Translations under genes and position numbers: made by a program
Notes under the pieces: generated by a model
The model's input: only the letters and a program-made list of their open reading frames with translations
Told to the model about the DNA's origin: nothing
Database searches by the model: none
In this document: positions 1 to 64,000 of the stretch, piece after piece
Numbering within the stretch: position 1 is the stretch's first letter
Layout: the number at the start of each line of letters is the position of its first letter
From: Sphingomonas donggukensis
Lineage (GTDB): Bacteria; Pseudomonadota; Alphaproteobacteria; Sphingomonadales; Sphingomonadaceae
Length of the DNA: 64,000 nt
Assembly: GCF_023674425.1 (NCBI RefSeq)
Contig: NZ_CP098401.1
Location: 2,170,001 to 2,234,000 of the forward strand
Reading direction: 5' to 3'

Positions 1-25
1 CGGTCGCGGCGGGATCGATCCCCAT
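1..25 (-). CDS. possible first codons of a gene cut by the window edge
   Basis: An ATG on the minus strand at 25-23 opens a frame reading Met-Gly-Ile-Asp-Pro-Ala-Ala to the window edge, 20 bp after the stop of the cpoB-like gene. In sphingomonads tilS (tRNA-Ile lysidine synthase) commonly follows ybgF/cpoB, so this may be its start. Only eight codons are visible and the ribosome site is weak, so the identity is inferred from position alone. Confidence 0.3.
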
Positions 26-44
26 GCCTAACCCGGACGCGCCG

Positions 45-1016
45 TCACTTGCACTTCTGCGCGGCGCGGCCCTTCTCGACATCGGCCTTCATGCTCGCGC
101 CGATCTTGTCGCCATAGACTTCGGTCAGCTCGGAATAGACCTTGCAGACGTCGGTCGCCGGCTTCTTCAGCTTCACCAGCGCCTGGGCGAGGTAGAATAG
201 GCTGTCGGGCGCACGCTCGCCCTCGGGCCATTTCTTGTAGCTGTCGTAGAAGGCCAGGCTGGCGAGGCTCGGCTTGCCTTCGTCCAGATACGCGCGGCCC
301 AGCAGGTTCTGCGCGAAGCTGGCGCGGCGGTGGCGCGGATATTTGTCGGCGACGGTCTTCAGCGCGGCCTCGGCCTCCGGATACAGCTTCGCGCTCCACA
401 GGCGGAAGCCATAGGTATAGCCGTCCTCTGCCGGGTCGCTGGTCGATGGCTTCTCGATCGCGGCGACGGCATCGACGCGTTCGGGATCGGCGGCAGCCGC
501 AGGCGCGGGGCGGGTCGCGACAGGCGTGGTCGCGGGCCGGGTCTGGCGCGCGGGTGCCGGTGCGGTGTTGCCGCTGGCCGCGACCGCCGCGGGCGATACT
601 GCGCCCGCCACCGGCGCGGTGGCCGCGCTCGCCGCGCCATCCTCGATCGCCTTGAACCGGGCATCGGTCGCGCGCTTGTAGGCGGCGAAGGATTCCTCGA
701 GCTGGCGGACGCGGAAATTGGCCTGTTCGACTTCGCCGGTCACGCTGCGGACACTCGATTCCAGCGCGCTGACGCGGGCGGTCAGATCGGCGACGGCGCT
801 GCCCGCGGGCGTGCCGGGCGAGTCGATCGGGGTGCGCGCGGCGGTGATCTCGGGCTCGACGATGCCACCGGCGCCGCCGGGAAACACCTTGCGCTGTACC
901 GCGCGCATCTCGCGCTCCAGTCGGTCGACGCGGCCCTCGACCGCGATCTGCGCCGTCGCGGGCGCCGCCGAAACCATCGTCAGGGCAGTCAGAGCCGCCA
1001 GCATCATCGTACGCAT
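45..1016 (-). CDS. ybgF: CpoB/YbgF-like periplasmic TPR protein of the Tol-Pal system
   Basis: The protein is about 323 aa and opens with a signal peptide (Met-Arg-Thr-Met-Met, then an alanine-rich core ending at APATAQ). An N-terminal coiled coil follows (VDRLEREMRAVQRKV and later ALESSVRSV), then a long Ala/Pro-rich linker at about 135-190. The C-terminal TPR repeats include GYTYGFRLWSAKLYPEAE and RASFAQNLLGRAYLDEGK. This is the layout of YbgF/CpoB, which links Tol-Pal constriction to peptidoglycan synthesis at division. The start was moved from an upstream GTG-type start to the ATG at 1016 because the signal peptide begins there. It lies directly downstream of the RodZ-like gene on the same strand, a typical cell-envelope neighbourhood. 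Confidence 0.85.
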   Translation of the reverse strand: MRTMMLAALTALTMVSAAPATAQIAVEGRVDRLEREMRAVQRKVFPGGAGGIVEPEITAARTPIDSPGTPAGSAVADLTARVSALESSVRSVTGEVEQANFRVRQLEESFAAYKRATDARFKAIEDGAASAATAPVAGAVSPAAVAASGNTAPAPARQTRPATTPVATRPAPAAAADPERVDAVAAIEKPSTSDPAEDGYTYGFRLWSAKLYPEAEAALKTVADKYPRHRRASFAQNLLGRAYLDEGKPSLASLAFYDSYKKWPEGERAPDSLFYLAQALVKLKKPATDVCKVYSELTEVYGDKIGASMKADVEKGRAAQKCK

Positions 1017-1079
1017 GTCACACCCCCCGGTGTCTAACCGGTTTACCATATCGCAGTTTCAGGACCGCTCCGCCAGCCG

Positions 1080-2096
1080 TCACGGTTCGTAGATGCCGTT
1101 GCCAATTACCGGCGGCGGCACGGCGACCTCGGTCGCGCGTGCGGTGGGACGCGGCGTCGGGCGCGCGCGCGGCGTGGCGCGCGCCGTCGGGCTGGCGCGC
1201 GGCGTCGGCGTCGCAGCCGGAGTCGGGGCCGATGCCACCGTCGGCGCGGCTGTCGGCGCGGCGGCGGGCGCAGGCGTCGCCGGCGCAGGCGTCGCGGGCG
1301 CTGTCGTCCCCGCCCCAGCCGGCGCGCCGCGCGCCAGCAGCGCCTGTGCATCGACCGGTACGTCCTTGATCGCACGCTTGCCGTCGCCCAGCGGCGCGAC
1401 CGCGGCGCCGTTCACCATGATCGACAGCTTGTCGGGGCGCCCGACGTTGATCATCGGCCGGTTGGCATCGGACGGCACGTCATAGCGTTCGCCCGGCGCC
1501 ATCGTCTTCATCAAGAGCGTGGTGTCGGCGGCGTCGTAGATGCGCACCCACACCTCGTCGTTGGCGGTGATCGTCACCTGCGGCGGCGCGGCGGGTGAGG
1601 TGGTGCCGGGCGCCGGCACCGGCATCGCGACCTCGGCGACCGGCGCGGACGCCGTGCCGGATGGGGTGCCGCCGCGGAACAGGTTGGTGCCGTACCACAG
1701 GAAGACGCCCGCCAGCACCAGCAGCGCGACGACGATGCCGCCGACGACGAGGCCGCGCGACGGCACGCGGCTGTTGTCCTCGACCTCGTACACCGGCGCC
1801 GCCGTCGCCGGGCGATCCCAGTCGCTCGCGATCTCGCCGCGGATTTCGTTGGCGATGGCGACCTCGTCCAGCCCGACCGCGCGGGCATAGGCCTTGCCGA
1901 ATCCGACCGCATAGGTGGTCGAGGGCAGGCTGGCGTAATTGCCCGCCTCGATCGCCTCCAGGTGGCGCTGCGGGATGCGGGTGCGCTGCGCGATATCGGA
2001 GATTTCCAGCCGCTGCGCAGAGCGTGCGTCGCGCAGGCGCTCGCCCGGGCGCATCGGCACGCGGCTCGCGGTGTCGATCGTCTCGCTCTCGCTCAT
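1080..2096 (-). CDS. RodZ-like HTH membrane protein with C-terminal DUF4115
   Basis: 338 aa. An N-terminal Xre-type helix-turn-helix domain (GERLRDARSAQRLEISDIA, residues about 15-75) is followed by one membrane segment (about 118-138, VVGGIVVALLVLAGVFLWYG). A periplasmic beta domain of the DUF4115 kind comes next, then a Pro/Ala/Thr-rich C-terminal tail. This matches RodZ, which connects MreB to the elongation machinery. The ATG at 2096 is preceded by GGAG at good spacing, which fixes the start one codon inside the longest frame. The tail is low complexity and strongly GC-rich. Functional assignment is by architecture. Confidence 0.8.
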   Translation of the reverse strand: MSESETIDTASRVPMRPGERLRDARSAQRLEISDIAQRTRIPQRHLEAIEAGNYASLPSTTYAVGFGKAYARAVGLDEVAIANEIRGEIASDWDRPATAAPVYEVEDNSRVPSRGLVVGGIVVALLVLAGVFLWYGTNLFRGGTPSGTASAPVAEVAMPVPAPGTTSPAAPPQVTITANDEVWVRIYDAADTTLLMKTMAPGERYDVPSDANRPMINVGRPDKLSIMVNGAAVAPLGDGKRAIKDVPVDAQALLARGAPAGAGTTAPATPAPATPAPAAAPTAAPTVASAPTPAATPTPRASPTARATPRARPTPRPTARATEVAVPPPVIGNGIYEP

Positions 2097-2203
2097 CACC
2101 AGCTCCAGGGCGACCGGGAAAAGCCGCCGTTTCGCTCGTGTTCCATCCTCGACGCGCTACTGTCAACGACTTGCGCGGACCCGTGCATCATCCGATCGCG
2201 CGA

Positions 2204-4480
2204 TCAGTCCAGTTCGACCCCGTGATCGCCCGCCCAGCCGCCCAGCGCCGCGCGCATGTCGGCGGGCGGCGCGGCCAGCAATTCCGCCATCGTCGCGGTG
2301 ATCGCCCCGCGGTCGAGGCTGCGCACCATCGCCTTGATCGGGCCGACAGCGGCGGGGGTGATCGACAGGCGGTCGATGCCGATGCCGATCAGCGCCATCG
2401 CTTCCAATGGCCGCCCGCCCATCTCACCGCACACCGCGACCGGCACCCCCGCCGCGCTGCACGCCTTCGCCACCCGCGCGACGAAGCGCAGGATCGCCGG
2501 GCTGAGCCAGTCGTAGCGTACCGCGAGCTTCGGGTGCGCGCGGTCGGCGGCGAACAGGAACTGGGTCAGATCGTTGGTGCCGATCGACAGGAAATCGAGC
2601 TTCGGCAGCAGGATGTCGAGCACCTCGGCCAGCGCCGGCACCTCCAGCATAGCGCCGTAGCGAACGTCGATCGGCAGCTTCTTGCCACGCGCGGCCAGCC
2701 AGGCACGCTGCGCCTCGAAGATCGCCTTCGCTTCGTCGAACTCCCACGGCTCGCTCACCATCGGGAACATGACGTTCAGCGTGCGCCCCGCCGCCGCCTC
2801 GATCAGCGCGCGCGCCTGAGCCTTCATCAACCCGCCGCGGTCGAGCGCCAGGCGCAGCGCGCGCCAGCCCATCGCCGGGTTCTCCTCCTGCTCGTCCTCG
2901 TCATGGTCGAGGTAGGGGAGCGCCTTGTCCCCGCCGATATCGACCGTGCGGAACACGACCGGGCGGTCGCCCGCCGAATCGAGCACGTCGCGGTACAATC
3001 GCTGCTGACGCTCGCGCGCGGGCATGGTGGCGGACACCAGGAACTGGAATTCGGTCCGGAACAGGCCGATGCCGTCGGCCCCGGTCAGCTCCAGCGCGGC
3101 GACGTCGTCGCGCAGCCCGGCGTTGACCATCACGGTCACGCGGTGATCGTCCTTCGTGACCGGCGGCAGCGGCTTCATCGCGGCGAAGGCGGCGCGGCGC
3201 TTCTGGCTCAGCACCAGCTTCGCCTCGAACGCTTCCTCCATCGCCTGGGTCGGGCGGACGAACACCTGCTCCGACGTGACGTCGAGCAGCAGCATGTCGC
3301 CTTCCGCCACCTCGCGCTTGATGCCCTTGGCACGGCCCAGCACCGGTACGCCCATCGCCCGCGCGACGATGATGACGTGCGCGGTCAGCGACCCTTCCTC
3401 CAGCACGACGCCCTTCAGCCGGCGGCGGTCGTACTCCAGCAGTTCGGCGGGCCCCAGGTTCTTGGCGATCAGGATCGAATCCTCGCGCAGGCCCATCTGC
3501 GCCGCGGTGCCCAGACGCCCCGAAACCGTGCGGATCAGCCGGTTCGACAGATCCTCCAGGTCGTGCATGCGTTCGCGCAGCAAGGGATCGTCGATCTCGC
3601 GCATTCTCATGCGGGTTCGCTGCTGCACGCGCTCGATCGCGGCCTCAGCGGTCAGGCCGCTGTCGATCGCCTCATTGATGCGCCGCGACCAGCCCTCGTC
3701 GTAGGCGAACATCTTGTACATCGCGAGCACCTCTTCGTGCTCGCCGCCGCCACCGAACTCGGCCTGCGCCTGCATCCGCTCGATCTGGTCCCGCATCTTG
3801 TCGAACGCGGTGTACACCCGCCGCCGCTCCGCCTCGGTGTCCTCGGCGACGGTGTGTTCGATGTGGATGCGGGGTTGGTGATACACGGCGACGCCCGCGC
3901 CCATGCCGTCGACCAGCTTGAACCCCTGGATCCGCGCGGTCGCGGTCGACTGGACGCGGATCGTGCCGCTTGCCGCACTGTCGATCAGGCCGGCGTTGGC
4001 GATCAGCTCGCTGAGCACCATCGCCACCGTCTGCAGCGCCTCGATCTCGACTTCGTCGTAGCGGCGCGGCTCGACATGCTGCACGGCGAGCACGCCGACC
4101 GCGCGTTCGCGGCGAATGATCGGCACGCCTGCAAAGCTGTGGAACCGGTCCTCGCCGGTTTCCGGACGGTACGCGAAGTCGGGATGCGACGCCGCTTCGT
4201 CGAGGTTCAGCGTCTCGACGTTCTGCGCGATCGTCCCGACCAGCCCCTCGCCCAGCGCCAGCGTGGTGACGTGCACCGCCGCCTGGTCGAGGCCGTGGGT
4301 CGCGTAGAGCTCCAGCACGCCCTCGCGCAGCAGGTAGATCGACGCGACTTCGCTCGTCAGGCCGTCGGCGACGATCTCGGTCACCGCGTTCAGTTTCGCC
4401 TGCGCGTTGGTCCGCGACGCCATCACGTCGTGGAGGCGGACGAGGATCTCGCGGGCGGAGGCGGCGGCGGTCAGCGGCAT
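2204..4480 (-). CDS. ptsP: PtsP: nitrogen-type PTS enzyme I (PEP-protein phosphotransferase with GAF domain)
   Basis: 758 aa, close to the 748 aa of E. coli PtsP. An N-terminal GAF domain (about 1-160) carries the NVETLNLDEAASHPDF-type core. The PEP-utiliser domains follow, with the phospho-accepting histidine in GSLTAHVIIVARAMGVPVLG and the PEP-binding barrel (GADGIGLFRTEFQFL, ending near CGEMGG and SIGTNDLTQF). It takes phosphate from PEP and passes it to NPr and EIIA-Ntr, a regulatory chain for nitrogen, potassium and carbon status rather than sugar uptake. It sits upstream of the rodZ-like gene on the same strand with a gap of about 107 bp. Confidence 0.95.
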   Translation of the reverse strand: MPLTAAASAREILVRLHDVMASRTNAQAKLNAVTEIVADGLTSEVASIYLLREGVLELYATHGLDQAAVHVTTLALGEGLVGTIAQNVETLNLDEAASHPDFAYRPETGEDRFHSFAGVPIIRRERAVGVLAVQHVEPRRYDEVEIEALQTVAMVLSELIANAGLIDSAASGTIRVQSTATARIQGFKLVDGMGAGVAVYHQPRIHIEHTVAEDTEAERRRVYTAFDKMRDQIERMQAQAEFGGGGEHEEVLAMYKMFAYDEGWSRRINEAIDSGLTAEAAIERVQQRTRMRMREIDDPLLRERMHDLEDLSNRLIRTVSGRLGTAAQMGLREDSILIAKNLGPAELLEYDRRRLKGVVLEEGSLTAHVIIVARAMGVPVLGRAKGIKREVAEGDMLLLDVTSEQVFVRPTQAMEEAFEAKLVLSQKRRAAFAAMKPLPPVTKDDHRVTVMVNAGLRDDVAALELTGADGIGLFRTEFQFLVSATMPARERQQRLYRDVLDSAGDRPVVFRTVDIGGDKALPYLDHDEDEQEENPAMGWRALRLALDRGGLMKAQARALIEAAAGRTLNVMFPMVSEPWEFDEAKAIFEAQRAWLAARGKKLPIDVRYGAMLEVPALAEVLDILLPKLDFLSIGTNDLTQFLFAADRAHPKLAVRYDWLSPAILRFVARVAKACSAAGVPVAVCGEMGGRPLEAMALIGIGIDRLSITPAAVGPIKAMVRSLDRGAITATMAELLAAPPADMRAALGGWAGDHGVELD

Positions 4481-4535
4481 GCATGCCGGGCTATCAGATC
4501 GCGCGCCGCCTTGCGAGCGGTTCGGACGACGCGGT

Positions 4536-5246
4536 TCAGCGTTGCATCGCGACCGTCATCGCCGTCGCCACCGGGCCGACCGGCACCACGCTCGCCACCG
4601 CGACCTGCGGCTGCCCGCGCGTGCGCCACTGCGCCGCCGCGACCTGATAGCGGGCATAGCTGTCGTAGAAGGCGGTAAACGGCGCTTGGAGCCGCGCTAG
4701 CGCTGCCGCGGCCATCGCCTGATACGCCTCGGGCGTTGCCGCCACCGCTTCGGCCAGCACCACGTCCGCCTCGGCGCAGAATGCCGCCTGCGACGTCGGC
4801 TGCGCAAAGAAATTGTAGAGCCGCGTCATCGCACCGTCGTGCTGCGGCTGCCATGCGTCGGCGTAGCGGGCGCGATATTCGGCGCGCAGCGTAACCTCGG
4901 CGGTGGTCAGCAACTCGCGCTTGCCCGCCAGCAGCGCGTTATAGGCCGCGATCCGCTGTGCATCCTGTGCGCCCCGGCAGCCGAGCGCTGCGACGTTCAG
5001 CGCCGCTCGCAGATGCCAAGCCGCTGCCGCCGGCGTTAGGTCGCGGTTGGGCGTCGCCCAGTGCCCGGTGGCATCGCGCTCGGGCAGGCGCAGCGTCGCC
5101 GCGGCCCCGGCGGGCGGGGTCGGCGCCACCAGCGGCGCCTCCAGCCCTTCCTCGGTCGGATAATAGTCGCCGGTCGCCTGCGCCGACGCGCCGTGCGCAA
5201 GCAGACCCATGGCCGCAGCCGCGGCGTACCCAAGAACCCTTTTCAT
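4536..5246 (-). CDS. secreted protein of unknown function
   Basis: 236 aa with a clear signal peptide (MKRVLGYAAAAAMGLLAHGASAQA, cleaved after ASA). The mature part is mostly alpha-helical and alanine-rich, with two cysteines (CRGAQDAQ near residue 95 and FCAEADVV near 157) that could form a disulfide. No catalytic motif was recognised. It lies upstream of ptsP on the same strand with a 55-bp gap and could be cotranscribed. I do not recognise the family; it looks like a conserved periplasmic hypothetical of sphingomonads. Confidence 0.7.
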   Translation of the reverse strand: MKRVLGYAAAAAMGLLAHGASAQATGDYYPTEEGLEAPLVAPTPPAGAAATLRLPERDATGHWATPNRDLTPAAAAWHLRAALNVAALGCRGAQDAQRIAAYNALLAGKRELLTTAEVTLRAEYRARYADAWQPQHDGAMTRLYNFFAQPTSQAAFCAEADVVLAEAVAATPEAYQAMAAAALARLQAPFTAFYDSYARYQVAAAQWRTRGQPQVAVASVVPVGPVATAMTVAMQR

Positions 5247-5348
5247 GTTGAACCCCCGTTCGTTCCCCGGAGGCAGGGTCTCAATCGCCGCTTGCCAAGA
5301 GCTGAATCGTTGCGGTGAAGATTCTGGTCACCGCGAATTTTTGCGCGC

Positions 5349-6731
5349 TTATTCGGTCAGTCGCGCGTGCGCCGCCTTCAGGTCATCGACGAAGCGGGCA
5401 TATTCCTCCTCGGCCTGCGCCTTGTCGGGCAAGCGCAGCAAATAGCTGGGGTGCACCGTAATCCACGCAGCCCCGCCATCAGGCAGCGCGATGGCGCGCC
5501 CACGCTCGCGCCCGATGGTGACGACCCGCCCCAGCAGCGATCGCGCCGCAGTCGCGCCCAGCGCCACCGTCATTTCGGGTCGGACGATCGCGCGCTCCTG
5601 ATCGATCCACCAGCGGCACGCCTCGATCTCCCCCGCATCGGGCTTCGAATGGATGCGGCGTTTGCCGCGCGGCTCGAACTTGAAGTGCTTGACCGCGTTG
5701 GTGACGTACACGCCCGCACGGTCGATCCCGGCCTCGCCCATCGCCCGGTCGAACACCTGCCCCGCCGGCCCGACGAAGGGGTGCCCCGCCAGATCCTCCT
5801 GGTCGCCGGGCTGCTCGCCGACGAACATCATCCGCGCATCGACCGGGCCTTCGCCGAACACCGTCTGCGTCGCGGGGCGATACAGGTCGCAGCGCGTGCA
5901 GCCCTTGGCCTCCTCGGCCAGCGCCGCCCAGGCCGCCGCAATATTGCCGCCCACGGCGGTTCGAGCCTTGTCGATCATCGCCACCTCCCGCGCCTGCGCG
6001 CCCGCCACCAGCGCCGGGACGAGCGCGGTTTCGGGCATGTTCTTCCAGTATTTCCTGGGCATCTCCTTCAACATCGCGCCGACCTTCAGCCGGGCAGGGT
6101 TGAAGATCGACGCGTAATAGGTTTTCCACACGTCCTCGATTGGATCGCCCTCGGGAGCATCGGTCCGCGCGGCGCCCGGCCCCTGCGCCAGCGCCTCGCC
6201 ATCCCAGTGGATCGAAACTTCGGGCGTCAGGATCGACCAGCGCATCGTCGTGAAGCGGTTGACGAAGAACCGCGCATTCTCGCGAACGATATGATGCTCG
6301 GGCTCGAACCAGGCGACGAAGCGGGTTTCCCCGTCCTGCTCGACCTCGCGAAACCGCACGAACGCACGCATCTTGTGGATGTCGCGCCGCACCGCTTTTG
6401 CCATCTCGTCCAGCTTGCGGACCAGCGGATCGGCGCGGTCGTCGACCAGCTTCGGCTGCGCCAGCACCCGCGTCAGCAGCGTGTAGAGCAGGGCGAAGCG
6501 TTGCGGATCAGCGTGGAGTACGACCGTCCGGGCCAGATCGACGAAGGCGCGGGGCACGCGGAACGCCGGCGCATGGCTTTCGACGACGCCCTCGTCCCCG
6601 AACAGATCGGCTGGGGTTTCGCCGACCTGCCACACCACGTCCGACGGCGGTACCGACGCCGCCACCAGATTGCGCGCGGCGTCCCGCCATCCGTCGAAAT
6701 CATCCTCGGCAGCGAGCGTGGCGACCCTCAC
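5349..6731 (-). CDS. DUF4130 / UdgX fusion: uracil-DNA glycosylase-superfamily repair protein
   Basis: 460 aa, a two-domain fusion. The N-terminal half (about 1-240) is the DUF4130 domain of putative DNA metabolism proteins. The C-terminal half (about 265-460) is a family-4-like uracil-DNA glycosylase with an iron-sulfur cysteine pair (GCTRC), a GEQPGDQED active-site loop, the UdgX signature KRRIH, and HPSYLLR. In characterised UdgX the histidine of KRRIH becomes covalently bound to the abasic site after uracil excision. The GTG start at 6731 overlaps the hemerythrin stop as GTGA; longer upstream frames run through that gene. The radical-SAM partner family is encoded at 9707-10951. Confidence 0.9.
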   Translation of the reverse strand: MRVATLAAEDDFDGWRDAARNLVAASVPPSDVVWQVGETPADLFGDEGVVESHAPAFRVPRAFVDLARTVVLHADPQRFALLYTLLTRVLAQPKLVDDRADPLVRKLDEMAKAVRRDIHKMRAFVRFREVEQDGETRFVAWFEPEHHIVRENARFFVNRFTTMRWSILTPEVSIHWDGEALAQGPGAARTDAPEGDPIEDVWKTYYASIFNPARLKVGAMLKEMPRKYWKNMPETALVPALVAGAQAREVAMIDKARTAVGGNIAAAWAALAEEAKGCTRCDLYRPATQTVFGEGPVDARMMFVGEQPGDQEDLAGHPFVGPAGQVFDRAMGEAGIDRAGVYVTNAVKHFKFEPRGKRRIHSKPDAGEIEACRWWIDQERAIVRPEMTVALGATAARSLLGRVVTIGRERGRAIALPDGGAAWITVHPSYLLRLPDKAQAEEEYARFVDDLKAAHARLTE

Positions 6732-7213
6732 TCGCGCTCGTCGCTCCCCGGCGGATTGGCTTCGGCGCGTTCCAGTTCCTTGGGCTTGCGATCCTCGAAG
6801 ATCTTGGCGAGTTTCGCTTCCTCGGCGTTGCTCAGGCCGTCCGACGCGGCGGGGAACATCTCTTCCTCCTCCTCGTCGATATGGTGCTCGTACTCGTGGC
6901 GCAGCTCCTTGAACTTCGCCATCCACGCACTCGACGACATGTCGATGTCGGCGAGCTCGCCCAGCATGTCGCTGATCTCCTTGTGCTCGCTGACCGAATG
7001 CACCGCATCTTCGCGCAGATCGGGCTTGCCGAGCATGGTCGCGTAGAGCGATTCCTCTTCCGCAGCGGCGTGCGCGCCGACTTCGGTGCGGAATTCGTCG
7101 AACAGCGCCTTGCGCTCGTCGCTCGCGCCGCTGGTCTCGGCCAGCTTCGCGAGCAGGGCGCGGTGGCGGTCGTGGTCCGCCTTCAGGTCGGCAAAGATGC
7201 GGGCGTCGGCCAA
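6728..7213 (-). CDS. hemerythrin-domain protein
   Basis: 161 aa. A hemerythrin-type four-helix bundle carries spaced His and Glu ligands (DHDRHRALL, VGAHAAAEEESLY, EHKEI, and YEHHIDEEEEEMF), followed by a charged C-terminal tail. Such proteins bind a di-iron centre and sense or bind oxygen, NO or metal. The start is inferred as TTG at 7213 because AAGGAG lies 7 nt upstream, and the longer frame has no hemerythrin similarity before this point. It overlaps the UdgX gene by 4 bp (translational coupling), so the two are probably one transcript. Confidence 0.85.
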   Translation of the reverse strand: MADARIFADLKADHDRHRALLAKLAETSGASDERKALFDEFRTEVGAHAAAEEESLYATMLGKPDLREDAVHSVSEHKEISDMLGELADIDMSSSAWMAKFKELRHEYEHHIDEEEEEMFPAASDGLSNAEEAKLAKIFEDRKPKELERAEANPPGSDERE

Positions 7214-7259
7214 GTGGTGTCTCCTTCGCCAGCCGTAACCGGCGACCCGCACACTTGTT

Positions 7260-8369
7260 TCACTTGCGAGTCGATTGCATGCCGGCAATCCAGCCATTGA
7301 GCAGCGCGACCCCCTCGGCATGCACGGTCGCGCGACCGAGTTCGGGCATGGCGACGCCGGGTTCGGTGCTTTCCATCCGGTAGGTCAGGATCGATCGCTC
7401 CGGGTGTCCGAGGTCGATGTCGAAATCGCGCCCGCCGGAGCCACGCCCCGCCGCGACCGGGCGCTTGCCGATGCCGCGCGCGACGGCGTCGGCCTGCTGC
7501 CAGTCGAGCCACAGCCCCGAATTCGAGGCAGCACCGCGGGCGTTGTGACAATGCGCACAATTGACCTCGAGGTACGCGCGCGCCCGTGCCTCGACCGGCG
7601 CGGCAGCGTCGTCCCATCGCGCCAGCCGTGGCGCACCGGCGGGCGCACGGTCGAGCAGCTTCGCCGCCACCAGCGCCTGCAGCCGCGCGCCGTCGTTCAG
7701 GTTACGCGCGGTCGGCCCGATCGGCGTGATCGCCCCCGACAGCGCGTGGCAATCCTTGCACTGGTTCTGGTTCGGCACGGCATAGCTGATCGTCCGCGCC
7801 TGCCCGCTCGGATCGGTGAAACTGACCGGCACGCGCGTGCCGGAGCGTTTCAGGACCGCGTCGCTCAGGTCGGCGTTCCAGACATAGGGAATCGCCACCC
7901 AGCCGCTTGCGCGGCGCAGCAGCAACCGCGTTTCGATCGGGCGAAACGCGGCGCCAGCGCCATAGCCGAACGTCTTGATGAGCGCGCTGCCGACGGGGAA
8001 GTCGAGCACGGCGCTCGCATCGTAGCGCGCGGTCTTGCCCGCGGGCACGTACATGTAGCGCTGCTTCTCGGCATAGTCGGAGAACAATGGGGTGTTGAGC
8101 GCGTAAGCGGTGACGTGGGTCGCGGGCGTGCGGGCCTTGATATCGGTGAAGAAGCGGAAGGCCGAGAGGGTGGGCGGGTATCCGTCGGCGAGGATCGCGG
8201 CGTCGTCGACCCGGCGGGCGTCGGTGGTCGCTGCGGCGAGGACGACGATCAGGCAACCGCCCGAAACGATCGCCGCTAGCCATTTCCCCGGCGAAAGCCG
8301 GGGTCCAGTTGCGACGTCTCCCGACTGGGCCCCGGCCTTCGCCGGGGAGGTGGATTTGTGGTCAAACAA
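7260..8369 (-). CDS. SO2930/HNE_0200-type diheme c-type cytochrome
   Basis: About 369 aa from a TTG start. Two CxxCH heme sites are present (QCKDCHALSG and NCAHCHNARG), preceded by a hydrophobic segment (AAIVSGGCLIVVLAAATT) that acts as signal or anchor. The HPERSILTYRME and MPELGR motifs fit this periplasmic family, which is usually encoded next to a parallel beta-helix protein, as here (8490-9668). The substrate is unknown. The 5' end is uncertain: the first 30 or so codons run through a palindromic REP-like element at 8286-8348, and no ATG or GTG with a good ribosome site lies between it and the hydrophobic segment. Confidence 0.8.
   Translation of the reverse strand: MFDHKSTSPAKAGAQSGDVATGPRLSPGKWLAAIVSGGCLIVVLAAATTDARRVDDAAILADGYPPTLSAFRFFTDIKARTPATHVTAYALNTPLFSDYAEKQRYMYVPAGKTARYDASAVLDFPVGSALIKTFGYGAGAAFRPIETRLLLRRASGWVAIPYVWNADLSDAVLKRSGTRVPVSFTDPSGQARTISYAVPNQNQCKDCHALSGAITPIGPTARNLNDGARLQALVAAKLLDRAPAGAPRLARWDDAAAPVEARARAYLEVNCAHCHNARGAASNSGLWLDWQQADAVARGIGKRPVAAGRGSGGRDFDIDLGHPERSILTYRMESTEPGVAMPELGRATVHAEGVALLNGWIAGMQSTRK
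8286..8348. repeat. REP-like inverted repeat
   Basis: CCCCGGCGAAAGCCGGGG at 8286-8303 is extended by TCCAG. The reverse of this unit, CTGGGCCCCGGCCTTCGCCGGGG, lies at 8325-8348, so each arm is a small hairpin and the pair is a larger one. This is the usual layout of intergenic REP/BIME elements in sphingomonads. It overlaps the predicted N-terminal codons of the diheme cytochrome gene. Confidence 0.8.
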
Positions 8370-8406
8370 AGCACGGCCCCACGAACGCAGCGGTGCCCCC
8401 GCGCAG

Positions 8407-8457
8407 GCGGAAACCCAGGGTTACGGGCGCTGGCACTGCCTGACTCTGGGTTCCCGC
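8407..8457. repeat. second REP-like inverted repeat
   Basis: GCGGAAACCCAG (8407-8418) pairs with CTGGGTTCCCGC (8446-8457) with one mismatch. It lies between the beta-helix gene stop and the cytochrome start, about 60 bp from the first element, so the intergenic gap holds two unlike palindromes side by side. Confidence 0.7.
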
Positions 8458-8489
8458 CTTCGGGGGAACACCGAAGGAAGATGGCCCGA

Positions 8490-9668
8490 TCACCGCGCCG
8501 CCGCCTCCATCGCCGTGGGCAGCACCACCGCCGCGCGCGACGGCCCGCGTGCGACCTTCGACAGGTCGGCGGGTGCCGGCTTCGCCGTCTCCATCGCCGC
8601 GCCCAGCGCGACGTTCATGTTCAACACCGCACCGTCGGCCACTGCGATGCCTTCGCCCGTCCCGTCCCACAGCACCGGCGGCAGCTGGTCGCCGAACGCC
8701 GCCAGCAATTGCGCGGCACCCGGCAGTTGCGGCGCAAACCCGGCGCGGCCCTGCTTGTTGGTGTGCACCGCGATCCGTCGCGGCAGCGGGTTGTACTTCG
8801 CGTCCTTGAAGGCGTTGCGGTACGCGACGATCATCACGTTCGACGTCGCATTGCCCTCCAGCAGATTTTCGGTCACCTCGACCCCGTCGTTCGCCATCAC
8901 CAGCACGCCCGTTCCCATCCGCACGCTCGCGACGATGTTGCCCTTGGGCGCGAAGTTCGGCTGGTCGTTGTTCGTCACCTTGTTCTGGACGATCCGCACG
9001 TCGCCGCCGCCCATCTTCGGCAGGTTGGGCAGGTCGAACACCAGGATGCCGCCGGTGTTGTGCTCGGCCAGGTTGTGGATCACGTCGGCGTGACGGCTGT
9101 TCTCGATCTCGATCCCGGCGACGTTGCCGCTGACAGCTGAATTGCGGACGATGATGTTCTCGCTCTGCCCGACGTAGATGCCGGCGTCCGACGCCCCCTT
9201 CACCACTGCCCCGTCGATCAGCACGTCGCGGCTTTCGACCGGATATACGCCGTAGGCGCCGTTGGTTTCCTTCGGCCCCCCGGTCCATTCGACGCGCACA
9301 TCCTTGTACACGATGCGGTCGGCGCCCTTCGACTTGATGCCGTCGCCCTTCGAATCCTCGACCGCGAAGCCGCGCAGCACGACGTCGTCCGACGTCACCA
9401 GCAATCCCTCGCCCGCCGCCAGTTGCCCCTTGAAGTCGAGGATGGTCTTGCCCGGTCCGGCCCCACGGACGGTCACCCGGTTGACGTCCAACGACAGCCC
9501 GTCGGTCAGCGCATAGCGCCCCGCCGCGATCTCGACGACGTCGCCCGGCTGTGCCTCGATCAGTGCGCCCTGCAATTTCTCCTGCGCGTCGCCGCCGGGC
9601 GTCACGGTGATGGTGCGGGCGGCGGCGGGGCTGGCGATAACGGCAAAAATGGCGAGCAGATGCTTCAC
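8490..9668 (-). CDS. periplasmic parallel beta-helix repeat protein, partner of the diheme cytochrome
   Basis: About 392 aa. A signal peptide (VKHLLAIFAVIASPAAA) is followed by right-handed parallel beta-helix repeats (for example DVVEIAAGRYALTDGLSL, SENIIVRNSAVSGN and GVEVTENLLEGNAT). The GTG at 9668 is chosen because GGAGAGG sits just upstream; an in-frame TTG five codons earlier overlaps that ribosome site. Families of this kind are found next to the SO2930-type diheme cytochrome, as here, and the two probably act together on an unknown extracytoplasmic substrate. The role is inferred from pairing only. Confidence 0.8.
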   Translation of the reverse strand: MKHLLAIFAVIASPAAARTITVTPGGDAQEKLQGALIEAQPGDVVEIAAGRYALTDGLSLDVNRVTVRGAGPGKTILDFKGQLAAGEGLLVTSDDVVLRGFAVEDSKGDGIKSKGADRIVYKDVRVEWTGGPKETNGAYGVYPVESRDVLIDGAVVKGASDAGIYVGQSENIIVRNSAVSGNVAGIEIENSRHADVIHNLAEHNTGGILVFDLPNLPKMGGGDVRIVQNKVTNNDQPNFAPKGNIVASVRMGTGVLVMANDGVEVTENLLEGNATSNVMIVAYRNAFKDAKYNPLPRRIAVHTNKQGRAGFAPQLPGAAQLLAAFGDQLPPVLWDGTGEGIAVADGAVLNMNVALGAAMETAKPAPADLSKVARGPSRAAVVLPTAMEAAAR

Positions 9669-9706
9669 GGGCGGCCTCTCCAATATTTACCGCATCTTAT
9701 GCGACA

Positions 9707-10951
9707 TTATCCGAACAATTCCATCTGTTCGATCTTCGGCGCGACCAGCGGGCGCAGGTCGGCGCGGTCGGACAGCATGACCGGGCGCCAGTCCTCCGCG
9801 ACGATGAACGGCCGGATCTTCGTCACCGACACCGTCAGCCGCGCGACGTCGTCCAGCCGCAGCCGTCGCCACCGCCTGGACGACAGGATCGCGCCCACCG
9901 CCTTCGTCCCCAGCCCCGGCACACGCAGCAGCATCTCGCGCGGCGCGCGGTTGATATCGACCGGAAAGCGATCGCGGAACTTCAGCGCCCAGGCGAGCTT
10001 GGGATCGATGTCGAGCGGCAACATGCCCGTCGCCGCATCCGCCGCCGATGCGACTTCCGCCGGTGAATAATCGTAGAATCGCATCAGCCAGTCGGACTGA
10101 TACAACCGATGTTCGCGCATCAGCGGCGGACGCTTCAGCGGCAGGACGCTCGACGCTTCGGGGATCGGGCTGAACGCCGAATAATAGACGCGGCGCAGGC
10201 CGAAACGCCCGTACAGGCTCGCCGCCTTGCCGACGATATCGCTGTCGGTCGCGGCATCGGCGCCGACGATCATCTGGGTCGATTGGCCGGCGGGCGCGAA
10301 TTTGGGCGCGGAGCGATATTTCTTGCGCGCATCCCTGGTGTCGATGATCGCCGTCTTCGTATCGGCCATGGCGCCCTCGATCCGCCCGATATCCTTTTCT
10401 GGTGCCAGCCGCTTCAGCCCGCCGGTCGTAGGCAGCTCGACGTTGATCGACACGCGGTCGGCATAGAGCCCGGCCTGATGCACCAGCTCGGGATCGGCGT
10501 CGGGGATCGTCTTCAGGTGGATATAACCGCGGAAGTCATGATCCTCGCGCAGCGAGCGTGCGACCTCGACGATCTGCTCCATCGTGTAGTTCGACGATCC
10601 GATGATCCCCGACGACAGGAAAAGCCCCTCGATATAATTGCGGCGGTAGAAGCTGAGCGTCAAATCGACGACCTCGCGCGCCGTGAAGCGCGCGCGGCGA
10701 ACGTTCGAGCTCTTGCGGTTGATGCAATAATGGCAGTCGAAGATGCAGCTGTTGGTCAGCAGGATTTTCAGCAGGCTGATGCAGCGGCCATCGGGCGCAT
10801 AGGCGTGACAGATGCCCGAGCCCTCGGTCGAACCGATGCCCTTGCCACCCACCGACGTGCGTTTAGAGGTGCCCGACGACGAACACGACGCATCATATTT
10901 CGCAGCATCCGCGAGGATCGCGAGCTTTTCGCGGACATCGAGCTGAGCCAT
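9707..10951 (-). CDS. radical-SAM protein linked to UdgX (putative DNA modification/repair)
   Basis: 414 aa. The radical-SAM cluster motif CIFDCHYC (CxxxCxxC) is near residue 75, preceded by a conserved glycine/serine-rich segment (GGKGIGSTEGSGICHAY). The C-terminus has a helix-hairpin-helix (LLRVPGLGTKAVGAILSSRR) typical of DNA binding. This family (putative DNA modification/repair radical SAM) is known to occur with the DUF4130/UdgX gene, which lies 3 kb away on the same strand with hemerythrin, cytochrome and beta-helix genes in between. The reaction is not established. Confidence 0.88.
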   Translation of the reverse strand: MAQLDVREKLAILADAAKYDASCSSSGTSKRTSVGGKGIGSTEGSGICHAYAPDGRCISLLKILLTNSCIFDCHYCINRKSSNVRRARFTAREVVDLTLSFYRRNYIEGLFLSSGIIGSSNYTMEQIVEVARSLREDHDFRGYIHLKTIPDADPELVHQAGLYADRVSINVELPTTGGLKRLAPEKDIGRIEGAMADTKTAIIDTRDARKKYRSAPKFAPAGQSTQMIVGADAATDSDIVGKAASLYGRFGLRRVYYSAFSPIPEASSVLPLKRPPLMREHRLYQSDWLMRFYDYSPAEVASAADAATGMLPLDIDPKLAWALKFRDRFPVDINRAPREMLLRVPGLGTKAVGAILSSRRWRRLRLDDVARLTVSVTKIRPFIVAEDWRPVMLSDRADLRPLVAPKIEQMELFG

Positions 10952-10989
10952 CGCGTTCTACTTACGTTCTGACACAGAAGGAGTCCAGC

Positions 10990-11832
10990 GTGGCAATCGA
11001 AACCTTGAGCGAAAGCAAGGCGTTTGGCGGGGTCCAGGGCATCTACCGCCACGCGTCGTCGGCGACCGGTACCGACATGACTTTCTCGGTTTTCGTGCCC
11101 GCGCACGAAAGCGGTACGCGCCTGCCGGTGCTGTGGTATCTTTCAGGCCTGACCTGCACCCACGCCAACGTCACCGACAAGGGCGAGTACCGCCGCGCCT
11201 GTGCCGAGGCCGGGGTCGTCTTCATCGCCCCCGACACGTCCCCACGCGGGGAAGGGGTGCCCGACGACGATGCTTGGGATTTCGGGCAGGGGGCGGGCTT
11301 CTACGTCGACGCGAAGGAGGCACCGTGGTCGGCGAATTTCCGCATGCGATCCTATGTCGAGGACGAACTGCCCGCGCTGGTCGCCGCCGAATTTCCCGCC
11401 GCGGACCTGTCGCGCCAGTCGGTCACCGGCCATTCGATGGGCGGCCACGGCGCGCTGACCATTGCGCTCCGCAACCCCGACCGCTTCCGCAGCGTCTCAG
11501 CCTTCGCGCCGATCGCATCGCCGCTGGAGTGTCCGTGGGGAGAAAAGGCGCTGGGCGGCTACCTCGGTCCCGATCGGGCGAAATGGCGGGCCTATGATGC
11601 GTGCGCGCTGATCGACGATGGCGCGCGGGTGGCGGAGATATTGGTCGACCAGGGCGACGCCGACAACTTCCTGAGCGCACAGCTGAAGCCCGACCTGCTG
11701 CGCGCCGCGTGCGACCGCGCGGGCATCCCTCTGACGCTCAGGATGCAGCCGGGCTACGACCACAGCTACAACTTCATCTCGACGTTCATGGCCGATCATG
11801 TCGCATGGCATGCGGAGCGGTTGAGGAAGTAA
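10990..11832 (+). CDS. fghA: S-formylglutathione hydrolase
   Basis: 280 aa alpha/beta hydrolase of the esterase-D family. It hydrolyses S-formylglutathione to formate and glutathione in glutathione-dependent formaldehyde detoxification. The nucleophile motif is GHSMGGHGAL; other family marks are WYLSGLTCTHANVTDKGE, DTSPRGEGVPDD and the C-terminal histidine region QPGYDHSYNFISTFM. The GTG start at 10990 has AAGGAG six nt upstream. It is divergent from the radical-SAM gene. The usual formaldehyde dehydrogenase partner is not in the window. Confidence 0.95.
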   Translation: MAIETLSESKAFGGVQGIYRHASSATGTDMTFSVFVPAHESGTRLPVLWYLSGLTCTHANVTDKGEYRRACAEAGVVFIAPDTSPRGEGVPDDDAWDFGQGAGFYVDAKEAPWSANFRMRSYVEDELPALVAAEFPAADLSRQSVTGHSMGGHGALTIALRNPDRFRSVSAFAPIASPLECPWGEKALGGYLGPDRAKWRAYDACALIDDGARVAEILVDQGDADNFLSAQLKPDLLRAACDRAGIPLTLRMQPGYDHSYNFISTFMADHVAWHAERLRK

Positions 11833-11833
11833 C

Positions 11834-11998
11834 GGTTCACGCAAAGGCGCGAAGGCGCGAAGCGGTTGCAATCGGGGATACCTCCGTCGCGCAAGCGACC
11901 CTTAATTTGATCGGCAGCCGAGGCGATAAAAGGTCTCGCTGGCGCGAGACGGAGACGGTTAGGAAACCTCTTCGCGCCTTCGCGCCTTCGCGTGAACC
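11834..11998. repeat. 29-bp inverted repeat pair, 'GCGCGAAGGCGCGAAG' type
   Basis: Arm one at 11834-11862 contains GTTCACGCAAAGGCGCGAAG; arm two at 11970-11998 is its near-exact reverse complement. About 107 bp lie between them. The unit sits between the convergent fghA and ROK genes. It looks like a mobile or REP-type intergenic element and could also act as a bidirectional terminator. Confidence 0.75.
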
Positions 11999-12014
11999 CA
12001 TTCCTTCTTCCTGA

Positions 12015-12890
12015 CTACCGCCCCAAAGCCCCCAGCCCGACCGCAATCGCCCCCATCGGCCCGGCCAGGTCGCCAAGCCCCGGCGGCCCGACGCGCGTGT
12101 CGATCGTCGCCGCCCACATCGCCGTGCGCCCGTATCCGGCCAGGCTCTCGACCAAAGCGGCGCGCAGCGGCGCGAACAGCTCGGGACGCCCGGCGAACAC
12201 GCCGCCGCCGATTGCGATCCGTGCCGGCGCCAGCGTCAGCACCAGATTGTGGAGCGCCGCCGCCAGTTCGGCGACGACCGCGTCCCACACCGGATGGTCG
12301 GCGGGCACATCCGACCCCGCCAGCCCTGTCCGCGCGCCGATCGCCGGGCCGGACACCAGCCCCTCGAGGCAGTCGCCGTGAAACGGGCACACGCCTGAGA
12401 AGCCATCGCCGCCCGCACGCCCCACGCGCATGTGCCCGGCCTCGCCGTGCATCACGCCGCCGACCGGCTGGCCGCGCACGATCGCGCCGATGCCGACGCC
12501 GGTGCCGATGGTGATATAGACGTGATCGGCGAGCCCAGTGGCCGCGCCCCAGCGCCCCTCGGCCAGCGCAGCGCCCTCGACATCGGTCTGGATCGCGGTG
12601 GGCACGCCGTAACGATCGCGGAACCGCCCGAGCAGGCGCGCGCCCGTCCACCCCGGCTTCGGCGTCGCCGCCAGGTCGCCGTGGGTCGGGCTCGCGCGAT
12701 CGAGGTCGAGCGGGCCGAACGCGGCGATGCCGATGCCTTCGAACCGCCAGCGATCGAGCACCGCCTCCAGCGCGGTCAGCGTCGTGTCGGGGTCGGTGGT
12801 CGGCACGCTCACCCGCTCGATGATCGTGCCGTCGGCATCGCCCAGCACCGCGACGCATTTGGTGCCGCCCAACTCCAGTCCCGCGATCAT
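12015..12890 (-). CDS. ROK-family sugar kinase (fructokinase-like)
   Basis: 291 aa. The N-terminal ATP-binding motif GLELGGTKCVAVLGD is followed by the ROK signature region GTGVGIGAI and the zinc-binding segment GEAGHMRVGRAGGDGFSGVC with CPFHGDC. This is the pattern of ROK fructokinases/glucokinases. Cytoplasmic sugar phosphorylation is likely; the sugar cannot be fixed from sequence. The ATG overlaps the stop of the upstream phospholipase-D gene (ATGA), so the two are translationally coupled. Confidence 0.88.
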   Translation of the reverse strand: MIAGLELGGTKCVAVLGDADGTIIERVSVPTTDPDTTLTALEAVLDRWRFEGIGIAAFGPLDLDRASPTHGDLAATPKPGWTGARLLGRFRDRYGVPTAIQTDVEGAALAEGRWGAATGLADHVYITIGTGVGIGAIVRGQPVGGVMHGEAGHMRVGRAGGDGFSGVCPFHGDCLEGLVSGPAIGARTGLAGSDVPADHPVWDAVVAELAAALHNLVLTLAPARIAIGGGVFAGRPELFAPLRAALVESLAGYGRTAMWAATIDTRVGPPGLGDLAGPMGAIAVGLGALGR

Positions 12891-14047
12891 CGCTCATCCC
12901 CGAAATTCAGCCGCCGCGACACGCTGGGGTCGAGGATCGCCATCACGAAATACGCCCCGAACTGCTTGATCCGCATCCACCAGTTGGTCCGCGATTTCTC
13001 CAGCGCGGCGGTGATGACCTCGGACTGCGCGATCTCCCCGTCGACATAGGCGCGGGCGTGCGCGGCAAACGCGGGGTCATGGATGCGCAACATCAGCTCC
13101 AGGTTCAGGAACAGGCTGCGCATGTCGAAATTGGCCGATCCGACATGGACTGTGTCGTCGATGACGTAGAGCTTCGTATGCAGCTTGGTCGGGCGATATT
13201 CGAAGATTTCGACACCCTTCCGCAACAGCCCCGCATAGGTGAAATGCGACGCCCACAGCGCCGCGCCGTGATCGGTCTTCGACGGCAGCACGATCCGCAC
13301 CCGCCCGCGCAGGCCCACCTTGTCGAGGCGACGCAGCATCGCCGGGCTCGGGGCGAAATATCCGGCGATGATGTCGGTCTGGCGCGCGCGGCGCATGTCG
13401 TCGCGCACCACCTTGGCCCAGGGGCTCATCCGCCGGGTCGGTCCGCCGAACAGCCAGCGGGCGTCGCCGTGCGGCTCGCTCCAGTGCTTGAGCAGGCGGC
13501 GCAGCGCGCGCAGCTTGGCCTTGGGCGTGTGCATCCACTGCGACAGCGCGTCGTAATATCCGGCGAGCCGCGCGACCGCCGGCCCCTCGATCACCAGCCC
13601 CAGATCGCGCCACGCCTGTTCGGCGACGGTCCCGAAATAACTGTCCTGCACGTTGAATCCGCCAATGATCCCGCGCTGCTCATCGGCGATCGCCAGCTTC
13701 TGGTGGTTGCGCAGCAGATAGCGGCGACCGAGGCGCGGAATGAACTGGCACACGTCGGCGCCCGCGGCGCTCAAGGGATCGAAGAAATCGTCGCGCGCGG
13801 CGGGCTCGCTGCCCATGCCGTCGATCGTCAGCGACACGGCGACGCCGCGCGCGCAGGCGGCGACCAGCGCATCGCGCACCCGCCGCCCGGCGTGGTCGGC
13901 GACATAGATGTAGAACAGGATCCGCAGCGAACTTTGCGCGCCGTCGATCAGCGCGACCAGCGCGTCCAGCCGCCGCGGCCCGGTGTCGAGCAGGGTGAGC
14001 ACATTGCCGTCGACGGTGAAGCTGGGCTGCGGCGGCGGCTCGTCCAT
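12887..14047 (-). CDS. phospholipase D-family protein, cardiolipin synthase-like
   Basis: 386 aa from the ATG at 14047. Two HKD motifs are present: NHQKLAIADEQRGIIGG and LHTKLYVIDDTVHVGS. This is the arrangement of bacterial cardiolipin synthases and related PLD transferases. Unlike ClsA, no long N-terminal membrane pair is visible, which favours a ClsB/ClsC-like enzyme. The start excludes 21 upstream codons that look unlike protein. It ends inside the start codon of the ROK kinase gene, an odd functional pairing but a tight operon. Confidence 0.85.
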   Translation of the reverse strand: MDEPPPQPSFTVDGNVLTLLDTGPRRLDALVALIDGAQSSLRILFYIYVADHAGRRVRDALVAACARGVAVSLTIDGMGSEPAARDDFFDPLSAAGADVCQFIPRLGRRYLLRNHQKLAIADEQRGIIGGFNVQDSYFGTVAEQAWRDLGLVIEGPAVARLAGYYDALSQWMHTPKAKLRALRRLLKHWSEPHGDARWLFGGPTRRMSPWAKVVRDDMRRARQTDIIAGYFAPSPAMLRRLDKVGLRGRVRIVLPSKTDHGAALWASHFTYAGLLRKGVEIFEYRPTKLHTKLYVIDDTVHVGSANFDMRSLFLNLELMLRIHDPAFAAHARAYVDGEIAQSEVITAALEKSRTNWWMRIKQFGAYFVMAILDPSVSRRLNFGDER

Positions 14048-14095
14048 GCGCTTGCGTGTGCCCTGCACCGCGGGGCGCGCGCAAGTCCGATTTCC

Positions 14096-14124
14096 TTGAC
14101 TCGTGGACACGCCCCGCCTAAGCG
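14096..14124 (+). promoter_or_regulatory. candidate rpoZ promoter
   Basis: TTGACT (14096-14101), a 17-bp spacer and a weak -10 TAAGCG (14119-14124) lie 45 bp before the rpoZ ATG. The -35 is good and the -10 poor, so this is a suggestion only. Confidence 0.4.
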
Positions 14125-14169
14125 CCTGCCCTTTCCCGACACCCGAATTCCATCCTGAGGAAACCGCTC

Positions 14170-14511
14170 ATGGCGCGCGTTACCGTCGAAGATTGCGTCG
14201 ACAAGATCCCGAACCGCTTCGACCTGGTCCTGCTGGCCGCTCAGCGTGCGCGCCAGATTTCGGGCGGTGCCGAGCTGACCCTGGAGCGTGACCGCGACAA
14301 GAACCCGGTCGTCGCGCTGCGCGAGATCGCCGAGCAGACGGTGACCCCGGCGAACCTGTCCGAATCGGTCGTCTCCAGCCTGCAGAAGGTCCAGATCGAC
14401 GACGAGGAAGCCCCGGACGAGATCGGCTCGCTGGCCGGCGCTGCCGAGGCCCTGCGCCTGACTGCGGCTGCACCGCCGCGGAATACGAATGTGGGTGGAG
14501 ATTACGAGTAA
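14170..14511 (+). CDS. rpoZ: RNA polymerase omega subunit
   Basis: 113 aa. The start [20 protein letters not shown] and the following [13 protein letters not shown] and [12 protein letters not shown] are the conserved omega core. Omega helps assemble and stabilise the beta-prime subunit and carries part of a ppGpp-binding site. The C-terminal tail after residue 85 is variable. It stands alone on the plus strand, upstream of a stem-loop and a rho-independent type terminator. Confidence 0.97.
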
Positions 14512-14515
14512 GGTA

Positions 14516-14539
14516 GCGGATTAGCGAAAGCTAATCCGC
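14516..14539. repeat. perfect 10-bp hairpin with GAAA loop
   Basis: GCGGATTAGC, GAAA, GCTAATCCGC, starting 5 nt after the rpoZ stop. There is no T-tract directly after it. A very similar hairpin (GCGGAATAGC / GCTATTCCGC) sits at the far side of the next gene. Confidence 0.7.
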
Positions 14540-14552
14540 GAAAAGCCTTACT

Positions 14553-14600
14553 CCGGCCGGCGGGCTGAAAGCCCGTCCGACGACGCGGGCTTTGCCCGCG
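14553..14600 (+). repeat. intergenic repeat, copy 1 (inverted copy at 15528-15576)
   Basis: A 48-bp unit of two small hairpins: GGGCTGAAAGCCC and CGCGGGCTTTGCCCGCG joined by GTCCGACGA. Its inverted copy lies just beyond the secreted esterase gene, so the gene is framed by the pair. Confidence 0.75.
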
Positions 14601-14621
14601 TCGGGCCCCGAGATGAGAACA

Positions 14622-14658
14622 AAAGGCCGGGGCGGCAACGCCACCGGCCTTTGTCTTT
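14622..14658 (+). terminator. rpoZ terminator
   Basis: AAAGGCCGG (14622-14630) pairs with CCGGCCTTT (14644-14652) and is followed by GTCTTTT, a classical rho-independent shape between rpoZ and the esterase gene. Confidence 0.75.
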
Positions 14659-14685
14659 TGCGCCCAACCCGCCCACAAAGCCGGC

Positions 14686-15453
14686 ATGCGCATCCTCACC
14701 CTCCTCGCCGGCCTGTTGCTGAGCCTCGCCGCCACCGCCGCCCACGCCCGCGACACCGGCTTCCTCGACCGCCAGCTGACCGTCGCCGGCGTCGCCCACC
14801 GCTACCAGGTGTACGTCCCCCGCGATGCGAAGCGCGGCGAGCGCCTCCCGGTAATTCTGGCTCTCCACGGAGCGGGCGAGCGCGGGTCGGACGGGCTGCT
14901 CCAGACCGACGTAGGTCTGGGTCACGCGGTGCGTCAGCATCCCGAACGCTGGCGCGCGATCATCGTGTTTCCGCAGGCGCCCGCCGACCGGCTGTGGCAG
15001 AACAGCACCGCCATCGCGCTGGCCGCGCTCGACGCCACCGAGCGCGAGTTCCGCACCGACCGCGCGCGCACCTACCTCGCCGGGCTGTCGATGGGCGGCA
15101 ACGGCACTTGGAAGATCGCTTACGAGAATCCGGGCCGCTTCGCCGCGCTCGTCGTCATCTGCGGTTTCGTCCAGCCGATCGCGATCCGTGATTACCAGCC
15201 GATCGTGCCCGCCAACGCCGGTGATCCCTACGCCGCCGTCGCCCGGCGCATCGCGAAGCTGCCGGTGTGGATCGTTCACGGCGACCGCGACGACGTCGTG
15301 CCGGTCGCCGATTCCCGCGCGATGGCGGCGGCGCTGACCGCGGCGGGGGCGCGGGTGACCTACAGGGAGCTTAAGGGCGTGAACCACAATGCCTGGGATC
15401 CGGGGTTCGGCGATCCCGCGTTGCCGGCGTGGCTGTTCGCGCAGCGGCGGTAG
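14686..15453 (+). CDS. secreted alpha/beta hydrolase (PHB-depolymerase/esterase-like)
   Basis: 255 aa with a signal peptide (LLAGLLLSLAATAAHA). The fold marks are LPVILALHGAGERGSDG (oxyanion loop), the nucleophile GLSMGGNGTW, the acid in HGDRDDVVPVADS and the histidine in GVNHNAWDP. It resembles the secreted esterase group often labelled dienelactone hydrolase or poly(3-hydroxybutyrate) depolymerase-like. The substrate is not predictable. It is flanked by an inverted pair of intergenic repeats and by two similar hairpins. Confidence 0.8.
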   Translation: MRILTLLAGLLLSLAATAAHARDTGFLDRQLTVAGVAHRYQVYVPRDAKRGERLPVILALHGAGERGSDGLLQTDVGLGHAVRQHPERWRAIIVFPQAPADRLWQNSTAIALAALDATEREFRTDRARTYLAGLSMGGNGTWKIAYENPGRFAALVVICGFVQPIAIRDYQPIVPANAGDPYAAVARRIAKLPVWIVHGDRDDVVPVADSRAMAAALTAAGARVTYRELKGVNHNAWDPGFGDPALPAWLFAQRR

Positions 15454-15527
15454 GATACTCCCCTCCTTGGAAGGGAGCGGTCGGGGGTGGGGCGGTCTGG
15501 GGCTGGCGCGGCGGCTGCCTCTGGCCC

Positions 15528-15576
15528 GCCACGGGCAAAGCCCGTGTCGTCGGACGGGCTGCGCCCGCCGGCCGGG
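15528..15576 (-). repeat. intergenic repeat, copy 2 (inverted relative to 14553-14600)
   Basis: Read on the minus strand it follows copy 1 almost base for base, with a few changes inside the stems that keep pairing (GGGCGCAGCCC for GGGCTGAAAGCCC, ACGGGCTTTGCCCGT for GCGGGCTTTGCCCGC). Compensating changes suggest the hairpins matter. Confidence 0.75.
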
Positions 15577-15589
15577 GGCGGTCCGCGAC

Positions 15590-15612
15590 GCGGAATAGCT
15601 AGGCTATTCCGC
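15590..15612. terminator. hairpin between the convergent esterase and rlmE genes
   Basis: GCGGAATAGC (15590-15599), TAG, GCTATTCCGC (15603-15612), a perfect 10-bp stem that includes the rlmE stop codon. It is probably a transcription end or RNA-stability structure; no T-run is present. Confidence 0.5.
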
Positions 15613-16275
15613 TGACCGTCCCTTAAACCCCTGCGCTACCACATACCATTCGCTCGAGCCCTTCCGGCTCGCCGGCGGTTTCGCGTGCTTCACGGACGTG
15701 AAATTGCGCTTCATCTCCGCCACCAGCGTCGAATCCGCGCCGCCGGCGAACACCTTGGCGACGAACGTCCCGCCCTGCTCCAGCACGTCGATCGCGAAGG
15801 CGAGCCCGGTCTCGACCAGCGCCATCGTTCGCAGCGCATCGGTCTGCGGGTGCCCGACCGTGTTCGCCGCCATGTCGGAAATGACCAGGTCGGGCGCCCC
15901 GCCCAGTGCCTCGACCAGCAGGCCGGGCGCGGCATCGTCCATGAAGTCCATCTGGTAGATGATGACACCTTCGATCGGATCGACCGGCAGCAGGTCGATG
16001 CCGACCACGGCTGCCTTGGGCAGCTGCTTGCGCACCACCTGCGCCCAGCCGCCAGGCGCAATGCCCAGGTCGACGACGCGCTTGGCCCCGCGCAGCAGCG
16101 CGAAGCGTTCGTCGAGCTCGATCAACTTGTACGCCGCGCGGCTGCGATAGCCCTCGGCCTTGGCGCGCTTCACATAGGGGTCGTTCAATTGCCGTTCGAG
16201 CCAGCGCGTGGATTGCGCCGTCCGCCCGCGCGAAGTCTTCACTCGCGTCCGTCCCCCGGAGCCGCCCCTACTCAT
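15604..16275 (-). CDS. rlmE: 23S rRNA (uridine2552-2'-O)-methyltransferase RlmE
   Basis: 223 aa from the ATG at 16275. It methylates U2552 of 23S rRNA using SAM, late in 50S maturation. The K-D-K-E tetrad is visible: RAAYKLIELDE, DLVISDMAANTVGH, GGTFVAKVFAG and SSEWYVVAQGF. The SAM site is VVDLGIAPGGWAQV. The N-terminus is a basic Ser/Gly-rich extension. The start codon overlaps the GppA stop (ATGA), so the two are coupled. Confidence 0.96.
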   Translation of the reverse strand: MSRGGSGGRTRVKTSRGRTAQSTRWLERQLNDPYVKRAKAEGYRSRAAYKLIELDERFALLRGAKRVVDLGIAPGGWAQVVRKQLPKAAVVGIDLLPVDPIEGVIIYQMDFMDDAAPGLLVEALGGAPDLVISDMAANTVGHPQTDALRTMALVETGLAFAIDVLEQGGTFVAKVFAGGADSTLVAEMKRNFTSVKHAKPPASRKGSSEWYVVAQGFKGRSAE

Positions 16276-17348
16276 TTCCGTGTTCCCATCAATCGCCGCA
16301 AGATGCCCTCGCGGATGCCGCGGTCGGCGATGCCGAGCTGTTCGGCGGGCCAGATGTCCAGGATTTCCTCCAGGATCGCGCAGCCCGCCACGACCAGGTC
16401 GGCGCGCTCCGGCCCGATGCACGCCACTTTCGATCGTCCCGCCATGTCCAGCGCCGCGATCCGCCGGCTGACCGCGCGCATCGACGCCGCCGGCATCAGC
16501 AATCCGTCGATCGCCGACCGGTCATAGCTCGCCAGCCCCAGATGGACGCTGGCCAAGGTCGTGACCGTCCCCGACGTGCCCAGCAGTCGCCGATGCCCGA
16601 CCTCGGGCAGCCGCGCGGCGAACCCGGCAAAGCTGTCGCGCACCACGTTGCGCATCGCATCATACGTTTCGGGCCCGCCCGCGCCGACATGCTCGGTCAG
16701 CGACACCACCCCCCACGGCGCGCTGTGCCAGTCGAGGATGGTCGGGATCGCAGGGCGGGTATCGACCAGCACCAGCTCGGTCGATCCCCCGCCGATGTCG
16801 AAGACCAGCGCGGCGCCGTCGCCCGGCTCGATCAGCGCGTGGCAGCCGAGCACGGCCAGCCGCGCTTCCTCCTCCGCCGAGATGATGTCGAGCATGATGC
16901 CGGTTTCGCGGTACGCGCGCTCGATGAACGCCTGACCGTTGCTCGCGCGGCGACAGGCTTCGGTCGCGACCGATCGCGCCAGCGCCACGTCGCGGCGCTT
17001 CAGCTTATCGGCGCAGACGCGCAGCGCCGCGATGGTCCGCTCGATCGCCTCGTCCGACAGGCGCCCGGTCGCGGCCAGCCCCTCGCCCAGCCGCACGATC
17101 CGGCTGAACGCATCGACGACCGCAAATCCCGACCCCTGCGGGCGCGCGATCAGCAGGCGGCAATTGTTGGTGCCAAGGTCCAGCGCCGCATAATGCCGCG
17201 CCTGCGGCCAGCGGCCCCGCGCGACGGGCGCGGGCGCAGCTGCGCCGGTCGCCGACGCTCCGGACGCAGGCGGTCCGGATGGCTGTCTCGCCGGACGGGG
17301 CGCCTCGCGACGCGGGCCGAACGGCGCTCGGGCGGGTCGATCCCCCAC
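16272..17348 (-). CDS. gppA: Ppx/GppA-family phosphatase
   Basis: 358 aa from a GTG start. The actin-like ATPase-fold motifs are YAALDLGTNNCRLLIARP and VFDIGGGSTELVLVD, with LGTSGTVTTLASVHLGL later. Family members remove phosphate from pppGpp or polyphosphate and so tune the stringent response. The first 45 residues are Pro/Ala/Arg-rich and poorly conserved in look, so the true start may lie later. It is coupled to rlmE downstream. Confidence 0.9.
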   Translation of the reverse strand: MGDRPARAPFGPRREAPRPARQPSGPPASGASATGAAAPAPVARGRWPQARHYAALDLGTNNCRLLIARPQGSGFAVVDAFSRIVRLGEGLAATGRLSDEAIERTIAALRVCADKLKRRDVALARSVATEACRRASNGQAFIERAYRETGIMLDIISAEEEARLAVLGCHALIEPGDGAALVFDIGGGSTELVLVDTRPAIPTILDWHSAPWGVVSLTEHVGAGGPETYDAMRNVVRDSFAGFAARLPEVGHRRLLGTSGTVTTLASVHLGLASYDRSAIDGLLMPAASMRAVSRRIAALDMAGRSKVACIGPERADLVVAGCAILEEILDIWPAEQLGIADRGIREGILRRLMGTRK

Positions 17349-17465
17349 GGCCGCATACTCACACTTATGTTCTCGTCCGTCACGGCCGCGTACCGACCGC
17401 TCGGTGCTTGTGACCAGAGCTAGCGGCTAAGCGACGAAACGACAAGCGGCGCGGCCCGCGGGCGG

Positions 17466-17494
17466 TTGACAGCCCCCACCCGACCGACCTAAAG
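17466..17494 (+). promoter_or_regulatory. candidate tRNA-Gln promoter
   Basis: TTGACA (17466-17471), a 17-bp spacer and CTAAAG (17489-17494), followed by a GC-rich discriminator GCGCCC, as expected for a stable-RNA promoter under stringent control. The tRNA begins 14 bp later. Confidence 0.6.
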
Positions 17495-17508
17495 GCGCCC
17501 GCTCTTGG

Positions 17509-17582
17509 TGCCCGATCCTCTAATGGTAAGAGAGCGGACTCTGACTCCGTCAATCAAGGTTCGAGTCCTTGTCGGGCATCCA
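17509..17582 (+). tRNA. tRNA-Gln (anticodon CUG)
   Basis: 74 nt with encoded CCA. The acceptor stem is TGCCCGA/TCGGGCA, the D-arm CTCT..AGAG, the anticodon arm GCGGA-CTCTGAC-TCCGT with anticodon CTG, and the T-arm CAAGG-TTCGAGT-CCTTG. All stems pair, with one G-T at the anticodon stem base. It lies directly beside the transposon: the 5-bp target duplication starts 2 nt after the CCA. The gene itself is intact. Confidence 0.95.
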
Positions 17583-17584
17583 TT

Positions 17585-17589
17585 TCCTC
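17585..17589. repeat. target site duplication, left copy (TCCTC)
   Basis: TCCTC immediately before the first base of the transposon. The same five bases follow its last base at 47895-47899. A 5-bp duplication is the hallmark of Tn7-like and related DDE transposition. Confidence 0.9.
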
Positions 17590-17637
17590 TATCCCTTGCC
17601 CAATAGACTTTGCCCGATGGGACAAAGTCGCTGCCCG
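17590..17637 (+). repeat. transposon left end with TnsB-type binding sites
   Basis: Three TGCCC-centred units: TTGCCC at 17596-17601, GACTTTGCCCGATG at 17606-17619, and GACAAAGTCGCTGCCCG at 17621-17637. GACTTTG (17606-17612) and CAAAGTC (17623-17629) also form a small palindrome. GACTTTGCCCG is identical to the outermost site at the right end. Confidence 0.8.
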
Positions 17638-17705
17638 CGAAATGGTTGGATTACGCCGTCCGGTGACCTCATTCTCTAGCTCGATCAACGAGTTGGAGAG
17701 ATGAA

Positions 17706-19124
17706 TTGCCCATACGGCCCGAGGCGTTCGACACGCCCCTTCATTACACCACGGCTTGGTGTTTACCTCACCACAACGAGCTCGACTTCGGTCGGCGCAA
17801 TATCGGGTGGGAAGACACGGTAGCAGGCCGTGCGGTCTACAACGAGCTCAGCGCGCGTGGTCTCTCTGAAGCCGACATCGGATTGTTCGCCGGCGACGAG
17901 ATTATCGCTGTCACGCCCCCAGCTCCTCTGGCCACCGCTGGCCCCACCATTCTCCGCTCCGACACGGATCCAACGAATCGCAGCGATCTCCGGCTGACGC
18001 TCGACCTGACGCTCGCGAATCTTGCGCGCGAGACAATGATGTCTGCCGCCCGTCAGCCCCAGGGAGGTGAGCTGCCAGCGTGGACCTTGCTGACGACGCC
18101 GATCACCGAACAACTGCTGCGGCTCAACAAGACCAGCTCCTACCAGATCTGGCAGGACGCTGCGTGGGATACCGAAATCGAAATTACCGGAGATGCTCGG
18201 CGCGTCCTGCAGCATCGCCTTAGCCGAGTTGGACCGGTCCTACTGACGACTTCCTGCGAGCTCGCCCCGGACTTGACGATCGGGCAGGATCGGGAGACCT
18301 ACCTGATGGTCGGTGCGAAGCGATGCCTGGGAGCCGTGGAAGCCGCTGCCGGCTCCACGTTGGGTGAGGTAGTCGACCTCACCGGCGTTCCTCTGGCCGA
18401 GTATTTGGGAAGCCTCGAGGTCAAGCGCGCGTCGCCGTGCTCAGACGGAACCGGCATCATAGCTACGGTCTCGATGCCTGTCTGCACGATGGCGCCTATT
18501 CCGGCGCTTGCCTTGGAGCATTTCGGGTTCAATTCGTATACCGACGAAGAGGCTAGGCTTCCCCTTTGGACCTTGGTCAAACGCGTGCCCGAGTGGGTGC
18601 CACCGTTTCCGGCGTCGACGAAGCAGGCAGCGCCACCGTCCAATCCGGCCATCCTCACGACCATAGAGCCAAACGGCGGTCCGATCACCGACGTCGTCAC
18701 CCGCGCCGTCGACAAGCAACCCGAAGCTCGGCGCGAGCAGGTGCGGGAGGTCGTCCTGTCATATGTGGCGTTCCGGCATCTGCACGGCGATGGCCCTAGC
18801 GACATATTCACGGAGTCTGCGTTCCATGGGCGCGTGAAGGTCGCGGATTTCCTCAACACCCGCCAGTCGGAACGTGCGCAGATGTCGATACATCTGCGGT
18901 CCGCTGGCGACATTGCAGACCGCGTTCGCGTTGCCGCCGAGCTAGCGCCCACGGTGCGGGCGCTGCGGGTATTTTACGCCGAGCTCAACTTCGCTGGAAT
19001 TTGTTCGGAATCTCCTCTCGACTCCAAGCAATGGGACGAACCGCCCGGCTTCGGTCCCATCCCGCGAAATGCCGCCGGCCACGCTGCGTCGTTCGCGAAC
19101 TCCTTGATTAATGGAAATATCTGA
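17706..19124 (+). CDS. cargo protein of unknown function (472 aa)
   Basis: The first cargo gene, 116 bp inside the left end. The TTG start is chosen because GGAGAG lies 7 nt upstream and no ATG keeps this frame. The protein is soluble, without membrane segments, signal peptide or a nuclease or ATPase motif that I can recognise. The middle (about 140-300) is acidic and contains four cysteines (TTSCELAP, AKRCLGAV, SPCSDGTG, MPVCTMAP). The C-terminal third is helical (REQVREVVLSYVAFRHLHGD). It ends 1 nt before the next gene's ATG, so the two are an operon. Possible roles include a new defence component; no function can be assigned. Confidence 0.75.
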   Translation: MPIRPEAFDTPLHYTTAWCLPHHNELDFGRRNIGWEDTVAGRAVYNELSARGLSEADIGLFAGDEIIAVTPPAPLATAGPTILRSDTDPTNRSDLRLTLDLTLANLARETMMSAARQPQGGELPAWTLLTTPITEQLLRLNKTSSYQIWQDAAWDTEIEITGDARRVLQHRLSRVGPVLLTTSCELAPDLTIGQDRETYLMVGAKRCLGAVEAAAGSTLGEVVDLTGVPLAEYLGSLEVKRASPCSDGTGIIATVSMPVCTMAPIPALALEHFGFNSYTDEEARLPLWTLVKRVPEWVPPFPASTKQAAPPSNPAILTTIEPNGGPITDVVTRAVDKQPEARREQVREVVLSYVAFRHLHGDGPSDIFTESAFHGRVKVADFLNTRQSERAQMSIHLRSAGDIADRVRVAAELAPTVRALRVFYAELNFAGICSESPLDSKQWDEPPGFGPIPRNAAGHAASFANSLINGNI

Positions 19125-19125
19125 C

Positions 19126-19767
19126 ATGGCGAAGAAACCGTCCAAAGCCCTTTCGATCGCCCCTGCCCCGCCTCCGACCACCATTCGCCAAATGGGCAAC
19201 GAACTGGTCCGCGTCGATGCGGTCTATCACGTGCAGGACGTGGCACCGAATTCGCCGGGTCCTTGGAACATCGAGGCCGAAAAGGTGGCCTGGATCGACG
19301 CGGCTACGGGATACGGTTGCATCATCCGCCGATCGGCGGGGGGCGGCCATCTGGAGGGCTACGTCGGGGTCAAGCCCGGGCACCCGCTGTTCGGCTACAG
19401 CGCGTCGGCCCTGCGCGATCTCGGCCTGCGGGTCCACGGCGGGATCAACTACGCGGAGCCCTGCCTGGGGCCGGAGCCGGAGGACAGGTCGGTATGCCAC
19501 ATCTCGCTCGATGAGCGAATGCGCACCTCGCAGACACCCGTGCATGCGCAAGCGCGCGATGACATGTGGTGGATCGGCTTCGAGTGCAATCAGCCCACCG
19601 ACCTCGTTCCCAAACAGCGGGCTTCCAGTGCGTCATCTCAGCTCCTGGGCACCGTGGAGCAAGTCTACCGCGACGAGGGCTACGTGCTCGATCAGTGCCG
19701 GTGGCTCGCGGAACAGATGAAGGCGATCGGCGACGGCCACATGATCCTCAGCGGCATCGAGAGCTAA
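19126..19767 (+). CDS. conserved cargo protein of unknown function (213 aa)
   Basis: Starts at the ATG after the stop of the preceding gene (TGAcATG). An earlier in-frame ATG at 19111 lacks a ribosome site. Distinct motifs are GYVGVKPGHPLFGY, VHGGINYAEPC, VCHISLDER, and WWIGFECNQPTDLVP, then YRDEGYVLDQCRWLAEQM. I recall proteins of this general look being frequent in phages, plasmids and islands of proteobacteria, always unassigned. Three histidine/cysteine-rich spots could bind metal. Its placement suggests it works with the 472-aa protein. Confidence 0.75.
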   Translation: MAKKPSKALSIAPAPPPTTIRQMGNELVRVDAVYHVQDVAPNSPGPWNIEAEKVAWIDAATGYGCIIRRSAGGGHLEGYVGVKPGHPLFGYSASALRDLGLRVHGGINYAEPCLGPEPEDRSVCHISLDERMRTSQTPVHAQARDDMWWIGFECNQPTDLVPKQRASSASSQLLGTVEQVYRDEGYVLDQCRWLAEQMKAIGDGHMILSGIES

Positions 19768-19921
19768 CTCGCCCAGGCGTTCTGACGCGCGCCCCGTGTC
19801 GCCGACCCCTCTCGCTTACGGCGCTGTGGATATCAAAGTCATCCGCACCCGGCGCGGTCACGGATTTCAATCGAGATTGTGACTTAAGCAATGGGAAAAG
19901 AAATCATGTTACTCGTCGACC

Positions 19922-20503
19922 ATGCTCCGAAAGATACGCGGTCTTGCTCTAAAGGCCATTCTAGCCGCCCTGCTGGCACCGTTGGCAAAGCTGCTCGTGG
20001 ATGCGCATGGCGCCTCCATCAGGGAATTCGGGGCGATCATGCTTGAGCGTCTCTTCGATGACCACTTCGCCTGGTGCATTTGGCTCGGGGTCGGCATCGC
20101 GGTCGGCGCCTACGTGCACTCCCGGACACGTCGGCTCGAGGAGACAACGAGGGGCCGGCTCGGGGGTCCCAGCATGCGCTACATCCGCTGGGAGATCCGG
20201 GCAGTCCGGCTGGCGATCCGTTTCAAGTGGCTGAGGGCCCTCAGCGCCGACCTGGATCGGGACCTCGTCGACTTGAACGCCGTGCTCGTTGCACGGGATT
20301 TCCCGCCCCTGCCGAGCCTTTCCCTCAGCGACCGATCCGGGATGCTTCAGACTGATGAATACCTGAGACGAATCGCTCCTCACATCAGCGAGAAGCACTT
20401 CGCGGAGGCACGCATCGCCGCCGAGCGCTTCACCCACCCATCGACCCCGATCGAAGCCAAGACACCTACCAAGCGCGTCCGGGCGAATCCGAAAGCGGGT
20501 TAG
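19922..20503 (+). CDS. putative membrane protein (193 aa), unknown
   Basis: Two hydrophobic stretches (about 8-26, LALKAILAALLAPLAKLL; about 50-66, FAWCIWLGVGIAVGAYV) precede a basic cytosolic C-terminus with helical charge patterns and a Lys/Arg-rich tail. The ribosome site is weak, so the start is uncertain. It lies 154 bp after the previous cargo gene on the same strand. A small inner-membrane protein downstream of two unknowns could be an effector, but nothing in the sequence proves it. Confidence 0.55.
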   Translation: MLRKIRGLALKAILAALLAPLAKLLVDAHGASIREFGAIMLERLFDDHFAWCIWLGVGIAVGAYVHSRTRRLEETTRGRLGGPSMRYIRWEIRAVRLAIRFKWLRALSADLDRDLVDLNAVLVARDFPPLPSLSLSDRSGMLQTDEYLRRIAPHISEKHFAEARIAAERFTHPSTPIEAKTPTKRVRANPKAG

Positions 20504-20581
20504 CGCCGCCAGCGTCGGCCCTAGGCACCCGACGCTTGTGACGGACGCTACGAAGCCCCCGCAGTCGATAGGCATTAGCTT

Positions 20582-21484
20582 TCAACGGTGCGAGTATCGT
20601 TCGCGCCAAGTGACGGGTTCGACCTTGGGCGAACCCGCACCACCATAGACGTAGTCCCTGGCGAACTCCGTCTCATCAACCATCCCTGCCTCGCTCACTT
20701 CGCGCCACCAGACCTTGCGATCGGCGTTCCAGCGATAGCCCCTCCCCTTAAGAGCGACGCGCGCGGCGAAGGGCGCTTCCGTCATCTCAATCCTCCACGT
20801 CGGCCTGGCGGCTGTGCGGAGCAACTCGCGCATCACCGTCCCACCGGTGTCGAGTCGATGGTCGATGAGGTGCAGTAGCGCGTTGACGTCGGACGCCGCG
20901 CGATGAGCGTCGTAGAACCAGCCACACTGGAGCAGCAGCTGGGTCTGCGAACGGCCCTCGAAGCCGTGCTCGCGCCAGTCCATGTCATTCATGCTGCAGA
21001 TCCAAGCCTGCCCCCTGACGCCCAGCCGCTCCTCCACGAAAGGGCGGTCGAACGCCGCGTTGTGGCAAACTACGACATCGGCGCTCGTGATCGCGCCATA
21101 AGCCTCGCCGTCGTGGATCGACTTGCCGGCGAGCTGGGCGTCGGTCAGTCCGGTCACTTTGACGATCTCGGGCAAAAGAGGTTCCCCGGGATCCTCCAGC
21201 CAGCTCCGCGAAAGGCCAGAGTCCACGATGCGACCGTGCTCATCGATGCGCACGTTCTGCAACGCCAGTTCGATGATGCGATCGTTCCTGGGATCAAGGC
21301 CGGTCGTCTCGGTGTCCAGCACGCAGACGGTGAGCTCGTCCGTCCGCTTGAAGCGCGGCTGCCTCACATCCATCGGCTGAATGCGCCTGAGCACCCGGTA
21401 GTCGTCGTGCCGGTCGAGCGCGCGCGCAAGGGTGCCGGCCGGAACCGGCACCCCTACGATGTCCGCCTTAGGCACCGCCCTCAT
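20582..21484 (-). CDS. DEDDh-family 3'-5' exonuclease (DnaQ-like)
   Basis: 300 aa from the ATG at 21484, which overlaps the stop of the gene upstream (ATGA). The exonuclease core is complete: VLDTETTGLDPRNDRIIELA (Exo I), VVCHNAAFDRPFVEERL (Exo II) and AHRAASDVNALLHLI (Exo IIIepsilon, with the histidine). A C-terminal 80-residue region contains KGRGYRWNADRKVWW, resembling the short domain found behind other DnaQ-like cargo exonucleases. It should degrade single-stranded or nicked DNA or RNA. It is encoded with the 261-aa protein and divergently from the ArsR regulator. Confidence 0.88.
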   Translation of the reverse strand: MRAVPKADIVGVPVPAGTLARALDRHDDYRVLRRIQPMDVRQPRFKRTDELTVCVLDTETTGLDPRNDRIIELALQNVRIDEHGRIVDSGLSRSWLEDPGEPLLPEIVKVTGLTDAQLAGKSIHDGEAYGAITSADVVVCHNAAFDRPFVEERLGVRGQAWICSMNDMDWREHGFEGRSQTQLLLQCGWFYDAHRAASDVNALLHLIDHRLDTGGTVMRELLRTAARPTWRIEMTEAPFAARVALKGRGYRWNADRKVWWREVSEAGMVDETEFARDYVYGGAGSPKVEPVTWRERYSHR

Positions 21485-22266
21485 GCGGCAAACCGCTGCT
21501 CGACCTGCACATCCAGCCCCGCGCCGAGTTCGCAAGCCGGATTGCGGGCCACGGTCGCCAACATACGCCGCATCGGTTCCGAGAGCAGCATACCCGCAAG
21601 CGTGCTCTCGCAATCGAAACCCTCGCTCACTGTCGCCGCGTCAGCCAGACTTGTGCCATATCGCGTCGTGAGGCGGCGGCGGGCCCAAGTCTCGTCGGGT
21701 GCTACCATCGCGCAAAACGCCTGCACGCAGCGATCGCCAGGGCCCAGTGGTCCTTCCACAATGCAGGAGAAAAGGCGCATCTCGGGCGCGTCGAACCGCA
21801 TCGAGGCCTCGTCACCCTCGTATGTCTCGTCGTCTGCTTCGTCGGGATAGTCGTCATTATCGCCACCGAGGCCGTCGTCCGGATCGTCGGAGAGCAGCGC
21901 GTCGAGCTCGTCGGCATCGGCATCAAGGCCTAGCGAAAGGCCGTGCAAGAGGGTGGCTCGCAGGAAAGGCTCGCGGTCCTGACAGGCATCAATCGCCGAC
22001 CGACCGCTGAACAACATGCGCGGCGCCAGCAGCCATGCCACCGGATCGTGAGGCAGTCCCTCCCGCACGAAACGGGCGCCGGTGTCGGCCGCCAGCATCG
22101 CTAGGCGACGCAGCCGGCGATCCGTGGTGAGCACCGGAGTGTCGGCGGGCTCGTCGGGATCAAGGGGATCGCAGCTGCGTGTCGCGGCGGACGGTCGGAA
22201 GTGGGTCGGGATGGTGACGGGGACCGGTGCGCAGACACGCTCGGACAGGGTCGCGACTAAAGCCAT
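21481..22266 (-). CDS. unknown protein co-operonic with the DnaQ-like exonuclease (261 aa)
   Basis: No clear family. The centre reads DPVAWLLAPRMLFSGRSAIDACQ followed by LLHGLSLGLDADADELDALL, which loosely recalls the MbcA/ParS/Xre C-terminal toxin-binding domain (a WL..P...GR.. pattern). An acidic stretch (about 128-150, DDPDDGLGGDNDDYPDEADD) and a cysteine-containing C-terminus follow. It shares a 4-bp overlap with the exonuclease gene, so the pair is one operon. The antitoxin-like resemblance is weak and is offered only as a lead. Confidence 0.7.
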   Translation of the reverse strand: MALVATLSERVCAPVPVTIPTHFRPSAATRSCDPLDPDEPADTPVLTTDRRLRRLAMLAADTGARFVREGLPHDPVAWLLAPRMLFSGRSAIDACQDREPFLRATLLHGLSLGLDADADELDALLSDDPDDGLGGDNDDYPDEADDETYEGDEASMRFDAPEMRLFSCIVEGPLGPGDRCVQAFCAMVAPDETWARRRLTTRYGTSLADAATVSEGFDCESTLAGMLLSEPMRRMLATVARNPACELGAGLDVQVEQRFAA

Positions 22267-22343
22267 GATGCCTCCTTCTCATTGCCCTCCGGCGCGCCGG
22301 CGCGGAGGTTTCGCCTGATCAGCCAGACACATATAGAAATTTA

Positions 22344-22447
22344 CAACGATATTTCAACGATAGTCGCAGGATGAAAAGGATGAACAGGATTTCACCAATT
22401 TCATTTGCATTTATCAACCATACGACTATTGTCGAATGATGCGACAA
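22344..22447. promoter_or_regulatory. A+T-rich divergent control region with repeats for the ArsR-type regulator
   Basis: CAACGATA occurs twice 11 bp apart (22344-22351, 22355-22362) and runs into ATAGTCG. CGACTAT follows at 22423-22429 in opposite sense. TTGTCG (22429-22434) and CGACAA (22442-22447) form an inverted repeat over the regulator's start codon. A possible promoter TTGCAT-16-TATTGT (22405-22432) would give a near-leaderless mRNA. Together these look like operators for autoregulation and for the divergent exonuclease operon; binding is inferred. Confidence 0.5.
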
Positions 22448-22711
22448 TCACTCGCCATCCAGACCCTCTCGGCACTCGCTCACGATACCCGTTTGAACGT
22501 CTACCGGCTTCTTGCCGGGTTGAGTCCGGACGGTATGTCCGCTGGCGACATCGCCGCGAAACTGAAGATCCCTCCCACGTCGCTGTCCAACCATCTGGGT
22601 ATTCTTGCTCGGGCCGGGGTAGTGACGCACGAACGTAAGGGGAGATTGATCATCTATCGGGCGCGTCCGGATCGGGTGGTAGCGCTTTCGCGATTATTGG
22701 CAGAGGGTTGA
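22436..22711 (+). CDS. ArsR-family winged-helix regulator
   Basis: 91 aa, the length of a minimal ArsR protein. ALAHDTRLNVYRLLAGLSPDG is the family's opening helix pair, AGDIAAKLKIPPTSLSNHLGIL the recognition helix, and RKGRLIIYRA the wing. No CxC metal site is present, so the inducer is not a metal bound in the usual way. It sits 60 bp in front of the helicase-methylase operon on the same strand and divergent from the exonuclease operon. It most likely controls the cassette, as dedicated regulators do in many restriction-type systems. Confidence 0.85.
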   Translation: MMRQSLAIQTLSALAHDTRLNVYRLLAGLSPDGMSAGDIAAKLKIPPTSLSNHLGILARAGVVTHERKGRLIIYRARPDRVVALSRLLAEG

Positions 22712-22771
22712 AGTTCGCCACGCTCCGAAAGATTGGGACAGATCGCCCAAGGCGAAATCAGGAACAGTAAA

Positions 22772-25700
22772 ATGCCTAGGGTCTTCGATAACATCTCCGA
22801 CCGACTTCTCGACGCTCTTGACCTCACATTGCAGGGTGCCACCTCCGCTGATTTCTGCGTGGGCTATTTCAACCTACGAGGATGGCAGCGGCTTGATGCC
22901 CGCGTTGAGCCATGGAATGGCGGCGACGGTGCCCAATGCCGTCTGTTGGTCGGCATGCAGAAGGCGCCCCAAGATGAACTACGCGCCCTGTTGAGCCTGC
23001 ATGGCGAAGACGGCCTGCTCGACAATCAGGCTGCTCTGCGCCTACGCAAGAAACTCGCTGAGGACTTCCGCGCTCAGCTTACGATCGGCGTGCCGACGTC
23101 GGCCGACGAGGCGGCACTTCAAAGGCTTGCACGTCAGATTCGCGACCGAAAACTGGTAGTGAAGCTGTTCTTGCGACACACGCTTCACGCCAAGCTCTAT
23201 CTTGTGAACCGGCCCGACCAGATCACTCCGCGCGTCGGCTACGTGGGCAGCAGCAACCTGACTATGTCGGGTCTCGCCGCGCAGGGAGAGCTCAACATCG
23301 ACGTGCTCGACCACGATGCCACCACCAAGCTATCCGGCTGGTTCGACGATAGGTGGAACGACCGCTGGTGCATCGACATCTCGGACGAGTTGGCTACCAT
23401 CATCGAGACCAGCTGGGCGAGATCAGAGATCGTGCCGCCCTACCTAATCTACCTAAAAATGGCCTACCACCTCTCGCAGGAAGCTCGCGCGGGGCTTGCC
23501 AGCTTCCAGATCCCGCCCGACCTTCGCGAGCGGATTTTGGATTTCCAAGCAGCGGCGGTGCGCATCGCTGCACACCATCTCAACAAGCGCGGCGGGGTGA
23601 TGCTGGGCGACGTCGTCGGCCTCGGCAAAACACTGATGGCGACTGCACTCGCGCGCGTCTTCGAAGACGACTTCGGCTACGAAACGCTTATTCTGTGCCC
23701 GGTCAACCTCGTGAAGATGTGGGACGATTATAGGCAGCGCTACGGCCTTCGCGCCACCATCGTGCCACACTCCCAAGTCCAGAGCAGGCTCCCCGAACTA
23801 CGCCGTCATAGACTGGTCATCGTCGACGAGAGTCACAACCTCCGCAACCGCGAGGGCATCCGCTATCGCGCAATTCAGGAATACATCTCGGAGAATGACA
23901 GCAAGGTGATCTTGCTGTCCGCAACGCCCTACAACAAGACGTTTCTGGACCTCTCCAGTCAGCTACGGCTTTTCATCGACAGCGATGAACCCTTGGCCAT
24001 CCGGCCTGAAGCCCTGTTGCGCGAAATCGGCGAATCCAATTTTCTCCTTGCCCACCAGTGCCCGGTGAACTCCATCGCAGCGTTCGAAAAGAGCTCGCAT
24101 GCCGACGACTGGCGTGAACTCATGCGCTACTATCTTGTCCGGCGCACACGGAGTTTTATCCAAGAGAATTACGCTGCTCTAGATCCTGAAAACGGACGGC
24201 GGTTTCTCACCCTTTCCGGCGGGGTTCGCTCCTACTTCCCGCAACGGGTTCCGCGCACGTTGACGTTCGCAATCGACGACGGGGACCCCGCCGATCAATA
24301 CGGCCAGCTATACGCTGCCGCAGTCGTGTCGGACATCAATTCTCTTCAACTGCCACGCTACGGTCTCGGAAACTACGAGCACCGTAAGCCCCATACGATC
24401 CCCTCCCCCGACGAACGACGGATTCTCGATGACCTTTCTCGCGGTGGCCGGAGGCTTATGGGATTCTGCCGCACCAATCTGTTCAAGCGACTTGAGAGTG
24501 GCGGACATACCTTTATCCAGTCCCTGGATCGGCACGTGCTACGCAACTTCATCGTGTTACATGCCCTCCAAAATGGATTACCGCTTCCAATCGGAACGCA
24601 AGATCAGGCAATGCTCGAGACGGACGAGGACCTGGAAGCAGCTGACCTCCTTGACGGCGTTCACGCTGCGGAACATGTCGGCAGCATAGACCTTTACCGG
24701 GAGCGTGCCGCAAGCGCGTATCAAGCGTATTCAACTCGTTACAGTCGCCGCTTCAAATGGGTTGGATCGCACCTTTTTAGCCCACAGCTCGCCCGCGATC
24801 TGGAGAGCGATGCCAATAAATTGATCACCATCCTCGACCGGGCGGGCGGCTGGGATCCAGAACGCGACTCCAAGCTCGACGCTCTCGTTGATCTACTGCA
24901 GGGTAAGCACGCCGGCGAGAAGGTGATCATCTTCTCGCAGTTCGCGGACACAGCCAATTACGTCGCATCCGCCCTAAAGCAACGCGGCCTCGATCGCGTC
25001 GCTGCTGTAACGGGCAATTCAGAAGATCCCACCTCCTTGGCTTGGCGGTTCAGTCCCGTTAGCAACGACAAGCGAGAACTCGTATCGCCGCAAGAGGAGT
25101 TGCGAGTACTCGTGGCAACCGATGTCCTTTCCGAGGGGCACAACCTTCAGGATGCCGCAGTCGTAGTGAATTTCGACATCCCGTGGGCGATCATTCGATT
25201 GATTCAGCGCGCAGGCCGCGTCGATCGTATCGGGCAACAGGCCGAAGACGTGATCTGTTACACCTTCCTTCCTGCGGACGGTGTGGAGCGGATCATCGGA
25301 CTGCGTCAGCGCGTTACCGCCCGGCTCCACGAGAACAAGGAGGTTATCGGGACTGATGAGAGCTTCTTCGACGGCGAAGATCAAGGCGTGCTTATCGACC
25401 TATACAATGAGCGAGCCGGCATCCTGGATCCGGACGAAACGACGGAGGTCGATCTCTCTTCTTACGCCTATCAGATCTGGAAAAACGCCATTGATGCTGA
25501 TCCGCAGCTCGAGAAGCGGGTCGCAGAACTTCCCAACGTAGTATTCTCGACCAAAGCGCACGAGCCAGGACCGTTCACGCCTGAAGGCGCGCTCGTCTAT
25601 TTGCGAACCGCCGAAGACACAGACGTGCTCGCCTGGATCGACCGCAACGGAAACCCCGTGACCGAGTCTCAATTTGCCATCCTCAGAGCGGCAGAGTGCA

Positions 25701-26122
25701 ACTCCCTTACCCCTGGACTGCCGCGCTTGCCGGAACATCACGAAATTGTCGCGCAAGGGGTCACAACCATCGTAGCCCAAGAGCGCCAGGCGGGTGGTCA
25801 GCTTGGGCGCCCGTCTAGCGCACGATACCGGGCATACGAGAAACTTAAGAATTTCCTCGATCAGAATGCTGGATCACTATTCGACACCACCGAGCGACGG
25901 CGTGCCCTGGATGAGATTTACCGCTTCCCTCTCAGGGAAAGCGCACGCAACCTGCTCAACAGGCAGCTAAAGGCCGGCATCACCGGGGAGGAGCTCGCTT
26001 CGCTAATGACGAGCTTGCGCGAAGAGGAACGACTTTGCGTAATCGAAGACGTTGACGGCGAGGACAATGAACCCAGGATCATCTGCTCCTTGGGCTTAAC
26101 TGCGCACGGGGGGAACGCATGA
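22772..26122 (+). CDS. PLD-domain / SNF2-type helicase, restriction-like defence protein
   Basis: 1116 aa from the ATG at 22772 (AGGAAC upstream). The N-terminal phospholipase-D-like nuclease domain (about 20-200) carries HAKLYLV near 138 and [10 protein letters not shown]. The SNF2/superfamily-2 helicase has motif [11 protein letters not shown] near 282, the DESH box near 350, LLSATP near 383, and C-terminal motifs [15 protein letters not shown] and [11 protein letters not shown] (about 785-820). Such fusions accompany N6-adenine methylases in anti-phage restriction-like systems. It overlaps the methylase start by 4 bp (ATGA), so both are made together. It is likely the DNA-translocating, cleaving arm of the system. 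Confidence 0.9.
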
Positions 26123-29100
26123 GGATCGACCGGGGCAGAGCGCGCGGGCATCTCGAACGAGGGGAGTTTCAGCATCTTTTCGTTGAGGAGCTCGGCTGGG
26201 ATCGCGCGCGGGAAACGCACCGCATCCCTATCGGCGATGACCTAATTGTCGCAAACGCTGTTGCCGACAAGCGCAGCTTCAAGGTTTTCGTCGTGCAGTC
26301 GCCGGCATCCGCCGGCATGCTAGCGATCGCCGATCGTCGGCTCGTGCGCGACCGCTTGGCTCCCCATGCGCGCGAGAATCTGGTGATCTTCGTCTCAGCA
26401 GATCACCAATCACAAATCTGGCAGTGGACGCGACGCGAAATTGGGCGACCCTTAGCCCTGCGGGAATACACCTTCATCGCGGGCCAGACCGGAGAGTCCC
26501 TGCTCCAGCGCCTCGATCACCTTATTGTCGATCTCGACGAAGAAGAAGAGATCACCATCCTCGACGTCGCGGATCGGGCCCGACTGGCGTTCGATGCGGA
26601 GCGCCCATCGCGTCGTTTCTACGACCGGTTCAAGACGGAGCACGATGCGTTCCTGGCGCGGATCGGCGGGATCGCCAGTGACGACGATCGGAGCTGGTAT
26701 GCGTCCGTGATGCTGAACCGGCTGATGTTCGTCTATTTCATTCAGCAGAAGGGATTCCTCGACGGCGATCGCAATTATCTACGTAACCGATTGCAGCGCA
26801 TCCAAGCCGCCGAAGGTCCCGATCAATTCCACCGCTTCTATCGGCAATTCCTTCTTCGCCTCTTCTTCGATGGTCTCGGCGGACAGGAAGCCGACCGGTC
26901 GACGGAGGTGGCCAATCTGCTCGGCCGGGTGCCATACTTGAACGGCGGCATGTTCGTGGAGCACTTCCTCGAACAGACACATGACATCGAAATTTCGGAT
27001 GCCGCCTTTGTAGCTATTCTCGACTTCTTCGACGAATTTGACTGGCACCTCGATGATCGACCCGTGCGCACGGACAACGAGATCAACCCGGATGTGCTCG
27101 GCTACATTTTTGAGCGTTACATCAACAACAAGCAGATGGGCGCCTACTACACCAAGGAGGACGTGACCGAGTATATCGGCCGCTCTACGGTAATCCCGCG
27201 CCTGCTCGACATGGTGGCGAAACAGGTCCCCAATGCATTTTCGGGCGAGGATGCGGTCTGGACGCACCTGCGCAACGACCCCGGCCGCTACATCTTCCCA
27301 TCACTAAAGGTCGGCGCGGAACATGATCTGCCGGCCAATATCACCCAGACTTCGGCCGCAGCCGACGGCGAAGTTCCGGAGAACCTGGGCTTACCTCGCG
27401 AGACTTGGCGAGGGTTCATCGATCGCAAGGGTCGTCACGAGCAGCTTCACACCGCGTTGGCTGGGGGCGAGGTTTCTTCCCCCGACGCCATGGTCAGCAT
27501 GAACCTCGACATCCGCCAATTCGCGCAGGACGTGATCGACCGCGCCGACGACCCAAGCCTGATCGACGCTTTCTATCGTTCGCTGTCCGAGATCAGTGTG
27601 CTCGATCCCACCTGCGGTTCGGGCGCATTCTTGTTCGCCGTCCTCAACCTGCTGGAGCCTATTTACGAAGCCACGCTCGATCGGATGGCTGTTTTCCTAG
27701 ACGAGGCAACGCGCACTGGCTGGGTGTGGAATGGTGCATTGCGCACTCGTTTCGAGACTATCGTTGCGGAAGCCGCGAGCCATCGGAACCGCAAATATTT
27801 CGTGTTCCGCTCGATTGTCGTGAACAATCTCTTCGGCGTCGACATCATGGAAGAGGCGGTCGAGATCTGCAAACTGCGCCTGTTCCTCAAGCTGGCAAGC
27901 CAGCTTGAGGAACAGGCTGACATCGAGCCGCTCCCCGACATCGATTTCAATGTTCGCGCAGGCAACGCCCTTATAGGCTACACCGATCATCCGCGAGCAA
28001 GTGGCCGGGGCCTGGACCTAGCGGCTACCCAAGACGAGCTCGAGCGACAGGTGGCCGGGCTCAGTGGCGGACACGCCCGATATCGCCAGATTCAGTTCGG
28101 AGACCGCAGCGAAGCTGGAGCGCTGAAGCGCCAACTCATCGCCGATCAGGAGCAACTCGACGCCACGCTGAACCGCTCGCTCGGCGAGAGATACAGCGCT
28201 CGCACTGAATCCGCCCTTTCCCAATGGGCCGGATCGCACCAGCCCTTCCACTGGTGGGCGGCCTACTACGAGCAGATGGAGCGCGGCGGCTTTGATGTGA
28301 TCGTAGGCAATCCTCCCTATATCTCGAGCACCAAGGTTCGGCGGGAATACACCGTGCTCGATCTTGAGACCGAACGCGCCGGGGACATCTACGCGTGGGT
28401 GATGGAGCGTTCGGCCAGCCTACTGGCTGAGGGCGGCAGGTCTGGTATGATCGTGCCCCTCAGCCTCAGTTTCAGTTCACGCTTTACGTCCTTACGCGAG
28501 GTGCTCACGCGTTCTTACGCCGTGAACTGGTATTCCTCGTTTGGCCGAATTCCCGCAGCGCTGTTTGCACACGACGTGCGCGTTCGAAACACTATCCACG
28601 TTGGCCGCAAGGCCACAAGCGGCGAGAGGACCAGGCAAAATCTAACTGGACGACTGCACCGGTGGTTCGAGCAGGAGCGTCCATTTCTCTTCGAAACGCT
28701 GGCGTTCACGCAATTCCAGCCGAGCGCCTGGGCTGGCCTCGTGCCCAAAGTCCACACCCCTGCGCTGGTAGCCATGTTCGAGGGAGAGCGGGGCCGCCAA
28801 ATTCCGCGCACCCCGACTGTTGAGGAGTTGACCCGGCGAACCGGGACACACGTGCTGCACTTCAAGAAATCAGCCTACAACTGGCTGAACTTCTGCCGAG
28901 AATTGCCGCCATGCTATGATCGCGACGGGACTTTGATCCCCCACACGAAGTTCGGGACAGTCCCTTTCGCCACGCGAGAGGACCGTGACCTGGCGTTTCT
29001 AATGCTCAACGGCAAGTGGGAATTCGCATATTGGTATATGATCGGCGATGACTTCGACGTAACCATAGGAATGTTTGAAGGCCTTCCGCTCCCTTTACCA

Positions 29101-29376
29101 CGCCTATCTCCCGATCAGCGGCAGGAGCTTTTAAGTATCGCCGAAGAACTTGAGACCGCGATGCGAAACGCGGTCTCGTTCAAGCTGAACGCTGGTAAGA
29201 GGGTCGGCAATTTTAATCTTGCACGATGCCGTCACATTACCGACCGAAGCGACATTATCTTTGGAGAGGCGTTCGGTTGGATGGACGCATGGGCTGATGT
29301 CGAACTCCTTTATGCGCAGGCGGTAAAAACCAGCTATGCCGACGCGGAAGATGATGCTGGGGAAGACGGCGATTAA
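26119..29376 (+). CDS. Eco57I/PglX-like N6-adenine DNA methylase, large
   Basis: 1085 aa. SAM motif I is [20 protein letters not shown] (near 495) and catalytic motif IV is [16 protein letters not shown] (near 730), the NPPY form of N6-adenine methylases. An N-terminal domain of about 180 residues has a restriction-nuclease-like look ([20 protein letters not shown]) but lacks a clear PD-ExK set. [13 protein letters not shown] marks the helical linker common in Eco57I/PglX proteins. The C-terminal region is a target-recognition type domain (LPLPLPRL). It forms a two-gene operon with the helicase, modifying self DNA or acting as recognition subunit. Confidence 0.9.
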
Positions 29377-29378
29377 AT

Positions 29379-30509
29379 CTAATAATCATGTCCCTCATGC
29401 TGAACGGCGGAAATAATCATTCTCCAGTCGAACCTGTATCCTTCACCGGCGCGAAAATACTTGCTGGGGGACTGTCGCTGAAGCAAACCCAATTTGTTCC
29501 ATAACTTCGCTTCATCCCGAAAGAAGTGAGGTTTGACAGCACCGGCTGGCCGAGGAGGTATGATGCCGTGCTTGACAAGCTCGGCGTCGATCGCAGCCAG
29601 ATAAGCATCGGACGTCTTTATCTTTCGCGGCGCCATGTCACGCGTCTGGGCCTCGACCCAAAGAATAAGCTCCAAATGATTTCCATCGACAAGAACTCGC
29701 TTAGCGAGAAGCATATTGAACGCATCGCTTTCTGGCCCGTAGATTTTCCCTACCTGCAGTAGCTCCAATCCTGTCGACGTTAGCGAGCCGTCGGCGCCTA
29801 TCAGGCCACAATGCCGCATCGCATATTTAGCGTTGAGCCGCTCAGGGGACTCCGCGCTGCCTGGACTCTTTTTGCGCCATTGGCCTTCCCAATTTTTTGC
29901 CTTGCCCTTCAAGACCGTCGATATCCAAAAAGAGTGGAAGTTCTGATCGAATGACCGACCGGGCTTGGCATCGAGAACCTTCAAGAGTGCGAACAAATCA
30001 TAATTTGAAAGGTCTCGCCAATATGCCCAGAAGGTGCCGCGCCGCCTCACCCGAGGTGCGGGCGCGGGACCCACTCGGGCGGTCAAAGCTCTTCGAATGG
30101 AAAGATCGCAAACGTCCGGACCATAGGACATAAGAACGACCGGCTGTTGCGACAGTTCGCTTTGAAATACGTTTTCAATATACTCGGCGATGGCAAACCC
30201 GTCGTGGGATCGCTCTGGCAAAACTAAGCCCGCAAACTCAAAATCTTGAAGGTAGGTCAGCATCTGACCGACGCCGGTGACATACTCGCGCTTTGATTGG
30301 TTTGGCGGCTTGAACTCAAGGGCCAATGTTGCGCCGGTGTTAGGATCTTCGAACGCGATGTCCGGCTGCGGCCAATCGGCAATTCCTTGCCACAAGATGC
30401 ACTTGTTTGAGAGGCGAGGAGTCGCCCACTGCGCTGCACTACTCGTGCGGAGTGCGCGTAACAGCTCCGCTGACACTTTCTGCGCCATGGAGTTATGCTC
30501 AAGCCCCAC
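29379..30509 (-). CDS. putative PD-(D/E)xK nuclease-like protein (376 aa)
   Basis: Convergent with the methylase; the stops are 2 bp apart. The frame starts at a GTG preceded by GGGGGA; an ATG seven codons later is an alternative. An N-terminal segment, QPDIAFEDPNTGATLALEFK, gives the D...ExK order of restriction-type nucleases (with ALEFK as the ExK), followed by KREYVTGVGQMLTYL, a helix often seen after this motif. The middle and C-terminal parts look helical and winged-helix-like. GC content is low for this genome. It could serve the helicase-methylase system as nuclease, or be an independent cargo gene. Assignment rests on one motif. Confidence 0.65.
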   Translation of the reverse strand: MGLEHNSMAQKVSAELLRALRTSSAAQWATPRLSNKCILWQGIADWPQPDIAFEDPNTGATLALEFKPPNQSKREYVTGVGQMLTYLQDFEFAGLVLPERSHDGFAIAEYIENVFQSELSQQPVVLMSYGPDVCDLSIRRALTARVGPAPAPRVRRRGTFWAYWRDLSNYDLFALLKVLDAKPGRSFDQNFHSFWISTVLKGKAKNWEGQWRKKSPGSAESPERLNAKYAMRHCGLIGADGSLTSTGLELLQVGKIYGPESDAFNMLLAKRVLVDGNHLELILWVEAQTRDMAPRKIKTSDAYLAAIDAELVKHGIIPPRPAGAVKPHFFRDEAKLWNKLGLLQRQSPSKYFRAGEGYRFDWRMIISAVQHEGHDY

Positions 30510-30563
30510 TTATAATCCCCCCACCAATCGTCGACGTCGCCACCACGGACCACATGCGTCCGC

Positions 30564-32015
30564 CTACATATAAAAACTGTAACGTGGCGCGATCTCTTGC
30601 TCATCACCCACGTATTTAAGAACCTCCCCGACGTGCTTCGCCGCCGCGATGGTTATCGGGAGGCCATTGTCGAACTGAGTGTTGTTCCAGTTCATCTTGG
30701 TCAACGCCAGCATCTCCTCCGCGATGTGCTGTAGCGGCTGCCCGAGCGCCTGGCATCGGAGCATCAGCGGTCGCGGCACATACATGCCCGGATACGTTCG
30801 GAAAAACTCGACGCTTCCGCGTGTGTAAAGCAGCGCCTGGTCCTTATCGAAACGCACGAGGCTGCCGCGCAGGGGTGGATATACCCCCATGCGATACAGG
30901 CGCGTCATCGATTTCTGGACCCACACGAAGTCAGCATAGTCGATGTCCCGCTCGTCAACGGCCTTGTGGAAACCGTCCAGCTCGTTTCGATCGAACTTTG
31001 ACGTTTTGTGCAACACGACCCGCGCCGGCCAGTGGCCATGTTGATCCTTGAACACCCGGAGCGAGTTGCGCAGCAGTTCGTATGCATCCTCAGCGGTCAG
31101 ATGAGGCTTCCGGTCTTCTTCGCTCTCGACCATCCGGCCGCCCCGTAAGATCAGCCCTTCCCCACGCTCATCGAACATCTGTGCTGTGCTCGTATGGACG
31201 TGCTCACCATCCAGCGAACGGTAAAAGCTCAATCCAACGTATGAGGTCCGCAGCTGCCTGGCATCGCGGGCAAGCCGCCACGGAAGTCCCCCCGCCTTGT
31301 AATAGATCGCGGTCAAGAGGTTCCAAGCGATGGTAGCGGGATCCTGCGTTCGTCGGTCGCTGCTCTCCTTCAACTTCCGGGGGATCTTGAACGAGGGATC
31401 GAACGTCGTCGGCCAGAGCAGCTGGATGGGAAGTCGAAGCCGCATGCAGGCTGATTTGAGCATTCCACGAAAGTCGAGGTCCGAGCCCGCCTCTTTAACA
31501 TCGGATTCTTCGCCGCCGGCGGCATCACGCGCATTGTAGGTCCGCTGGATGATCTCAATCGGAAGGGCCACGAGCACCACGTCAGGCTTCGAGCTTCGCT
31601 CCGAGAGGGCCGCGATCTCGTTGGCGATCGTCTCCACCACAGCCCGGGTCATTTCACGCTGGCCCGGAACTGCGACCAAGCGCGCAATCTCCCTTGGCGG
31701 CAACACGCGCTGCAATTCATCGGACGTGACGAACTCACATCGGAAGGTTTGCTCAAACCCCACGCCAGGGAACTGCGGAAATAGATTGGGCTGCCGGCTC
31801 TCTTTCGCCGGGAACCCCGTCGCACACGTCTCGATCCACCGCGCGACGCCTTCGACAGTCTCGGCGCTGCCAACGATTCCGAGCCTGATCCGCTTCGGAA
31901 CGCCATCCATACCGTAATCCAGCGGGCCGTAATCCATCAGTCCGAACCGGATATCTGGATGACGCATGCCTCCGCCGAACTCGAGCGGCGGCTCCTTCAG
32001 ATGCAACAGCTTCAT
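30564..32015 (-). CDS. short prokaryotic Argonaute (MID-PIWI), SPARDA type
   Basis: 483 aa, the size of short pAgos that keep only MID and PIWI. The C-terminal half is recognisable PIWI: TSYVGLSFYRSLDG, ARVVLHKTSKFDRNELDGF, FVWVQKSMTRLYRMGVYPP, LLYTRGSVEFFRTYPG and the end TKMNWNNTQFDNGLPITIAA. The first catalytic Asp position is replaced (VGLSF near 260-264), so it cannot slice, as expected for short pAgos. It should bind a guide RNA and recognise DNA, then trigger its partner. The ATG overlaps the stop of the upstream DREN-APAZ gene by 4 bp. Confidence 0.93.
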   Translation of the reverse strand: MKLLHLKEPPLEFGGGMRHPDIRFGLMDYGPLDYGMDGVPKRIRLGIVGSAETVEGVARWIETCATGFPAKESRQPNLFPQFPGVGFEQTFRCEFVTSDELQRVLPPREIARLVAVPGQREMTRAVVETIANEIAALSERSSKPDVVLVALPIEIIQRTYNARDAAGGEESDVKEAGSDLDFRGMLKSACMRLRLPIQLLWPTTFDPSFKIPRKLKESSDRRTQDPATIAWNLLTAIYYKAGGLPWRLARDARQLRTSYVGLSFYRSLDGEHVHTSTAQMFDERGEGLILRGGRMVESEEDRKPHLTAEDAYELLRNSLRVFKDQHGHWPARVVLHKTSKFDRNELDGFHKAVDERDIDYADFVWVQKSMTRLYRMGVYPPLRGSLVRFDKDQALLYTRGSVEFFRTYPGMYVPRPLMLRCQALGQPLQHIAEEMLALTKMNWNNTQFDNGLPITIAAAKHVGEVLKYVGDEQEIAPRYSFYM

Positions 32016-33361
32016 TCTGCGAGGTCCTCAACGGTCTCGCCCGCAAGCGCGAGCTCAAACAAGGGAGACGTTGGGTCTGACTCATGCGATTTCCAAAGGT
32101 CGTCGGGCACGCCCACATCCAGATGGAGCGCGTCGACGTTCTCAAAGGAGACAAAGGGATACGCTGCACGCAACAGGTCGCCTCGACCATGAGTGACCAG
32201 GAAATCGCGCCACATTACGAACTGCCCCATGACGGCTGCGTTGTTCTCGATCTCCTTGATCTTCTTCAGCCTCTCGCCGCCCCAACCATCCGGCTCACGG
32301 CCGTCGTGCGTGAAATGATAGGTTGGCGTCACCTCTAGGAACCACTTGCTCCCCAGGCGCACGAAGCGATGCAAGAAGGCCGAATGGCGCCAGTAGGATG
32401 GCTTGTTGGGGTCCTTTTTCTTCTTCCCATACTGCCCGACAACGCGGCGCGTGGTCGTATTTTGCAGGCTGCGATACGCGTAGTTCAGGTTTTCTCTGTC
32501 CCGAGGCTTGCGGAAATAGAAGACGCCTGAGTCTCGATCTCGGTAAAGTTGCGGCCTGACGAACTCGCCGATGGCTCGGTTCAATAGCTCCACAAAGTCT
32601 CGCTGCCGGTCCTCGTCGTCGCTGTCCGACCATTCATCGACGTCGAACTCCTCCATCGCCTCCGCTTCGCAGAGCTGATTCCAAGGCCACCGATCGAGGT
32701 CGTGGAATGAAAGCACGGACTTGCCGCGCACGATCCATTCAGAACCCGCCTCTCGATCAAGCTCGCGCAATGCCGCTCCAAAGGTCTTGTTCGTCGCATG
32801 GCGCGTGGGTGCCCAATAGAGCGTTTCCCCAAATTCAACGCCGACAAGGTTAGTGAGCAGCTCTTCGTCAATACGAACGCTAGGACCAGACGCGCCTGGT
32901 CTCGCTGCAGCCGCCACGGAAACGATGCCCGCCTTTGCCTCCGCTGTGAACTCGTCTGAAAACTTGTCAAATACGACCTTGCGCGCCTTCACTCGCTCGG
33001 GATCGGCGAACCACTCCTTCAACGATTTCCAGTAGGCTTTGCCTTCTTTGAGCCATACGAAGATTAGCAGCACAGGCGCTGTCCCTTGCGTCCAATAGGC
33101 AATGTCCGCCTCGGAGCATGGAAACTCAAAACTCGTCTCGGTATCGCCTTGGAGCCGATCGCGTTCGCTCGCTTTACCCTGGACCTGAAGGAGGAGGTTG
33201 CTCACCTCGCCTGTGTTCGTGTCACGCAGCTCAATATAGCCGTCGATGCCTGCTTCCACGCCGCCTGTCGGATAGAACATGAACCCCATGGCGTTCACCA
33301 CGCCCTGAATGTGCGCCATGCCCCGTTGTCCGATGATGTCGCTGCGGCCAATTTTCTTCAT
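32012..33361 (-). CDS. DREN (DUF4365)-APAZ effector of a SPARDA system
   Basis: 449 aa. The N-terminal 160 residues are a DUF4365/DREN nuclease. D40 in GIDGYIEL and Q61-x-K63 in LLLQVQGK form the D...QxK active site, and DIIGQRGMAHIQGVVNAMGF is the typical opening helix. The rest is the APAZ region that docks onto short Argonautes. In characterised SPARDA systems guide-directed target DNA recognition unleashes collateral DNA/RNA cutting and kills or arrests the infected cell. GGAGAG just before the ATG supports this start. It is the first gene of the two-gene operon. Confidence 0.9.
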   Translation of the reverse strand: MKKIGRSDIIGQRGMAHIQGVVNAMGFMFYPTGGVEAGIDGYIELRDTNTGEVSNLLLQVQGKASERDRLQGDTETSFEFPCSEADIAYWTQGTAPVLLIFVWLKEGKAYWKSLKEWFADPERVKARKVVFDKFSDEFTAEAKAGIVSVAAAARPGASGPSVRIDEELLTNLVGVEFGETLYWAPTRHATNKTFGAALRELDREAGSEWIVRGKSVLSFHDLDRWPWNQLCEAEAMEEFDVDEWSDSDDEDRQRDFVELLNRAIGEFVRPQLYRDRDSGVFYFRKPRDRENLNYAYRSLQNTTTRRVVGQYGKKKKDPNKPSYWRHSAFLHRFVRLGSKWFLEVTPTYHFTHDGREPDGWGGERLKKIKEIENNAAVMGQFVMWRDFLVTHGRGDLLRAAYPFVSFENVDALHLDVGVPDDLWKSHESDPTSPLFELALAGETVEDLAE

Positions 33362-33448
33362 GCTCTCTCCAGGGGAGTAGCATAGTGTTCGCGATTGGTT
33401 CTACGCTAGCGCTAAGTGATGGCGCCGAAGAGAGGCTCCGAATTCATA

Positions 33449-33874
33449 ATGCTGCTTATTCTACTAGCCGCCCAGATCATCCCCGCCGGCGAAATCTTCC
33501 GGTGCACCCCCACGCGCGTGTGGGACGGTGATGGCCCTGTCTGGTGCGCTGAAGGCCCACGCCTTCGTATCGCCGGCATCGCCGCCCGCGAGGCCAATGG
33601 CACCTGCCGATCAAACCAGCCATGCCCAAGCGCAACCGCAGAGCAAGCCAGGGACGCGCTTGTCGCTGTCGTAGGCACAAGGCGTGGAGTGGCGCGTGAA
33701 GGCCACATCCTGGTCAACGGTCCCACGATGACCTGCCGATCCGACGGTGGCGCGCGCGGCAGCCGCACGGCCGCTTGGTGCACCTCCCCTCGGTCTGGCG
33801 ATGTGTCCTGCGCGATGGTCCAGTCGCGCACAGTACTTGTCTGGCAGCGCTACTGGCGCGACCATCGCTGCTGA
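33449..33874 (+). CDS. small exported thermonuclease-family (SNase-like) protein
   Basis: 141 aa from the ATG at 33449; upstream codons (GTG ATG at 33416) precede the hydrophobic signal LLILLAAQIIPAGEIF and are less likely. RVWDGDGPVWCAEGPRLRIAGIAAREAN resembles the beta-barrel start of staphylococcal nuclease-like proteins that are frequent on sphingomonad plasmids and islands. Six cysteines suggest disulfides. The second half of the domain is degenerate, so nuclease activity is doubtful. It is divergent from the SPARDA operon and followed by a DUF5818 gene. Confidence 0.75.
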   Translation: MLLILLAAQIIPAGEIFRCTPTRVWDGDGPVWCAEGPRLRIAGIAAREANGTCRSNQPCPSATAEQARDALVAVVGTRRGVAREGHILVNGPTMTCRSDGGARGSRTAAWCTSPRSGDVSCAMVQSRTVLVWQRYWRDHRC

Positions 33875-33884
33875 TTGCCCCTAG

Positions 33885-34085
33885 ATGCCCATTGGAACGC
33901 GCCACGAGGTCACCGGTCTGCTGCTCGGGCAGCGCGGCGGCTTCGTCCTCGATGCCGAAGGCGGGGGGACTTGGCGGCTTGAGGTCAGCCGAAAGGCGCG
34001 GCACCTGCTGGGACAGCGGGTGACGGTCGTCGGGGTTCGCGACGCCTTCGACCTGCTGGTCGTAGAGACCATCACCAAGGCTTAG
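33885..34085 (+). CDS. DUF5818 small protein
   Basis: 66 aa. The sequence pattern GTRHEVTGLLLGQRGGFVLD, GGTWRLEVS and GQRVTVVGVRDAFDLLVV is a small beta-barrel, OB-like fold found throughout sphingomonads under DUF5818. Function unknown. It starts 11 bp after the nuclease-like gene and is probably cotranscribed. Confidence 0.8.
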   Translation: MPIGTRHEVTGLLLGQRGGFVLDAEGGGTWRLEVSRKARHLLGQRVTVVGVRDAFDLLVVETITKA

Positions 34086-34478
34086 CACGTTAAGGAATCA
34101 CCTCGCGAAAAACGCATCGAACGCGACCGTCCTCGACGTCCGCCGAGAAACGCCCATAAATCAGTCAGCTTGATGACGATTGAATGTCCCTATGACCAGC
34201 TACGCCGATGGCAGCCGCTATCGCCTAAGGCCGAGACCATCAGGGGGGGCACCGCTAGGAACTTGGACGGCTGCACCGCGCCATCAGGGAGTTGCCAGGT
34301 TTGAATGCGAGAGCCCCTCGTGCTGCACACCGTCGGAGGGATGAGTCAGGCCCAGACCGCTAGTGTGCGGTCGATCACGGAAAAGGCGGTGGAGACCCGC
34401 CTGCGGCCGGCCCGCATCAAGCCAAATGAGATGCTCGCGCGGTGATGGCCGTGATCGCCCAAAGGGCTCGACGCGGGG
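34086..34478. other. 393-bp stretch without a convincing gene
   Basis: It lies between convergent DUF5818 and CD-NTase genes. The longest thing seen is a 34-codon frame at 34341-34445 (opening MSQAQTASVRSITEKAVE) with a purine run abutting the ATG, too close to serve as a ribosome site. It may be a relic of a former gene. No repeat or strong hairpin noticed. Confidence 0.5.
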
Positions 34479-35834
34479 CTAGCGGCGGCCCCGGAAAATA
34501 CCGCCGACGATTTTCACGATGATTGAGGAACTCGCCACCGTGACGCCATTCCGCACGACGTTGCAGGTCATGCGGTGGGTGCCTTTGTAGGCCGTGCTTG
34601 TCCACCATTCGGGATCGTCGCCGGACGCCTCTCCTGACCACTCGAGTTGCTTTGCCTGCTGGGCCTCGTCGCCCTTATTGGTGACCTCGTAACGCACCGA
34701 AAAAGGCTGGGGCACGTTCGTATCCTCGACGAAGAACCGCAATCCAAGGTTCTTGGGCACGACCTGCCCGCGATAGCGCCCGATTATGCGACCGCGTTCG
34801 CTCTTCGCGAGATCGCAACCCATCCGGACCCAGTAACCGCTGAGACCCGTGTCGGCCTTAACCAGCGACGCCTCCTCCAGCACCTCCTTCCCCGCCCAGA
34901 AAGCATGGTTGAAGATCCAGTCCCAGGCAGAGCGGGCCTTGTCACGCGTGCAATCCGCATCGAACAGAACGGACAGCTTCGGCATGTTCGCCGTCAGCTT
35001 CTCCTGCATCAGAGTGACCTGGTTCAGATACTCTGCCTTGCCGGTCAGTTCACGGGCGCCTCCATTCGGGTGGTAGACACGGCAGCTCGACCGAAGCCGC
35101 GCCTCTATGGCCGCGAGCGTGTTGTAGAGTGCGACATCGTCACGTTGCGCGTCGGCGCGATAGCATTCGACCACCAGTGTGGAGGCAATCATGCCCCCAG
35201 GCAGGTTCCACGAAGTGCGCGACCGGCAGAACCACTTCACCAGCCGCACAATGCGACGGAGTTGGTTCACCCTGACCGCCGGCGGATTGCCCCAGGCGTC
35301 GGCCTTGGGCGACTTGTCGTCGACGGCCTTCATGAACCAGCTCGTCACCTCGGCGGGCTCACGCTCGACCCAGTCAGTGCTGGCGTGCTCGTGCTTCTCC
35401 ACCTGGAAGATGCTCGTCGACCGGCGGTAGACGGCAAAATCGAGGTGATAGCCGTCAGCATACCACACGGTCACGGCGTTCGTGCGAGCCTCTGGATCGT
35501 GGAGGAAGTTGGTGCCGCGCTTGCACAGCGCGTCGCGCACCCGCTGACGAGCCGCGAGCGCGCCGGATGGCAGATCGCCCTCATCGAACACCAGCGCAAC
35601 GTCGATGTCGTGGTTGCTCTCGCCTGCCGGGTCGTTGATCACGGTCCCCATGGCGTAGCCGCCCTGGTTGCGCCAGTTCTTGAAGCTCGCCTTGCCGAGA
35701 TCCGCAAGGCCGTTGCGGATCCTATCGAGGTTCGTGTCCCGCACCTCGGCCAGTCGCTTCTCCGAATCTGAGTCCAACTTCACGTGCTTGTCATGGAAGG
35801 TCAGCAGGTCCGCCGACAGATCATACATCGCCAT
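34479..35834 (-). CDS. CBASS cyclic-oligonucleotide synthase (CD-NTase) with AGS-C sensor domain
   Basis: 451 aa. The nucleotidyltransferase core has the GGYAMGTVIND helix-turn and the metal-binding D76-x-D78 in NHDIDVALVF, with the third acid D132 in YHLDFAVYRR, so it looks active. The C-terminal 120 residues (FSVRYEVTNKGDEA, EWWTSTAYKGTH) form the Ig-like adenylyl/guanylyl/SMODS C-terminal sensor domain. It should make a cyclic nucleotide on phage infection. It follows its effector gene by 2 nt in one operon. No Cap2/Cap3 (E1/E2, JAB) genes are present, which fits a minimal type I-like CBASS. Confidence 0.92.
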   Translation of the reverse strand: MAMYDLSADLLTFHDKHVKLDSDSEKRLAEVRDTNLDRIRNGLADLGKASFKNWRNQGGYAMGTVINDPAGESNHDIDVALVFDEGDLPSGALAARQRVRDALCKRGTNFLHDPEARTNAVTVWYADGYHLDFAVYRRSTSIFQVEKHEHASTDWVEREPAEVTSWFMKAVDDKSPKADAWGNPPAVRVNQLRRIVRLVKWFCRSRTSWNLPGGMIASTLVVECYRADAQRDDVALYNTLAAIEARLRSSCRVYHPNGGARELTGKAEYLNQVTLMQEKLTANMPKLSVLFDADCTRDKARSAWDWIFNHAFWAGKEVLEEASLVKADTGLSGYWVRMGCDLAKSERGRIIGRYRGQVVPKNLGLRFFVEDTNVPQPFSVRYEVTNKGDEAQQAKQLEWSGEASGDDPEWWTSTAYKGTHRMTCNVVRNGVTVASSSIIVKIVGGIFRGRR

Positions 35835-35836
35835 TC

Positions 35837-36904
35837 TCAGTTCCTGACAATCTGCCCGAGGCCCGGCGCAGCGTTGATCTCGACGCCCCAGGGATAGGGC
35901 TTCGCGGCATTGAGGTCATAGGCATAAACGCGGACGGGGGGATGAAGCGTCCTGCTCACCATCCGCCCAAGAGCAATACCGACCGACATGGGCGCAGCGC
36001 AGAAAACGTGGACGTGCGCACCTGCGGCGAGTGAACGCGTGCCATCAAGCGCAGCACGGAACTGCCGCGCCAGCTCCGCAACCTGTCCCTCATGGGTGAC
36101 GCAGTCGAGGACCGGCGCGGAGACCGCCACGCGCACGACCGAGCCCACCCCAGGCGTGCTTGCCACGATCTGTGCGGCGTCAATGGAGTAGCTCACCTCT
36201 ACCGCTATTGCGACATCCGCACCCGACCCCACACTTTCGGTGCGGGTAGATACGCCGAGGTCAGGTCCGGCGCCCGGCGGAAGCGGAACCCAGCAGTGAT
36301 CATGCCGGTGCCACTCGAAACTGCGCAGGCGAGTCCAACTCGCCAGCTGGTGACCGGCAAGAATCTGGAACGGCGCCTGGACGATGCCGCAATATCCCAA
36401 TTCGGCGGTTGGATTGACCCCGAGCAGGGCGACGACCTGTTCCGGTAAGCGTAGCTGCTTCGCTAGCGCGCCCTCGAGCGACGGCGGCGTCGAGGCAAGT
36501 TCAAGGCTAAGATCGACGGTGAGATGCTGAAGGTCCCGGCGCGCGTGGCCGGCAGGCAGCTCGTTCGCCAGTAGGTCGCGCACCGCCGGTGCGAAGCCCA
36601 CATGCTTGATCGCTAGAAACGTCCCGACACTTGAGGCTCGCCCGTCGAACACGCGGATGAGAGCGCGTTCCAAACGGCTCTGGCCAAAGAACGCCACGAT
36701 TAGTAACAGCGTGCCAACCGCGATCATCAGTCCGCCAGCCCAAGGCGGTGCGTTGAGGTAGAGGTCCAGATCGAAACGCCGGTTCAGCGCTGCAAGGATG
36801 GCATCCTTAAAGCCGGGCGACACGATGCCGGCGCCCGCGATGGCGAGCACACCGCCGATACCGCCCAGCGCCACGCGGCTCTTTTTATCTCCGTCGTCAG
36901 TCAT
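35837..36904 (-). CDS. CBASS effector: two-TM SAVED protein (Cap14-like)
   Basis: 355 aa from the ATG at 36904; the frame upstream is not protein-like. Two membrane helices lie near 10-27 (ALGGIGGVLAIAGAGIV) and 50-72 (GGLMIAVGTLLLIVAFFG). The C-terminal SAVED domain shows VAIAVEVSYSIDAAQIV, the LDCVTHEGQVAELARQFRAA helix and HVHVFCAAPMSVGIALGRM. SAVED binds the cyclic nucleotide, and membrane fusions are thought to damage the inner membrane when triggered. It is the first gene of the operon with the CD-NTase. Confidence 0.9.
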   Translation of the reverse strand: MTDDGDKKSRVALGGIGGVLAIAGAGIVSPGFKDAILAALNRRFDLDLYLNAPPWAGGLMIAVGTLLLIVAFFGQSRLERALIRVFDGRASSVGTFLAIKHVGFAPAVRDLLANELPAGHARRDLQHLTVDLSLELASTPPSLEGALAKQLRLPEQVVALLGVNPTAELGYCGIVQAPFQILAGHQLASWTRLRSFEWHRHDHCWVPLPPGAGPDLGVSTRTESVGSGADVAIAVEVSYSIDAAQIVASTPGVGSVVRVAVSAPVLDCVTHEGQVAELARQFRAALDGTRSLAAGAHVHVFCAAPMSVGIALGRMVSRTLHPPVRVYAYDLNAAKPYPWGVEINAAPGLGQIVRN

Positions 36905-37230
36905 CCAGCCCCCCAGCGTTGGGGGCACCGTGCCAGCCACGCGGAGCCAATGGTATGGCGCGTCGGCGAGGCACGCAACCGTCCGGTCTGCCGACGAAAG
37001 CGCACCGACGGCTCTGGACCCTGACACGATGTCAAGCCCCACCTGAGACGCATGGTCCGGTTTCGGTGAGGGTTAGGGCAGGTCCACCCGTAGAAGACAG
37101 CAACAACGACAGCGTTGAAGTGAGTGAGGAACAGAAGGGGCGCTAGGCGTCGGAACATGCGGTCGCGCAAGATGAGAAATCGACCTGACCCAAACTTGCC
37201 CAAGGGGCTCAAGGCACCCATGATCGTCAT
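36905..37230. other. 326-bp divergent region between the CBASS operon and the RES gene
   Basis: It must hold promoters for both directions. Long antisense frames cross it, but none has a ribosome site or protein-like composition. No antitoxin-like ORF could be found here although the RES gene would be expected to have one. No strong palindrome noticed. Confidence 0.5.
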
Positions 37231-38043
37231 ATGCCTTTCGCCGACCAGAACGCCTTTCAACGGTTCAACCGATCGGTGCGGCGGGACTTCCGCTACGCGC
37301 ACACGCCCGAGCAGGCCGACTTCCTCACAGCGGTCGAAGAGAGCAGCCCTCGCCGGGTAGTCGAACTCAAAAAGGACGCTGTCCTCTATCGCGCCCAGCT
37401 CGGCCACGACTGGCGAGAGGTTGAGATCGCCCCCGAAGAATTTGAACGCGTGGAATGCGCTTATCCTGCGGAGCGGATGAAACCCGTCCCCGACAAGGTC
37501 GGGGATGGCCGCGTCAACGCGAAGGGCATTTTGTGCCTTTACCTGGCCACCAAGGAGATCACCGCCGCGCTGGAAGTTCGCCCCCTGATTGGCTCCTACA
37601 TCTCGATGGGAGCTTTCACGCTGAACCGCGACGTCCGGATCGTGGATTGCTCTGACAAGCTGGTAGAGATGTTCTTCCGCTTCAAGGAGGGTGATTGGAC
37701 GCCGGAAGAAATCGAGAAGCAGGTCTGGACCGATATAAACGTGGCGTTCTCCGAGCCGACCGAGCGCGCCGATGGCGCGCTGGACTATGTGCCTACGCAG
37801 ATTATTGCGGAGGTGCTCAAGCGGCAGGGCTATGACGGCATTGGCTACAAGAGCAGCTTCGGCGAAGCCGGATTCAACGTCGCCCTTTTCGATATCGACG
37901 ATGCGACACTGCGACGGTGCGGTCTGCACCGCGTGAAGGACGTAACGATCACGCTTCAGATGGCAGACAATGACTATTTTATTCGGGATGACCGAACGCC
38001 AGACCCGGTGATCACCGACGACGGACCATCAGAACCCGAATAA
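37231..38043 (+). CDS. RES-domain protein (NAD-degrading toxin-like)
   Basis: 270 aa. RES signatures are VLYRAQLG (Arg), GRVNAKGILCLYLATKEITAALEVRP (Tyr and Glu of the active site), and the end VPTQIIAEVLKRQGYDGIGY followed by KSSFGEAGFNVALFD. Characterised RES toxins destroy NAD+. Such toxins normally sit behind an Xre/MbcA-type antitoxin gene, but none lies next to this one. It is divergent from the CBASS operon. It may be a solitary defence effector, an orphan toxin, or use a distant antitoxin. Confidence 0.82.
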   Translation: MPFADQNAFQRFNRSVRRDFRYAHTPEQADFLTAVEESSPRRVVELKKDAVLYRAQLGHDWREVEIAPEEFERVECAYPAERMKPVPDKVGDGRVNAKGILCLYLATKEITAALEVRPLIGSYISMGAFTLNRDVRIVDCSDKLVEMFFRFKEGDWTPEEIEKQVWTDINVAFSEPTERADGALDYVPTQIIAEVLKRQGYDGIGYKSSFGEAGFNVALFDIDDATLRRCGLHRVKDVTITLQMADNDYFIRDDRTPDPVITDDGPSEPE

Positions 38044-38064
38044 CCTGACACTAGGTCGAAGCGT

Positions 38065-38307
38065 CTAGTCCGTGCCGATTTCGCGCCAGCTCTTCTCCGA
38101 CACTTCGATGTCGAACTTCTTCGCAGCCGCCTTGATCCGCTTCCAGGCTGCATCCCGCTCATCGTCGGTGACGTCCTTCACCTGGTTGAAGCGGGCGATC
38201 GCATTCCGCACATGGCTTGCGTTCTCGAGCGGTTCCTTCCGCTGCTTCGGAAACGCGAAATCGCCCTTCTCGAGTTCGTCCCGGTCTTCTGCGCTGAGTT
38301 CGGCCAT
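38065..38307 (-). CDS. DUF6582-type small protein
   Basis: 80 aa from the ATG at 38307, with GGAGG five nt upstream. LSAEDRDELEKGDFAFPKQR is followed by PLENASHVRNAIARFNQV and DAAWKRIKAAAKKFDI. This small basic domain occurs often in phage and island proteins, sometimes tied to capsid-maturation or ChaB-like segments. Function unknown. It is convergent with the RES gene (21 bp between stops). Confidence 0.75.
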   Translation of the reverse strand: MAELSAEDRDELEKGDFAFPKQRKEPLENASHVRNAIARFNQVKDVTDDERDAAWKRIKAAAKKFDIEVSEKSWREIGTD

Positions 38308-38452
38308 CATCACCTCCATCGGTAGGAAGGTGATCAAACGCTCGCTGCGGGCGATTGGGCCAACGGCGAGCCCTGCTAGCCGTGCAAACGTGGTTTCCAA
38401 GGAGTTCGGGGGAGCTGACGGTCTGACGGGAGACGGTGTCATCGCAACTACG

Positions 38453-39193
38453 ATGAGAATGAAAATGCCTTCCGGCGAGATATCACGGATCAGCCCCGAC
38501 AAACGTTCGGAGGTGCTCCGTCGGGCTGAGATCGTGCGGCGCTATTGCGCGATCAAAAGCCCGACCGAAGAGGACGACCGAAACTTCGCGGCCGAGTTGG
38601 GCTTGTCAACCGACAGCCTCTTCCGGCTCGCCGCCGCCTGGCGTCGTCATGGCGACATCGACGCCCTGCAGGGCGCGCGCGTGCGCTTAACTGACACTGA
38701 CAGGACACTCGCGTTGGAAGTGGCGCGAGGCGAGCTCGACATGTCCGGTGTGACCCCGTCGCGGAGAGCGGAAACGCTCCGTCGCATCGACGTCATCCGT
38801 CGCTACTTGGAGATCCCAACCCCATCTCGCGCCGATCGATTAGCGTCGGCGAAGGCGATGGACCTGACGCCTGAACGTTTCACGAGGGTTCTCCGTGCCT
38901 GGCTGTTACACAGGTCACCAGAGGCGATCCCTGGGGCCACGGTGCCTCGCCGCCAATGGCGGAAGAAATTGAAGAAGCGCGAGAGGCTTCAGCAGCTCCT
39001 CGATCTGGCAATCACCAGCGCAGGGGCCAGCGCCAGCGTCGTGCGCATTCGCGAGCTATTCGAAGAGTATTGCCGTGATGACGGGCTGGAGCCGCCTTCG
39101 CAGGGCACAATCTACAAATGGGTTCGGCAGCTTCGGTCGAAATCGGCTCAATCATCGCTTGAGACCGCAAAATCGCCTTTTAGCGGGGCATAG
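38453..39193 (+). CDS. multi-HTH protein related to TnsB/Mu-type DNA-binding domains
   Basis: About 246 aa; the start is uncertain (ATGs at 38453, 38459 and 38465, all with poor ribosome sites). Two tandem helix-turn-helix units share a pattern: RRAEIVRRYCAI...LGLSTDSLFRLAAAWRRHGD and RRIDVIRRYLEI...MDLTPERFTRVLRAWLLH. A third, VRIRELFEEYCRD...SQGTIYKWVRQLR, ends the protein. These resemble the DNA-binding parts of TnsB/Mu-family transposases, but no RNase-H catalytic domain follows. Its 3' end overlaps the converging integrase-like gene by 46 bp. It is likely a transposon-borne DNA-binding protein; its role in targeting or regulation is unknown. Confidence 0.65.
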   Translation: MRMKMPSGEISRISPDKRSEVLRRAEIVRRYCAIKSPTEEDDRNFAAELGLSTDSLFRLAAAWRRHGDIDALQGARVRLTDTDRTLALEVARGELDMSGVTPSRRAETLRRIDVIRRYLEIPTPSRADRLASAKAMDLTPERFTRVLRAWLLHRSPEAIPGATVPRRQWRKKLKKRERLQQLLDLAITSAGASASVVRIRELFEEYCRDDGLEPPSQGTIYKWVRQLRSKSAQSSLETAKSPFSGA

Positions 39194-40350
39194 AGAGGGA
39201 GGTCATACATCAGCGGTTCGAGTTCGACCAATTCGCGCAGGCGCGAAAGCACTCGCTTAAGTGCTGCTCCTTGATCCTCCGGTCGCGCCGCCCCAGCCGC
39301 CAACCCCAATCGTTTCGCGTTGTGCGCCTCGATCGCATCTTCGATCATCCACAGATTCGAGACATCCAACGAAGGTAGAGCCGCCTCTCGTCCAGTCCGA
39401 TAACTGACGTTACCCTCGCGCTTACCAACGCCGAGCCATATGCGGCCCAGCCTGTTGCCGAGATTTCGAATTACAGCGCGGCCATAGTGGCGTTCTGACG
39501 TCGAACTTGGTGGGGCGGCAATCTGCATTCGTTGCGCGATAAGCGCTCTCCCCTCGGTATCATCAGGATCGAATCGAATATCCATCTCAGGCCCGTCGGC
39601 GCAGACGTCCAGGTGATCGATATCCAGTTCAGCGACGCCGCCGAGTGCATCCTCAGCGGCGTGGATCGCACCTAAGGCCAATGACCTGTCCGTAGCCACG
39701 GAAGCGCCCAGCACCACACCCGTGCCTTCGTCGATCACAGCGTAGAGCCTCAGGCGCAGACCCTCGGGATCGAGCAGGTCCAAACCAGCGCTGTCGATTA
39801 TGATCTTACACCCGAAGCGCCCCGGCGGGGACTCTCGGCGGGCGGCTTCGATCAGTTTGATCAGTGTCGCAGGGGAGGGCATCTCACCGCCCTCTGCCAA
39901 CATCATGGTTCGAATTGCCCCGGCGCTCAGGCCATGGTTCTCGTTGGTGAGCGCCAACGCCCGCTGCTTGATCCGATCACGCTGAGAGTCGCTGATACCG
40001 GACGCGCGATTGAGGGAGTCCGCCGCATGAATTCCAAGCGAAGCTAGGTGGGGCGACTCCTTCCAAGCCGCCAGCAATCCGTAAAGGCGTGAGGGCTGCA
40101 CGCCTGCGATTGCCGCAGCGTCCTTTACGCTCGCTATCCCCGCCTCGGCAGTCACCGGCGCCGTGATCGCCAAGATTGCCTTCAACCGCTGCGCCAACCG
40201 TAGGCGCTTCTCGGGCGACAGGCTCGCGAGAACGAGTTCGTCTTGCCTAGGCAGTCCGTCCGGCCACACCCGCAATAGCAGGTCATCCAATTCCGAACCG
40301 ACCGACTTCATTAGCTTTCCAATTTCTGCGTCCACTTCGTGGACGCACAT
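39148..40350 (-). CDS. integrase-fold protein resembling TnsB but apparently catalytically dead
   Basis: 400 aa from the ATG at 40350 (GGAAGAG nine nt upstream; a TTG at 40398 is weaker). HTH units (SVKDAAAIAGVQPSRLYGLL and GLSAGAIRTMMLAEGG) precede an RNase-H-like core: CKIIIDSAGLDLL (D1), LYAVIDEGTGVVLGASVA, then LDVCADGPEMDIRF (D2). Where the third acid should be (GxVER in the family) it reads HYGRAVIRNLGNRLGR, with Ile in place of Glu. The frame is open and well formed, so this is a maintained protein rather than a relic. It is divergent from tnsA and convergent with the multi-HTH gene. Possible roles: regulator, end-binding accessory or immunity factor. Confidence 0.65.
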   Translation of the reverse strand: MCVHEVDAEIGKLMKSVGSELDDLLLRVWPDGLPRQDELVLASLSPEKRLRLAQRLKAILAITAPVTAEAGIASVKDAAAIAGVQPSRLYGLLAAWKESPHLASLGIHAADSLNRASGISDSQRDRIKQRALALTNENHGLSAGAIRTMMLAEGGEMPSPATLIKLIEAARRESPPGRFGCKIIIDSAGLDLLDPEGLRLRLYAVIDEGTGVVLGASVATDRSLALGAIHAAEDALGGVAELDIDHLDVCADGPEMDIRFDPDDTEGRALIAQRMQIAAPPSSTSERHYGRAVIRNLGNRLGRIWLGVGKREGNVSYRTGREAALPSLDVSNLWMIEDAIEAHNAKRLGLAAGAARPEDQGAALKRVLSRLRELVELEPLMYDLPLYAPLKGDFAVSSDD

Positions 40351-40391
40351 ACAGCATCGCTCTTCCAGTTCCACTAAAATGATAAAACCGT

Positions 40392-40420
40392 TTGACAATG
40401 ACCATACGCACCACCATTAT
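40392..40420 (+). promoter_or_regulatory. strong candidate promoter for the tns operon
   Basis: TTGACA (40392-40397), a 17-bp spacer, CATTAT (40415-40420), in an A+T-rich patch. Transcription would start near 40427, just before the leader ORF and tnsA. It is the best sigma70-type match I noticed in the element. Confidence 0.65.
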
Positions 40421-40449
40421 CAGTCACACAAATGTTGTAAGGAAGTTTG

Positions 40450-40596
40450 ATGCTTCGGTTTAGGTTTCTGACTTCGGGTTTCTGGCGGCTTGCGCCGAAG
40501 GTCGGACCGGCCCTACCGCCCCGTTCGGCCAGTAGGCTTCAGTGCCGTGATCGACGGGACGCTGGTTACCATTGCCGCAGCCGGGTCTGTCACTGA
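40450..40596 (+). CDS. 48-codon leader ORF coupled to tnsA
   Basis: The ATG at 40450 has AAGGAAG five nt upstream, one of the better ribosome sites in the tns region. The 48-aa product is basic and aromatic-rich at the start (MLRFRFLTSGFWRLAPK) and Arg/Cys-rich at the end. Its stop overlaps the tnsA ATG as TGATG, the classic arrangement for translational coupling. tnsA has no ribosome site of its own, so this ORF may exist to control tnsA translation. Confidence 0.5.
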   Translation: MLRFRFLTSGFWRLAPKVGPALPPRSASRLQCRDRRDAGYHCRSRVCH

Positions 40597-41467
40597 TGGG
40601 TTTCGTCGCAACCCACTGGCGTGCCACAAAAGTCCGGGCTGAGCTGGGTGACCGCGTGCTCCCCGTGGTCGGGACTCCGGTTTCGCAGGTCGTAATGCGC
40701 TCGCCGCGTCCCGATCATTTCCACGATCCCGAGGAACCCGCGCTGCGCAGCAGGATCCGGAAGATCGTTCGCGACGCCGACATCGACGGTGACAAGCTCG
40801 TCCCGATGGCGACCATGTTCCGCGCCGAAGGGGGCGGTCCGTTGCGAACTTTCAACGGCGGCTTGGCCCATGAGAATGGCTGGATCCCGAGCCGCAAGGC
40901 GCGTCGGCTCCTCCATTGGGAAGGCGAAGCGCAGAGGGCGTTGGTCGTGCGCTGCGAGAGCGACTTCGCCGTCGATCAGGTCGCAACAGAAAGCGTAGGC
41001 CTTACGATCCCTTTCGTGGTGGCTTCGTCGACTATACCACCGACGTTGAGACCGTCGGCCCCGACGGAGCGACAACGCTGTGGGAAGTGAAGCGCGACGA
41101 GCGAGACTTAGCGGACCCCGACTTCCGCCTCCTCCTCGCCATGGTCGCCGAAATCCTCCGTCGTTGCGACATCGGCTTCGGCGTCATCTTCCGTGACGAG
41201 ATCTTCCAGGACCGCATTCATCGCGCGAATGCAGAACTGTTCGCCGCCCGGGCTTTTGCAACGGTGGAGCTGAAACATCTCCACCGCTTGGAGAACCATT
41301 TCATCGGCAACGGTCCAATTTCGACGCTCGGCGCTCTCGCTGAAGCACTTGAGCCTACCTCGACCAACGCCGGCCGCGCGCTGGTTCAGGCCCTGACCAT
41401 CCGCCGCCGGGTCGAGATCGATCTCACCCAGCGGATCGGTCCCCACACGCCGCTTACGATCTACTGA
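40596..41467 (+). CDS. tnsA: TnsA-like endonuclease, split by a -1 frame change
   Basis: Read with one -1 shift at 41009-41015, the product is about 290 aa, near the 273 aa of Tn7 TnsA. The first frame carries GWIPSRKARRLLHWEGEAQRAL (an acidic active-site residue within WEGEAQ), then ESDFAVDQVATES. The second frame supplies YTTDVE and LWEVKRDERD, matching the catalytic Asp and Lys of TnsA-type nucleases, and a winged-helix-like C-terminus. TnsA cuts the 5' strands at the transposon ends to give cut-and-paste movement. Without the shift the first frame stops at 41090 and lacks the Asp and Lys. It is either programmed frameshifting, a mutation or a sequence error. Confidence 0.7.
41009..41041 (+). 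promoter_or_regulatory. putative -1 ribosomal frameshift signal in tnsA
   Basis: C CCT TTC (41009-41015) is an X XXY YYZ heptamer in phase with the upstream frame. After a -1 slip both tRNAs re-pair as CCC and TTT. A stem GGTGG (41018-41022) / CCACC (41037-41041) follows after 2 nt. The spacing is shorter than the usual 5-8 nt and the stem is short, so the stimulator is questionable. Confidence 0.5.
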
Positions 41468-41482
41468 AAGGAGAACGCCCAA

Positions 41483-41677
41483 ATGCCCCGACCCCCGATT
41501 CGCTCGCCACACCCGCCGCCGCGTCGCCGCAGTCGCCGCAGTCGCCCGACTCTACGCCGTATCCCCGTTGGGCGTCTCGGCCTAACCGGCCCCCGCGTCC
41601 ACGCCCTCATCCGCGCCAACGGAGAAGTCTTTGGCTTAGTCGTCGAGCGCTCCGCCTCGGCTTTCTCGATCCACTAG
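41483..41677 (+). CDS. small ORF between tnsA and tnsB (64 aa)
   Basis: AAGGAG lies nine to ten nt before the ATG, directly after the tnsA stop. The first half is Pro/Arg-rich; the second (RLGLTGPRVHALIRANGEVFGLVVE) looks like a small beta-rich unit. No known family recognised. The good ribosome site argues that it is translated. Confidence 0.4.
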   Translation: MPRPPIRSPHPPPRRRSRRSRPTLRRIPVGRLGLTGPRVHALIRANGEVFGLVVERSASAFSIH

Positions 41678-41780
41678 GGCACCAGCCCACACCAACTGAA
41701 CCATCGATCAGACTTGCAGACCGAGGCCGCATGACGCGGCTCTTCGGACGAGTTCCTACGCCTAAAACAACGGAGAAATC

Positions 41781-42023
41781 ATGACTTTCTACAGAATCGC
41801 CCCCGGTGCCGTTAGCGAGCCTGACGGGTTGCTGAGCCCCACTCCCCAAAACAGCGTCGGGCGACTGCCCACCAAATCGGCCCGCCGTCGCTCGAACGAT
41901 ACGCGGCGGCGGCACTTCGACAGGCGCCTCGACGGCAGGATGGTGGAAGACGCCTTCCTGATTGAAGCCGGCCGCGCATGGCTCGACGCTTACTTTCCAA
42001 CCGACCGCGTCCCGAGCGCCTAG
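41781..42023 (+). CDS. small ORF between tnsA and tnsB (80 aa)
   Basis: CGGAG precedes the ATG by six nt. The product is basic in the middle (SARRRSNDTRRRHFDRRL) with an acidic/aromatic end (EDAFLIEAGRAWLDAYFPTD). No family recognised. It is placed in the tns operon, 80 bp before tnsB, so it may be a small accessory protein of transposition. Confidence 0.45.
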   Translation: MTFYRIAPGAVSEPDGLLSPTPQNSVGRLPTKSARRRSNDTRRRHFDRRLDGRMVEDAFLIEAGRAWLDAYFPTDRVPSA

Positions 42024-42103
42024 CGCGGACCAGCGCCCGGCACGCTCTCAGCACGCACCGTGCTCCCCCTCGCGACCTCGCTCGATCCCATCAAGGAGTA
42101 ACC

Positions 42104-44320
42104 ATGAGTTACAACAAGTTTGCGCCCGGCACGCTCATCTACATCGACGGCGCGGAGTTCCGAGCGGAAGGCTACAGCAAGGGCCGCATCGGCCTCATCA
42201 ATACCGTGACCGGTGCCAGCTACCTGTGCCGCGACAAGGACGGAGAGTTCGGCCTGCTCACCGACGACGAGTTCGACAGCTTGCTCGAAGGCGGTCGGCT
42301 TAAGATCGTTAGCCCCCGCACCACCGATCGCGTTCGCCTTCAAAATGAGGTGTCGCAAATCTCCCTCGCGCAGGCGAGCAAGGCGGATCCCGGCATCGAG
42401 AAGATGATCGAGCAGTGCCGTCTGCTTGACGATTTGGGCGTACCCAATGGCGACAAAGCGATCCTGCGGGCCCTGGCGAAACGGTGGGACGCGGAAATGA
42501 TCGCAAAGCACGGTCCGCACGACCCGCCGCGCACGATCCGGTATTGGCGCAGCAAGCGAGGGCGCCCGGGGAACCGGCATCCCCGCGACATGGTGAGGCT
42601 CAACCGCGTCGCGGTTGCGCGGCGTTCACCCAACAACGCAAACCGCCAAGTGCTCTGGAAGCATGCGATCGAGGGGTGGACCGTCAAGGCGCTGCCCAAG
42701 CATGTCCACGCTTCCTACGCGGCAGAGATTCGCCAGATCAACGAGGGCCGGCACCCGCTCTTTCCAAAGCCTGAAGAACCTTACAAGACCGTTTCCCAGC
42801 GCACGGTCCGCCGCGCATACGATTGGCTCGAATCCAGCGCCACTGTGGCCACGAAGGATGGCAAGGCGGCCGTCGAGCAGGACTGGAGGGGGGCCGGCCG
42901 CTCGCTCACCGCCGATTTCGCCTTCCACAGGGTCATCATCGACCACACCCGGCTCAACGCGTTCGCCGTCGACGACGAATTCGAGATCGTGCTCGGCCGT
43001 CCGTGGCTGACCTTGGCAATCGACGTGCGGACGCGCGCCATCGTCGCCTCGCTGATCAGCTTCACGTCGCCATGCTCTTGGACGGTCGGTGAGATCCTGC
43101 GCCGGATGGCTCTCCCCAAGCGCCCTCCGTCCGAGATGGCGGAGCGATACCCGGTCCTTCGAAAGATTCGAGGCAAGCCGACGGAGATCGTCGTCGACAA
43201 CGCGGCGGAGTTCCGCAGCCATACGATGGAGGCCGCAGCGCGGGGCGCCGGCATCGGCGTTCGCTTCTGCCCGATCAAGGCTCCACGCTACCGTGCTGTT
43301 GGCGAGCGCGCCATGGGCACCATCAACCGCGAGATTTGCGGCCTGCTCCCCGGCCGGGTGCTTCCCCCGCACGACGCGCGCCGATTCTCCCACAATCCCG
43401 AGGACGAGGCCTGCGTTTTGATGCGTGACCTCGAGGCCGTCGCGAACATGGCGATCGCAATCTACCATACCGAGCCCCACTCCGGCATCGGCGACCGCCA
43501 ACCCGCTCTCATGATCGAACATGAGATGAACAGGCACGGCATCACCAACTTCGCAGACCTCGACTCCTTTCGCATCGACACGATGAAGATCGCGGAGGAC
43601 GCGCAGGTAACGCCGAGCGGCATACGTGCGTTCGGCATGCGGTATCACAACATCCTGGCGGTGCCGTCATTGCTCGACGACCTCGTGCCGCTGGAAGGCC
43701 GCCGACAGCGACGCGACGATTCCACGGCGACCGTCGATTTCCGCTACGATCCGATGGATATCGGCCGCATCCATGTTTGGAACCGTCGAAGCCGAAAGTT
43801 CGTCGAGCTCACGTGCTCGGACGAGCGGTATGCCGATGGGATGCCCGAATGGTTCCACATGCAAATCGGGGCCAAGGCTAAGCAGGACAAAGAGGCCTTC
43901 AATACGGAGGACGAGCGTCTGGCCGCCAGATCCCGAATGATCCAGGCTATCCGCGACATCAGTCTAACCGCAAAGAAGAAGTCCCGCGAGAACCTGGCCA
44001 GGCTGCTGGAAATCCGGCACCACCGCGAGATCGTCGGCAACATCGTCGAGCTGAGCACGATCGAGCCGGAACCCGTTTCGATCGACGAATTCATCGCATG
44101 CGACCGCGCCGCCCTGACGTCGCTCGACCAGGAGATCCTCTCCAGCAGGCCGGTGGCCAGGGAGCGGAAGTCCCACGCGAACATGCGCGGACGCCATGCC
44201 GAACGTGAGGCCCGGGACCCCCGCGACGCCGGTCAGCCCCGCCCCGAGCCGACGCCCCCCGAGCCCGGCCAAGCCCGGCGCCGTCCCCGTGTCAAAGCCG
44301 CACGAGGAGGTTTCGAATGA
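42104..44320 (+). CDS. tnsB: TnsB-like DDE transposase
   Basis: 738 aa from the ATG at 42104 (AAGGAG upstream). The rve-type catalytic core has D280 (VIIDHTRLNAF), D365 (EIVVDNAAEFRS) and E401 (YRAVGERAMGTINRE), with 35 residues between the last two, so it is complete. N-terminal HTH domains (about 90-250) bind the end repeats, and the C-terminal tail (Pro/Arg-rich after about 700) should contact TnsC. TnsB joins the 3' ends to the target. Its stop overlaps the tnsC start (ATGA). Confidence 0.93.
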   Translation: MSYNKFAPGTLIYIDGAEFRAEGYSKGRIGLINTVTGASYLCRDKDGEFGLLTDDEFDSLLEGGRLKIVSPRTTDRVRLQNEVSQISLAQASKADPGIEKMIEQCRLLDDLGVPNGDKAILRALAKRWDAEMIAKHGPHDPPRTIRYWRSKRGRPGNRHPRDMVRLNRVAVARRSPNNANRQVLWKHAIEGWTVKALPKHVHASYAAEIRQINEGRHPLFPKPEEPYKTVSQRTVRRAYDWLESSATVATKDGKAAVEQDWRGAGRSLTADFAFHRVIIDHTRLNAFAVDDEFEIVLGRPWLTLAIDVRTRAIVASLISFTSPCSWTVGEILRRMALPKRPPSEMAERYPVLRKIRGKPTEIVVDNAAEFRSHTMEAAARGAGIGVRFCPIKAPRYRAVGERAMGTINREICGLLPGRVLPPHDARRFSHNPEDEACVLMRDLEAVANMAIAIYHTEPHSGIGDRQPALMIEHEMNRHGITNFADLDSFRIDTMKIAEDAQVTPSGIRAFGMRYHNILAVPSLLDDLVPLEGRRQRRDDSTATVDFRYDPMDIGRIHVWNRRSRKFVELTCSDERYADGMPEWFHMQIGAKAKQDKEAFNTEDERLAARSRMIQAIRDISLTAKKKSRENLARLLEIRHHREIVGNIVELSTIEPEPVSIDEFIACDRAALTSLDQEILSSRPVARERKSHANMRGRHAEREARDPRDAGQPRPEPTPPEPGQARRRPRVKAARGGFE

Positions 44321-45222
44321 CTGAGAAAGCCAGTGAGAGGGCCGCGCGCATCGGCGCGGCCCGAGCCGAGTTCGACGGCATCGTCGTCGACTATCCGCCC
44401 ACGACCGCCGCAATCGAGACGATCGAGGAGCTGCGCGTCGCGACGCGGCTGCGCCCCGCCAGCACGCCTTGTGGCGGGATCCTGCTCAACGCCCCCATCG
44501 GCACCGGCAAAACCTCGACGGTGCGGCAGGCGGCTACCTATGCCGCAAGCACCGCCCCCGAGGGGAACACGCCGATCCTGCTCGTGGAAATGCCCACGGC
44601 CGGATCGACCGACTCGGTGCCGTCCGCCATCCTTGGGGCATTGGGCCACGCCCGCCCGGACCTCGGCAAGCCGGCGGCGCGGTGGCTCCGCGCTGTCGCG
44701 GATATGCGAGCCCGGGGCGTCGAGATCCTCGTCTTTGACGAGTTCAATCGCGCCAATCGCCGCCCCACGATGAGCCGACCGATCGCCACCAGCATCCGCG
44801 AGCACATCATGGATGCCGGTGTCGCCGCCGTGGTCTTCGTCGGAACCGCCGACGCAGCCGTTGTCCTCGACCAGTGCCCCGAGTTGCTCGACCGCCTCGA
44901 GGGCGAGATCGACCTCAGCCCGCTCGAATGGTGCGATGAGGAAGACCGCGAGCTCTTCACGGATTTCGTAAAGGACATCGATCAGGCACTGGTCGACAAG
45001 CGACTCCTGGATGAACACTCCGGCCTAGGGAAGGCGAAGGTCGCACAACGGCTGTGCGAGGCGTCGAGAGGCCGGCTGCGCCCCCTCATGCGGATCGTGC
45101 GGGGAGCTATGGCAATCGCGATGAAACGGGACGGCACCTCGATCAGCGTGGCTGATCTCCACGACGCCACTGAGGACTACGCAAAGCGCTTCCGCATGAT
45201 CGAACGGAACCCTTTCGCATGA
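44317..45222 (+). CDS. tnsC: TnsC/TniB-like AAA+ ATPase
   Basis: 301 aa. Walker A is APIGTGKTS (residues about 59-67) and Walker B EILVFDEFNRANRR (about 136-149); a sensor region VVFVGTADAAVV follows. It links the target selector (TniQ) to the transposase and is regulated by ATP. The length is closer to TniB-type TnsC than to the 555-aa TnsC of Tn7. It overlaps tnsB and tniQ by 4 bp each, so the three are tightly coupled. Confidence 0.93.
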   Translation: MTEKASERAARIGAARAEFDGIVVDYPPTTAAIETIEELRVATRLRPASTPCGGILLNAPIGTGKTSTVRQAATYAASTAPEGNTPILLVEMPTAGSTDSVPSAILGALGHARPDLGKPAARWLRAVADMRARGVEILVFDEFNRANRRPTMSRPIATSIREHIMDAGVAAVVFVGTADAAVVLDQCPELLDRLEGEIDLSPLEWCDEEDRELFTDFVKDIDQALVDKRLLDEHSGLGKAKVAQRLCEASRGRLRPLMRIVRGAMAIAMKRDGTSISVADLHDATEDYAKRFRMIERNPFA

Positions 45223-47099
45223 GCGTCGTCGACCAGATGCCGCCGAAGGCGCCTTGGCGCGTCAGCACCGTCCGCCCGCCCCTGCCGGGCGAGTCGGCGG
45301 ATGGGCTCGTCGCCCGCGTGGCGGCCGGCGAGTTCGCCAACCGCACGTTCGAGATCACTTCCATGGCTGGCGCGGATTTCACCCATCGCGCTGCAGTCTC
45401 GCGGCAAGACGCACGCGGCATCTCTATTGTCGCTGATTGCCTCCGCGTCGATCCTGAGGATTTAGCGCAACGCTGTGCCGTGGTGCAGGGCGGACCCCAA
45501 CGGACCCGACGAAATGCGTTCTTCGGAACGTCGATCGACGCGCTTCACGTGGTGACGACGGTGCGTCGGTTCGCGCCCGCTTCACTCGTCATTTCTGAAC
45601 ACCACCGCGCGCTGTGGATGCTTCGCCCACTTCCGTTCTGTGAGGAGACCTGGCAGTTCTTGGCGCAGAATTGCCCGAATCCGCATTGCGGCTTTACCCA
45701 ACGCTGGCAGCTCACCAACGGGGTTGGCCTCTGTGATTCCTGCGGAGAACCTCTCACGCGCGCCCAAGCCGAAGTCGTGCCGCATGCCCTGCGCACGAAC
45801 CTGGGCCACGCCGTTGGCCTCGTGCATCCGGATCCGGAGCGTCGCAGCCAATCACTGGGGCTGCTTCCCCCAGAGATCTCCAAGTTGCCACTCGGAAATC
45901 TGTTCGACCTAATGTGCGCCTTGGCTGGCGTGTTCGATCCGGAAGTGCGTTTTAAGAGCTCGAGGCGCGCAATAGACCCTAACGCCCCTCATCCACTTGT
46001 CGCGGCGGCGATGGCGGGCGCCTGGTCCGTGCTGTCTACATGGCCTGAAGGTTTCGAGCGGCTTGCCGGGGACCGCCTTGCAACGCGGGTTGGAAGATTC
46101 GGAGACGGTAATTCTGGAGCTACCCTCGACTTCTTGCTCACACCCTCGCGCACCAAACTCGCGCCGGACGTGGCAAGTGTCATTGAGCAGATGCGGGAGC
46201 GGCTCAGCGGCAATGCCACTGACGGCTATCACGTTCGTGTCGCAGCCGCCCGCACCGGCAGCACCGCTAGCGCAATGGCCGCCGCCCGACGGCGCGGCGA
46301 AGTGCCCACGGTGTTCCACCTGAATGGCCGCAGAGTGTTGCCCCTGATCGAGCGCACTGCAATCGATGCTATGACTTCGATGGTTCGGACTCCGCACCGG
46401 TATGCAGCCGCGCATCTCGGCGTCACCTTTCGTGCCGTGGAGGAGTTGATCCTCTGCGGCCTGCTTGAAGCGGGCGGACAACCGCTCAGTCGCTCAACCA
46501 TGGAGACTGTGACGCAGGCGTCGTTGAAGAGGCTGACGGACGATATCCGAGGCGCGGCTGGCCCCGCGCGGAAAGACGCCATTCCGATGCGGCATGCGAT
46601 GCGGAGCGTGGGTGGCCGCCTCAAGCCCTGGGCCGCTGCCATTCAAGCGATGCTCGCTGGCTCGCTGAAGTTTCAAATGGACGACACCGAAGGTCCGCTG
46701 ATGAATCGAGTTGCGGTGCCGCCCGACTATGTGAACCTTATCATCAGCTTGGCCGATATTGCCGATGACGCCGCTCGGCCGTTCGCAACGATGATGTCGA
46801 AGGGCGACGCCGCAGACGCGCTCAACCTTATGCCGCGTCAATACGAGACGGTGCTTCAAAAATGGCCTTCTTCGAATGGGTGGGAACGCACCGTTCCCGT
46901 GGCTGCCGTCGAAAACATGCTTCGAATTTTCGCGTCGGCCTCAGAAATCGCCCATCGGCTCAGCATTCCAGCCGCCGCAGTCCGCCGCCGGATGAGGGAA
47001 CAGGGCGTAGCTCGCTTGTCGGACGCGGGTTATGACCGCGCAGCTTTCGATGCGATCTATGGACCTCGGCTCGGCAGCACTTCTAAAACAGACGACTAG
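45219..47099 (+). CDS. tniQ: TniQ/TnsD-family target selector
   Basis: 626 aa. The TniQ opening PPLPGESADGLVARVA is near residue 22. A zinc finger with CPNPHC and CDSC lies near 152-175, and several HTH-like stretches follow, including MASASEIAHRLSIPAAAVRRRM-type helices at the C-terminus. It is longer than the minimal TniQ of CRISPR-linked elements and nearer to TnsD-type selectors, which fits sequence-specific targeting of a fixed site. The natural candidate target is the tRNA-Gln gene 7 bp from the left end. No second TniQ is present. Confidence 0.9.
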   Translation: MSVVDQMPPKAPWRVSTVRPPLPGESADGLVARVAAGEFANRTFEITSMAGADFTHRAAVSRQDARGISIVADCLRVDPEDLAQRCAVVQGGPQRTRRNAFFGTSIDALHVVTTVRRFAPASLVISEHHRALWMLRPLPFCEETWQFLAQNCPNPHCGFTQRWQLTNGVGLCDSCGEPLTRAQAEVVPHALRTNLGHAVGLVHPDPERRSQSLGLLPPEISKLPLGNLFDLMCALAGVFDPEVRFKSSRRAIDPNAPHPLVAAAMAGAWSVLSTWPEGFERLAGDRLATRVGRFGDGNSGATLDFLLTPSRTKLAPDVASVIEQMRERLSGNATDGYHVRVAAARTGSTASAMAAARRRGEVPTVFHLNGRRVLPLIERTAIDAMTSMVRTPHRYAAAHLGVTFRAVEELILCGLLEAGGQPLSRSTMETVTQASLKRLTDDIRGAAGPARKDAIPMRHAMRSVGGRLKPWAAAIQAMLAGSLKFQMDDTEGPLMNRVAVPPDYVNLIISLADIADDAARPFATMMSKGDAADALNLMPRQYETVLQKWPSSNGWERTVPVAAVENMLRIFASASEIAHRLSIPAAAVRRRMREQGVARLSDAGYDRAAFDAIYGPRLGSTSKTDD

Positions 47100-47184
47100 C
47101 GTGATGGTCCGCAGCTCTCGGCTCGACAATCCACCGTGGATCGCATCAGCATTTCATTAAGATGGGCACGACTACCCTAGTGCC

Positions 47185-47658
47185 GTGAACAGCTACCTCT
47201 GCCCAGATTGGCTAAAGTGCCGCAAGGTCACAGACCTCGAATATGCCAGATGGCTGGAAGCACAAACTTCAAGCATCTGGGCTCGCGAACTGGACTGCGG
47301 CAAAGGCACTTTCGCGACGAAGGTCGAACTCAAGCAGACCTTACATCGCGCGGCTCATGCCAGCACGGGTTTTGACCCCTATACGGGCGCCCGCTTTTTC
47401 GTGAAGCATATGCGCACCGGCTGGATCGACAGCCAGGCGCACCTCAAGGGCAACAGGCACTACCAGAGTCTTCGCAGATGCATGCCCTCGTTTGATCACG
47501 TTCGAGGCCTCGGCCACAAGGCATATGAACTCTGCACCCGGGAAACCAACAGCGCCAAGAGCTTCATGTCTCCGGCTCAGTTCATCGATCTATGCCACCG
47601 AGTGGCTCGGCACCGCAGCGTCAACCCGTCACTAGAGCAGGTCTCCGCACGCCAGTAG
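47185..47658 (+). CDS. small cargo or accessory protein downstream of tniQ (157 aa)
   Basis: GTG start without a good ribosome site, 85 bp after the tniQ stop. The protein is basic and contains CPDWLKCRKV, ELDCGKGTFATK, ARFFVKHMRTGWIDSQAH and two more cysteines. I do not recognise a family. Its place between tniQ and the right-end binding sites suggests an accessory transposition factor or late cargo. Confidence 0.5.
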   Translation: MNSYLCPDWLKCRKVTDLEYARWLEAQTSSIWARELDCGKGTFATKVELKQTLHRAAHASTGFDPYTGARFFVKHMRTGWIDSQAHLKGNRHYQSLRRCMPSFDHVRGLGHKAYELCTRETNSAKSFMSPAQFIDLCHRVARHRSVNPSLEQVSARQ

Positions 47659-47780
47659 GCAGATGCGGCTCTCGCTCTGCGCGCACCAGAATCAGAACGC
47701 AAAAGGGTGCAGTGTCTTATCAGCCGCGAGCATCTCCACTGGACTATCGAGATGCCAGCTAACCTACTGATATTGAACGA

Positions 47781-47894
47781 TCGGGCAATGACCTGTCCAA
47801 AAAGCGCGAGTTCGGGCAATGTCTTTGGCATCGGGCAACCTCCCCCTTTTGTCACTACGAGGGGACTGCGGGCAAAGTCTCCTGACAAGGGACA
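47781..47894 (-). repeat. transposon right end with four TnsB-type binding sites
   Basis: Four copies of CGGGCAA(A/T/C): 47782-47792 (CGGGCAATGAC), 47813-47823 (CGGGCAATGTC), 47832-47842 (CGGGCAACCTC) and 47869-47879 (CGGGCAAAGTC), all in one orientation, with starts 31, 19 and 37 bp apart. The end itself reads TGTCCCTTGTCA on the minus strand. Against three units at the left end this gives the asymmetric ends typical of Tn7-like elements. Confidence 0.85.
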
Positions 47895-47899
47895 TCCTC
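47895..47899. repeat. target site duplication, right copy (TCCTC)
   Basis: Exact match to the 5 bp at 17585-17589, immediately after the last base of the transposon. Joining the two flanks would restore the tRNA-Gln to S41-peptidase junction. Confidence 0.9.
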
Positions 47900-48081
47900 C
47901 GCATCCGGTAGCAATCGCACCCGATACGTCGAGCATATCCCCGTTGCATTCGATCGCCCTGTTTCGCAGCGGCACCATGCCCACCGCGCGTCCGTTCATC
48001 GGGGGTGAAGCCGCCGCACATTAATTGGCGACTCGTCCCGATTTTTTCGATAAGCGTCTGGCGTACAGAGGGAAAATCTCG

Positions 48082-49548
48082 ATGAAGCGTCGTCCGTCCA
48101 CTGCCCTTGTTGCCCTTGCCGCGCTGTTGTCCGCCTGTGGCGGGGGATCGGGGGGCGGGACGGTCGGGTCGACTGCCGGCACATCGACGCCGACGCCGAC
48201 GAGCTCAACGCCCACTCCGACGACGACCGCGGGCTGTTCGCTGCGCGAGCGGCAGGACTGGGCGGCGGCGCAGCTGCGCGAATGGTATCTGTTCCCCGAG
48301 CTGCTGCCGGCCTCGCTCGATCCCACCCCCTATACCTCGGTCGACACCTATATCGACGCGCTGACCGCGACCGCGCGGGCGCAGCGCAAGGACCGGTATT
48401 TCACCTACCTGACCTCGATCGCGGCGGAGAACGCCTATTATGCGTCGGGGCAGACCGCGGGCTTCGGCTTCCGCCTGACGACCAACACCGCGCAGCGCCG
48501 CGTGTTCGTCGCCGAATCGTTCGAGGGCACGTCGGCGCTCGCCGCCGGGATCGACCGCGGGACCGAGATCCTGGCGATCGGCACGAGCGAATCGAGCCTG
48601 CGCACCGTCAGCGACATCATCGCCGCCGAAGGGTCGAACGGCGTGACCAATGCGCTGGGCCCGAACACCGCCGGCACCGCGCGCGTGCTGCGCGTCACCG
48701 ATGCCGCGGGCACGCGCAACGTGACGATCGCCAAGACCGATTACGAGCTGACGCCGGTATCCTCGCGCTACGGCGCCAAGATCCTGGACGACGGCGGCAA
48801 GAAGGTCGGCTACGTCAACCTGCGCACCTTCATCTCGACCGCCGACCCCGGCCTGCGCGCCGCGTTCGCGCAGTTCCGCGCCGCCGGCGTGACCGAGGTC
48901 GTGGTCGACCTGCGCTACAACGGCGGCGGGCTGGTTTCGATCGCGCAGCTGTTCGGCGACCTGCTCGGCGCCGGGCGGTCGACCTCGGACGTGTTCAGCT
49001 ACACCACGTTCAACGCGGCCAAGTCCGCCAACAACGAAACCCGCAACTTCATGACCCAGCCGCAGGCGATCGCGGCGACGAAGATCGCGTTCATCGGCAC
49101 CGGCGGCACCGCGTCGGCGAGCGAGCTGGTGATGAACGCCTACATCCCCTACCTGCATGCCAATGCCGCACTGATCGGCACCAACACCTATGGCAAGCCG
49201 GTCGGCCAGATCGCGATCGACCGGGCGTCCTGCGACGACCGGCTGCGCGTGATCGCGTTCGCGACGCAGAATGCCGCGCGGCAGGGCAATTACTTCGATG
49301 GCCTGGCAACGGTGATGGAGAAGACCTGCGCCGCGGGCGACGACGTCACCTATCCGCTCGGCGACGCGCGCGAATCGTCGGTGAAGGCGGCGCTCGATTT
49401 CCTCGCCGGGCGCAGCTGCACCTCGATCGCGACGGCCAGCGCGACATCGGCGTTGCGCGCGGACGAGCCGGCGCTGCTCGAGCGGCGCGAGCTGCTGACG
49501 CCCGAGCGTCCGAACACCGCGCAGCGCGAGGTGCCGGGGCTGTTCTAG
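48082..49548 (+). CDS. S41-family (C-terminal processing-type) peptidase, lipoprotein
   Basis: 488 aa from the ATG at 48082; upstream codons lie outside the signal peptide. The lipobox is ALLSACGG, followed by a Ser/Thr/Pro linker. A PDZ-like domain (about 110-210) precedes the S41 core, with the nucleophile serine in GGTASASELVMNAYIP and the lysine in NTYGKPVGQIAID. VGYVNLRTFI and VVVDLRYNGGG are standard. It probably acts on misfolded or signal proteins in the periplasm. Its stop shares CTAG with the convergent DapF-like gene. Confidence 0.9.
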   Translation: MKRRPSTALVALAALLSACGGGSGGGTVGSTAGTSTPTPTSSTPTPTTTAGCSLRERQDWAAAQLREWYLFPELLPASLDPTPYTSVDTYIDALTATARAQRKDRYFTYLTSIAAENAYYASGQTAGFGFRLTTNTAQRRVFVAESFEGTSALAAGIDRGTEILAIGTSESSLRTVSDIIAAEGSNGVTNALGPNTAGTARVLRVTDAAGTRNVTIAKTDYELTPVSSRYGAKILDDGGKKVGYVNLRTFISTADPGLRAAFAQFRAAGVTEVVVDLRYNGGGLVSIAQLFGDLLGAGRSTSDVFSYTTFNAAKSANNETRNFMTQPQAIAATKIAFIGTGGTASASELVMNAYIPYLHANAALIGTNTYGKPVGQIAIDRASCDDRLRVIAFATQNAARQGNYFDGLATVMEKTCAAGDDVTYPLGDARESSVKAALDFLAGRSCTSIATASATSALRADEPALLERRELLTPERPNTAQREVPGLF

Positions 49549-50519
49549 GCTGAGGCTGAGGCTGAGGCTGAGGCTGAGGCGGGGACCGCGACCGCCGCCC
49601 AGGCCGCGACCTCGTCGTCGCGGCGGCGGGTGATGGTGAGGGGGCCGGGCGCACCGGTCGCCAGGTCGATGTCGATCGCGCCGTCCCATTCGAACGTGGC
49701 GTTGCCGGCGATGGTCACGACCGCGCCGGCTTGGGGCGCGGTCGCGGTACCGCGCACGAAGCCGCCGGGGTTGCGCACGACGATCTCGCGCCCGAACGCC
49801 ACCCGCCCGGTCAGCCCCGCGGCATAGACCGACGCCGCCATCGCGCTGCCGCAGGCGTCGGTCAGCCCGACCCCGCGTTCGAAGGTGCGCACGAACAGGC
49901 CGTCGTCGCGCAATTCGACGAACGAGACGTTCGCGCGGTCGGCAAGCAGTGCCGGCCCCGCCTCGCACCACTGGCCCAGCGTCACCAGCTCGGCCTCGTC
50001 CACGCGCTCGACGAAACTGACCAGATGCGGATTGGGCATCGCGACCGCGGTGAAGCGCCGGTCGCTCGGCAGGCCGGCGATCGCCGCGTCGATGACCGGG
50101 GCGGCAACGCGCAGGCCGACGTCCACCGGATCGGTCGAGGCCGGGCCGGCCCGTGTCTGCACGGTAACCACGCCCGGCGCGAGCGCATCCACCCGCGCGA
50201 CGCTGGCGGTGCTGACCTTCAGCCGCACGCGCGCCGCGTCCACGCCGAGCGCCTCGAACCCTGCGCGGGCGACGCAGCGCAGGCCGTTCAGGCACGTCTC
50301 CGCCTCCGACCCGTCGGCATTGAACATCCGCATGCCGAACGCGCAGTCGCCCCCGCCCGCGGTCAGCAGCAACACCCCATCGCTGCCGACCGGCCCGGCG
50401 CGGTCCGACAGCGCCCGCGCGACGCTCGCCCACTCGCCGTCGGACAGGTCGAGCGCCCGCGCGTCGATCAGGGGGAAATCATTGCCGCTGCCGTGGCATT
50501 TGATGAAGGCGAAGCGCAT
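49545..50519 (-). CDS. DapF-family (diaminopimelate epimerase-like) racemase
   Basis: 324 aa. The two-cysteine DapF layout is present: first cysteine in FNADGSEAETCLNGLRC (canonical DapF has CGNG, here CLNG) and second in GVGLTDACGSAMAASV (canonical ACGTG). Also seen are KCHGSGNDFPLID and PNPHLVSF. It may be a true lysine/peptidoglycan epimerase with a variant site or a relative acting on another amino acid. The last dozen residues are an artificial-looking (SA)n run from a hexanucleotide repeat beside the stop. Confidence 0.75.
   Translation of the reverse strand: MRFAFIKCHGSGNDFPLIDARALDLSDGEWASVARALSDRAGPVGSDGVLLLTAGGGDCAFGMRMFNADGSEAETCLNGLRCVARAGFEALGVDAARVRLKVSTASVARVDALAPGVVTVQTRAGPASTDPVDVGLRVAAPVIDAAIAGLPSDRRFTAVAMPNPHLVSFVERVDEAELVTLGQWCEAGPALLADRANVSFVELRDDGLFVRTFERGVGLTDACGSAMAASVYAAGLTGRVAFGREIVVRNPGGFVRGTATAPQAGAVVTIAGNATFEWDGAIDIDLATGAPGPLTITRRRDDEVAAWAAVAVPASASASASASA
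49549..49578. repeat. (GCTGAG)5 tandem repeat
   Basis: Five perfect copies directly after the S41 peptidase stop. Because it lies in the 3' coding end of the DapF-like gene, copy-number change would lengthen or shorten that protein by two residues per unit without a frameshift. Confidence 0.9.
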
Positions 50520-50521
50520 CG

Positions 50522-51166
50522 TCAGCCCAGCGACTGCACGAACTGCGTCTCCGCCGCCAGCAGCGGCGCGAAGCTCGGGCGCGACAGGATCGCATCGACA
50601 TAGCCGATGGTGCGCGGATAGAGCGCCGGATCGATCGCAACCGCGATATGGCGGAAATTCGCGAACGGACTGGCGACGGCGATGTCGGCCAGGGTCAGGC
50701 GATCCTCGACCAGGAAGCCCGATGGCGGGATCTGCGTTTCGAGATAGGCGAGCAAAGGCGGCAGGTCGTTGGCCTCGGCGGCGTCGGCGAGCGCGGTGTC
50801 GCCGGGACGCTTCAGCACCTTTGGCGCCACGAAACGGTTGAAGAACATCTTCGCGCCCGCCGCCATCACGATGGTGTCGGCGAATTCGTCGAACCAGATC
50901 GTCCGTCCGCGGGCGCGCGGCTCGGCGGGGATCAGCGACGGCTCGGGATGCTTCGCCTCGACATAGGCGACGATCGCGCTCGAATCGCTCAGGCCATAGT
51001 CGCCGTCGGTGAAGCCCGGCATCTTCCCGAACGGGCTCGCCGCCGCGAATTCGGGGCCGCCGCGCCCCATGCCGCCGGGTTTCAGCTCGGCGGTCAGCCC
51101 TTTTTCCGCGAGGAACGCCATGACCTTGCGGACATAGGGCGACAGGGTCGATCCATAGACGATCAT
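50522..51166 (-). CDS. glutathione S-transferase family protein
   Basis: 214 aa. The N-terminal thioredoxin-like domain (STLSPYVRKVMAFLAEKGL, FGKMPGFTDGDYGLSDSSAI) carries the serine/tyrosine region and the glutathione-binding DSSAI. The C-terminal helical domain contains LTLADIAVASPF. The substrate is unknown. It begins two codons' distance upstream of the DapF-like gene and is probably cotranscribed. Confidence 0.9.
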   Translation of the reverse strand: MIVYGSTLSPYVRKVMAFLAEKGLTAELKPGGMGRGGPEFAAASPFGKMPGFTDGDYGLSDSSAIVAYVEAKHPEPSLIPAEPRARGRTIWFDEFADTIVMAAGAKMFFNRFVAPKVLKRPGDTALADAAEANDLPPLLAYLETQIPPSGFLVEDRLTLADIAVASPFANFRHIAVAIDPALYPRTIGYVDAILSRPSFAPLLAAETQFVQSLG

Positions 51167-51219
51167 GGCAGGCCTCCCGCTGGATGTGCGGCCCGCTCTA
51201 CCAGCGCCGACGCGAAAAT

Positions 51220-52602
51220 CTATGCCAGCGCGAAGCCGATGCGCCGCGCGACCGGGTCTGCCGTCTCCAGCCGCACGCTGAGCCTGTCACCCGCCGCGAC
51301 TCCGCTGGCATCGACCCGCGCCAGCACCGGCAGGTCGCACAATTGCAGGCGCACGCCCTTCTCGTCGAGGTCGGTCGCGACCGCGGCGAACGTTTCGCCC
51401 ACGCGCCGCTCGAGCATCGCCGCCTCCGCCAGATCGACCACCGCGCGGTCGATCCGCCCGGCGCGCGCATCCGCCTTTGCCATCACCGCGGGCAGGCGCG
51501 CGAACGCCGCGGTCACCGCGTCGGGCACCGCCTGTCCGTTCGCGACCGCCAGCGCCGCCTGAACGACATAGCGGTCGGCCAGCCGGCGAAGGGGAGCTGT
51601 GGCATGGGCATAGGTCGCGGCGACCGCGGCGTGCCACGGCACCACGCCGGCACGGTACGCGGCATAGCCGGCGCCGTTGCCCGCGCGGCGGATCGCCAGC
51701 ATGAACGCCGCCTGCGCCGGGTCGGACGGATCGAGCGACGCCTCGAACGCGGCGAGCGTCGCCTCCGCGGGCCAGGCGAGGCCGAGGGCGCGGGCCGACT
51801 GGCGCAGCCGCGCGACCGCGCCGTCGTCCGGCCCCTCCATCACCCGGAACAGCCCGGTACCATGCGCCTGCAGCAGATCGGCGACCGCCATGTTGGTGGC
51901 GAGCGACAGCGCCGCATTCTGCGTCTCGGTCTCCAGCATCGGGCGGAAGGTGAGCGCGAAGCGGCCGTCGCCCTGCGCCACCACTTCCTGGTCCGGCGGG
52001 TCGACCCGCGCGGCGCCGCGACGCATCTCGGCATCGTGGATACGGCGCGAGAGGTCCGCGAAGCCTGCGGGCAGGTCGCCGGGAGTCGCGCGGTCGTAGG
52101 CGAGCTTCGCGCGGCTGCGGATCAGCGCGCGCTCCACCCCCTCGATCCGCACCGCGCCGTCGCTGGCAACCCGCGTGGTGAACACCACCGCCGGGCGCGG
52201 GCCATCGGGCAGCAGGCTCGCCGCGCCCTCGGCCAGCACCGGCGGATAGAGCCCGGCCTTGCCGTCGGGCAGGTACAGAGTCTCGCCGCGCGCCCACGCC
52301 TCTCCATCGACCGGATCGCCATCGGTCACGAACCACGCGACGTCGGCGATGGCATAGTGGAGCAGCAGGTCGCCGCCCGCCGCTTCGATCGCGAACGCTT
52401 GGTCGAGGTCGGTCGAGGTCGCCGGATCGAGCGTGACGAACGCCATGTCGGTGCGGTCGCGGTGCGCGGTCGGCGCGCGCCTGGCGGCCGCCTCGGCCGC
52501 CGCCAGCACGTCGGGCGGGAAGCCCACCGGCACCTGGAACTCGGCACGGATCGCGGCCAGGCCGGGGCCGAGCAGCTGGGCGGGGTCTGCGATCGCCTTC
52601 AT
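51220..52602 (-). CDS. RNB-domain ribonuclease (RNase II/R family)
   Basis: 460 aa from the ATG at 52602. The RNB catalytic core has TLDPATSTDLDQAFAI with the metal-binding aspartates and HYAIADVAWFV, plus AHATAPLRRLADRYV later. A C-terminal S1-like segment is short. Without the cold-shock domains of RNase II/R it is a shorter member, probably a 3'-5' exoribonuclease. It is divergent from trmB. Confidence 0.88.
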   Translation of the reverse strand: MKAIADPAQLLGPGLAAIRAEFQVPVGFPPDVLAAAEAAARRAPTAHRDRTDMAFVTLDPATSTDLDQAFAIEAAGGDLLLHYAIADVAWFVTDGDPVDGEAWARGETLYLPDGKAGLYPPVLAEGAASLLPDGPRPAVVFTTRVASDGAVRIEGVERALIRSRAKLAYDRATPGDLPAGFADLSRRIHDAEMRRGAARVDPPDQEVVAQGDGRFALTFRPMLETETQNAALSLATNMAVADLLQAHGTGLFRVMEGPDDGAVARLRQSARALGLAWPAEATLAAFEASLDPSDPAQAAFMLAIRRAGNGAGYAAYRAGVVPWHAAVAATYAHATAPLRRLADRYVVQAALAVANGQAVPDAVTAAFARLPAVMAKADARAGRIDRAVVDLAEAAMLERRVGETFAAVATDLDEKGVRLQLCDLPVLARVDASGVAAGDRLSVRLETADPVARRIGFALA

Positions 52603-52687
52603 CGCAGCCGGTGCTACACCAGCCGGGCGGGCACGCAAGCGCGCGCGGTTGCGCGGCACCCGCCATCCGCCTATCGCGCCTGCCGCG

Positions 52688-53368
52688 ATGATCGATCCCG
52701 CCACCCACCGCCAGCTCTATGGCCGCCGCCAGGGGCACAAGCTGCGCACCGGCCAGTCCGCGCTGGTCGAGACTTTGTTGCCCCAAGTCGCGGTACCCGA
52801 AACCGGCGCGCTCGATGCCGGGCGGCTGTTCGGGCGCGACTGCCCCCTGGAGCTGGAGATCGGGTTCGGCGCGGGCGAGCATCTGGCGGGCCAGGCGGCG
52901 ATGCGGCCCGACCACGGCTTCATCGGCTGCGAACCGTTCCTGAACGGCGTCGTCGGCGCGCTCAACCACATCCGCGACGAGGCGCTCGACAACGTCCGCC
53001 TGCACATGGGCAACGCCATCGACGTGATCGACCGGCTGCCCGACGCCAGCCTGACGCGCGTCTATCTGCTCCATCCCGATCCCTGGCCCAAGCAGCGCCA
53101 CGCCAAGCGCCGCATGGTCAACGACGGCCCGCTCGACCTGATCGCCGCGAAGCTGATGCCGGGCGCCGAATTCCGCCTCGGCACCGACGACCCGACCTAT
53201 TGCGCGCACGCGATGATGGTGATGAACCGCCGCCGCGATTTCGCGTGGCAGGCGCAAGAGGCCAGCGACTTTCTGACCCGCCCCGGCGACTGGCCCGAAA
53301 CCCGCTACGAACGCAAGGCGCGGCGGCAGAGGCACGAGGTCTGGTATTTCAGATATGTCAGGCTCTGA
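52688..53368 (+). CDS. trmB: tRNA (guanine46-N7)-methyltransferase
   Basis: 226 aa. ELEIGFGAGEHLAGQA is the SAM-binding site, IGCEPFLNGVV the second, and LLHPDPWPKQRHAKRRMV the signature catalytic loop. It makes m7G46 in tRNA. Start chosen at the ATG at 52688. It runs with rluE and rlmJ on the plus strand, a cluster of RNA-modification genes. Confidence 0.96.
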   Translation: MIDPATHRQLYGRRQGHKLRTGQSALVETLLPQVAVPETGALDAGRLFGRDCPLELEIGFGAGEHLAGQAAMRPDHGFIGCEPFLNGVVGALNHIRDEALDNVRLHMGNAIDVIDRLPDASLTRVYLLHPDPWPKQRHAKRRMVNDGPLDLIAAKLMPGAEFRLGTDDPTYCAHAMMVMNRRRDFAWQAQEASDFLTRPGDWPETRYERKARRQRHEVWYFRYVRL

Positions 53369-53420
53369 TCGCCGTTCGCCCATTGGAAGACGTGCCGCCG
53401 CCGAGCGATAGGAGTTCAGG

Positions 53421-53981
53421 ATGACCCGGCTGCTCCTGTTCAACAAACCCTTCGGCGTCCTGTCGCAGTTCACCGACCGCGGATCGCCGACGGTGCGGTC
53501 GACCCTGTCGGAATTCATCGCGGTAAAGGGCGTCTATCCCGCCGGCAGGCTCGATCGGGACAGCGAGGGCCTGATGCTGTTGTGCGACGACGGGCGGCTG
53601 CAGGCGCGCATTGCCGATCCGCGATTCAAGATGCCCAAGACCTATCTCGTGCAGGTCGAGGGCGATCCGCAGGAACCGGAACTGGAGCGCCTGCGCCAGG
53701 GCGTCCGGCTCAACGATGGCATGACCCTGCCTGCCGATGTCGCTCGCATCGATGCGCCGGACCTGTGGCTGCGCGATCCGCCGATACGCCAGCGCAAGCT
53801 CATCCCCGACAGCTGGCTGACGATCACCATCCGCGAAGGGCGCAACCGGCAGGTGCGCCGGATGACGGCGGCGGTCGGCTTGCCTACGCTCAGGCTGGTC
53901 CGCTGGTCGGTCGGCGAATGGACCGTCGCCGGGATCGCCCCGGGCGCGTTCGAGCTGTTGTCCAATCCGCCAGGATTCTGA
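53421..53981 (+). CDS. rluE: 23S rRNA pseudouridine2457 synthase
   Basis: 186 aa. [17 protein letters not shown] opens the domain and [14 protein letters not shown] carries the catalytic aspartate. The small size and absent S4 domain are those of Rlu[16 protein letters not shown] is the RluB/E/F motif. It is 52 bp after trmB and 6 bp before rlmJ, likely one transcript. Confidence 0.93.
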
Positions 53982-53987
53982 ATTTCC

Positions 53988-54818
53988 GTGAATTATCGCC
54001 ATTCCTTCCATGCCGGCAACAGCGCCGATGTCGTCAAGCACAGCCTGCTGATCGCGCTCGTCCGGGCGTTGCAGCAGAAACCGGGCGCGCTGACCCTGAT
54101 CGACACCCACGCCGGCTGCGGGCTCTACGACCTTGGCGGCGAGCAGGCCGGGCGCACCGGCGAAGCCGAGCAGGGCTTGCTGCGGGCCTTTGCCGACGCG
54201 AACCCCGTGCTGGACGACTACCGCGCCGCCGTGCAGGCGGTGAATGTCGCGGCGGAGCCGCGCCTGTACCCCGGCTCGCCGCAGTTTTTGGCGCAGCTGC
54301 TGCGCCCGCAGGACGTGCTGATCCTCAATGAAAAGCATCCCGAGGACGCGCAGGCGCTGCGCCGCGCGATGCGCGATACGCCCGCCGCCGTGCATCAGCG
54401 CGATGCCTATGAGCTGTGGCTCGCGATGCTTCCGACCCGCACGGCCCGCGGCGTGGTGGTGGTCGATCCGCCCTACGAGCAGACCGACGAACGCGACCGC
54501 ATCACCGCCACGCTCGCCGCGGCGCACCGCAAATGGGCGCATGGCGTGACGGTCATCTGGTATCCGCTGAAGGACCGCGCGGCGCATCGGCGGTGGAAGG
54601 ACAGTCTGCGCAAGCTCGGCATCCCGAAATTCCTGGTCGTCGAGCATTGGCTGTACGATGCCGACCAGCCCGGCATCTACAACGGCGCGGGGCTGTTCAT
54701 CGTCAACCCGCCCTACGCCTTCACCCAAGCGCTGCCACCGCTGCTCGAAGCGAGCCGCGCCGCGCTGGCGCCGGAGGGGCATCGGGGCGCGATCACCGCC
54801 GATTGGCTGAACGATTAA
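53988..54818 (+). CDS. rlmJ: 23S rRNA (adenine2030-N6)-methyltransferase
   Basis: 276 aa. MNYRHSFHAGNSADVVKH is the family's conserved start, LIDTHAGCGLYDL the SAM site and VVVDPPYEQ the catalytic motif. RlmJ makes m6A2030 in 23S rRNA. It follows rluE by six bp. The opening codon is GTG. Confidence 0.96.
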   Translation: MNYRHSFHAGNSADVVKHSLLIALVRALQQKPGALTLIDTHAGCGLYDLGGEQAGRTGEAEQGLLRAFADANPVLDDYRAAVQAVNVAAEPRLYPGSPQFLAQLLRPQDVLILNEKHPEDAQALRRAMRDTPAAVHQRDAYELWLAMLPTRTARGVVVVDPPYEQTDERDRITATLAAAHRKWAHGVTVIWYPLKDRAAHRRWKDSLRKLGIPKFLVVEHWLYDADQPGIYNGAGLFIVNPPYAFTQALPPLLEASRAALAPEGHRGAITADWLND

Positions 54819-54835
54819 AGCCGCAAGCGTCGGCG

Positions 54836-56128
54836 CTAGAGTACGTAGCGGCTAAGGTCGGTGTTGCGCGCGATTCCGGCCAGTTGCGCCTCGACATAGG
54901 CCGCGTCGATCGTGACGCTCGTGCCGCTGCGGTCCTCGGCCTCGAAGCTGACGTCCTCCAGCAGCTTTTCCATCACCGTCTGCAACCGCCGCGCGCCGAT
55001 GTTTTCGATCTCGCCGTTCACTTCCGCGGCGATGCGGGCGACCGCGCGGATACCGTCCGGGGTGAAGTTCACCTCCACCCCCTCGGTGCCGAGCAACGCA
55101 CGATATTGTTCGGGGAGCGACGCCTTGGTCTCCGACAGGATCGCGACGAAATCATCCTCGCTCAGACCCTTCAGCTCGACCCGGATCGGCAGGCGGCCCT
55201 GGAGTTCCGGCAGCAGGTCGCTGGGCTTGGCGACATGGAACGCGCCGCTGGCGATGAACAGGATATGGTCGGTCTTCATCGGCCCGTATTTGGTGGCGAC
55301 CGTCGTGCCCTCGATCAAGGGCAGCAGGTCGCGCTGGACGCCTTCGCGGCTGACCGATCCGCCACGCACGTCGCTGACCGCGATCTTGTCGATCTCGTCG
55401 AGGAAGACGATGCCGTTCGCCTCGGCGTCGGCAAGCGCGGTGCGGCTGACCTCGTCCTGGTCGAGGCGCTTGTCGGCCTCCTCCTCGACCAGCTTCTCCC
55501 ACGCGGCATGGACGTTCAGCTTGCGGCGCTTCAATTGCGGGCCGCCGAAGCCCTTCATCATCTCGCCAAGGTTTATCATCTGCGGGCCGGCACCCGGGAT
55601 CTCGAACGGTGCCGCCGAAGCAGCCTCCAGCTCGATCTCGATCTCGGTGGTGTCGAGGTGGCCCTCGTTCAGGCGTTGCCGGAACGCCTCGCGCGTCGCC
55701 GCGCTCGAATCCTTGCCGGTCAGCGCGTCGAGCAGGCGCGTCATCGCCGCAGCCTCGGCCTTGTCCTTCACCGCCAGGCGGCGGCGTTCGCGCTCCAGGC
55801 GGATCGCTTCCTCGACCAGATCGCGCGCGATCTGCTCGACGTCGCGACCGACATAGCCGACCTCGGTAAACTTGGTCGCCTCGACCTTCACGAACGGCGC
55901 ATCGGCGAGCTTGGCCAGGCGGCGGCTGATCTCGGTCTTGCCGCAGCCGGTCGGGCCGATCATCAGGATGTTCTTCGGCGACACCTCGTCGCGCAGATCG
56001 GCGCCGAGCTGCTGGCGGCGCCAGCGGTTGCGCAGCGCGACGGCGACCGCGCGCTTGGCATCGGCCTGGCCGATGATGTGCGCGTCGAGTGCGCGGACGA
56101 TGGCTTTGGGGGTGAGGGTGTCGGTCAT
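54836..56128 (-). CDS. hslU: HslU ATPase of the HslUV protease
   Basis: 430 aa. Walker A is [17 protein letters not shown] and Walker [14 protein letters not shown]; the C-terminus ends in the TDLSRYVL tail that docks into HslV. It unfolds substrate for the HslV proteolytic chamber. hslV is upstream on the same strand with a REP-like element in the 100-bp gap, so it is an operon interrupted by an extra palindrome. Confidence 0.97.
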
Positions 56129-56143
56129 ACCATTCTTTTCGTC

Positions 56144-56217
56144 ATCCCAGCGAAGGCTGGGATCTCGTGCGGCGAGCGCACGCTTCGTTACCGGGAGACC
56201 CCAACGTTCGCTGGGGT
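56144..56217. repeat. REP-like element between hslV and hslU
   Basis: ATCCCAGCGAAGGCTGGGAT (56144-56163) and ACCCCAACGTTCGCTGGGGT (56198-56217) are two palindromes in the hslV-hslU gap. They belong to the same class as those at 8286-8348. Confidence 0.75.
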
Positions 56218-56228
56218 GAGGGAATTAT

Positions 56229-56780
<552 letters not shown>

Positions 56781-56922
56781 GTGCGGGGATATGGGGGGCG
56801 GGGGCGGGGGCTATCAAGGGTGGCGAGCGCAGTGGTGAGCCGGACGCCCTTTCCCCACGCCACGCCGTCAGCGAAGCCGGCTATGCTGGCTCCGCTGCCC
56901 GCCGTGGCGGCTCCGGGATTTG

Positions 56923-57342
56923 CTAACGCAAATCGCCGGGCGCCCGCGATTTCCCCCATTCCCTCGCCACCGTGTACCCGAGATACCCCGTGCCGAAGAG
57001 CGCGTAGAGCGGTTCCGGGATGCCGGCGAGATAGGCGTTCATGCCCTTGGCGATCGCTTCCGCCGCCGCCGGGCGCACTGCCGCGATCAGGCCCATCGGG
57101 ATCGACCACAAAAGCAGCGCGTACATCACGTACAGGAACGACGGGCGCGCGCGGCTGGTCCAGGGGTCGGCGGACTGCGCCTCCGCCAGGACGCCGGCCA
57201 TCTGCGCCTTCACCCGCTCCATTTCCTGCCCGCCCTCCAGCTTCAGCAGCTCCAGCTTGGCGGCATCGCGCGCCTTCGGATCGGGAATGATCTTGTCGAG
57301 CAGCCCCGCCACCGGCCCGATCACGCCATCGATGATACCCAT
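56923..57342 (-). CDS. holin-family membrane protein
   Basis: 139 aa from the ATG at 57342. An amphipathic start (VIGPVAGLLDKIIPD) and a charged helix (ARDAAKLELLKLEGGQEMER) precede two or three membrane segments (FLYVMYALLLWSIPMGLIAA and EPLYALFGTGYLGYTVA). This is the layout of the phage-type holin family common in alphaproteobacteria. It lies 50 bp after the muramidase gene on the same strand. A two-gene lysis unit outside a prophage is often linked to a gene-transfer-agent or protein-release function. Confidence 0.75.
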   Translation of the reverse strand: MGIIDGVIGPVAGLLDKIIPDPKARDAAKLELLKLEGGQEMERVKAQMAGVLAEAQSADPWTSRARPSFLYVMYALLLWSIPMGLIAAVRPAAAEAIAKGMNAYLAGIPEPLYALFGTGYLGYTVAREWGKSRAPGDLR

Positions 57343-57391
57343 AGCAATACCCCCTTCTTCCCTCGCGAAAGTTGACAAAGTTGACGCCCGA

Positions 57392-57943
57392 TCAGGGGGC
57401 TGCCGAACCGATCCGGTTTGCGATCCAGCCGTACAGGAATGCCTCGTTGGCGGGCCGCGTCTCGGCCAGGCGGATGTAGCGTTCGCCCTGCAGCGCCTCG
57501 ATCGCCTTCAGCAGCACGCCTTCGCCCGCCGGCGAACGGCGGCGCAGATAGGCGTCGAGCGCGGCGAGCGTACGCGGGCCGACCTTGCCGTCGGCGGTGA
57601 TGTCGGGGAAATCACTGGCGCCGCGGTTGAGCGCGTTCAGGGCGCGCTGAAGAAACCCGGTCGCGACCGCCGGCCCCATGTTGACGCCGGTGTCGAACAG
57701 TTCGGCGGCGATCGCGGGCGCGCGCTCGGCGATGCGGTCGTAGCCGGGGCGGAGCCAGTACATGCGGCGATACACCGACACCGCATCGGCACGCGGATAG
57801 ACCCGCATGTCGCCGGCGTAGCCGTGCGCGCGGGCGACCCGCTCGGTCACGCCCCAGCGCGTCGCGCCGCCGCGATCGGCGGGATGGTCGCTATAGCCGC
57901 CTTCGCGACCGATGACCGAATCGATAAGTTGCGTGATGTCCAT
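57392..57943 (-). CDS. GH108 muramidase (endolysin-like)
   Basis: 183 aa. The GH108 site is IGREGGYSDHPADRGGATRWGV with the catalytic glutamate, and the C-terminal peptidoglycan-binding domain contains ADGKVGPRTLAALDAYL. The start was trimmed to MDITQLID. No signal peptide, so export must be through the holin next door. It hydrolyses peptidoglycan. Confidence 0.9.
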   Translation of the reverse strand: MDITQLIDSVIGREGGYSDHPADRGGATRWGVTERVARAHGYAGDMRVYPRADAVSVYRRMYWLRPGYDRIAERAPAIAAELFDTGVNMGPAVATGFLQRALNALNRGASDFPDITADGKVGPRTLAALDAYLRRRSPAGEGVLLKAIEALQGERYIRLAETRPANEAFLYGWIANRIGSAAP

Positions 57944-57997
57944 GCCGCCCTCCGTTGAGGGCAAGCCATCTAACCGTATTGGTTCGTGTAGGACAGC

Positions 57998-58035
57998 AAA
58001 AAGGCGGCACCGGTTTGACCGGCGCCGCCTTGTTT
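57998..58035 (-). terminator. terminator of the glycine-zipper lipoprotein gene
   Basis: On the minus strand AAGGCGGCGCCGG pairs with CCGGTGCCGCCTT and is followed by TTT, 16 bp after the lipoprotein stop. Confidence 0.75.
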
Positions 58036-58050
58036 CGCTCTGTCAGCCGA

Positions 58051-58464
58051 TCAGCGGCAGCGCACGTTGTTGCGGTCGACCGAGCTGCCGATCGCCGCAC
58101 CCGCGGCACCGCCCAGCAGCGCACCCAGCAGGCCCGAATTGCCCGGCGCGATCGCGGCGCCCAGCGCGCCGCCGGCGATACCGCCGACGATCAGACCGGT
58201 CGTGCCGTCGTTGCGGCGGCAGTAATAGCGCCCGTCCTGGCCGACATAGACGCGGTCGTTGTTCGACAGGCGGCGCTCGCGATAGCGCGGATTGTCGACA
58301 TAATACCGCTCGGCATAATAGCCATTATAGGCGGGATCGGGGCGATTATAGTCGTAGCTGCTGTAGGTGCGATAGCGCGGATCGACACCATAGCCGTCGC
58401 CGTAGTTGCTGCAGCCGGCCACCATCGTCGCCGCGGCCACCGCCGCGAGGGTCACAATACGCAT
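58051..58464 (-). CDS. glycine-zipper 2TM lipoprotein
   Basis: 137 aa from the ATG at 58464. Signal with lipobox (ATMVAGC), a Tyr/Asn/Arg-rich middle (YSSYDYNRPDPAYNGYYAER), then the glycine-zipper pair GLIVGGIAGGALGAAIA and LGALLGGAAGAAIGSSV. Such proteins are outer-membrane-associated in proteobacteria, related to the 17-kDa antigen/RcnB-type surface lipoproteins. Function unknown. Confidence 0.82.
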   Translation of the reverse strand: MRIVTLAAVAAATMVAGCSNYGDGYGVDPRYRTYSSYDYNRPDPAYNGYYAERYYVDNPRYRERRLSNNDRVYVGQDGRYYCRRNDGTTGLIVGGIAGGALGAAIAPGNSGLLGALLGGAAGAAIGSSVDRNNVRCR

Positions 58465-58561
58465 GAGATCACTCCTCCTGTTCGCCCCCATCCTCGCCCA
58501 ATGCGCCGTCGCGGAGAAAGTTGCGTATCCGACATGATTGTCGGCAGGGGAGCCGCGCGGA

Positions 58562-59017
58562 TCAGCCGCGAACCAGCATCATCCTCGCGCTCGCACCATC
58601 CAGGCCACCCACGACGACGCGGTACTCGCCCGGCGTCAGCGTGAAGCGGACGACCTTGCGGATGCCCGAACACGCCGGCCCGTGGCCGTGCGCGGTCGAT
58701 GCCAGCGCGGTGCGATTGCCGACACTGTAGAGGTCGATCCACCCCTTCGCCCCCAGCGCGATGCCGTAGGTGCCGGGCGCCTTCACCGTGAAGGTGGCAA
58801 TCGCCATCCGCCCCGGCTGCTTCGGCAGCGGCACGTCGGCAAGGCGGATGGTGGCGGGGTCCATCGTCGCCACCGTCACCGCCTTCATCGACCCAAGGTC
58901 GGTGGCCGACGCCGACCAGCCGGCCAGCTCAGCGGGCAACGCCGCGGGCGTGGCGGGACAGGCGGGCGCCGACGGGGCGGCGGCGGCCTGGGCGAGAAGC
59001 AGGGCGGCGAGGATCAT
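58562..59017 (-). CDS. secreted small protein, unknown
   Basis: 151 aa. A signal peptide (ILAALLLAQAAAAPSA) precedes a beta-rich domain with two cysteines (PACPATPAAL and GPACSGIRKV) and motifs VKAPGTYGIALGAKGWIDLY and FTLTPGEYRVVVGG. It overlaps the GNAT gene stop by 4 bp, so both are coupled. Probably a periplasmic homotetramer-type or carbohydrate-binding-like fold; no function assigned. Confidence 0.75.
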   Translation of the reverse strand: MILAALLLAQAAAAPSAPACPATPAALPAELAGWSASATDLGSMKAVTVATMDPATIRLADVPLPKQPGRMAIATFTVKAPGTYGIALGAKGWIDLYSVGNRTALASTAHGHGPACSGIRKVVRFTLTPGEYRVVVGGLDGASARMMLVRG

Positions 59018-59541
59018 GCGCCCGGTGTAGCCGCGAAATCCGCGGGGACAAACAGGATCACGTCGTGGTCGGCGCCTGGCAACCGCATCGGCCGGTCGGC
59101 GACTAGGCCCAGGCGCTGGAGGATCGCGATCGAGCGCACATTGCCCGGGCTGACGATCGCGACGACCGGCGCGATCCCCCGCGCCGCCGCCCAGTCGAGC
59201 ACGGCGCGCGCCGCCTCGAGCGCCACGCCCCGCCCGCGCGCGGCGGGCAGGAATGCGTAGCCCAGGTCGATGTGCGCCAGGCCCGGCCGATCGACGAGTC
59301 CGGCCATGCCGAGCCACTCGCCGCTCGCCCGATCGACCACCGCGAACATGCCGAAGCCGTCGCGGGCATAGCCCGGCAAGAACCGCTCGGCGATCGCGAC
59401 CTCGGCATCGGCCAGCGTCGCAACCCCGCGGTCGCCGATCTGCGCCAGGAAATCGGCGTCGGTCAGCAGCGCGTGGATGTGCGGGGCGTCGCCGGGCTCG
59501 ATATGGCGCAGGGTCAGCCGCTCGGTACGGGTCACGATCAT
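59014..59541 (-). CDS. GNAT acetyltransferase (RimJ/RimL type)
   Basis: 175 aa. RLTLRHIEPGDAPHIHALL opens the domain, GYAFLPAARGRGVALEAARA is the acetyl-CoA loop (R/Q-x-x-G-x-G/A), and NVRSIAILQRLGL the conserved helix. It acetylates an N-terminal or small-molecule amine. Coupled to the secreted protein downstream. Confidence 0.88.
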   Translation of the reverse strand: MIVTRTERLTLRHIEPGDAPHIHALLTDADFLAQIGDRGVATLADAEVAIAERFLPGYARDGFGMFAVVDRASGEWLGMAGLVDRPGLAHIDLGYAFLPAARGRGVALEAARAVLDWAAARGIAPVVAIVSPGNVRSIAILQRLGLVADRPMRLPGADHDVILFVPADFAATPGA

Positions 59542-59627
59542 GCCACGACTTTAGCCTCGGGCATGACGGCGCGCGAGGGGTGCAAAGCCCCTTTCCCCGC
59601 CCCGCGCGAACCCCGATATGGACGTCC

Positions 59628-61796
59628 ATGTCCTCCCGCGCCCGCGTCATCGTGATGAATTCCGCGCTCGGCCCCCTCGATTACCGCGTGCCCCACGGCA
59701 TGGCGGTCGAGCCCGGCTCGATCGTCGTCGCCCCGCTGGGCCCGCGCCAGCTGCTCGGCGTGGTGTGGGAGGAAGATCGGCTGAAATCCGAGCATGTCGG
59801 CGACAACCGGCTACGCAACCTGCTCGGCGTCGCCGACGTGCCGCCGATCCCCGCGCCGCTCCGGCGGCTCGTCGAATGGACCGCGGACTATTACCTCAGC
59901 CCGCTCGCCGCCGTGCTGCGCATGACGATGCCGTCGTCCTCGGCGCTCGAGGGACAGAAGCTGGTCGTGGAATACCGCGCCACGGGTGCGGTGCCGCCGC
60001 GGATGACGCCGCAGCGCGAACAGGCGCTGGAGCGGATCGGCGATCGCCAGGGGCTGGTGCGCGAGCTGGCGACGATCGCCGGCGTCAGCGACGCGGTGAT
60101 CCGCGGGCTGGTAAAGACGGGTGCGATCGAAGGGGTCGAGGTGGATCTCGACTCGCCCTTTCCCGAGCCCGATCCCGATCATGCCCCGCCCGAATTGTCC
60201 ACCGACCAGGCCTATGCCGCCGGCATCCTCCAGGGCGCGGTGGCGGCGGGCGCGTTCGAGCCGTTCCTGCTCGACGGGGTCACCGGCTCGGGCAAGACCG
60301 AAGTGTATCTGGAGGGGGTGGCAGAGGCGATCCGCCGCGGCGAGCAATCGCTGATCCTGCTGCCCGAGATCGCGCTGACCGAGCCGTTCCTGAAGCGCTT
60401 CACCGCGCGCTTCGGGGTGGAGCCGGTGGCGTGGCACTCCGGCCTGCGCCAGTCGCAGCGCCGCCGCGCATGGCGCCAGATCGCGAGCGGCCAGGCCAAG
60501 GTGACGGTCGGCGCGCGATCGGCGCTGTTCCTGCCGTATAAAAAGCTCGGGATGATCGTCGTCGACGAGGCGCACGAAACGTCGTTCAAGCAGGAGGACG
60601 GCGTCCACTATCACGCCCGCGACGTGGCGGTGATGCGCGGGCGGTTCGAAGGGTGCCCGGTGGTGCTCGCGTCCGCCACCCCGGCGATCGAGACACGCGC
60701 GCAGGTCGAGGCGGGGCGTTACCGCGAATTGAAGCTGCCGGGACGCTATGGCCCCGCACAGATGCCCGCGATCGAGGCGATCGACCTGCTCGCCGAGCCG
60801 CCGGAGCGCGGGCGCTGGATCGCGCCGAAGCTGGTAACCGCGATCGACGCGACGCTGGCGCGCGGCGAACAGGTGCTGCTGTTCCTCAACCGCCGCGGAT
60901 ACGCGCCGCTGACGCTGTGCCGCACCTGCGGGCACCGGTTTCAGTGCCCGAATTGCACCGCGTGGATGGTCGAGCACCGCCTCATCAACCGCCTGTCCTG
61001 CCACCACTGCGGCCACGCGATCCCGACGCCGCGTCTGTGCCCGGAGTGCAAGGAGGAGGAGAGCCTCGTCGCCTGCGGCCCCGGCGTCGAGCGAATCGCC
61101 GACGAGGTCGCGGCGCTCTGGCCCGAGGCGAAGACCGCGATCGTCACCAGCGACACCATCTGGTCACCCGCCAAGGCCGCCGAATTCGTCGCGCGGATGG
61201 AGGCGGGCGCGATCGACATCGTCGTCGGCACCCAGCTCGTTACCAAGGGCTATCATTTCCCCAACCTGACGCTCGTCGGGGTGATCGACGCCGATCTGGG
61301 GCTCGAGGGCGGCGACCTGCGCGCGGCGGAGCGCACGTTCCAGCAGATCATGCAGGTCGCGGGGCGCGCGGGCCGCGGCACCAAGCCCGGCCATGTCCTG
61401 ATCCAGACCCATGCGCCCGGCGCGCGCGTGATGGAGGCGCTCGTCTCGGGCGATGCCGAGGCGTTCTACGCCGCCGAGACCGAAAGCCGTCGCGACGCCG
61501 ACGCGCCGCCGTTCGGGCGCTTCGCCGCGATCATCGTGTCGAGCGAGGACAAGGGTGAGGCCGACACCGCCGCGCGCATGATCGCCCGCGCGGTGCCGGA
61601 GGTAGAAGGCATGGCGGTGTTCGGCCCCGCCCCGGCACCGCTCGCAATGCTGCGCGGTCGCCACCGCTTCCGCCTGCTGGTCCACGCCGCACGCAGCCTG
61701 GACGTGCAGGACGTGATCCGCGACTGGCTCGGCGGCCTCGAATGGTCGGCCAAGGTGCGCGTGGCGGTGGACGTCGACCCGTATAATTTCCTGTAG
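59628..61796 (+). CDS. priA: primosomal replication helicase PriA
   Basis: 722 aa from the ATG at 59628. It has the Walker A GVTGSGKTEVYLE, DEAH box IVVDEAHETSFKQ, two zinc-finger runs (CRTCGHRFQCPNC, CHHCGHAIPTPRLCPEC) and the C-terminal KPGHVLIQTHAPGARV. PriA restarts stalled replication forks outside the origin. Length and motif order are complete. Confidence 0.97.
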   Translation: MSSRARVIVMNSALGPLDYRVPHGMAVEPGSIVVAPLGPRQLLGVVWEEDRLKSEHVGDNRLRNLLGVADVPPIPAPLRRLVEWTADYYLSPLAAVLRMTMPSSSALEGQKLVVEYRATGAVPPRMTPQREQALERIGDRQGLVRELATIAGVSDAVIRGLVKTGAIEGVEVDLDSPFPEPDPDHAPPELSTDQAYAAGILQGAVAAGAFEPFLLDGVTGSGKTEVYLEGVAEAIRRGEQSLILLPEIALTEPFLKRFTARFGVEPVAWHSGLRQSQRRRAWRQIASGQAKVTVGARSALFLPYKKLGMIVVDEAHETSFKQEDGVHYHARDVAVMRGRFEGCPVVLASATPAIETRAQVEAGRYRELKLPGRYGPAQMPAIEAIDLLAEPPERGRWIAPKLVTAIDATLARGEQVLLFLNRRGYAPLTLCRTCGHRFQCPNCTAWMVEHRLINRLSCHHCGHAIPTPRLCPECKEEESLVACGPGVERIADEVAALWPEAKTAIVTSDTIWSPAKAAEFVARMEAGAIDIVVGTQLVTKGYHFPNLTLVGVIDADLGLEGGDLRAAERTFQQIMQVAGRAGRGTKPGHVLIQTHAPGARVMEALVSGDAEAFYAAETESRRDADAPPFGRFAAIIVSSEDKGEADTAARMIARAVPEVEGMAVFGPAPAPLAMLRGRHRFRLLVHAARSLDVQDVIRDWLGGLEWSAKVRVAVDVDPYNFL

Positions 61797-62272
61797 CGGG
61801 TGGGAGCCGGGTCACAGCCGGGGCGCGGTCGTGGCGACTAGCCAAGATGCGCGAATCCGCCGTCGCGAACTCACGCCCTCCCAGCCATCTGCTGGGGCTC
61901 GCTTTCAAATGCTGAGTGCAGTGAGGATCTGTCGATCAAGGACCGGCAGATCGGAGATCAACACCTGCCGCCGGAATTTGGGCAGCCGGTGACCCAAGCG
62001 ATGATCTGGAAATGCCATAACCGATCGGACCAAGTTTTCTCGAGAGAGTCCGACGTTGCCATCGACGTCGCGATCCGCGCTGGCGAAATGCAGCCTGCCC
62101 GAGCAACGCTCCCCCACGGGGCCAGCCGAATTCGCCGATGTGACCATCCGCGACGAACTTGTCATACGCCATCGTCAATCATGTCCTTGGATACCGTCGG
62201 CGCGTACCGGCACCCCTGTCGAAAATCTGCGCCGCCATCATATAATGGTCATCCTCATGGGACCCATGGCGC
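61797..62272. pseudogene. 476-bp gap with a possible decayed ORF on the minus strand
   Basis: Between priA and the GNAT gene no complete gene is convincing. On the minus strand two frames share a readable protein if joined by a shift: the upstream part DKFVADGHIGEFGWPRGGAL and the downstream part RDVDGNVGLSRENLVRSVMA, ending near 61905. It may be a frameshifted remnant; no family was recognised. Nothing else was seen. Confidence 0.3.
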
Positions 62273-62854
62273 ATGACGGTGATCCATAGCTGCCTGACGG
62301 ACGGCACGCCCGTCTGCATCCGCCGGGTCCGCCGCAAGGACGAGCAGCGCCTGAGGGCCGGTATTGCGTTGCTGACGCCCCAATCGCGCTATTTCCGGTT
62401 CTTCTCGGGCATGCGGGAGCCGCCCCCGGCGGTGATCGATCGCCTTATCAGCGTCGACGATCACGATCATATCGCCTGGGGAGCCTTGCGCACCGATGTG
62501 GCGGACATGCCGGCGCTTGGCGTCGTGCATGCGTTTCGCGATGACCATGTACCGACCGACGCGGAATTTTCGGTGACGGTACTCGATGAATATCATGGTC
62601 GCGGCCTGGCGAGGATGCTGACCGCGGTCTTGCTGATGGATTGTCGGCGCGAGGGCCTTGAGCGGCTGATCGTCCATGTCCTTGCCGAGAACCGGGCGGC
62701 GATGGCGCTGGTGCGCAGCCTGGGCGGAACATTTCGCGAGCAGGACAGCGCCGTCGCCGACTTCGATATCGACATCGAGGATGCGGTCCGGACACTGAGA
62801 CGCCAGGGTGAGCAGGCCGGCTTGTCAGATGTTTTCAGACAGTTCCGAGCCTGA
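62273..62854 (+). CDS. GNAT-family acetyltransferase
   Basis: 193 aa. VCIRRVRRKDEQRLRAGI starts the domain and EYHGRGLARMLTAVLL is the acetyl-CoA loop. LENRAAMALVRSLGG-like AENRAAMALVRSLGGTF is the helix that follows. It resembles the acetyltransferase half of Pat-type protein acetylases (FSGMREPPPAVIDRL), but without the ligase half. Substrate unknown. Confidence 0.85.
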   Translation: MTVIHSCLTDGTPVCIRRVRRKDEQRLRAGIALLTPQSRYFRFFSGMREPPPAVIDRLISVDDHDHIAWGALRTDVADMPALGVVHAFRDDHVPTDAEFSVTVLDEYHGRGLARMLTAVLLMDCRREGLERLIVHVLAENRAAMALVRSLGGTFREQDSAVADFDIDIEDAVRTLRRQGEQAGLSDVFRQFRA

Positions 62855-63029
62855 CGGCCGTTTACCGCCGAAGCGGACAACACGAGCACTCCGAAACGCT
62901 TCGCGCCGCGCGCTACCGACGCCCGGCTACTCCGCGTTTTGCGCTCCAATCGCGGCGGTTTCGCGCCTATGACAGAGCGCGCGCGGGCCATCGAACCGGG
63001 GTACCGCGCAACAGGGAAACGAACCGCCG

Positions 63030-64000
63030 ATGCCCGCCGATGAACCAGTTCCGGGTCGGACAGACGCTGGTCCAGCCGCGTTCGTCGATGCGCGCAGCGG
63101 CTATCGTTTCCAGGCGCATGAGCTTCCCCTGCTGCCAGGTTCGCCCGCGAACCCGGACCACCCGAGCGCGCGCAAGACCGCGTATCTGGCGATCGGCGTG
63201 CTGCTGGGCCTGGTCGGCGGCGCGCAGAATGGTTTCCTGCTCGCCAATACGGCCGCTCTGCAAGCGACGCTGGACCTGACGCCGGTCGACGCCGGCTGGC
63301 TGACGGTTGCCTTCTATTCGACTTACGCCTGCATGAGCATGCTGCTGTTCCGCGTCCGTCAGGAATGGGGCATCCAGCCGTTCGCGCGCTGGGCGATGGC
63401 GGGACTGGTCGCGGCCAATCTGGTTCAGTTGCTCCAGCCCGGCCTTGGCGTCGAGTTGACGGCGCGCGCGATCGCGGGGATCGTCGCGAGCGGGCTGTCG
63501 GCGCTGTCGCTCTATTACCTGATGCAGGGCTTGCCGGCGAAGATGCGCCTCGCGGCGATCGTGCTGTCGGTCGGCCTGTCGCAGGTCGCCTTCCCGCTCG
63601 CGCGCGCGCTGTCGCCCGCGTTGCTGATCGACGGGCAGCTCGACCGGATCCTGCTGTTCCAGTTCGGCCTGTCGCTGCTGGCGCTGGGATCGGTGTTCCT
63701 GCTGCGCCTGCCCCCCGGCATCCGCCAGAAGACGTTCGAGCCGCTCGACATCGTCAGCTTCGCGCTGTTCCTGATCGGGGTGACCGGGCTGTGCGCCTTC
63801 CTGGTCCAGGGACGCATCCAGTGGTGGGACACGCCGTGGCTGGGCCAGGCGCTGGCGCTCGCGATCCTGAGCCTTGGCGCGTGCGCGATGATCGAGCTGA
63901 ACCGCGCCAGCCCCATGCTCGACCTCAGGTGGCTGTCCAGCCGCAACCTGCTGGCGCTGGCGCTGGTCGCGGCAAGCGTCCGGGTGCTTGTCGCCGAACA
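63030..64000 (+). CDS. MFS transporter, N-terminal part (cut by window edge)
   Basis: 323 codons visible. After a 50-residue cytosolic start come hydrophobic segments (YLAIGVLLGLVGGAQNGFLL, LSALSLYYLMQGLPAKMRLA, LDIVSFALFLIGVTGLCAFL) in the EmrB/DHA2-like pattern of 14-TM drug exporters. The start at the ATG at 63030 is provisional. Its partner periplasmic adaptor, if any, lies outside the window. Confidence 0.8.
   Translation, partial: MPADEPVPGRTDAGPAAFVDARSGYRFQAHELPLLPGSPANPDHPSARKTAYLAIGVLLGLVGGAQNGFLLANTAALQATLDLTPVDAGWLTVAFYSTYACMSMLLFRVRQEWGIQPFARWAMAGLVAANLVQLLQPGLGVELTARAIAGIVASGLSALSLYYLMQGLPAKMRLAAIVLSVGLSQVAFPLARALSPALLIDGQLDRILLFQFGLSLLALGSVFLLRLPPGIRQKTFEPLDIVSFALFLIGVTGLCAFLVQGRIQWWDTPWLGQALALAILSLGACAMIELNRASPMLDLRWLSSRNLLALALVAASVRVLVAE

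Follow-up and report, generated by a model that had tools for sequence, protein, structure and literature searches.

A Tn7-like transposon behind tRNA-Gln in Sphingomonas donggukensis and a related group of TniQ proteins tied to the same target

Introduction

Tn7 uses TnsABCD to enter a single safe site in the chromosome, attTn7, which lies behind the conserved gene glmS; TnsA, TnsB and TnsC are combined with a selector of the TniQ family, the insertion carries a 5-bp duplication, and the ends are repeated. tRNA genes also serve as targets: the type I-D and I-B2 CASTs (CyCAST and PmcCAST) home to them by TniQ/TnsD, and CAST I-D inserts 30-33 nt behind the tRNA (PMC10293859, PMC11406308). In Tn6022, the accessory gene tnsE lies on the opposite strand, and TnsF, a dead tyrosine recombinase, is an accessory selector targeting comM (PMC10293859). 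That Tn7-like elements carry defence genes and insert behind tRNAs is already known (PMC8649781). The survey of Benler et al. (2021) likewise covers defence-carrying Tn7-like elements; its main text does not mention Argonaute, and no tRNA-Gln lineage or TnsB-like pair was found there.

Here we analysed a window of 64,000 nt from Sphingomonas donggukensis (contig NZ_CP098401.1), which contains a Tn7-like element inserted behind tRNA-Gln. The element shares with Tn7 the set of TnsA, TnsB, TnsC and a TniQ-family selector, the 5-bp duplication, the repeated ends and the position behind a conserved gene. Unlike Tn7, it targets tRNA-Gln at 6-7 nt, has no recognised TnsE and carries an extra TnsB-like pair, and its TnsB is only marginally similar to that of Tn7. 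The probable homing to tRNA by TniQ/TnsD resembles CyCAST and PmcCAST, but no CRISPR-Cas was found in the S. donggukensis element, its TnsA and TnsB are separate proteins, and the 30-33 nt spacing of CAST I-D contrasts with 6-7 nt in the tRNA-Gln and tRNA-Arg elements described below. TnsF of Tn6022 offers a precedent for an inactivated recombinase as an accessory protein, although the S. donggukensis pair is TnsB/Mu-like. What is new here is a tRNA-Gln lineage of tRNA-targeting Tn7-like elements, with closer spacing than CAST I-D.

Results

The element proper spans positions 17590-47894 of the window (30,305 bp). It is bordered by exact copies of the target duplication TCCTC at 17585-17589 and 47895-47899. 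An earlier note, made from the letters of this DNA, had set both ends at this duplication, and they stand; its extent of 17585-47899 covered the right span with both duplications counted in. The left, tRNA-proximal end (17590-17640) reads TATCCCTTGCCCAATAGACTTTGCCCG (first bases TATCCCTTG), carries TnsB-site-like repeats and has homologous ends in relatives. The right end (47777-47894), read as the reverse complement, is TGTCCCTTGTCAGGAGACTTTGCCCG (first bases TGTCCCTTG) and contains four copies of TTGCCCG within 113 bp, all in a single orientation, with fewer copies at the left end. This asymmetric array looks as expected of TnsB sites. The inverted match between the two ends noted earlier is real and is an exact 12-mer, AGACTTTGCCCG, rather than an 11-mer. 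The G+C content is 61% inside the element and 69% in the flanks. By terminal score and duplication alone, the 17590/47894 pair tied with another for the best of 134 duplication-matched candidate pairs, so what decides the assignment is the exact 12-mer, together with the array of repeats and the homology of the ends to those of four relatives. The 5-bp duplication and the ends with TnsB-site-like repeat arrays are those of a Tn7-like element.

The transposition genes lie near the right end, all on the forward strand: TnsA (40916-41467) with conserved D43, E57 and K59, the TnsB transposase (41978-44320; Mu-transpos_C domain and TnsB matches in the PDB), TnsC, an AAA+ ATPase of the TniB type by family match (44317-45222), and a target selector of the TniQ/TnsD type with 626 aa (45219-47099). 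A 157-aa ORF (47185-47658, forward strand) between tniQ and the right end has no homologue in the other elements. The sequences of TnsA and TniQ from S. donggukensis gave no match to their Pfam models. TnsA_N was detected in four of six TnsA homologues, though not in this copy, and TnsA had no match in the PDB. PF06527 (TniQ) was found in four of seven aligned TniQ relatives (best E 1.3e-8), the TniQ profile matched a TniQ in the PDB at 2e-5, and the first nine matches of the predicted structure were all TniQ proteins, with modest E values (best 2.3e-3, prob 1.00). Together with the ends and their repeats, this identification of a TnsA endonuclease, a DDE TnsB, an AAA+ TnsC and a TniQ/TnsD-family selector bears out a complete Tn7-like transposon with tnsABC/tniQ inside, as had been proposed. 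The presence of TnsA separates it from Tn5053/Tn402 (tniABQ), which are defined by having no TnsA. No CRISPR-like repeats were found in the element and no cas effector was recognised among the scanned cargo genes, which places it outside the CASTs and makes guidance by protein likely. On plasmids, only remote relatives of TnsB were found. In two related loci (L128 and L129), the tniQ frame runs on into an AbrB/MazE-like C-terminal segment, and a similar segment lies just 3' of tniQ in L133.

The presumed attachment site is tRNA-Gln (CTG) at 17509-17582 on the forward strand, which is intact and complete through the CCA according to ARAGORN and Rfam; the same tRNA is found at four relatives. 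The insertion lies 7 nt past the CCA, in agreement with the earlier note, and an S41 peptidase gene follows on the far side. We compared ten tRNA-linked elements including that of S. donggukensis, five at tRNA-Gln(CTG) and five at tRNA-Arg(TCT). The four nearest relatives of its TniQ, from Actirhodobacter atriluteus, an Erythrobacteraceae MAG, Novosphingobium organovorum and N. profundi, are all at tRNA-Gln(CTG), 6 nt past the CCA, and the tRNA-side ends within this group are recognisably homologous. The A. atriluteus element is 22.5 kb long and has the exact duplication TGAGC. Among the tRNA-Arg(TCT) elements, exact duplications were found for G010 (29 kb, TCGTT), G170 (20 kb, TTCCG) and G231 (66 kb, TTCCG); in G593 and G594 the tRNA-side end is correctly placed, and a search for an exact duplication found none. 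The spacing from the CCA is 6 nt in nine of the ten elements and 7 nt in S. donggukensis. For G142, G083a and more distant relatives, among them G136, G093 and G329, the ends could not be located. G093 near tRNA-Leu and G083b near tRNA-Gly were left out of the count because no terminal pair was found.

In the TniQ tree, the five tRNA-Gln TniQs form one clade (support 98/98) with the tRNA-Arg TniQs as neighbours, so the choice of target tracks TniQ; insertion occurs at a fixed distance behind a tRNA that is common to the TniQ clade. From these comparisons of sequence, TniQ of S. donggukensis very probably recognises the tRNA-Gln gene. Of the earlier proposal that TniQ reads tRNA-Gln DNA, the tie of the lineage to tRNA-Gln is supported by clade and spacing. 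We further infer direct contact between TniQ and the DNA, and an element that can still transpose.

Two side observations concern other elements of this set. In N. profundi (L133), two elements sit in tandem at one tRNA-Gln with the same end orientation: a 4.8-kb element with the duplication AAGTG (L133:13470-18228) separates the tRNA-Gln from the end of a related element that is older. The 20-kb element of G170 (G170:C3, 42335-62495 of the assembled stretch) has a duplication, tniQ and ends that look intact, and tnsA, tnsB and tnsC were undetected in it; it may be decayed or moved in trans.

The orientation of the S. donggukensis element, with the cargo end at the tRNA and the tns genes distal, had been singled out as deserving description. 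It is not distinctive, since the tRNA-Arg relatives are arranged likewise. In the other tRNA-Gln elements, tniQ points towards the tRNA; with the homologous ends as reference, the tns block of S. donggukensis is therefore inverted.

We searched for an empty site using the S41 gene, the ppx-tRNA-Gln region and the joined flank as queries. A single ancestral junction behind the two TCCTC copies would read CCATTTCCTC-CGCATCC. The check suggested earlier, an empty tRNA-Gln/S41 site with a single TCCTC, gave no such site: no tRNA-Gln joined to the S41 gene was present among the matches listed for 294 congeners, none lay within 1.5 kb of S41 at 29 relatives' S41 loci, and in the 44 cases with both on one contig they were 21 kb or more apart. 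The linkage of ppx and tRNA-Gln is kept across the genus, and the S41-side synteny is shuffled. In element-free genomes, the native sequence after the CCA resembles the left flank (CCATTTCCT.., CCAATTTCCTC.., CCAAATCCTCC..). The earlier note would have given up its claim if tRNA-Gln and S41 were never adjacent in related genomes. They were indeed not adjacent in the loci and listed matches above, but with the shuffled synteny and the similar native sequence we read this as the lack of an informative empty site and not as a refutation. We considered whether the junction arose by an inversion, taking the nearest congener (G504) for comparison, and set this aside: the genes upstream of S41 there sit at two distant places in S. 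donggukensis, and gene order is too scrambled for a decision. Behind tRNA-Gln of the nearest congener (L059:2740-4238) lie unrelated genes with the look, by eye, of an OLD-type nuclease, which suggests a general integration hotspot.

The cargo begins with three end-proximal genes on the forward strand with no assigned function (17706-19124, 19111-19767 and 19922-20503; overall 17706-20503). The second of them has homologues with 34-36% identity in two tRNA-Arg elements, G010 and G594, close to the end that faces the tRNA, and is possibly a conserved end-proximal gene. They are followed by genes assigned by family match to a DEDD 3'-5' exonuclease of the PRK09182 family (20582-21613, reverse), an ArsR-type HTH regulator (22436-22711, forward), a PLD(HKD)-SNF2 helicase (22733-26122, forward) and a type IIG restriction-methylation enzyme of the Eco57I type (26119-29376, forward; 725 bits). 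The next gene (29379-30509, reverse) has no family match and a PD-(D/E)XK-like motif seen by eye only. A short prokaryotic Argonaute (30564-32015, reverse; PADLOC pAgo_I, 593 bits) is paired with an Argonaute-associated nuclease with DUF4365 (Pfam) and an APAZ-like region, a SPARDA-type partner (32012-33361, reverse; PADLOC, 514 bits). A CBASS CD-NTase (34479-35834, reverse; PADLOC, 549 bits; Pfam DncV-like/AGS_C) stands with a CBASS effector of the 2TM-SAVED type by family match (35837-37042, reverse). Family matches also identify a toxin-like RES-domain protein (37231-38043, forward) and a DUF6582 protein (38065-38502, reverse). The cargo is mostly antiviral defence; "defence-only", as the element had been called, is too strong, since several cargo genes match nothing.

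Just upstream of tnsA are two convergent genes for TnsB-like accessory proteins, orf373 (38072-39193, forward; true start probably at about 38444 or beyond) and orf416 (39148-40398, reverse), the better conserved of the two. They are paralogues (hhalign 97.9%), and orf373 of S. donggukensis lacks the C-terminal half present in relatives. In 401 genomes of the family, a related tniQ was found in 24, an orf416 homologue in 23 and both in 18 (hypergeometric 5.5e-22). In all 17 same-contig cases, the orf416 homologue is encoded on the strand opposite to tniQ and 4.2-5.9 kb upstream of it, by the start of the tns operon, and most of these loci also have its convergent partner. Across 385 genomes sampled from the class, orf416 occurred in two only, both of the genus of S. 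donggukensis. The pair belongs to a gene order that is conserved in most relatives. It was undetected in the closest tRNA-Gln relatives, and is hence dispensable for the tRNA-Gln target.

All 11 PDB matches of the predicted orf416 structure with E<=0.001 were TnsB, MuA or transpososome chains, with a pLDDT of 62 and low TM-scores, which is consistent with a TnsB/Mu-type fold. A C-terminal motif of orf416 aligns with the E-helix of TnsB. In an alignment of remote homologues, the catalytic E is absent in 20 of 20 orf416 homologues and the second D is kept only in the S. donggukensis copy, so that orf416 apparently has no complete DDE triad. A profile-profile comparison of orf416 with the element's own TnsB, based on few rows, was not significant, and the homology to TnsB therefore rests on structure and motif. 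Both proteins are probably dead copies of a transposase. Their role would most plausibly be in binding the ends, or in a second targeting or regulatory mode. A literature search by keyword found no description of such a pair, which is weak evidence of novelty.

Discussion

We interpret the locus as a chromosomal Tn7-like transposon with TniQ-directed insertion in one orientation, 6-7 nt past the CCA of tRNA-Gln(CTG), with a probability of roughly 0.9. In the proposed mechanism, TniQ would bind the tRNA-Gln(CTG) gene in its 3' part and guide TnsC and TnsAB, so that the element integrates at this distance in a single orientation, the tRNA stays intact and 5 bp are duplicated. Integrases commonly use the 3' ends of tRNA genes, and unrelated genes lie behind this tRNA in the nearest congener, so an ordinary tRNA island placed by a tyrosine integrase, with the tns genes as mere cargo, has to be weighed. 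It is hardly credible: no integrase was recognised, each border shows a Tn7-like end with repeats next to the 5-bp duplication, homologous ends occur at the same spacing in relatives, and no second copy or fragment of the tRNA was found at the far border. That the left and right ends stem from two separate insertions fused by a chromosomal rearrangement, so that 17590-47894 is not one unit, is very unlikely. The large distance between tRNA-Gln and S41 in the genus and the tns orientation unlike that of sister elements would fit such a history, but the same 5-bp duplication at both ends has a chance of about 1/1024 for defined ends, and synteny is generally shuffled here, so the tRNA-Gln/S41 junction may simply predate the insertion.

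Another protein of the element, such as one of the TnsB-like proteins or the product of the 157-aa ORF, might choose the target with TniQ as an adaptor only, like TnsF in Tn6022 (PMC10293859), and the conservation of the pair beside tnsA would agree with this. We consider it unlikely, because the closest tRNA-Gln relatives share the target while the pair was undetected in them, they have no homologue of the 157-aa ORF, and TniQ is long (626 aa) like direct DNA-binding TnsD proteins. TniQ-directed insertion is thus retained as the preferred reading. For the pair itself, we tentatively suggest, by analogy with TnsF, that these catalytically dead TnsB paralogues of sphingomonads could serve the transpososome as a dedicated component without catalytic function, or could make up a second system for regulation or for the choice of target.

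A tree of TniQ in which neighbouring groups go with Arg-TCT and Gln-CTG, both at a spacing of 6-7 nt, provides a comparison for how TniQ/TnsD reads DNA, which matters for protein-guided insertion tools, and insertion so near the CCA makes a compact landing site. A short Argonaute pair and CBASS would travel together on one mapped unit. From the conserved pair, it would seem that Tn7-like elements have taken on dead copies of their own transposase as accessory components.

Follow-up and report, generated by a model that had tools for sequence, protein, structure and literature searches.

Paired catalytically dead DDE integrases beside the tns operon as a candidate exchangeable regulator of Tn7-like elements

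The repressor c of phage Mu has its DNA-binding architecture in common with transposases of the Mu/TnsB type and is not known to contain an integrase core, and in phage immunity regions the repressor and its operators are exchanged together. How CRISPR-free Tn7-like transposons control their own expression is, to our knowledge, poorly known. In Tn7-like CAST elements, proteins of the MerR, Arc or Xre class have been recruited to regulate the transposition genes (PMC9938897, PMC11406308). The MerR protein CvkR of type V-K CAST is a transposon-encoded repressor that acts directly on the cas12k and tnsB promoters (PMC9938897), and the Xre proteins RtaC/RtbC of type I-F3 CAST control transposition, with zygotic induction (PMC11406308). 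TnsF of Tn6022 is a catalytically dead tyrosine recombinase that serves as target selector and is operonic with a short TniQ (PMC10293859). The survey of Tn7 target selectors sought partners among genes operonized with tniQ (PMC10293859), an approach that would miss the convergent pair P1/P2 described here.

P1 and P2 are located in the window, the whole stretch of 64,000 nucleotides that was analyzed, which belongs to a genome of 2.9 Mb in a single contig. The surrounding element is Tn7-like in that tnsA-tnsB-tnsC-tniQ are found together and related ends and a 5-bp duplication are present at a specific site. It spans 17590-47894 (30,305 bp), is flanked on both sides by the 5-bp duplication (TSD) TCCTC and starts 8 bp beyond the 3' end of a tRNA-Gln gene. 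Its terminal sequences are related, the left end reading TATCCCTTG..AGACTTTGCCCG from 17590 and the right end, inverted, TGTCCCTTG..AGACTTTGCCCG at 47894. From left to right the element contains defense-type cargo, P1, P2, tnsA, tnsB, tnsC and tniQ, with the following features:

17590-17616, plus strand: left (cargo) end, TATCCCTTGCCCAATAGACTTTGCCCG, with the TSD TCCTC just before it at 17585-17589
38453-39193, plus strand: P1, 246 aa, two tandem HTH units and a winged HTH, no integrase core in the window copy
39148-40398, minus strand: P2, HTH, winged HTH and RNase-H-like integrase core, no Mu_C domain
40351-40571, no strand: divergent P2-tnsA intergenic region, with repeats (putative operators) in relatives and none significant in the window
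40392-40420, plus strand: sigma70-like match TTGACA-17-CATTAT (10/12) directed towards tnsA, a consensus match only
40572-41467, plus strand: tnsA, frame interrupted near 40.98 kb (N part 40572-41090, C part 40916-41467)
41978-44320, plus strand: tnsB, DDE transposase with full DDE triad, alternative start at 42104 possible
44317-45222, plus strand: tnsC (TniB/AAA)
45219-47099, plus strand: tniQ, 626 aa, TnsD-like size
47869-47894, minus strand: right (tniQ) end, TGTCCCTTGTCAGGAGACTTTGCCCG on that strand, with the TSD TCCTC just after it at 47895-47899

Several features of the elements themselves were recorded in passing. Unlike the split tnsA of the window, loci L019, L025, L027 and L030 have a single open tnsA frame; the window element may be immobile in its strain, or the break may be a sequencing error. 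The cargo between 22733 and 37042 is rich in defense functions (PLD-SNF2 helicase, type IIG restriction-modification, short Argonaute with a DUF4365 partner) and also includes a CBASS cyclase with a 2TM-SAVED effector. The tRNA-site layout of the window element was repeated in genomes G061, G010 and G329 and more weakly in G580, and in all of these, with the same reservation for G580, the side facing the tRNA gene was the cargo end and not the tns end. Elements of the group lie 7-17 bp past the 3' ends of differing tRNA genes (Gln, Cys, Arg), while the G227 element is found at the 3' end of a gene that, judged by eye, resembles ung. No convincing element end was found at the tRNA-Phe gene near the pair-less element of G399. 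TnsB was split over two adjoining genes in four loci (L020:11585-13983, L021:5883-8281, L086 and L087), with 492 + 307 aa and an ATGA overlap in L020, and possibly represents a naturally split transposase in these cases.

Both frames, their convergent arrangement beside tnsA and the 46-bp overlap of their 3' ends were confirmed as set out in a preliminary description of the locus. P2 comprises 416 aa if read from the TTG at 40398 or 400 aa from the ATG at 40350, the latter being the likelier start. Neither P1 nor P2 matched Pfam or NCBIfam at useful scores. The TnsB-like HTH units that both proteins had been proposed to have in common were borne out by the P2 profile, which matched two stretches of the P1 frame (E 5e-12 and 8e-9), and by the two family profiles, which aligned end to end over 286 columns (hhalign 99.7%, E 6e-26). 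The RNase-H-like core with Ile in place of the catalytic Glu, also part of that description, held up as well: the P2 family gave a 313-column alignment with active transposases of the TniA type from the same bacterial family (hhalign 99.4%, E 5e-21), whose own profile matched TnsB proteins of solved structure (E as low as 3e-67), and aligned with the profile of resident TnsB at E 1.3e-6. The motif HYGGHIER, which contains the catalytic Glu of the TniA-type enzymes, stands opposite HYGRAVIR of P2 in the profile alignment, so that the position of this Glu is occupied by Ile310. Throughout the P2 family the Glu was absent (0/25) and the second Asp variable in a combined alignment that contained the full DDE triad in 23/23 neighboring TnsB and 13/13 other active transposases; in the P1 family the first Asp was found in 8/22 and the Glu in 1/22 members. 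The first catalytic Asp of P2 (D202 in the window) is invariant (25/25) even though the Glu is always missing, leaving a half-kept active site. None of 14 P2-family members matched the Mu-transpos_C domain, P2 stopping shortly past the core. Since AlphaFold2 on P2 alone from the single sequence was uninformative (pLDDT 36), the RNase-H fold assigned to P2 rests on sequence profiles. The view that only the 400-aa protein has such a core applies to the window and fails for most relatives, in which P1 is 310-360 aa long and extends into a degenerate integrase core. P1 is short in the window and in L017, its nearest pair relative, and the window P1 has lost its integrase core.

The pair is not confined to this one element; a check of other Tn7-like elements, as the preliminary description had proposed, found it at 25 further loci and identified it as a recurrent module in its bacterial family. 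P2 relatives were present in 14 further genomes among the 401 of the family that were searched, and a profile search of 301 genomes of the order added more. A class-wide search yielded no P2 relative outside the family at family-level scores, and none were found with three P2 queries in plasmid records (tblastn) or in a viral collection. One candidate from the contig search (L001) was rejected as a chance match of 28 residues in an unrelated context, while the strong matches all adjoined tnsABC-tniQ. Altogether 26 loci from one bacterial family (the window and 25 others) contain both P1 and P2 immediately upstream of tnsA-tnsB-tnsC-tniQ. In the window and 24 of the 25 others the order is P1 forward, P2 reversed and divergent from tnsA, followed by tnsA, tnsB, tnsC and tniQ, all forward; L094 is the exception, with P1 and P2 both on the other strand. 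L102 carries a P1-type gene only. TniQ measures 569-656 aa and is TnsD-sized in 25 of the 26 loci. The pair is under purifying selection, with dN/dS ranging from 0.08 to 0.29 (0.08 for P2 and 0.12 for P1 between L018 and L020), and these values, together with its retention beside tnsABC-tniQ in the 25 further loci, uphold the earlier argument for a kept function. Antisense control by the overlapping 3' ends, likewise suggested earlier, was dropped because the overlap is not conserved and ranges from -46 to +1137 bp among 12 loci.

A search with TnsB showed that L133 (TnsB 54% identical), L135 and L137 carry related TnsABC-TniQ with no detected pair, and the pair is therefore usual but not indispensable; L134 and L136 from the same search terminate at contig ends. 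In L133, the slot upstream of tnsA (1309-4657) is occupied by genes for a serine recombinase and two ParB-like proteins. In four loci (L019:3323-3685, L029:4407-5225, L090:8774-9478 and L094:7557-8222), short additional ORFs that resemble a portion of TnsB were observed near P1, P2 or tnsA, the L029 copy resembling the N-terminal region of TnsB. L026 (6150-9282) contains a second P1 and a P2 remnant next to an intact pair, probably left behind by a second element or by an exchange of cassettes.

The ancestry and inheritance of the pair differ from those of the transposition genes. In a tree built by a quick method P2 formed one clade (95%) and TnsB another (98%), and a 100% branch parted P1/P2 from the resident TnsB together with the active TniA-type transposases. 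The pair is thus not descended from resident TnsB, in disagreement with the derivation from TnsB suggested at the outset, and the simplest account would be that P1 and P2 stem from a duplication predating the sampled diversity. In a comparison of 23 loci, pairwise distances for P1 were correlated with those for P2 (rho 0.66), as were the distances for TnsA, TnsB, TnsC and TniQ with each other (rho 0.59-0.76), in contrast to the distances between the two groups (rho -0.09 to 0.11; no significant Mantel test among the pairs tested), with values of -0.01 and -0.09 for TniQ, 0.03-0.04 for TnsC and 0.04-0.11 for TnsB. This co-variation of P1 and P2 with each other and not with TnsA, TnsB, TnsC or TniQ shows that they are exchanged as a cassette. 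L018 and L020 are 74% identical in P1 and 79% in P2 as compared to 18% in TnsB, whereas L084 and L085, two elements of one genome, are 70% identical in TnsB and 24-26% in P1/P2. The ends of L018 and L020 also differ (TGTTGGTTCAACC versus TATCAGATTGCACC), as do their targets (tRNA-Arg versus tRNA-Cys). Near-alike pairs in elements that are unlike in ends, TnsB and target make end binding, matching to TnsB and choice of the tRNA target unlikely, and the target-immunity role with end binding once considered for the pair was given up on these grounds, the putative operator motifs described below not being found at the ends either. The G329:C1 and G061:C1 elements (L018/L020 with L152-L155), which have unrelated transposases, contain 11.5 kb of cargo in common at 93.6% DNA identity, which is a sign of recent cargo exchange.

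L018 and L020 are homologous at the DNA level across P1, P2 and the region between P2 and tnsA, and this homology tapers off once the first start codon of the tns operon is reached. The DNA upstream of P2 was alike where the pairs were alike in four comparisons (z 37, 12.4, 11.7 and 7.3), in one of which TnsB was also alike. Loci with similar TnsB and an unrelated pair exhibited upstream similarity in 1 of 13 comparisons. Joint travel of promoter DNA and pair applies to the closer cases only, since 8 of the 11 comparisons between similar pairs with unrelated TnsB were without clear upstream similarity (z <4); several loci among these eight hold strong repeats of their own. An upstream similarity between the window and L093 (z 7.8) was discounted because it looks like a match in GC-rich composition.

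The P2-tnsA intergenic regions also contain direct repeats of 15-23 bp each, spaced 19-64 bp apart, such as TTCTACATGCCAATGC/TTCTAAATGCCAACGC in L018 and L020 and AAACCCACTACAGCC, which occurs twice in L017. Direct repeats with z>3 were present upstream of P2 in 9 of 25 loci versus 4 of 98 control intergenic regions (Fisher 6e-5); elsewhere they were found in 11 of 300 random windows, in 0/17 regions upstream of P1 and, for relatives in which no pair was detected, in 0/4 regions upstream of tnsA. In some groups of loci the repeats are linked to the type of pair. L089 and L030 have inverted repeats in place of direct ones. TnsB-type HTH proteins read directly repeated asymmetric sites. The repeat motifs were not found elsewhere in the eight 60-kb regions searched, ends included, and words common to the element ends and the P2-tnsA region occurred at chance level only. 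In the window, direct and inverted repeats of this region were not significant (z 0.2 and -0.5), nor were gapped ones. Sigma70-like matches across all loci showed no excess, with 2/25 versus 1.6 expected from shuffles.

The promoter DNA traveling with the pair in the closest cases and the excess of repeats at that place favor a transcriptional regulator, and a regulatory module beside tnsA, one of the roles envisaged in the preliminary description, is the best-supported reading. With a probability of roughly 0.58, we consider P1/P2 to be a regulator pair that arose from a dead duplicated DDE transposase, is carried with its own operators and holds the tns operon down. The pattern of inheritance and the adjoining DNA suggest a swappable switch that would time the expression of the transposon genes, most likely by repressing the tns operon rather than activating it. 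An old, catalytically dead DDE transposase would have been duplicated to give P1 and P2, both retaining the HTH domains that read the sites and, in most cases, a dead RNase-H core after loss of the catalytic Glu and the C-terminal domains, and this core perhaps serves the pairing of P1 with P2 in a presumed complex. The pair and its binding sites in the P2-tnsA intergenic region would move as one cassette. By binding the repeats around the tns promoter, P1/P2 may keep the tnsABC-tniQ operon, and probably P2 as well, repressed in an established host, while entry of the element into a regulator-free cell would lead to a burst of transposition (zygotic induction). This mechanism is drawn from the relatives, as the window itself is without a significant repeat, and the repeats could instead be used by a different regulator moving along with the cassette. 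The window copy may be decaying, given the missing repeat, the lost P1 core and the broken tnsA frame. More tentatively, at well below even odds, the two paralogous dead DDE integrases and their operators would form a phage-like immunity region that is swapped between elements with unrelated transposases and decides on their coexistence and the timing of their jumps (heteroimmunity, zygotic induction).

Instead of regulating transcription, P1/P2 might constitute a second target-selection pathway by reading a target (e.g. plasmid or replication-linked DNA) and passing it to TnsC/TniQ as TnsE/TnsF do, with the large TniQ covering the chromosomal tRNA site. Modular exchange and a TnsD-sized TniQ would fit such a role, and many Tn7-like elements couple TniQ with a separate selector, including TnsF (PMC10293859). 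We regard it as unlikely, however, since near-identical pairs accompany different chromosomal targets (tRNA-Arg versus tRNA-Cys), the three P2 queries matched no plasmid record, the pair does not co-vary with TniQ or TnsC and is without the C-terminal region found beyond the core of active transposases, and the promoter repeats would be left unexplained. A cargo-like defense or competition module, which might for example block rival TniA-type or Tn7-like elements and leave its own element unregulated, could account for an exchange resembling that of cargo in an element that holds several defense systems, and for profiles that put P1/P2 closer to TniA-type transposases than to resident TnsB. 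The tree, on the other hand, sets P1/P2 outside both groups, the pair, unlike cargo, occupies a constant slot at the tns promoter, mostly in a constant orientation, in the 26 loci, and neither the repeats there nor the co-traveling tnsA promoter region of the closest cases would be explained, which renders this role quite improbable.

TnsB complexes include non-catalytic protomers, and P1/P2 could be structural or dominant-negative partners of TnsB that replace or block such subunits on the transposon ends. TnsB-type HTH units and a dead RNase-H core without C-terminal domains are what would be expected of a poisoned subunit; such a role is nonetheless very unlikely, since elements with 74-79% identical pairs have 18% identical TnsB and unrelated ends, the pair shows no distance correlation with TnsB, and the putative operator motifs are not at the ends. 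Long frames arisen by chance, or a former transposase in decay, to which the dead catalytic residues, the broken tnsA and the lost P1 core of the window might point, are scarcely credible in view of purifying selection (dN/dS 0.08-0.29), one ancient P2 clade (95%) and 26 loci, and are already refuted for the family of the pair as a whole.

If the regulator reading is true, transposases have been turned into dedicated regulators with operators of their own, and the control region of the elements is modular, as is the immunity region of a temperate phage. It would further provide testable rules for the coexistence of elements, a natural means of switching Tn7-type machinery on and off and, in the many combinations of HTH and operator, a resource for studying DNA recognition by TnsB-type domains. 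The literature searched, which mostly did not extend to subscription papers, contained no description of paired dead DDE integrases in a regulatory role. As far as these searches reach, both the class of protein and the exchangeable module are new, the proposed function itself being of a known kind.

Compared with described systems, P2 has the HTH, winged HTH and RNase-H-like core of the TniA/TnsB DDE transposases (TniA-type of the same bacterial family, TnsB of Tn7 and CAST), but differs from them by the absence of the catalytic Glu (25/25) and of the Mu_C domain and by its separate clade. The pair may be likened to Mu repressor c and the phage immunity regions, and differs from Mu c in the integrase core, which the latter is not known to have. 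Similar to TnsF, P1/P2 are accessory proteins of Tn7-like elements made from a dead recombinase; in contrast to TnsF, they are of the DDE type, not operonic with tniQ and uncoupled from the target. Unlike CvkR and the Arc and Xre regulators, P1/P2 are two paralogous dead integrases with direct-repeat sites in elements in which no CRISPR genes were noticed, while like CvkR, the Arc-type regulators and RtaC/RtbC they are proposed to act on the tns promoter.
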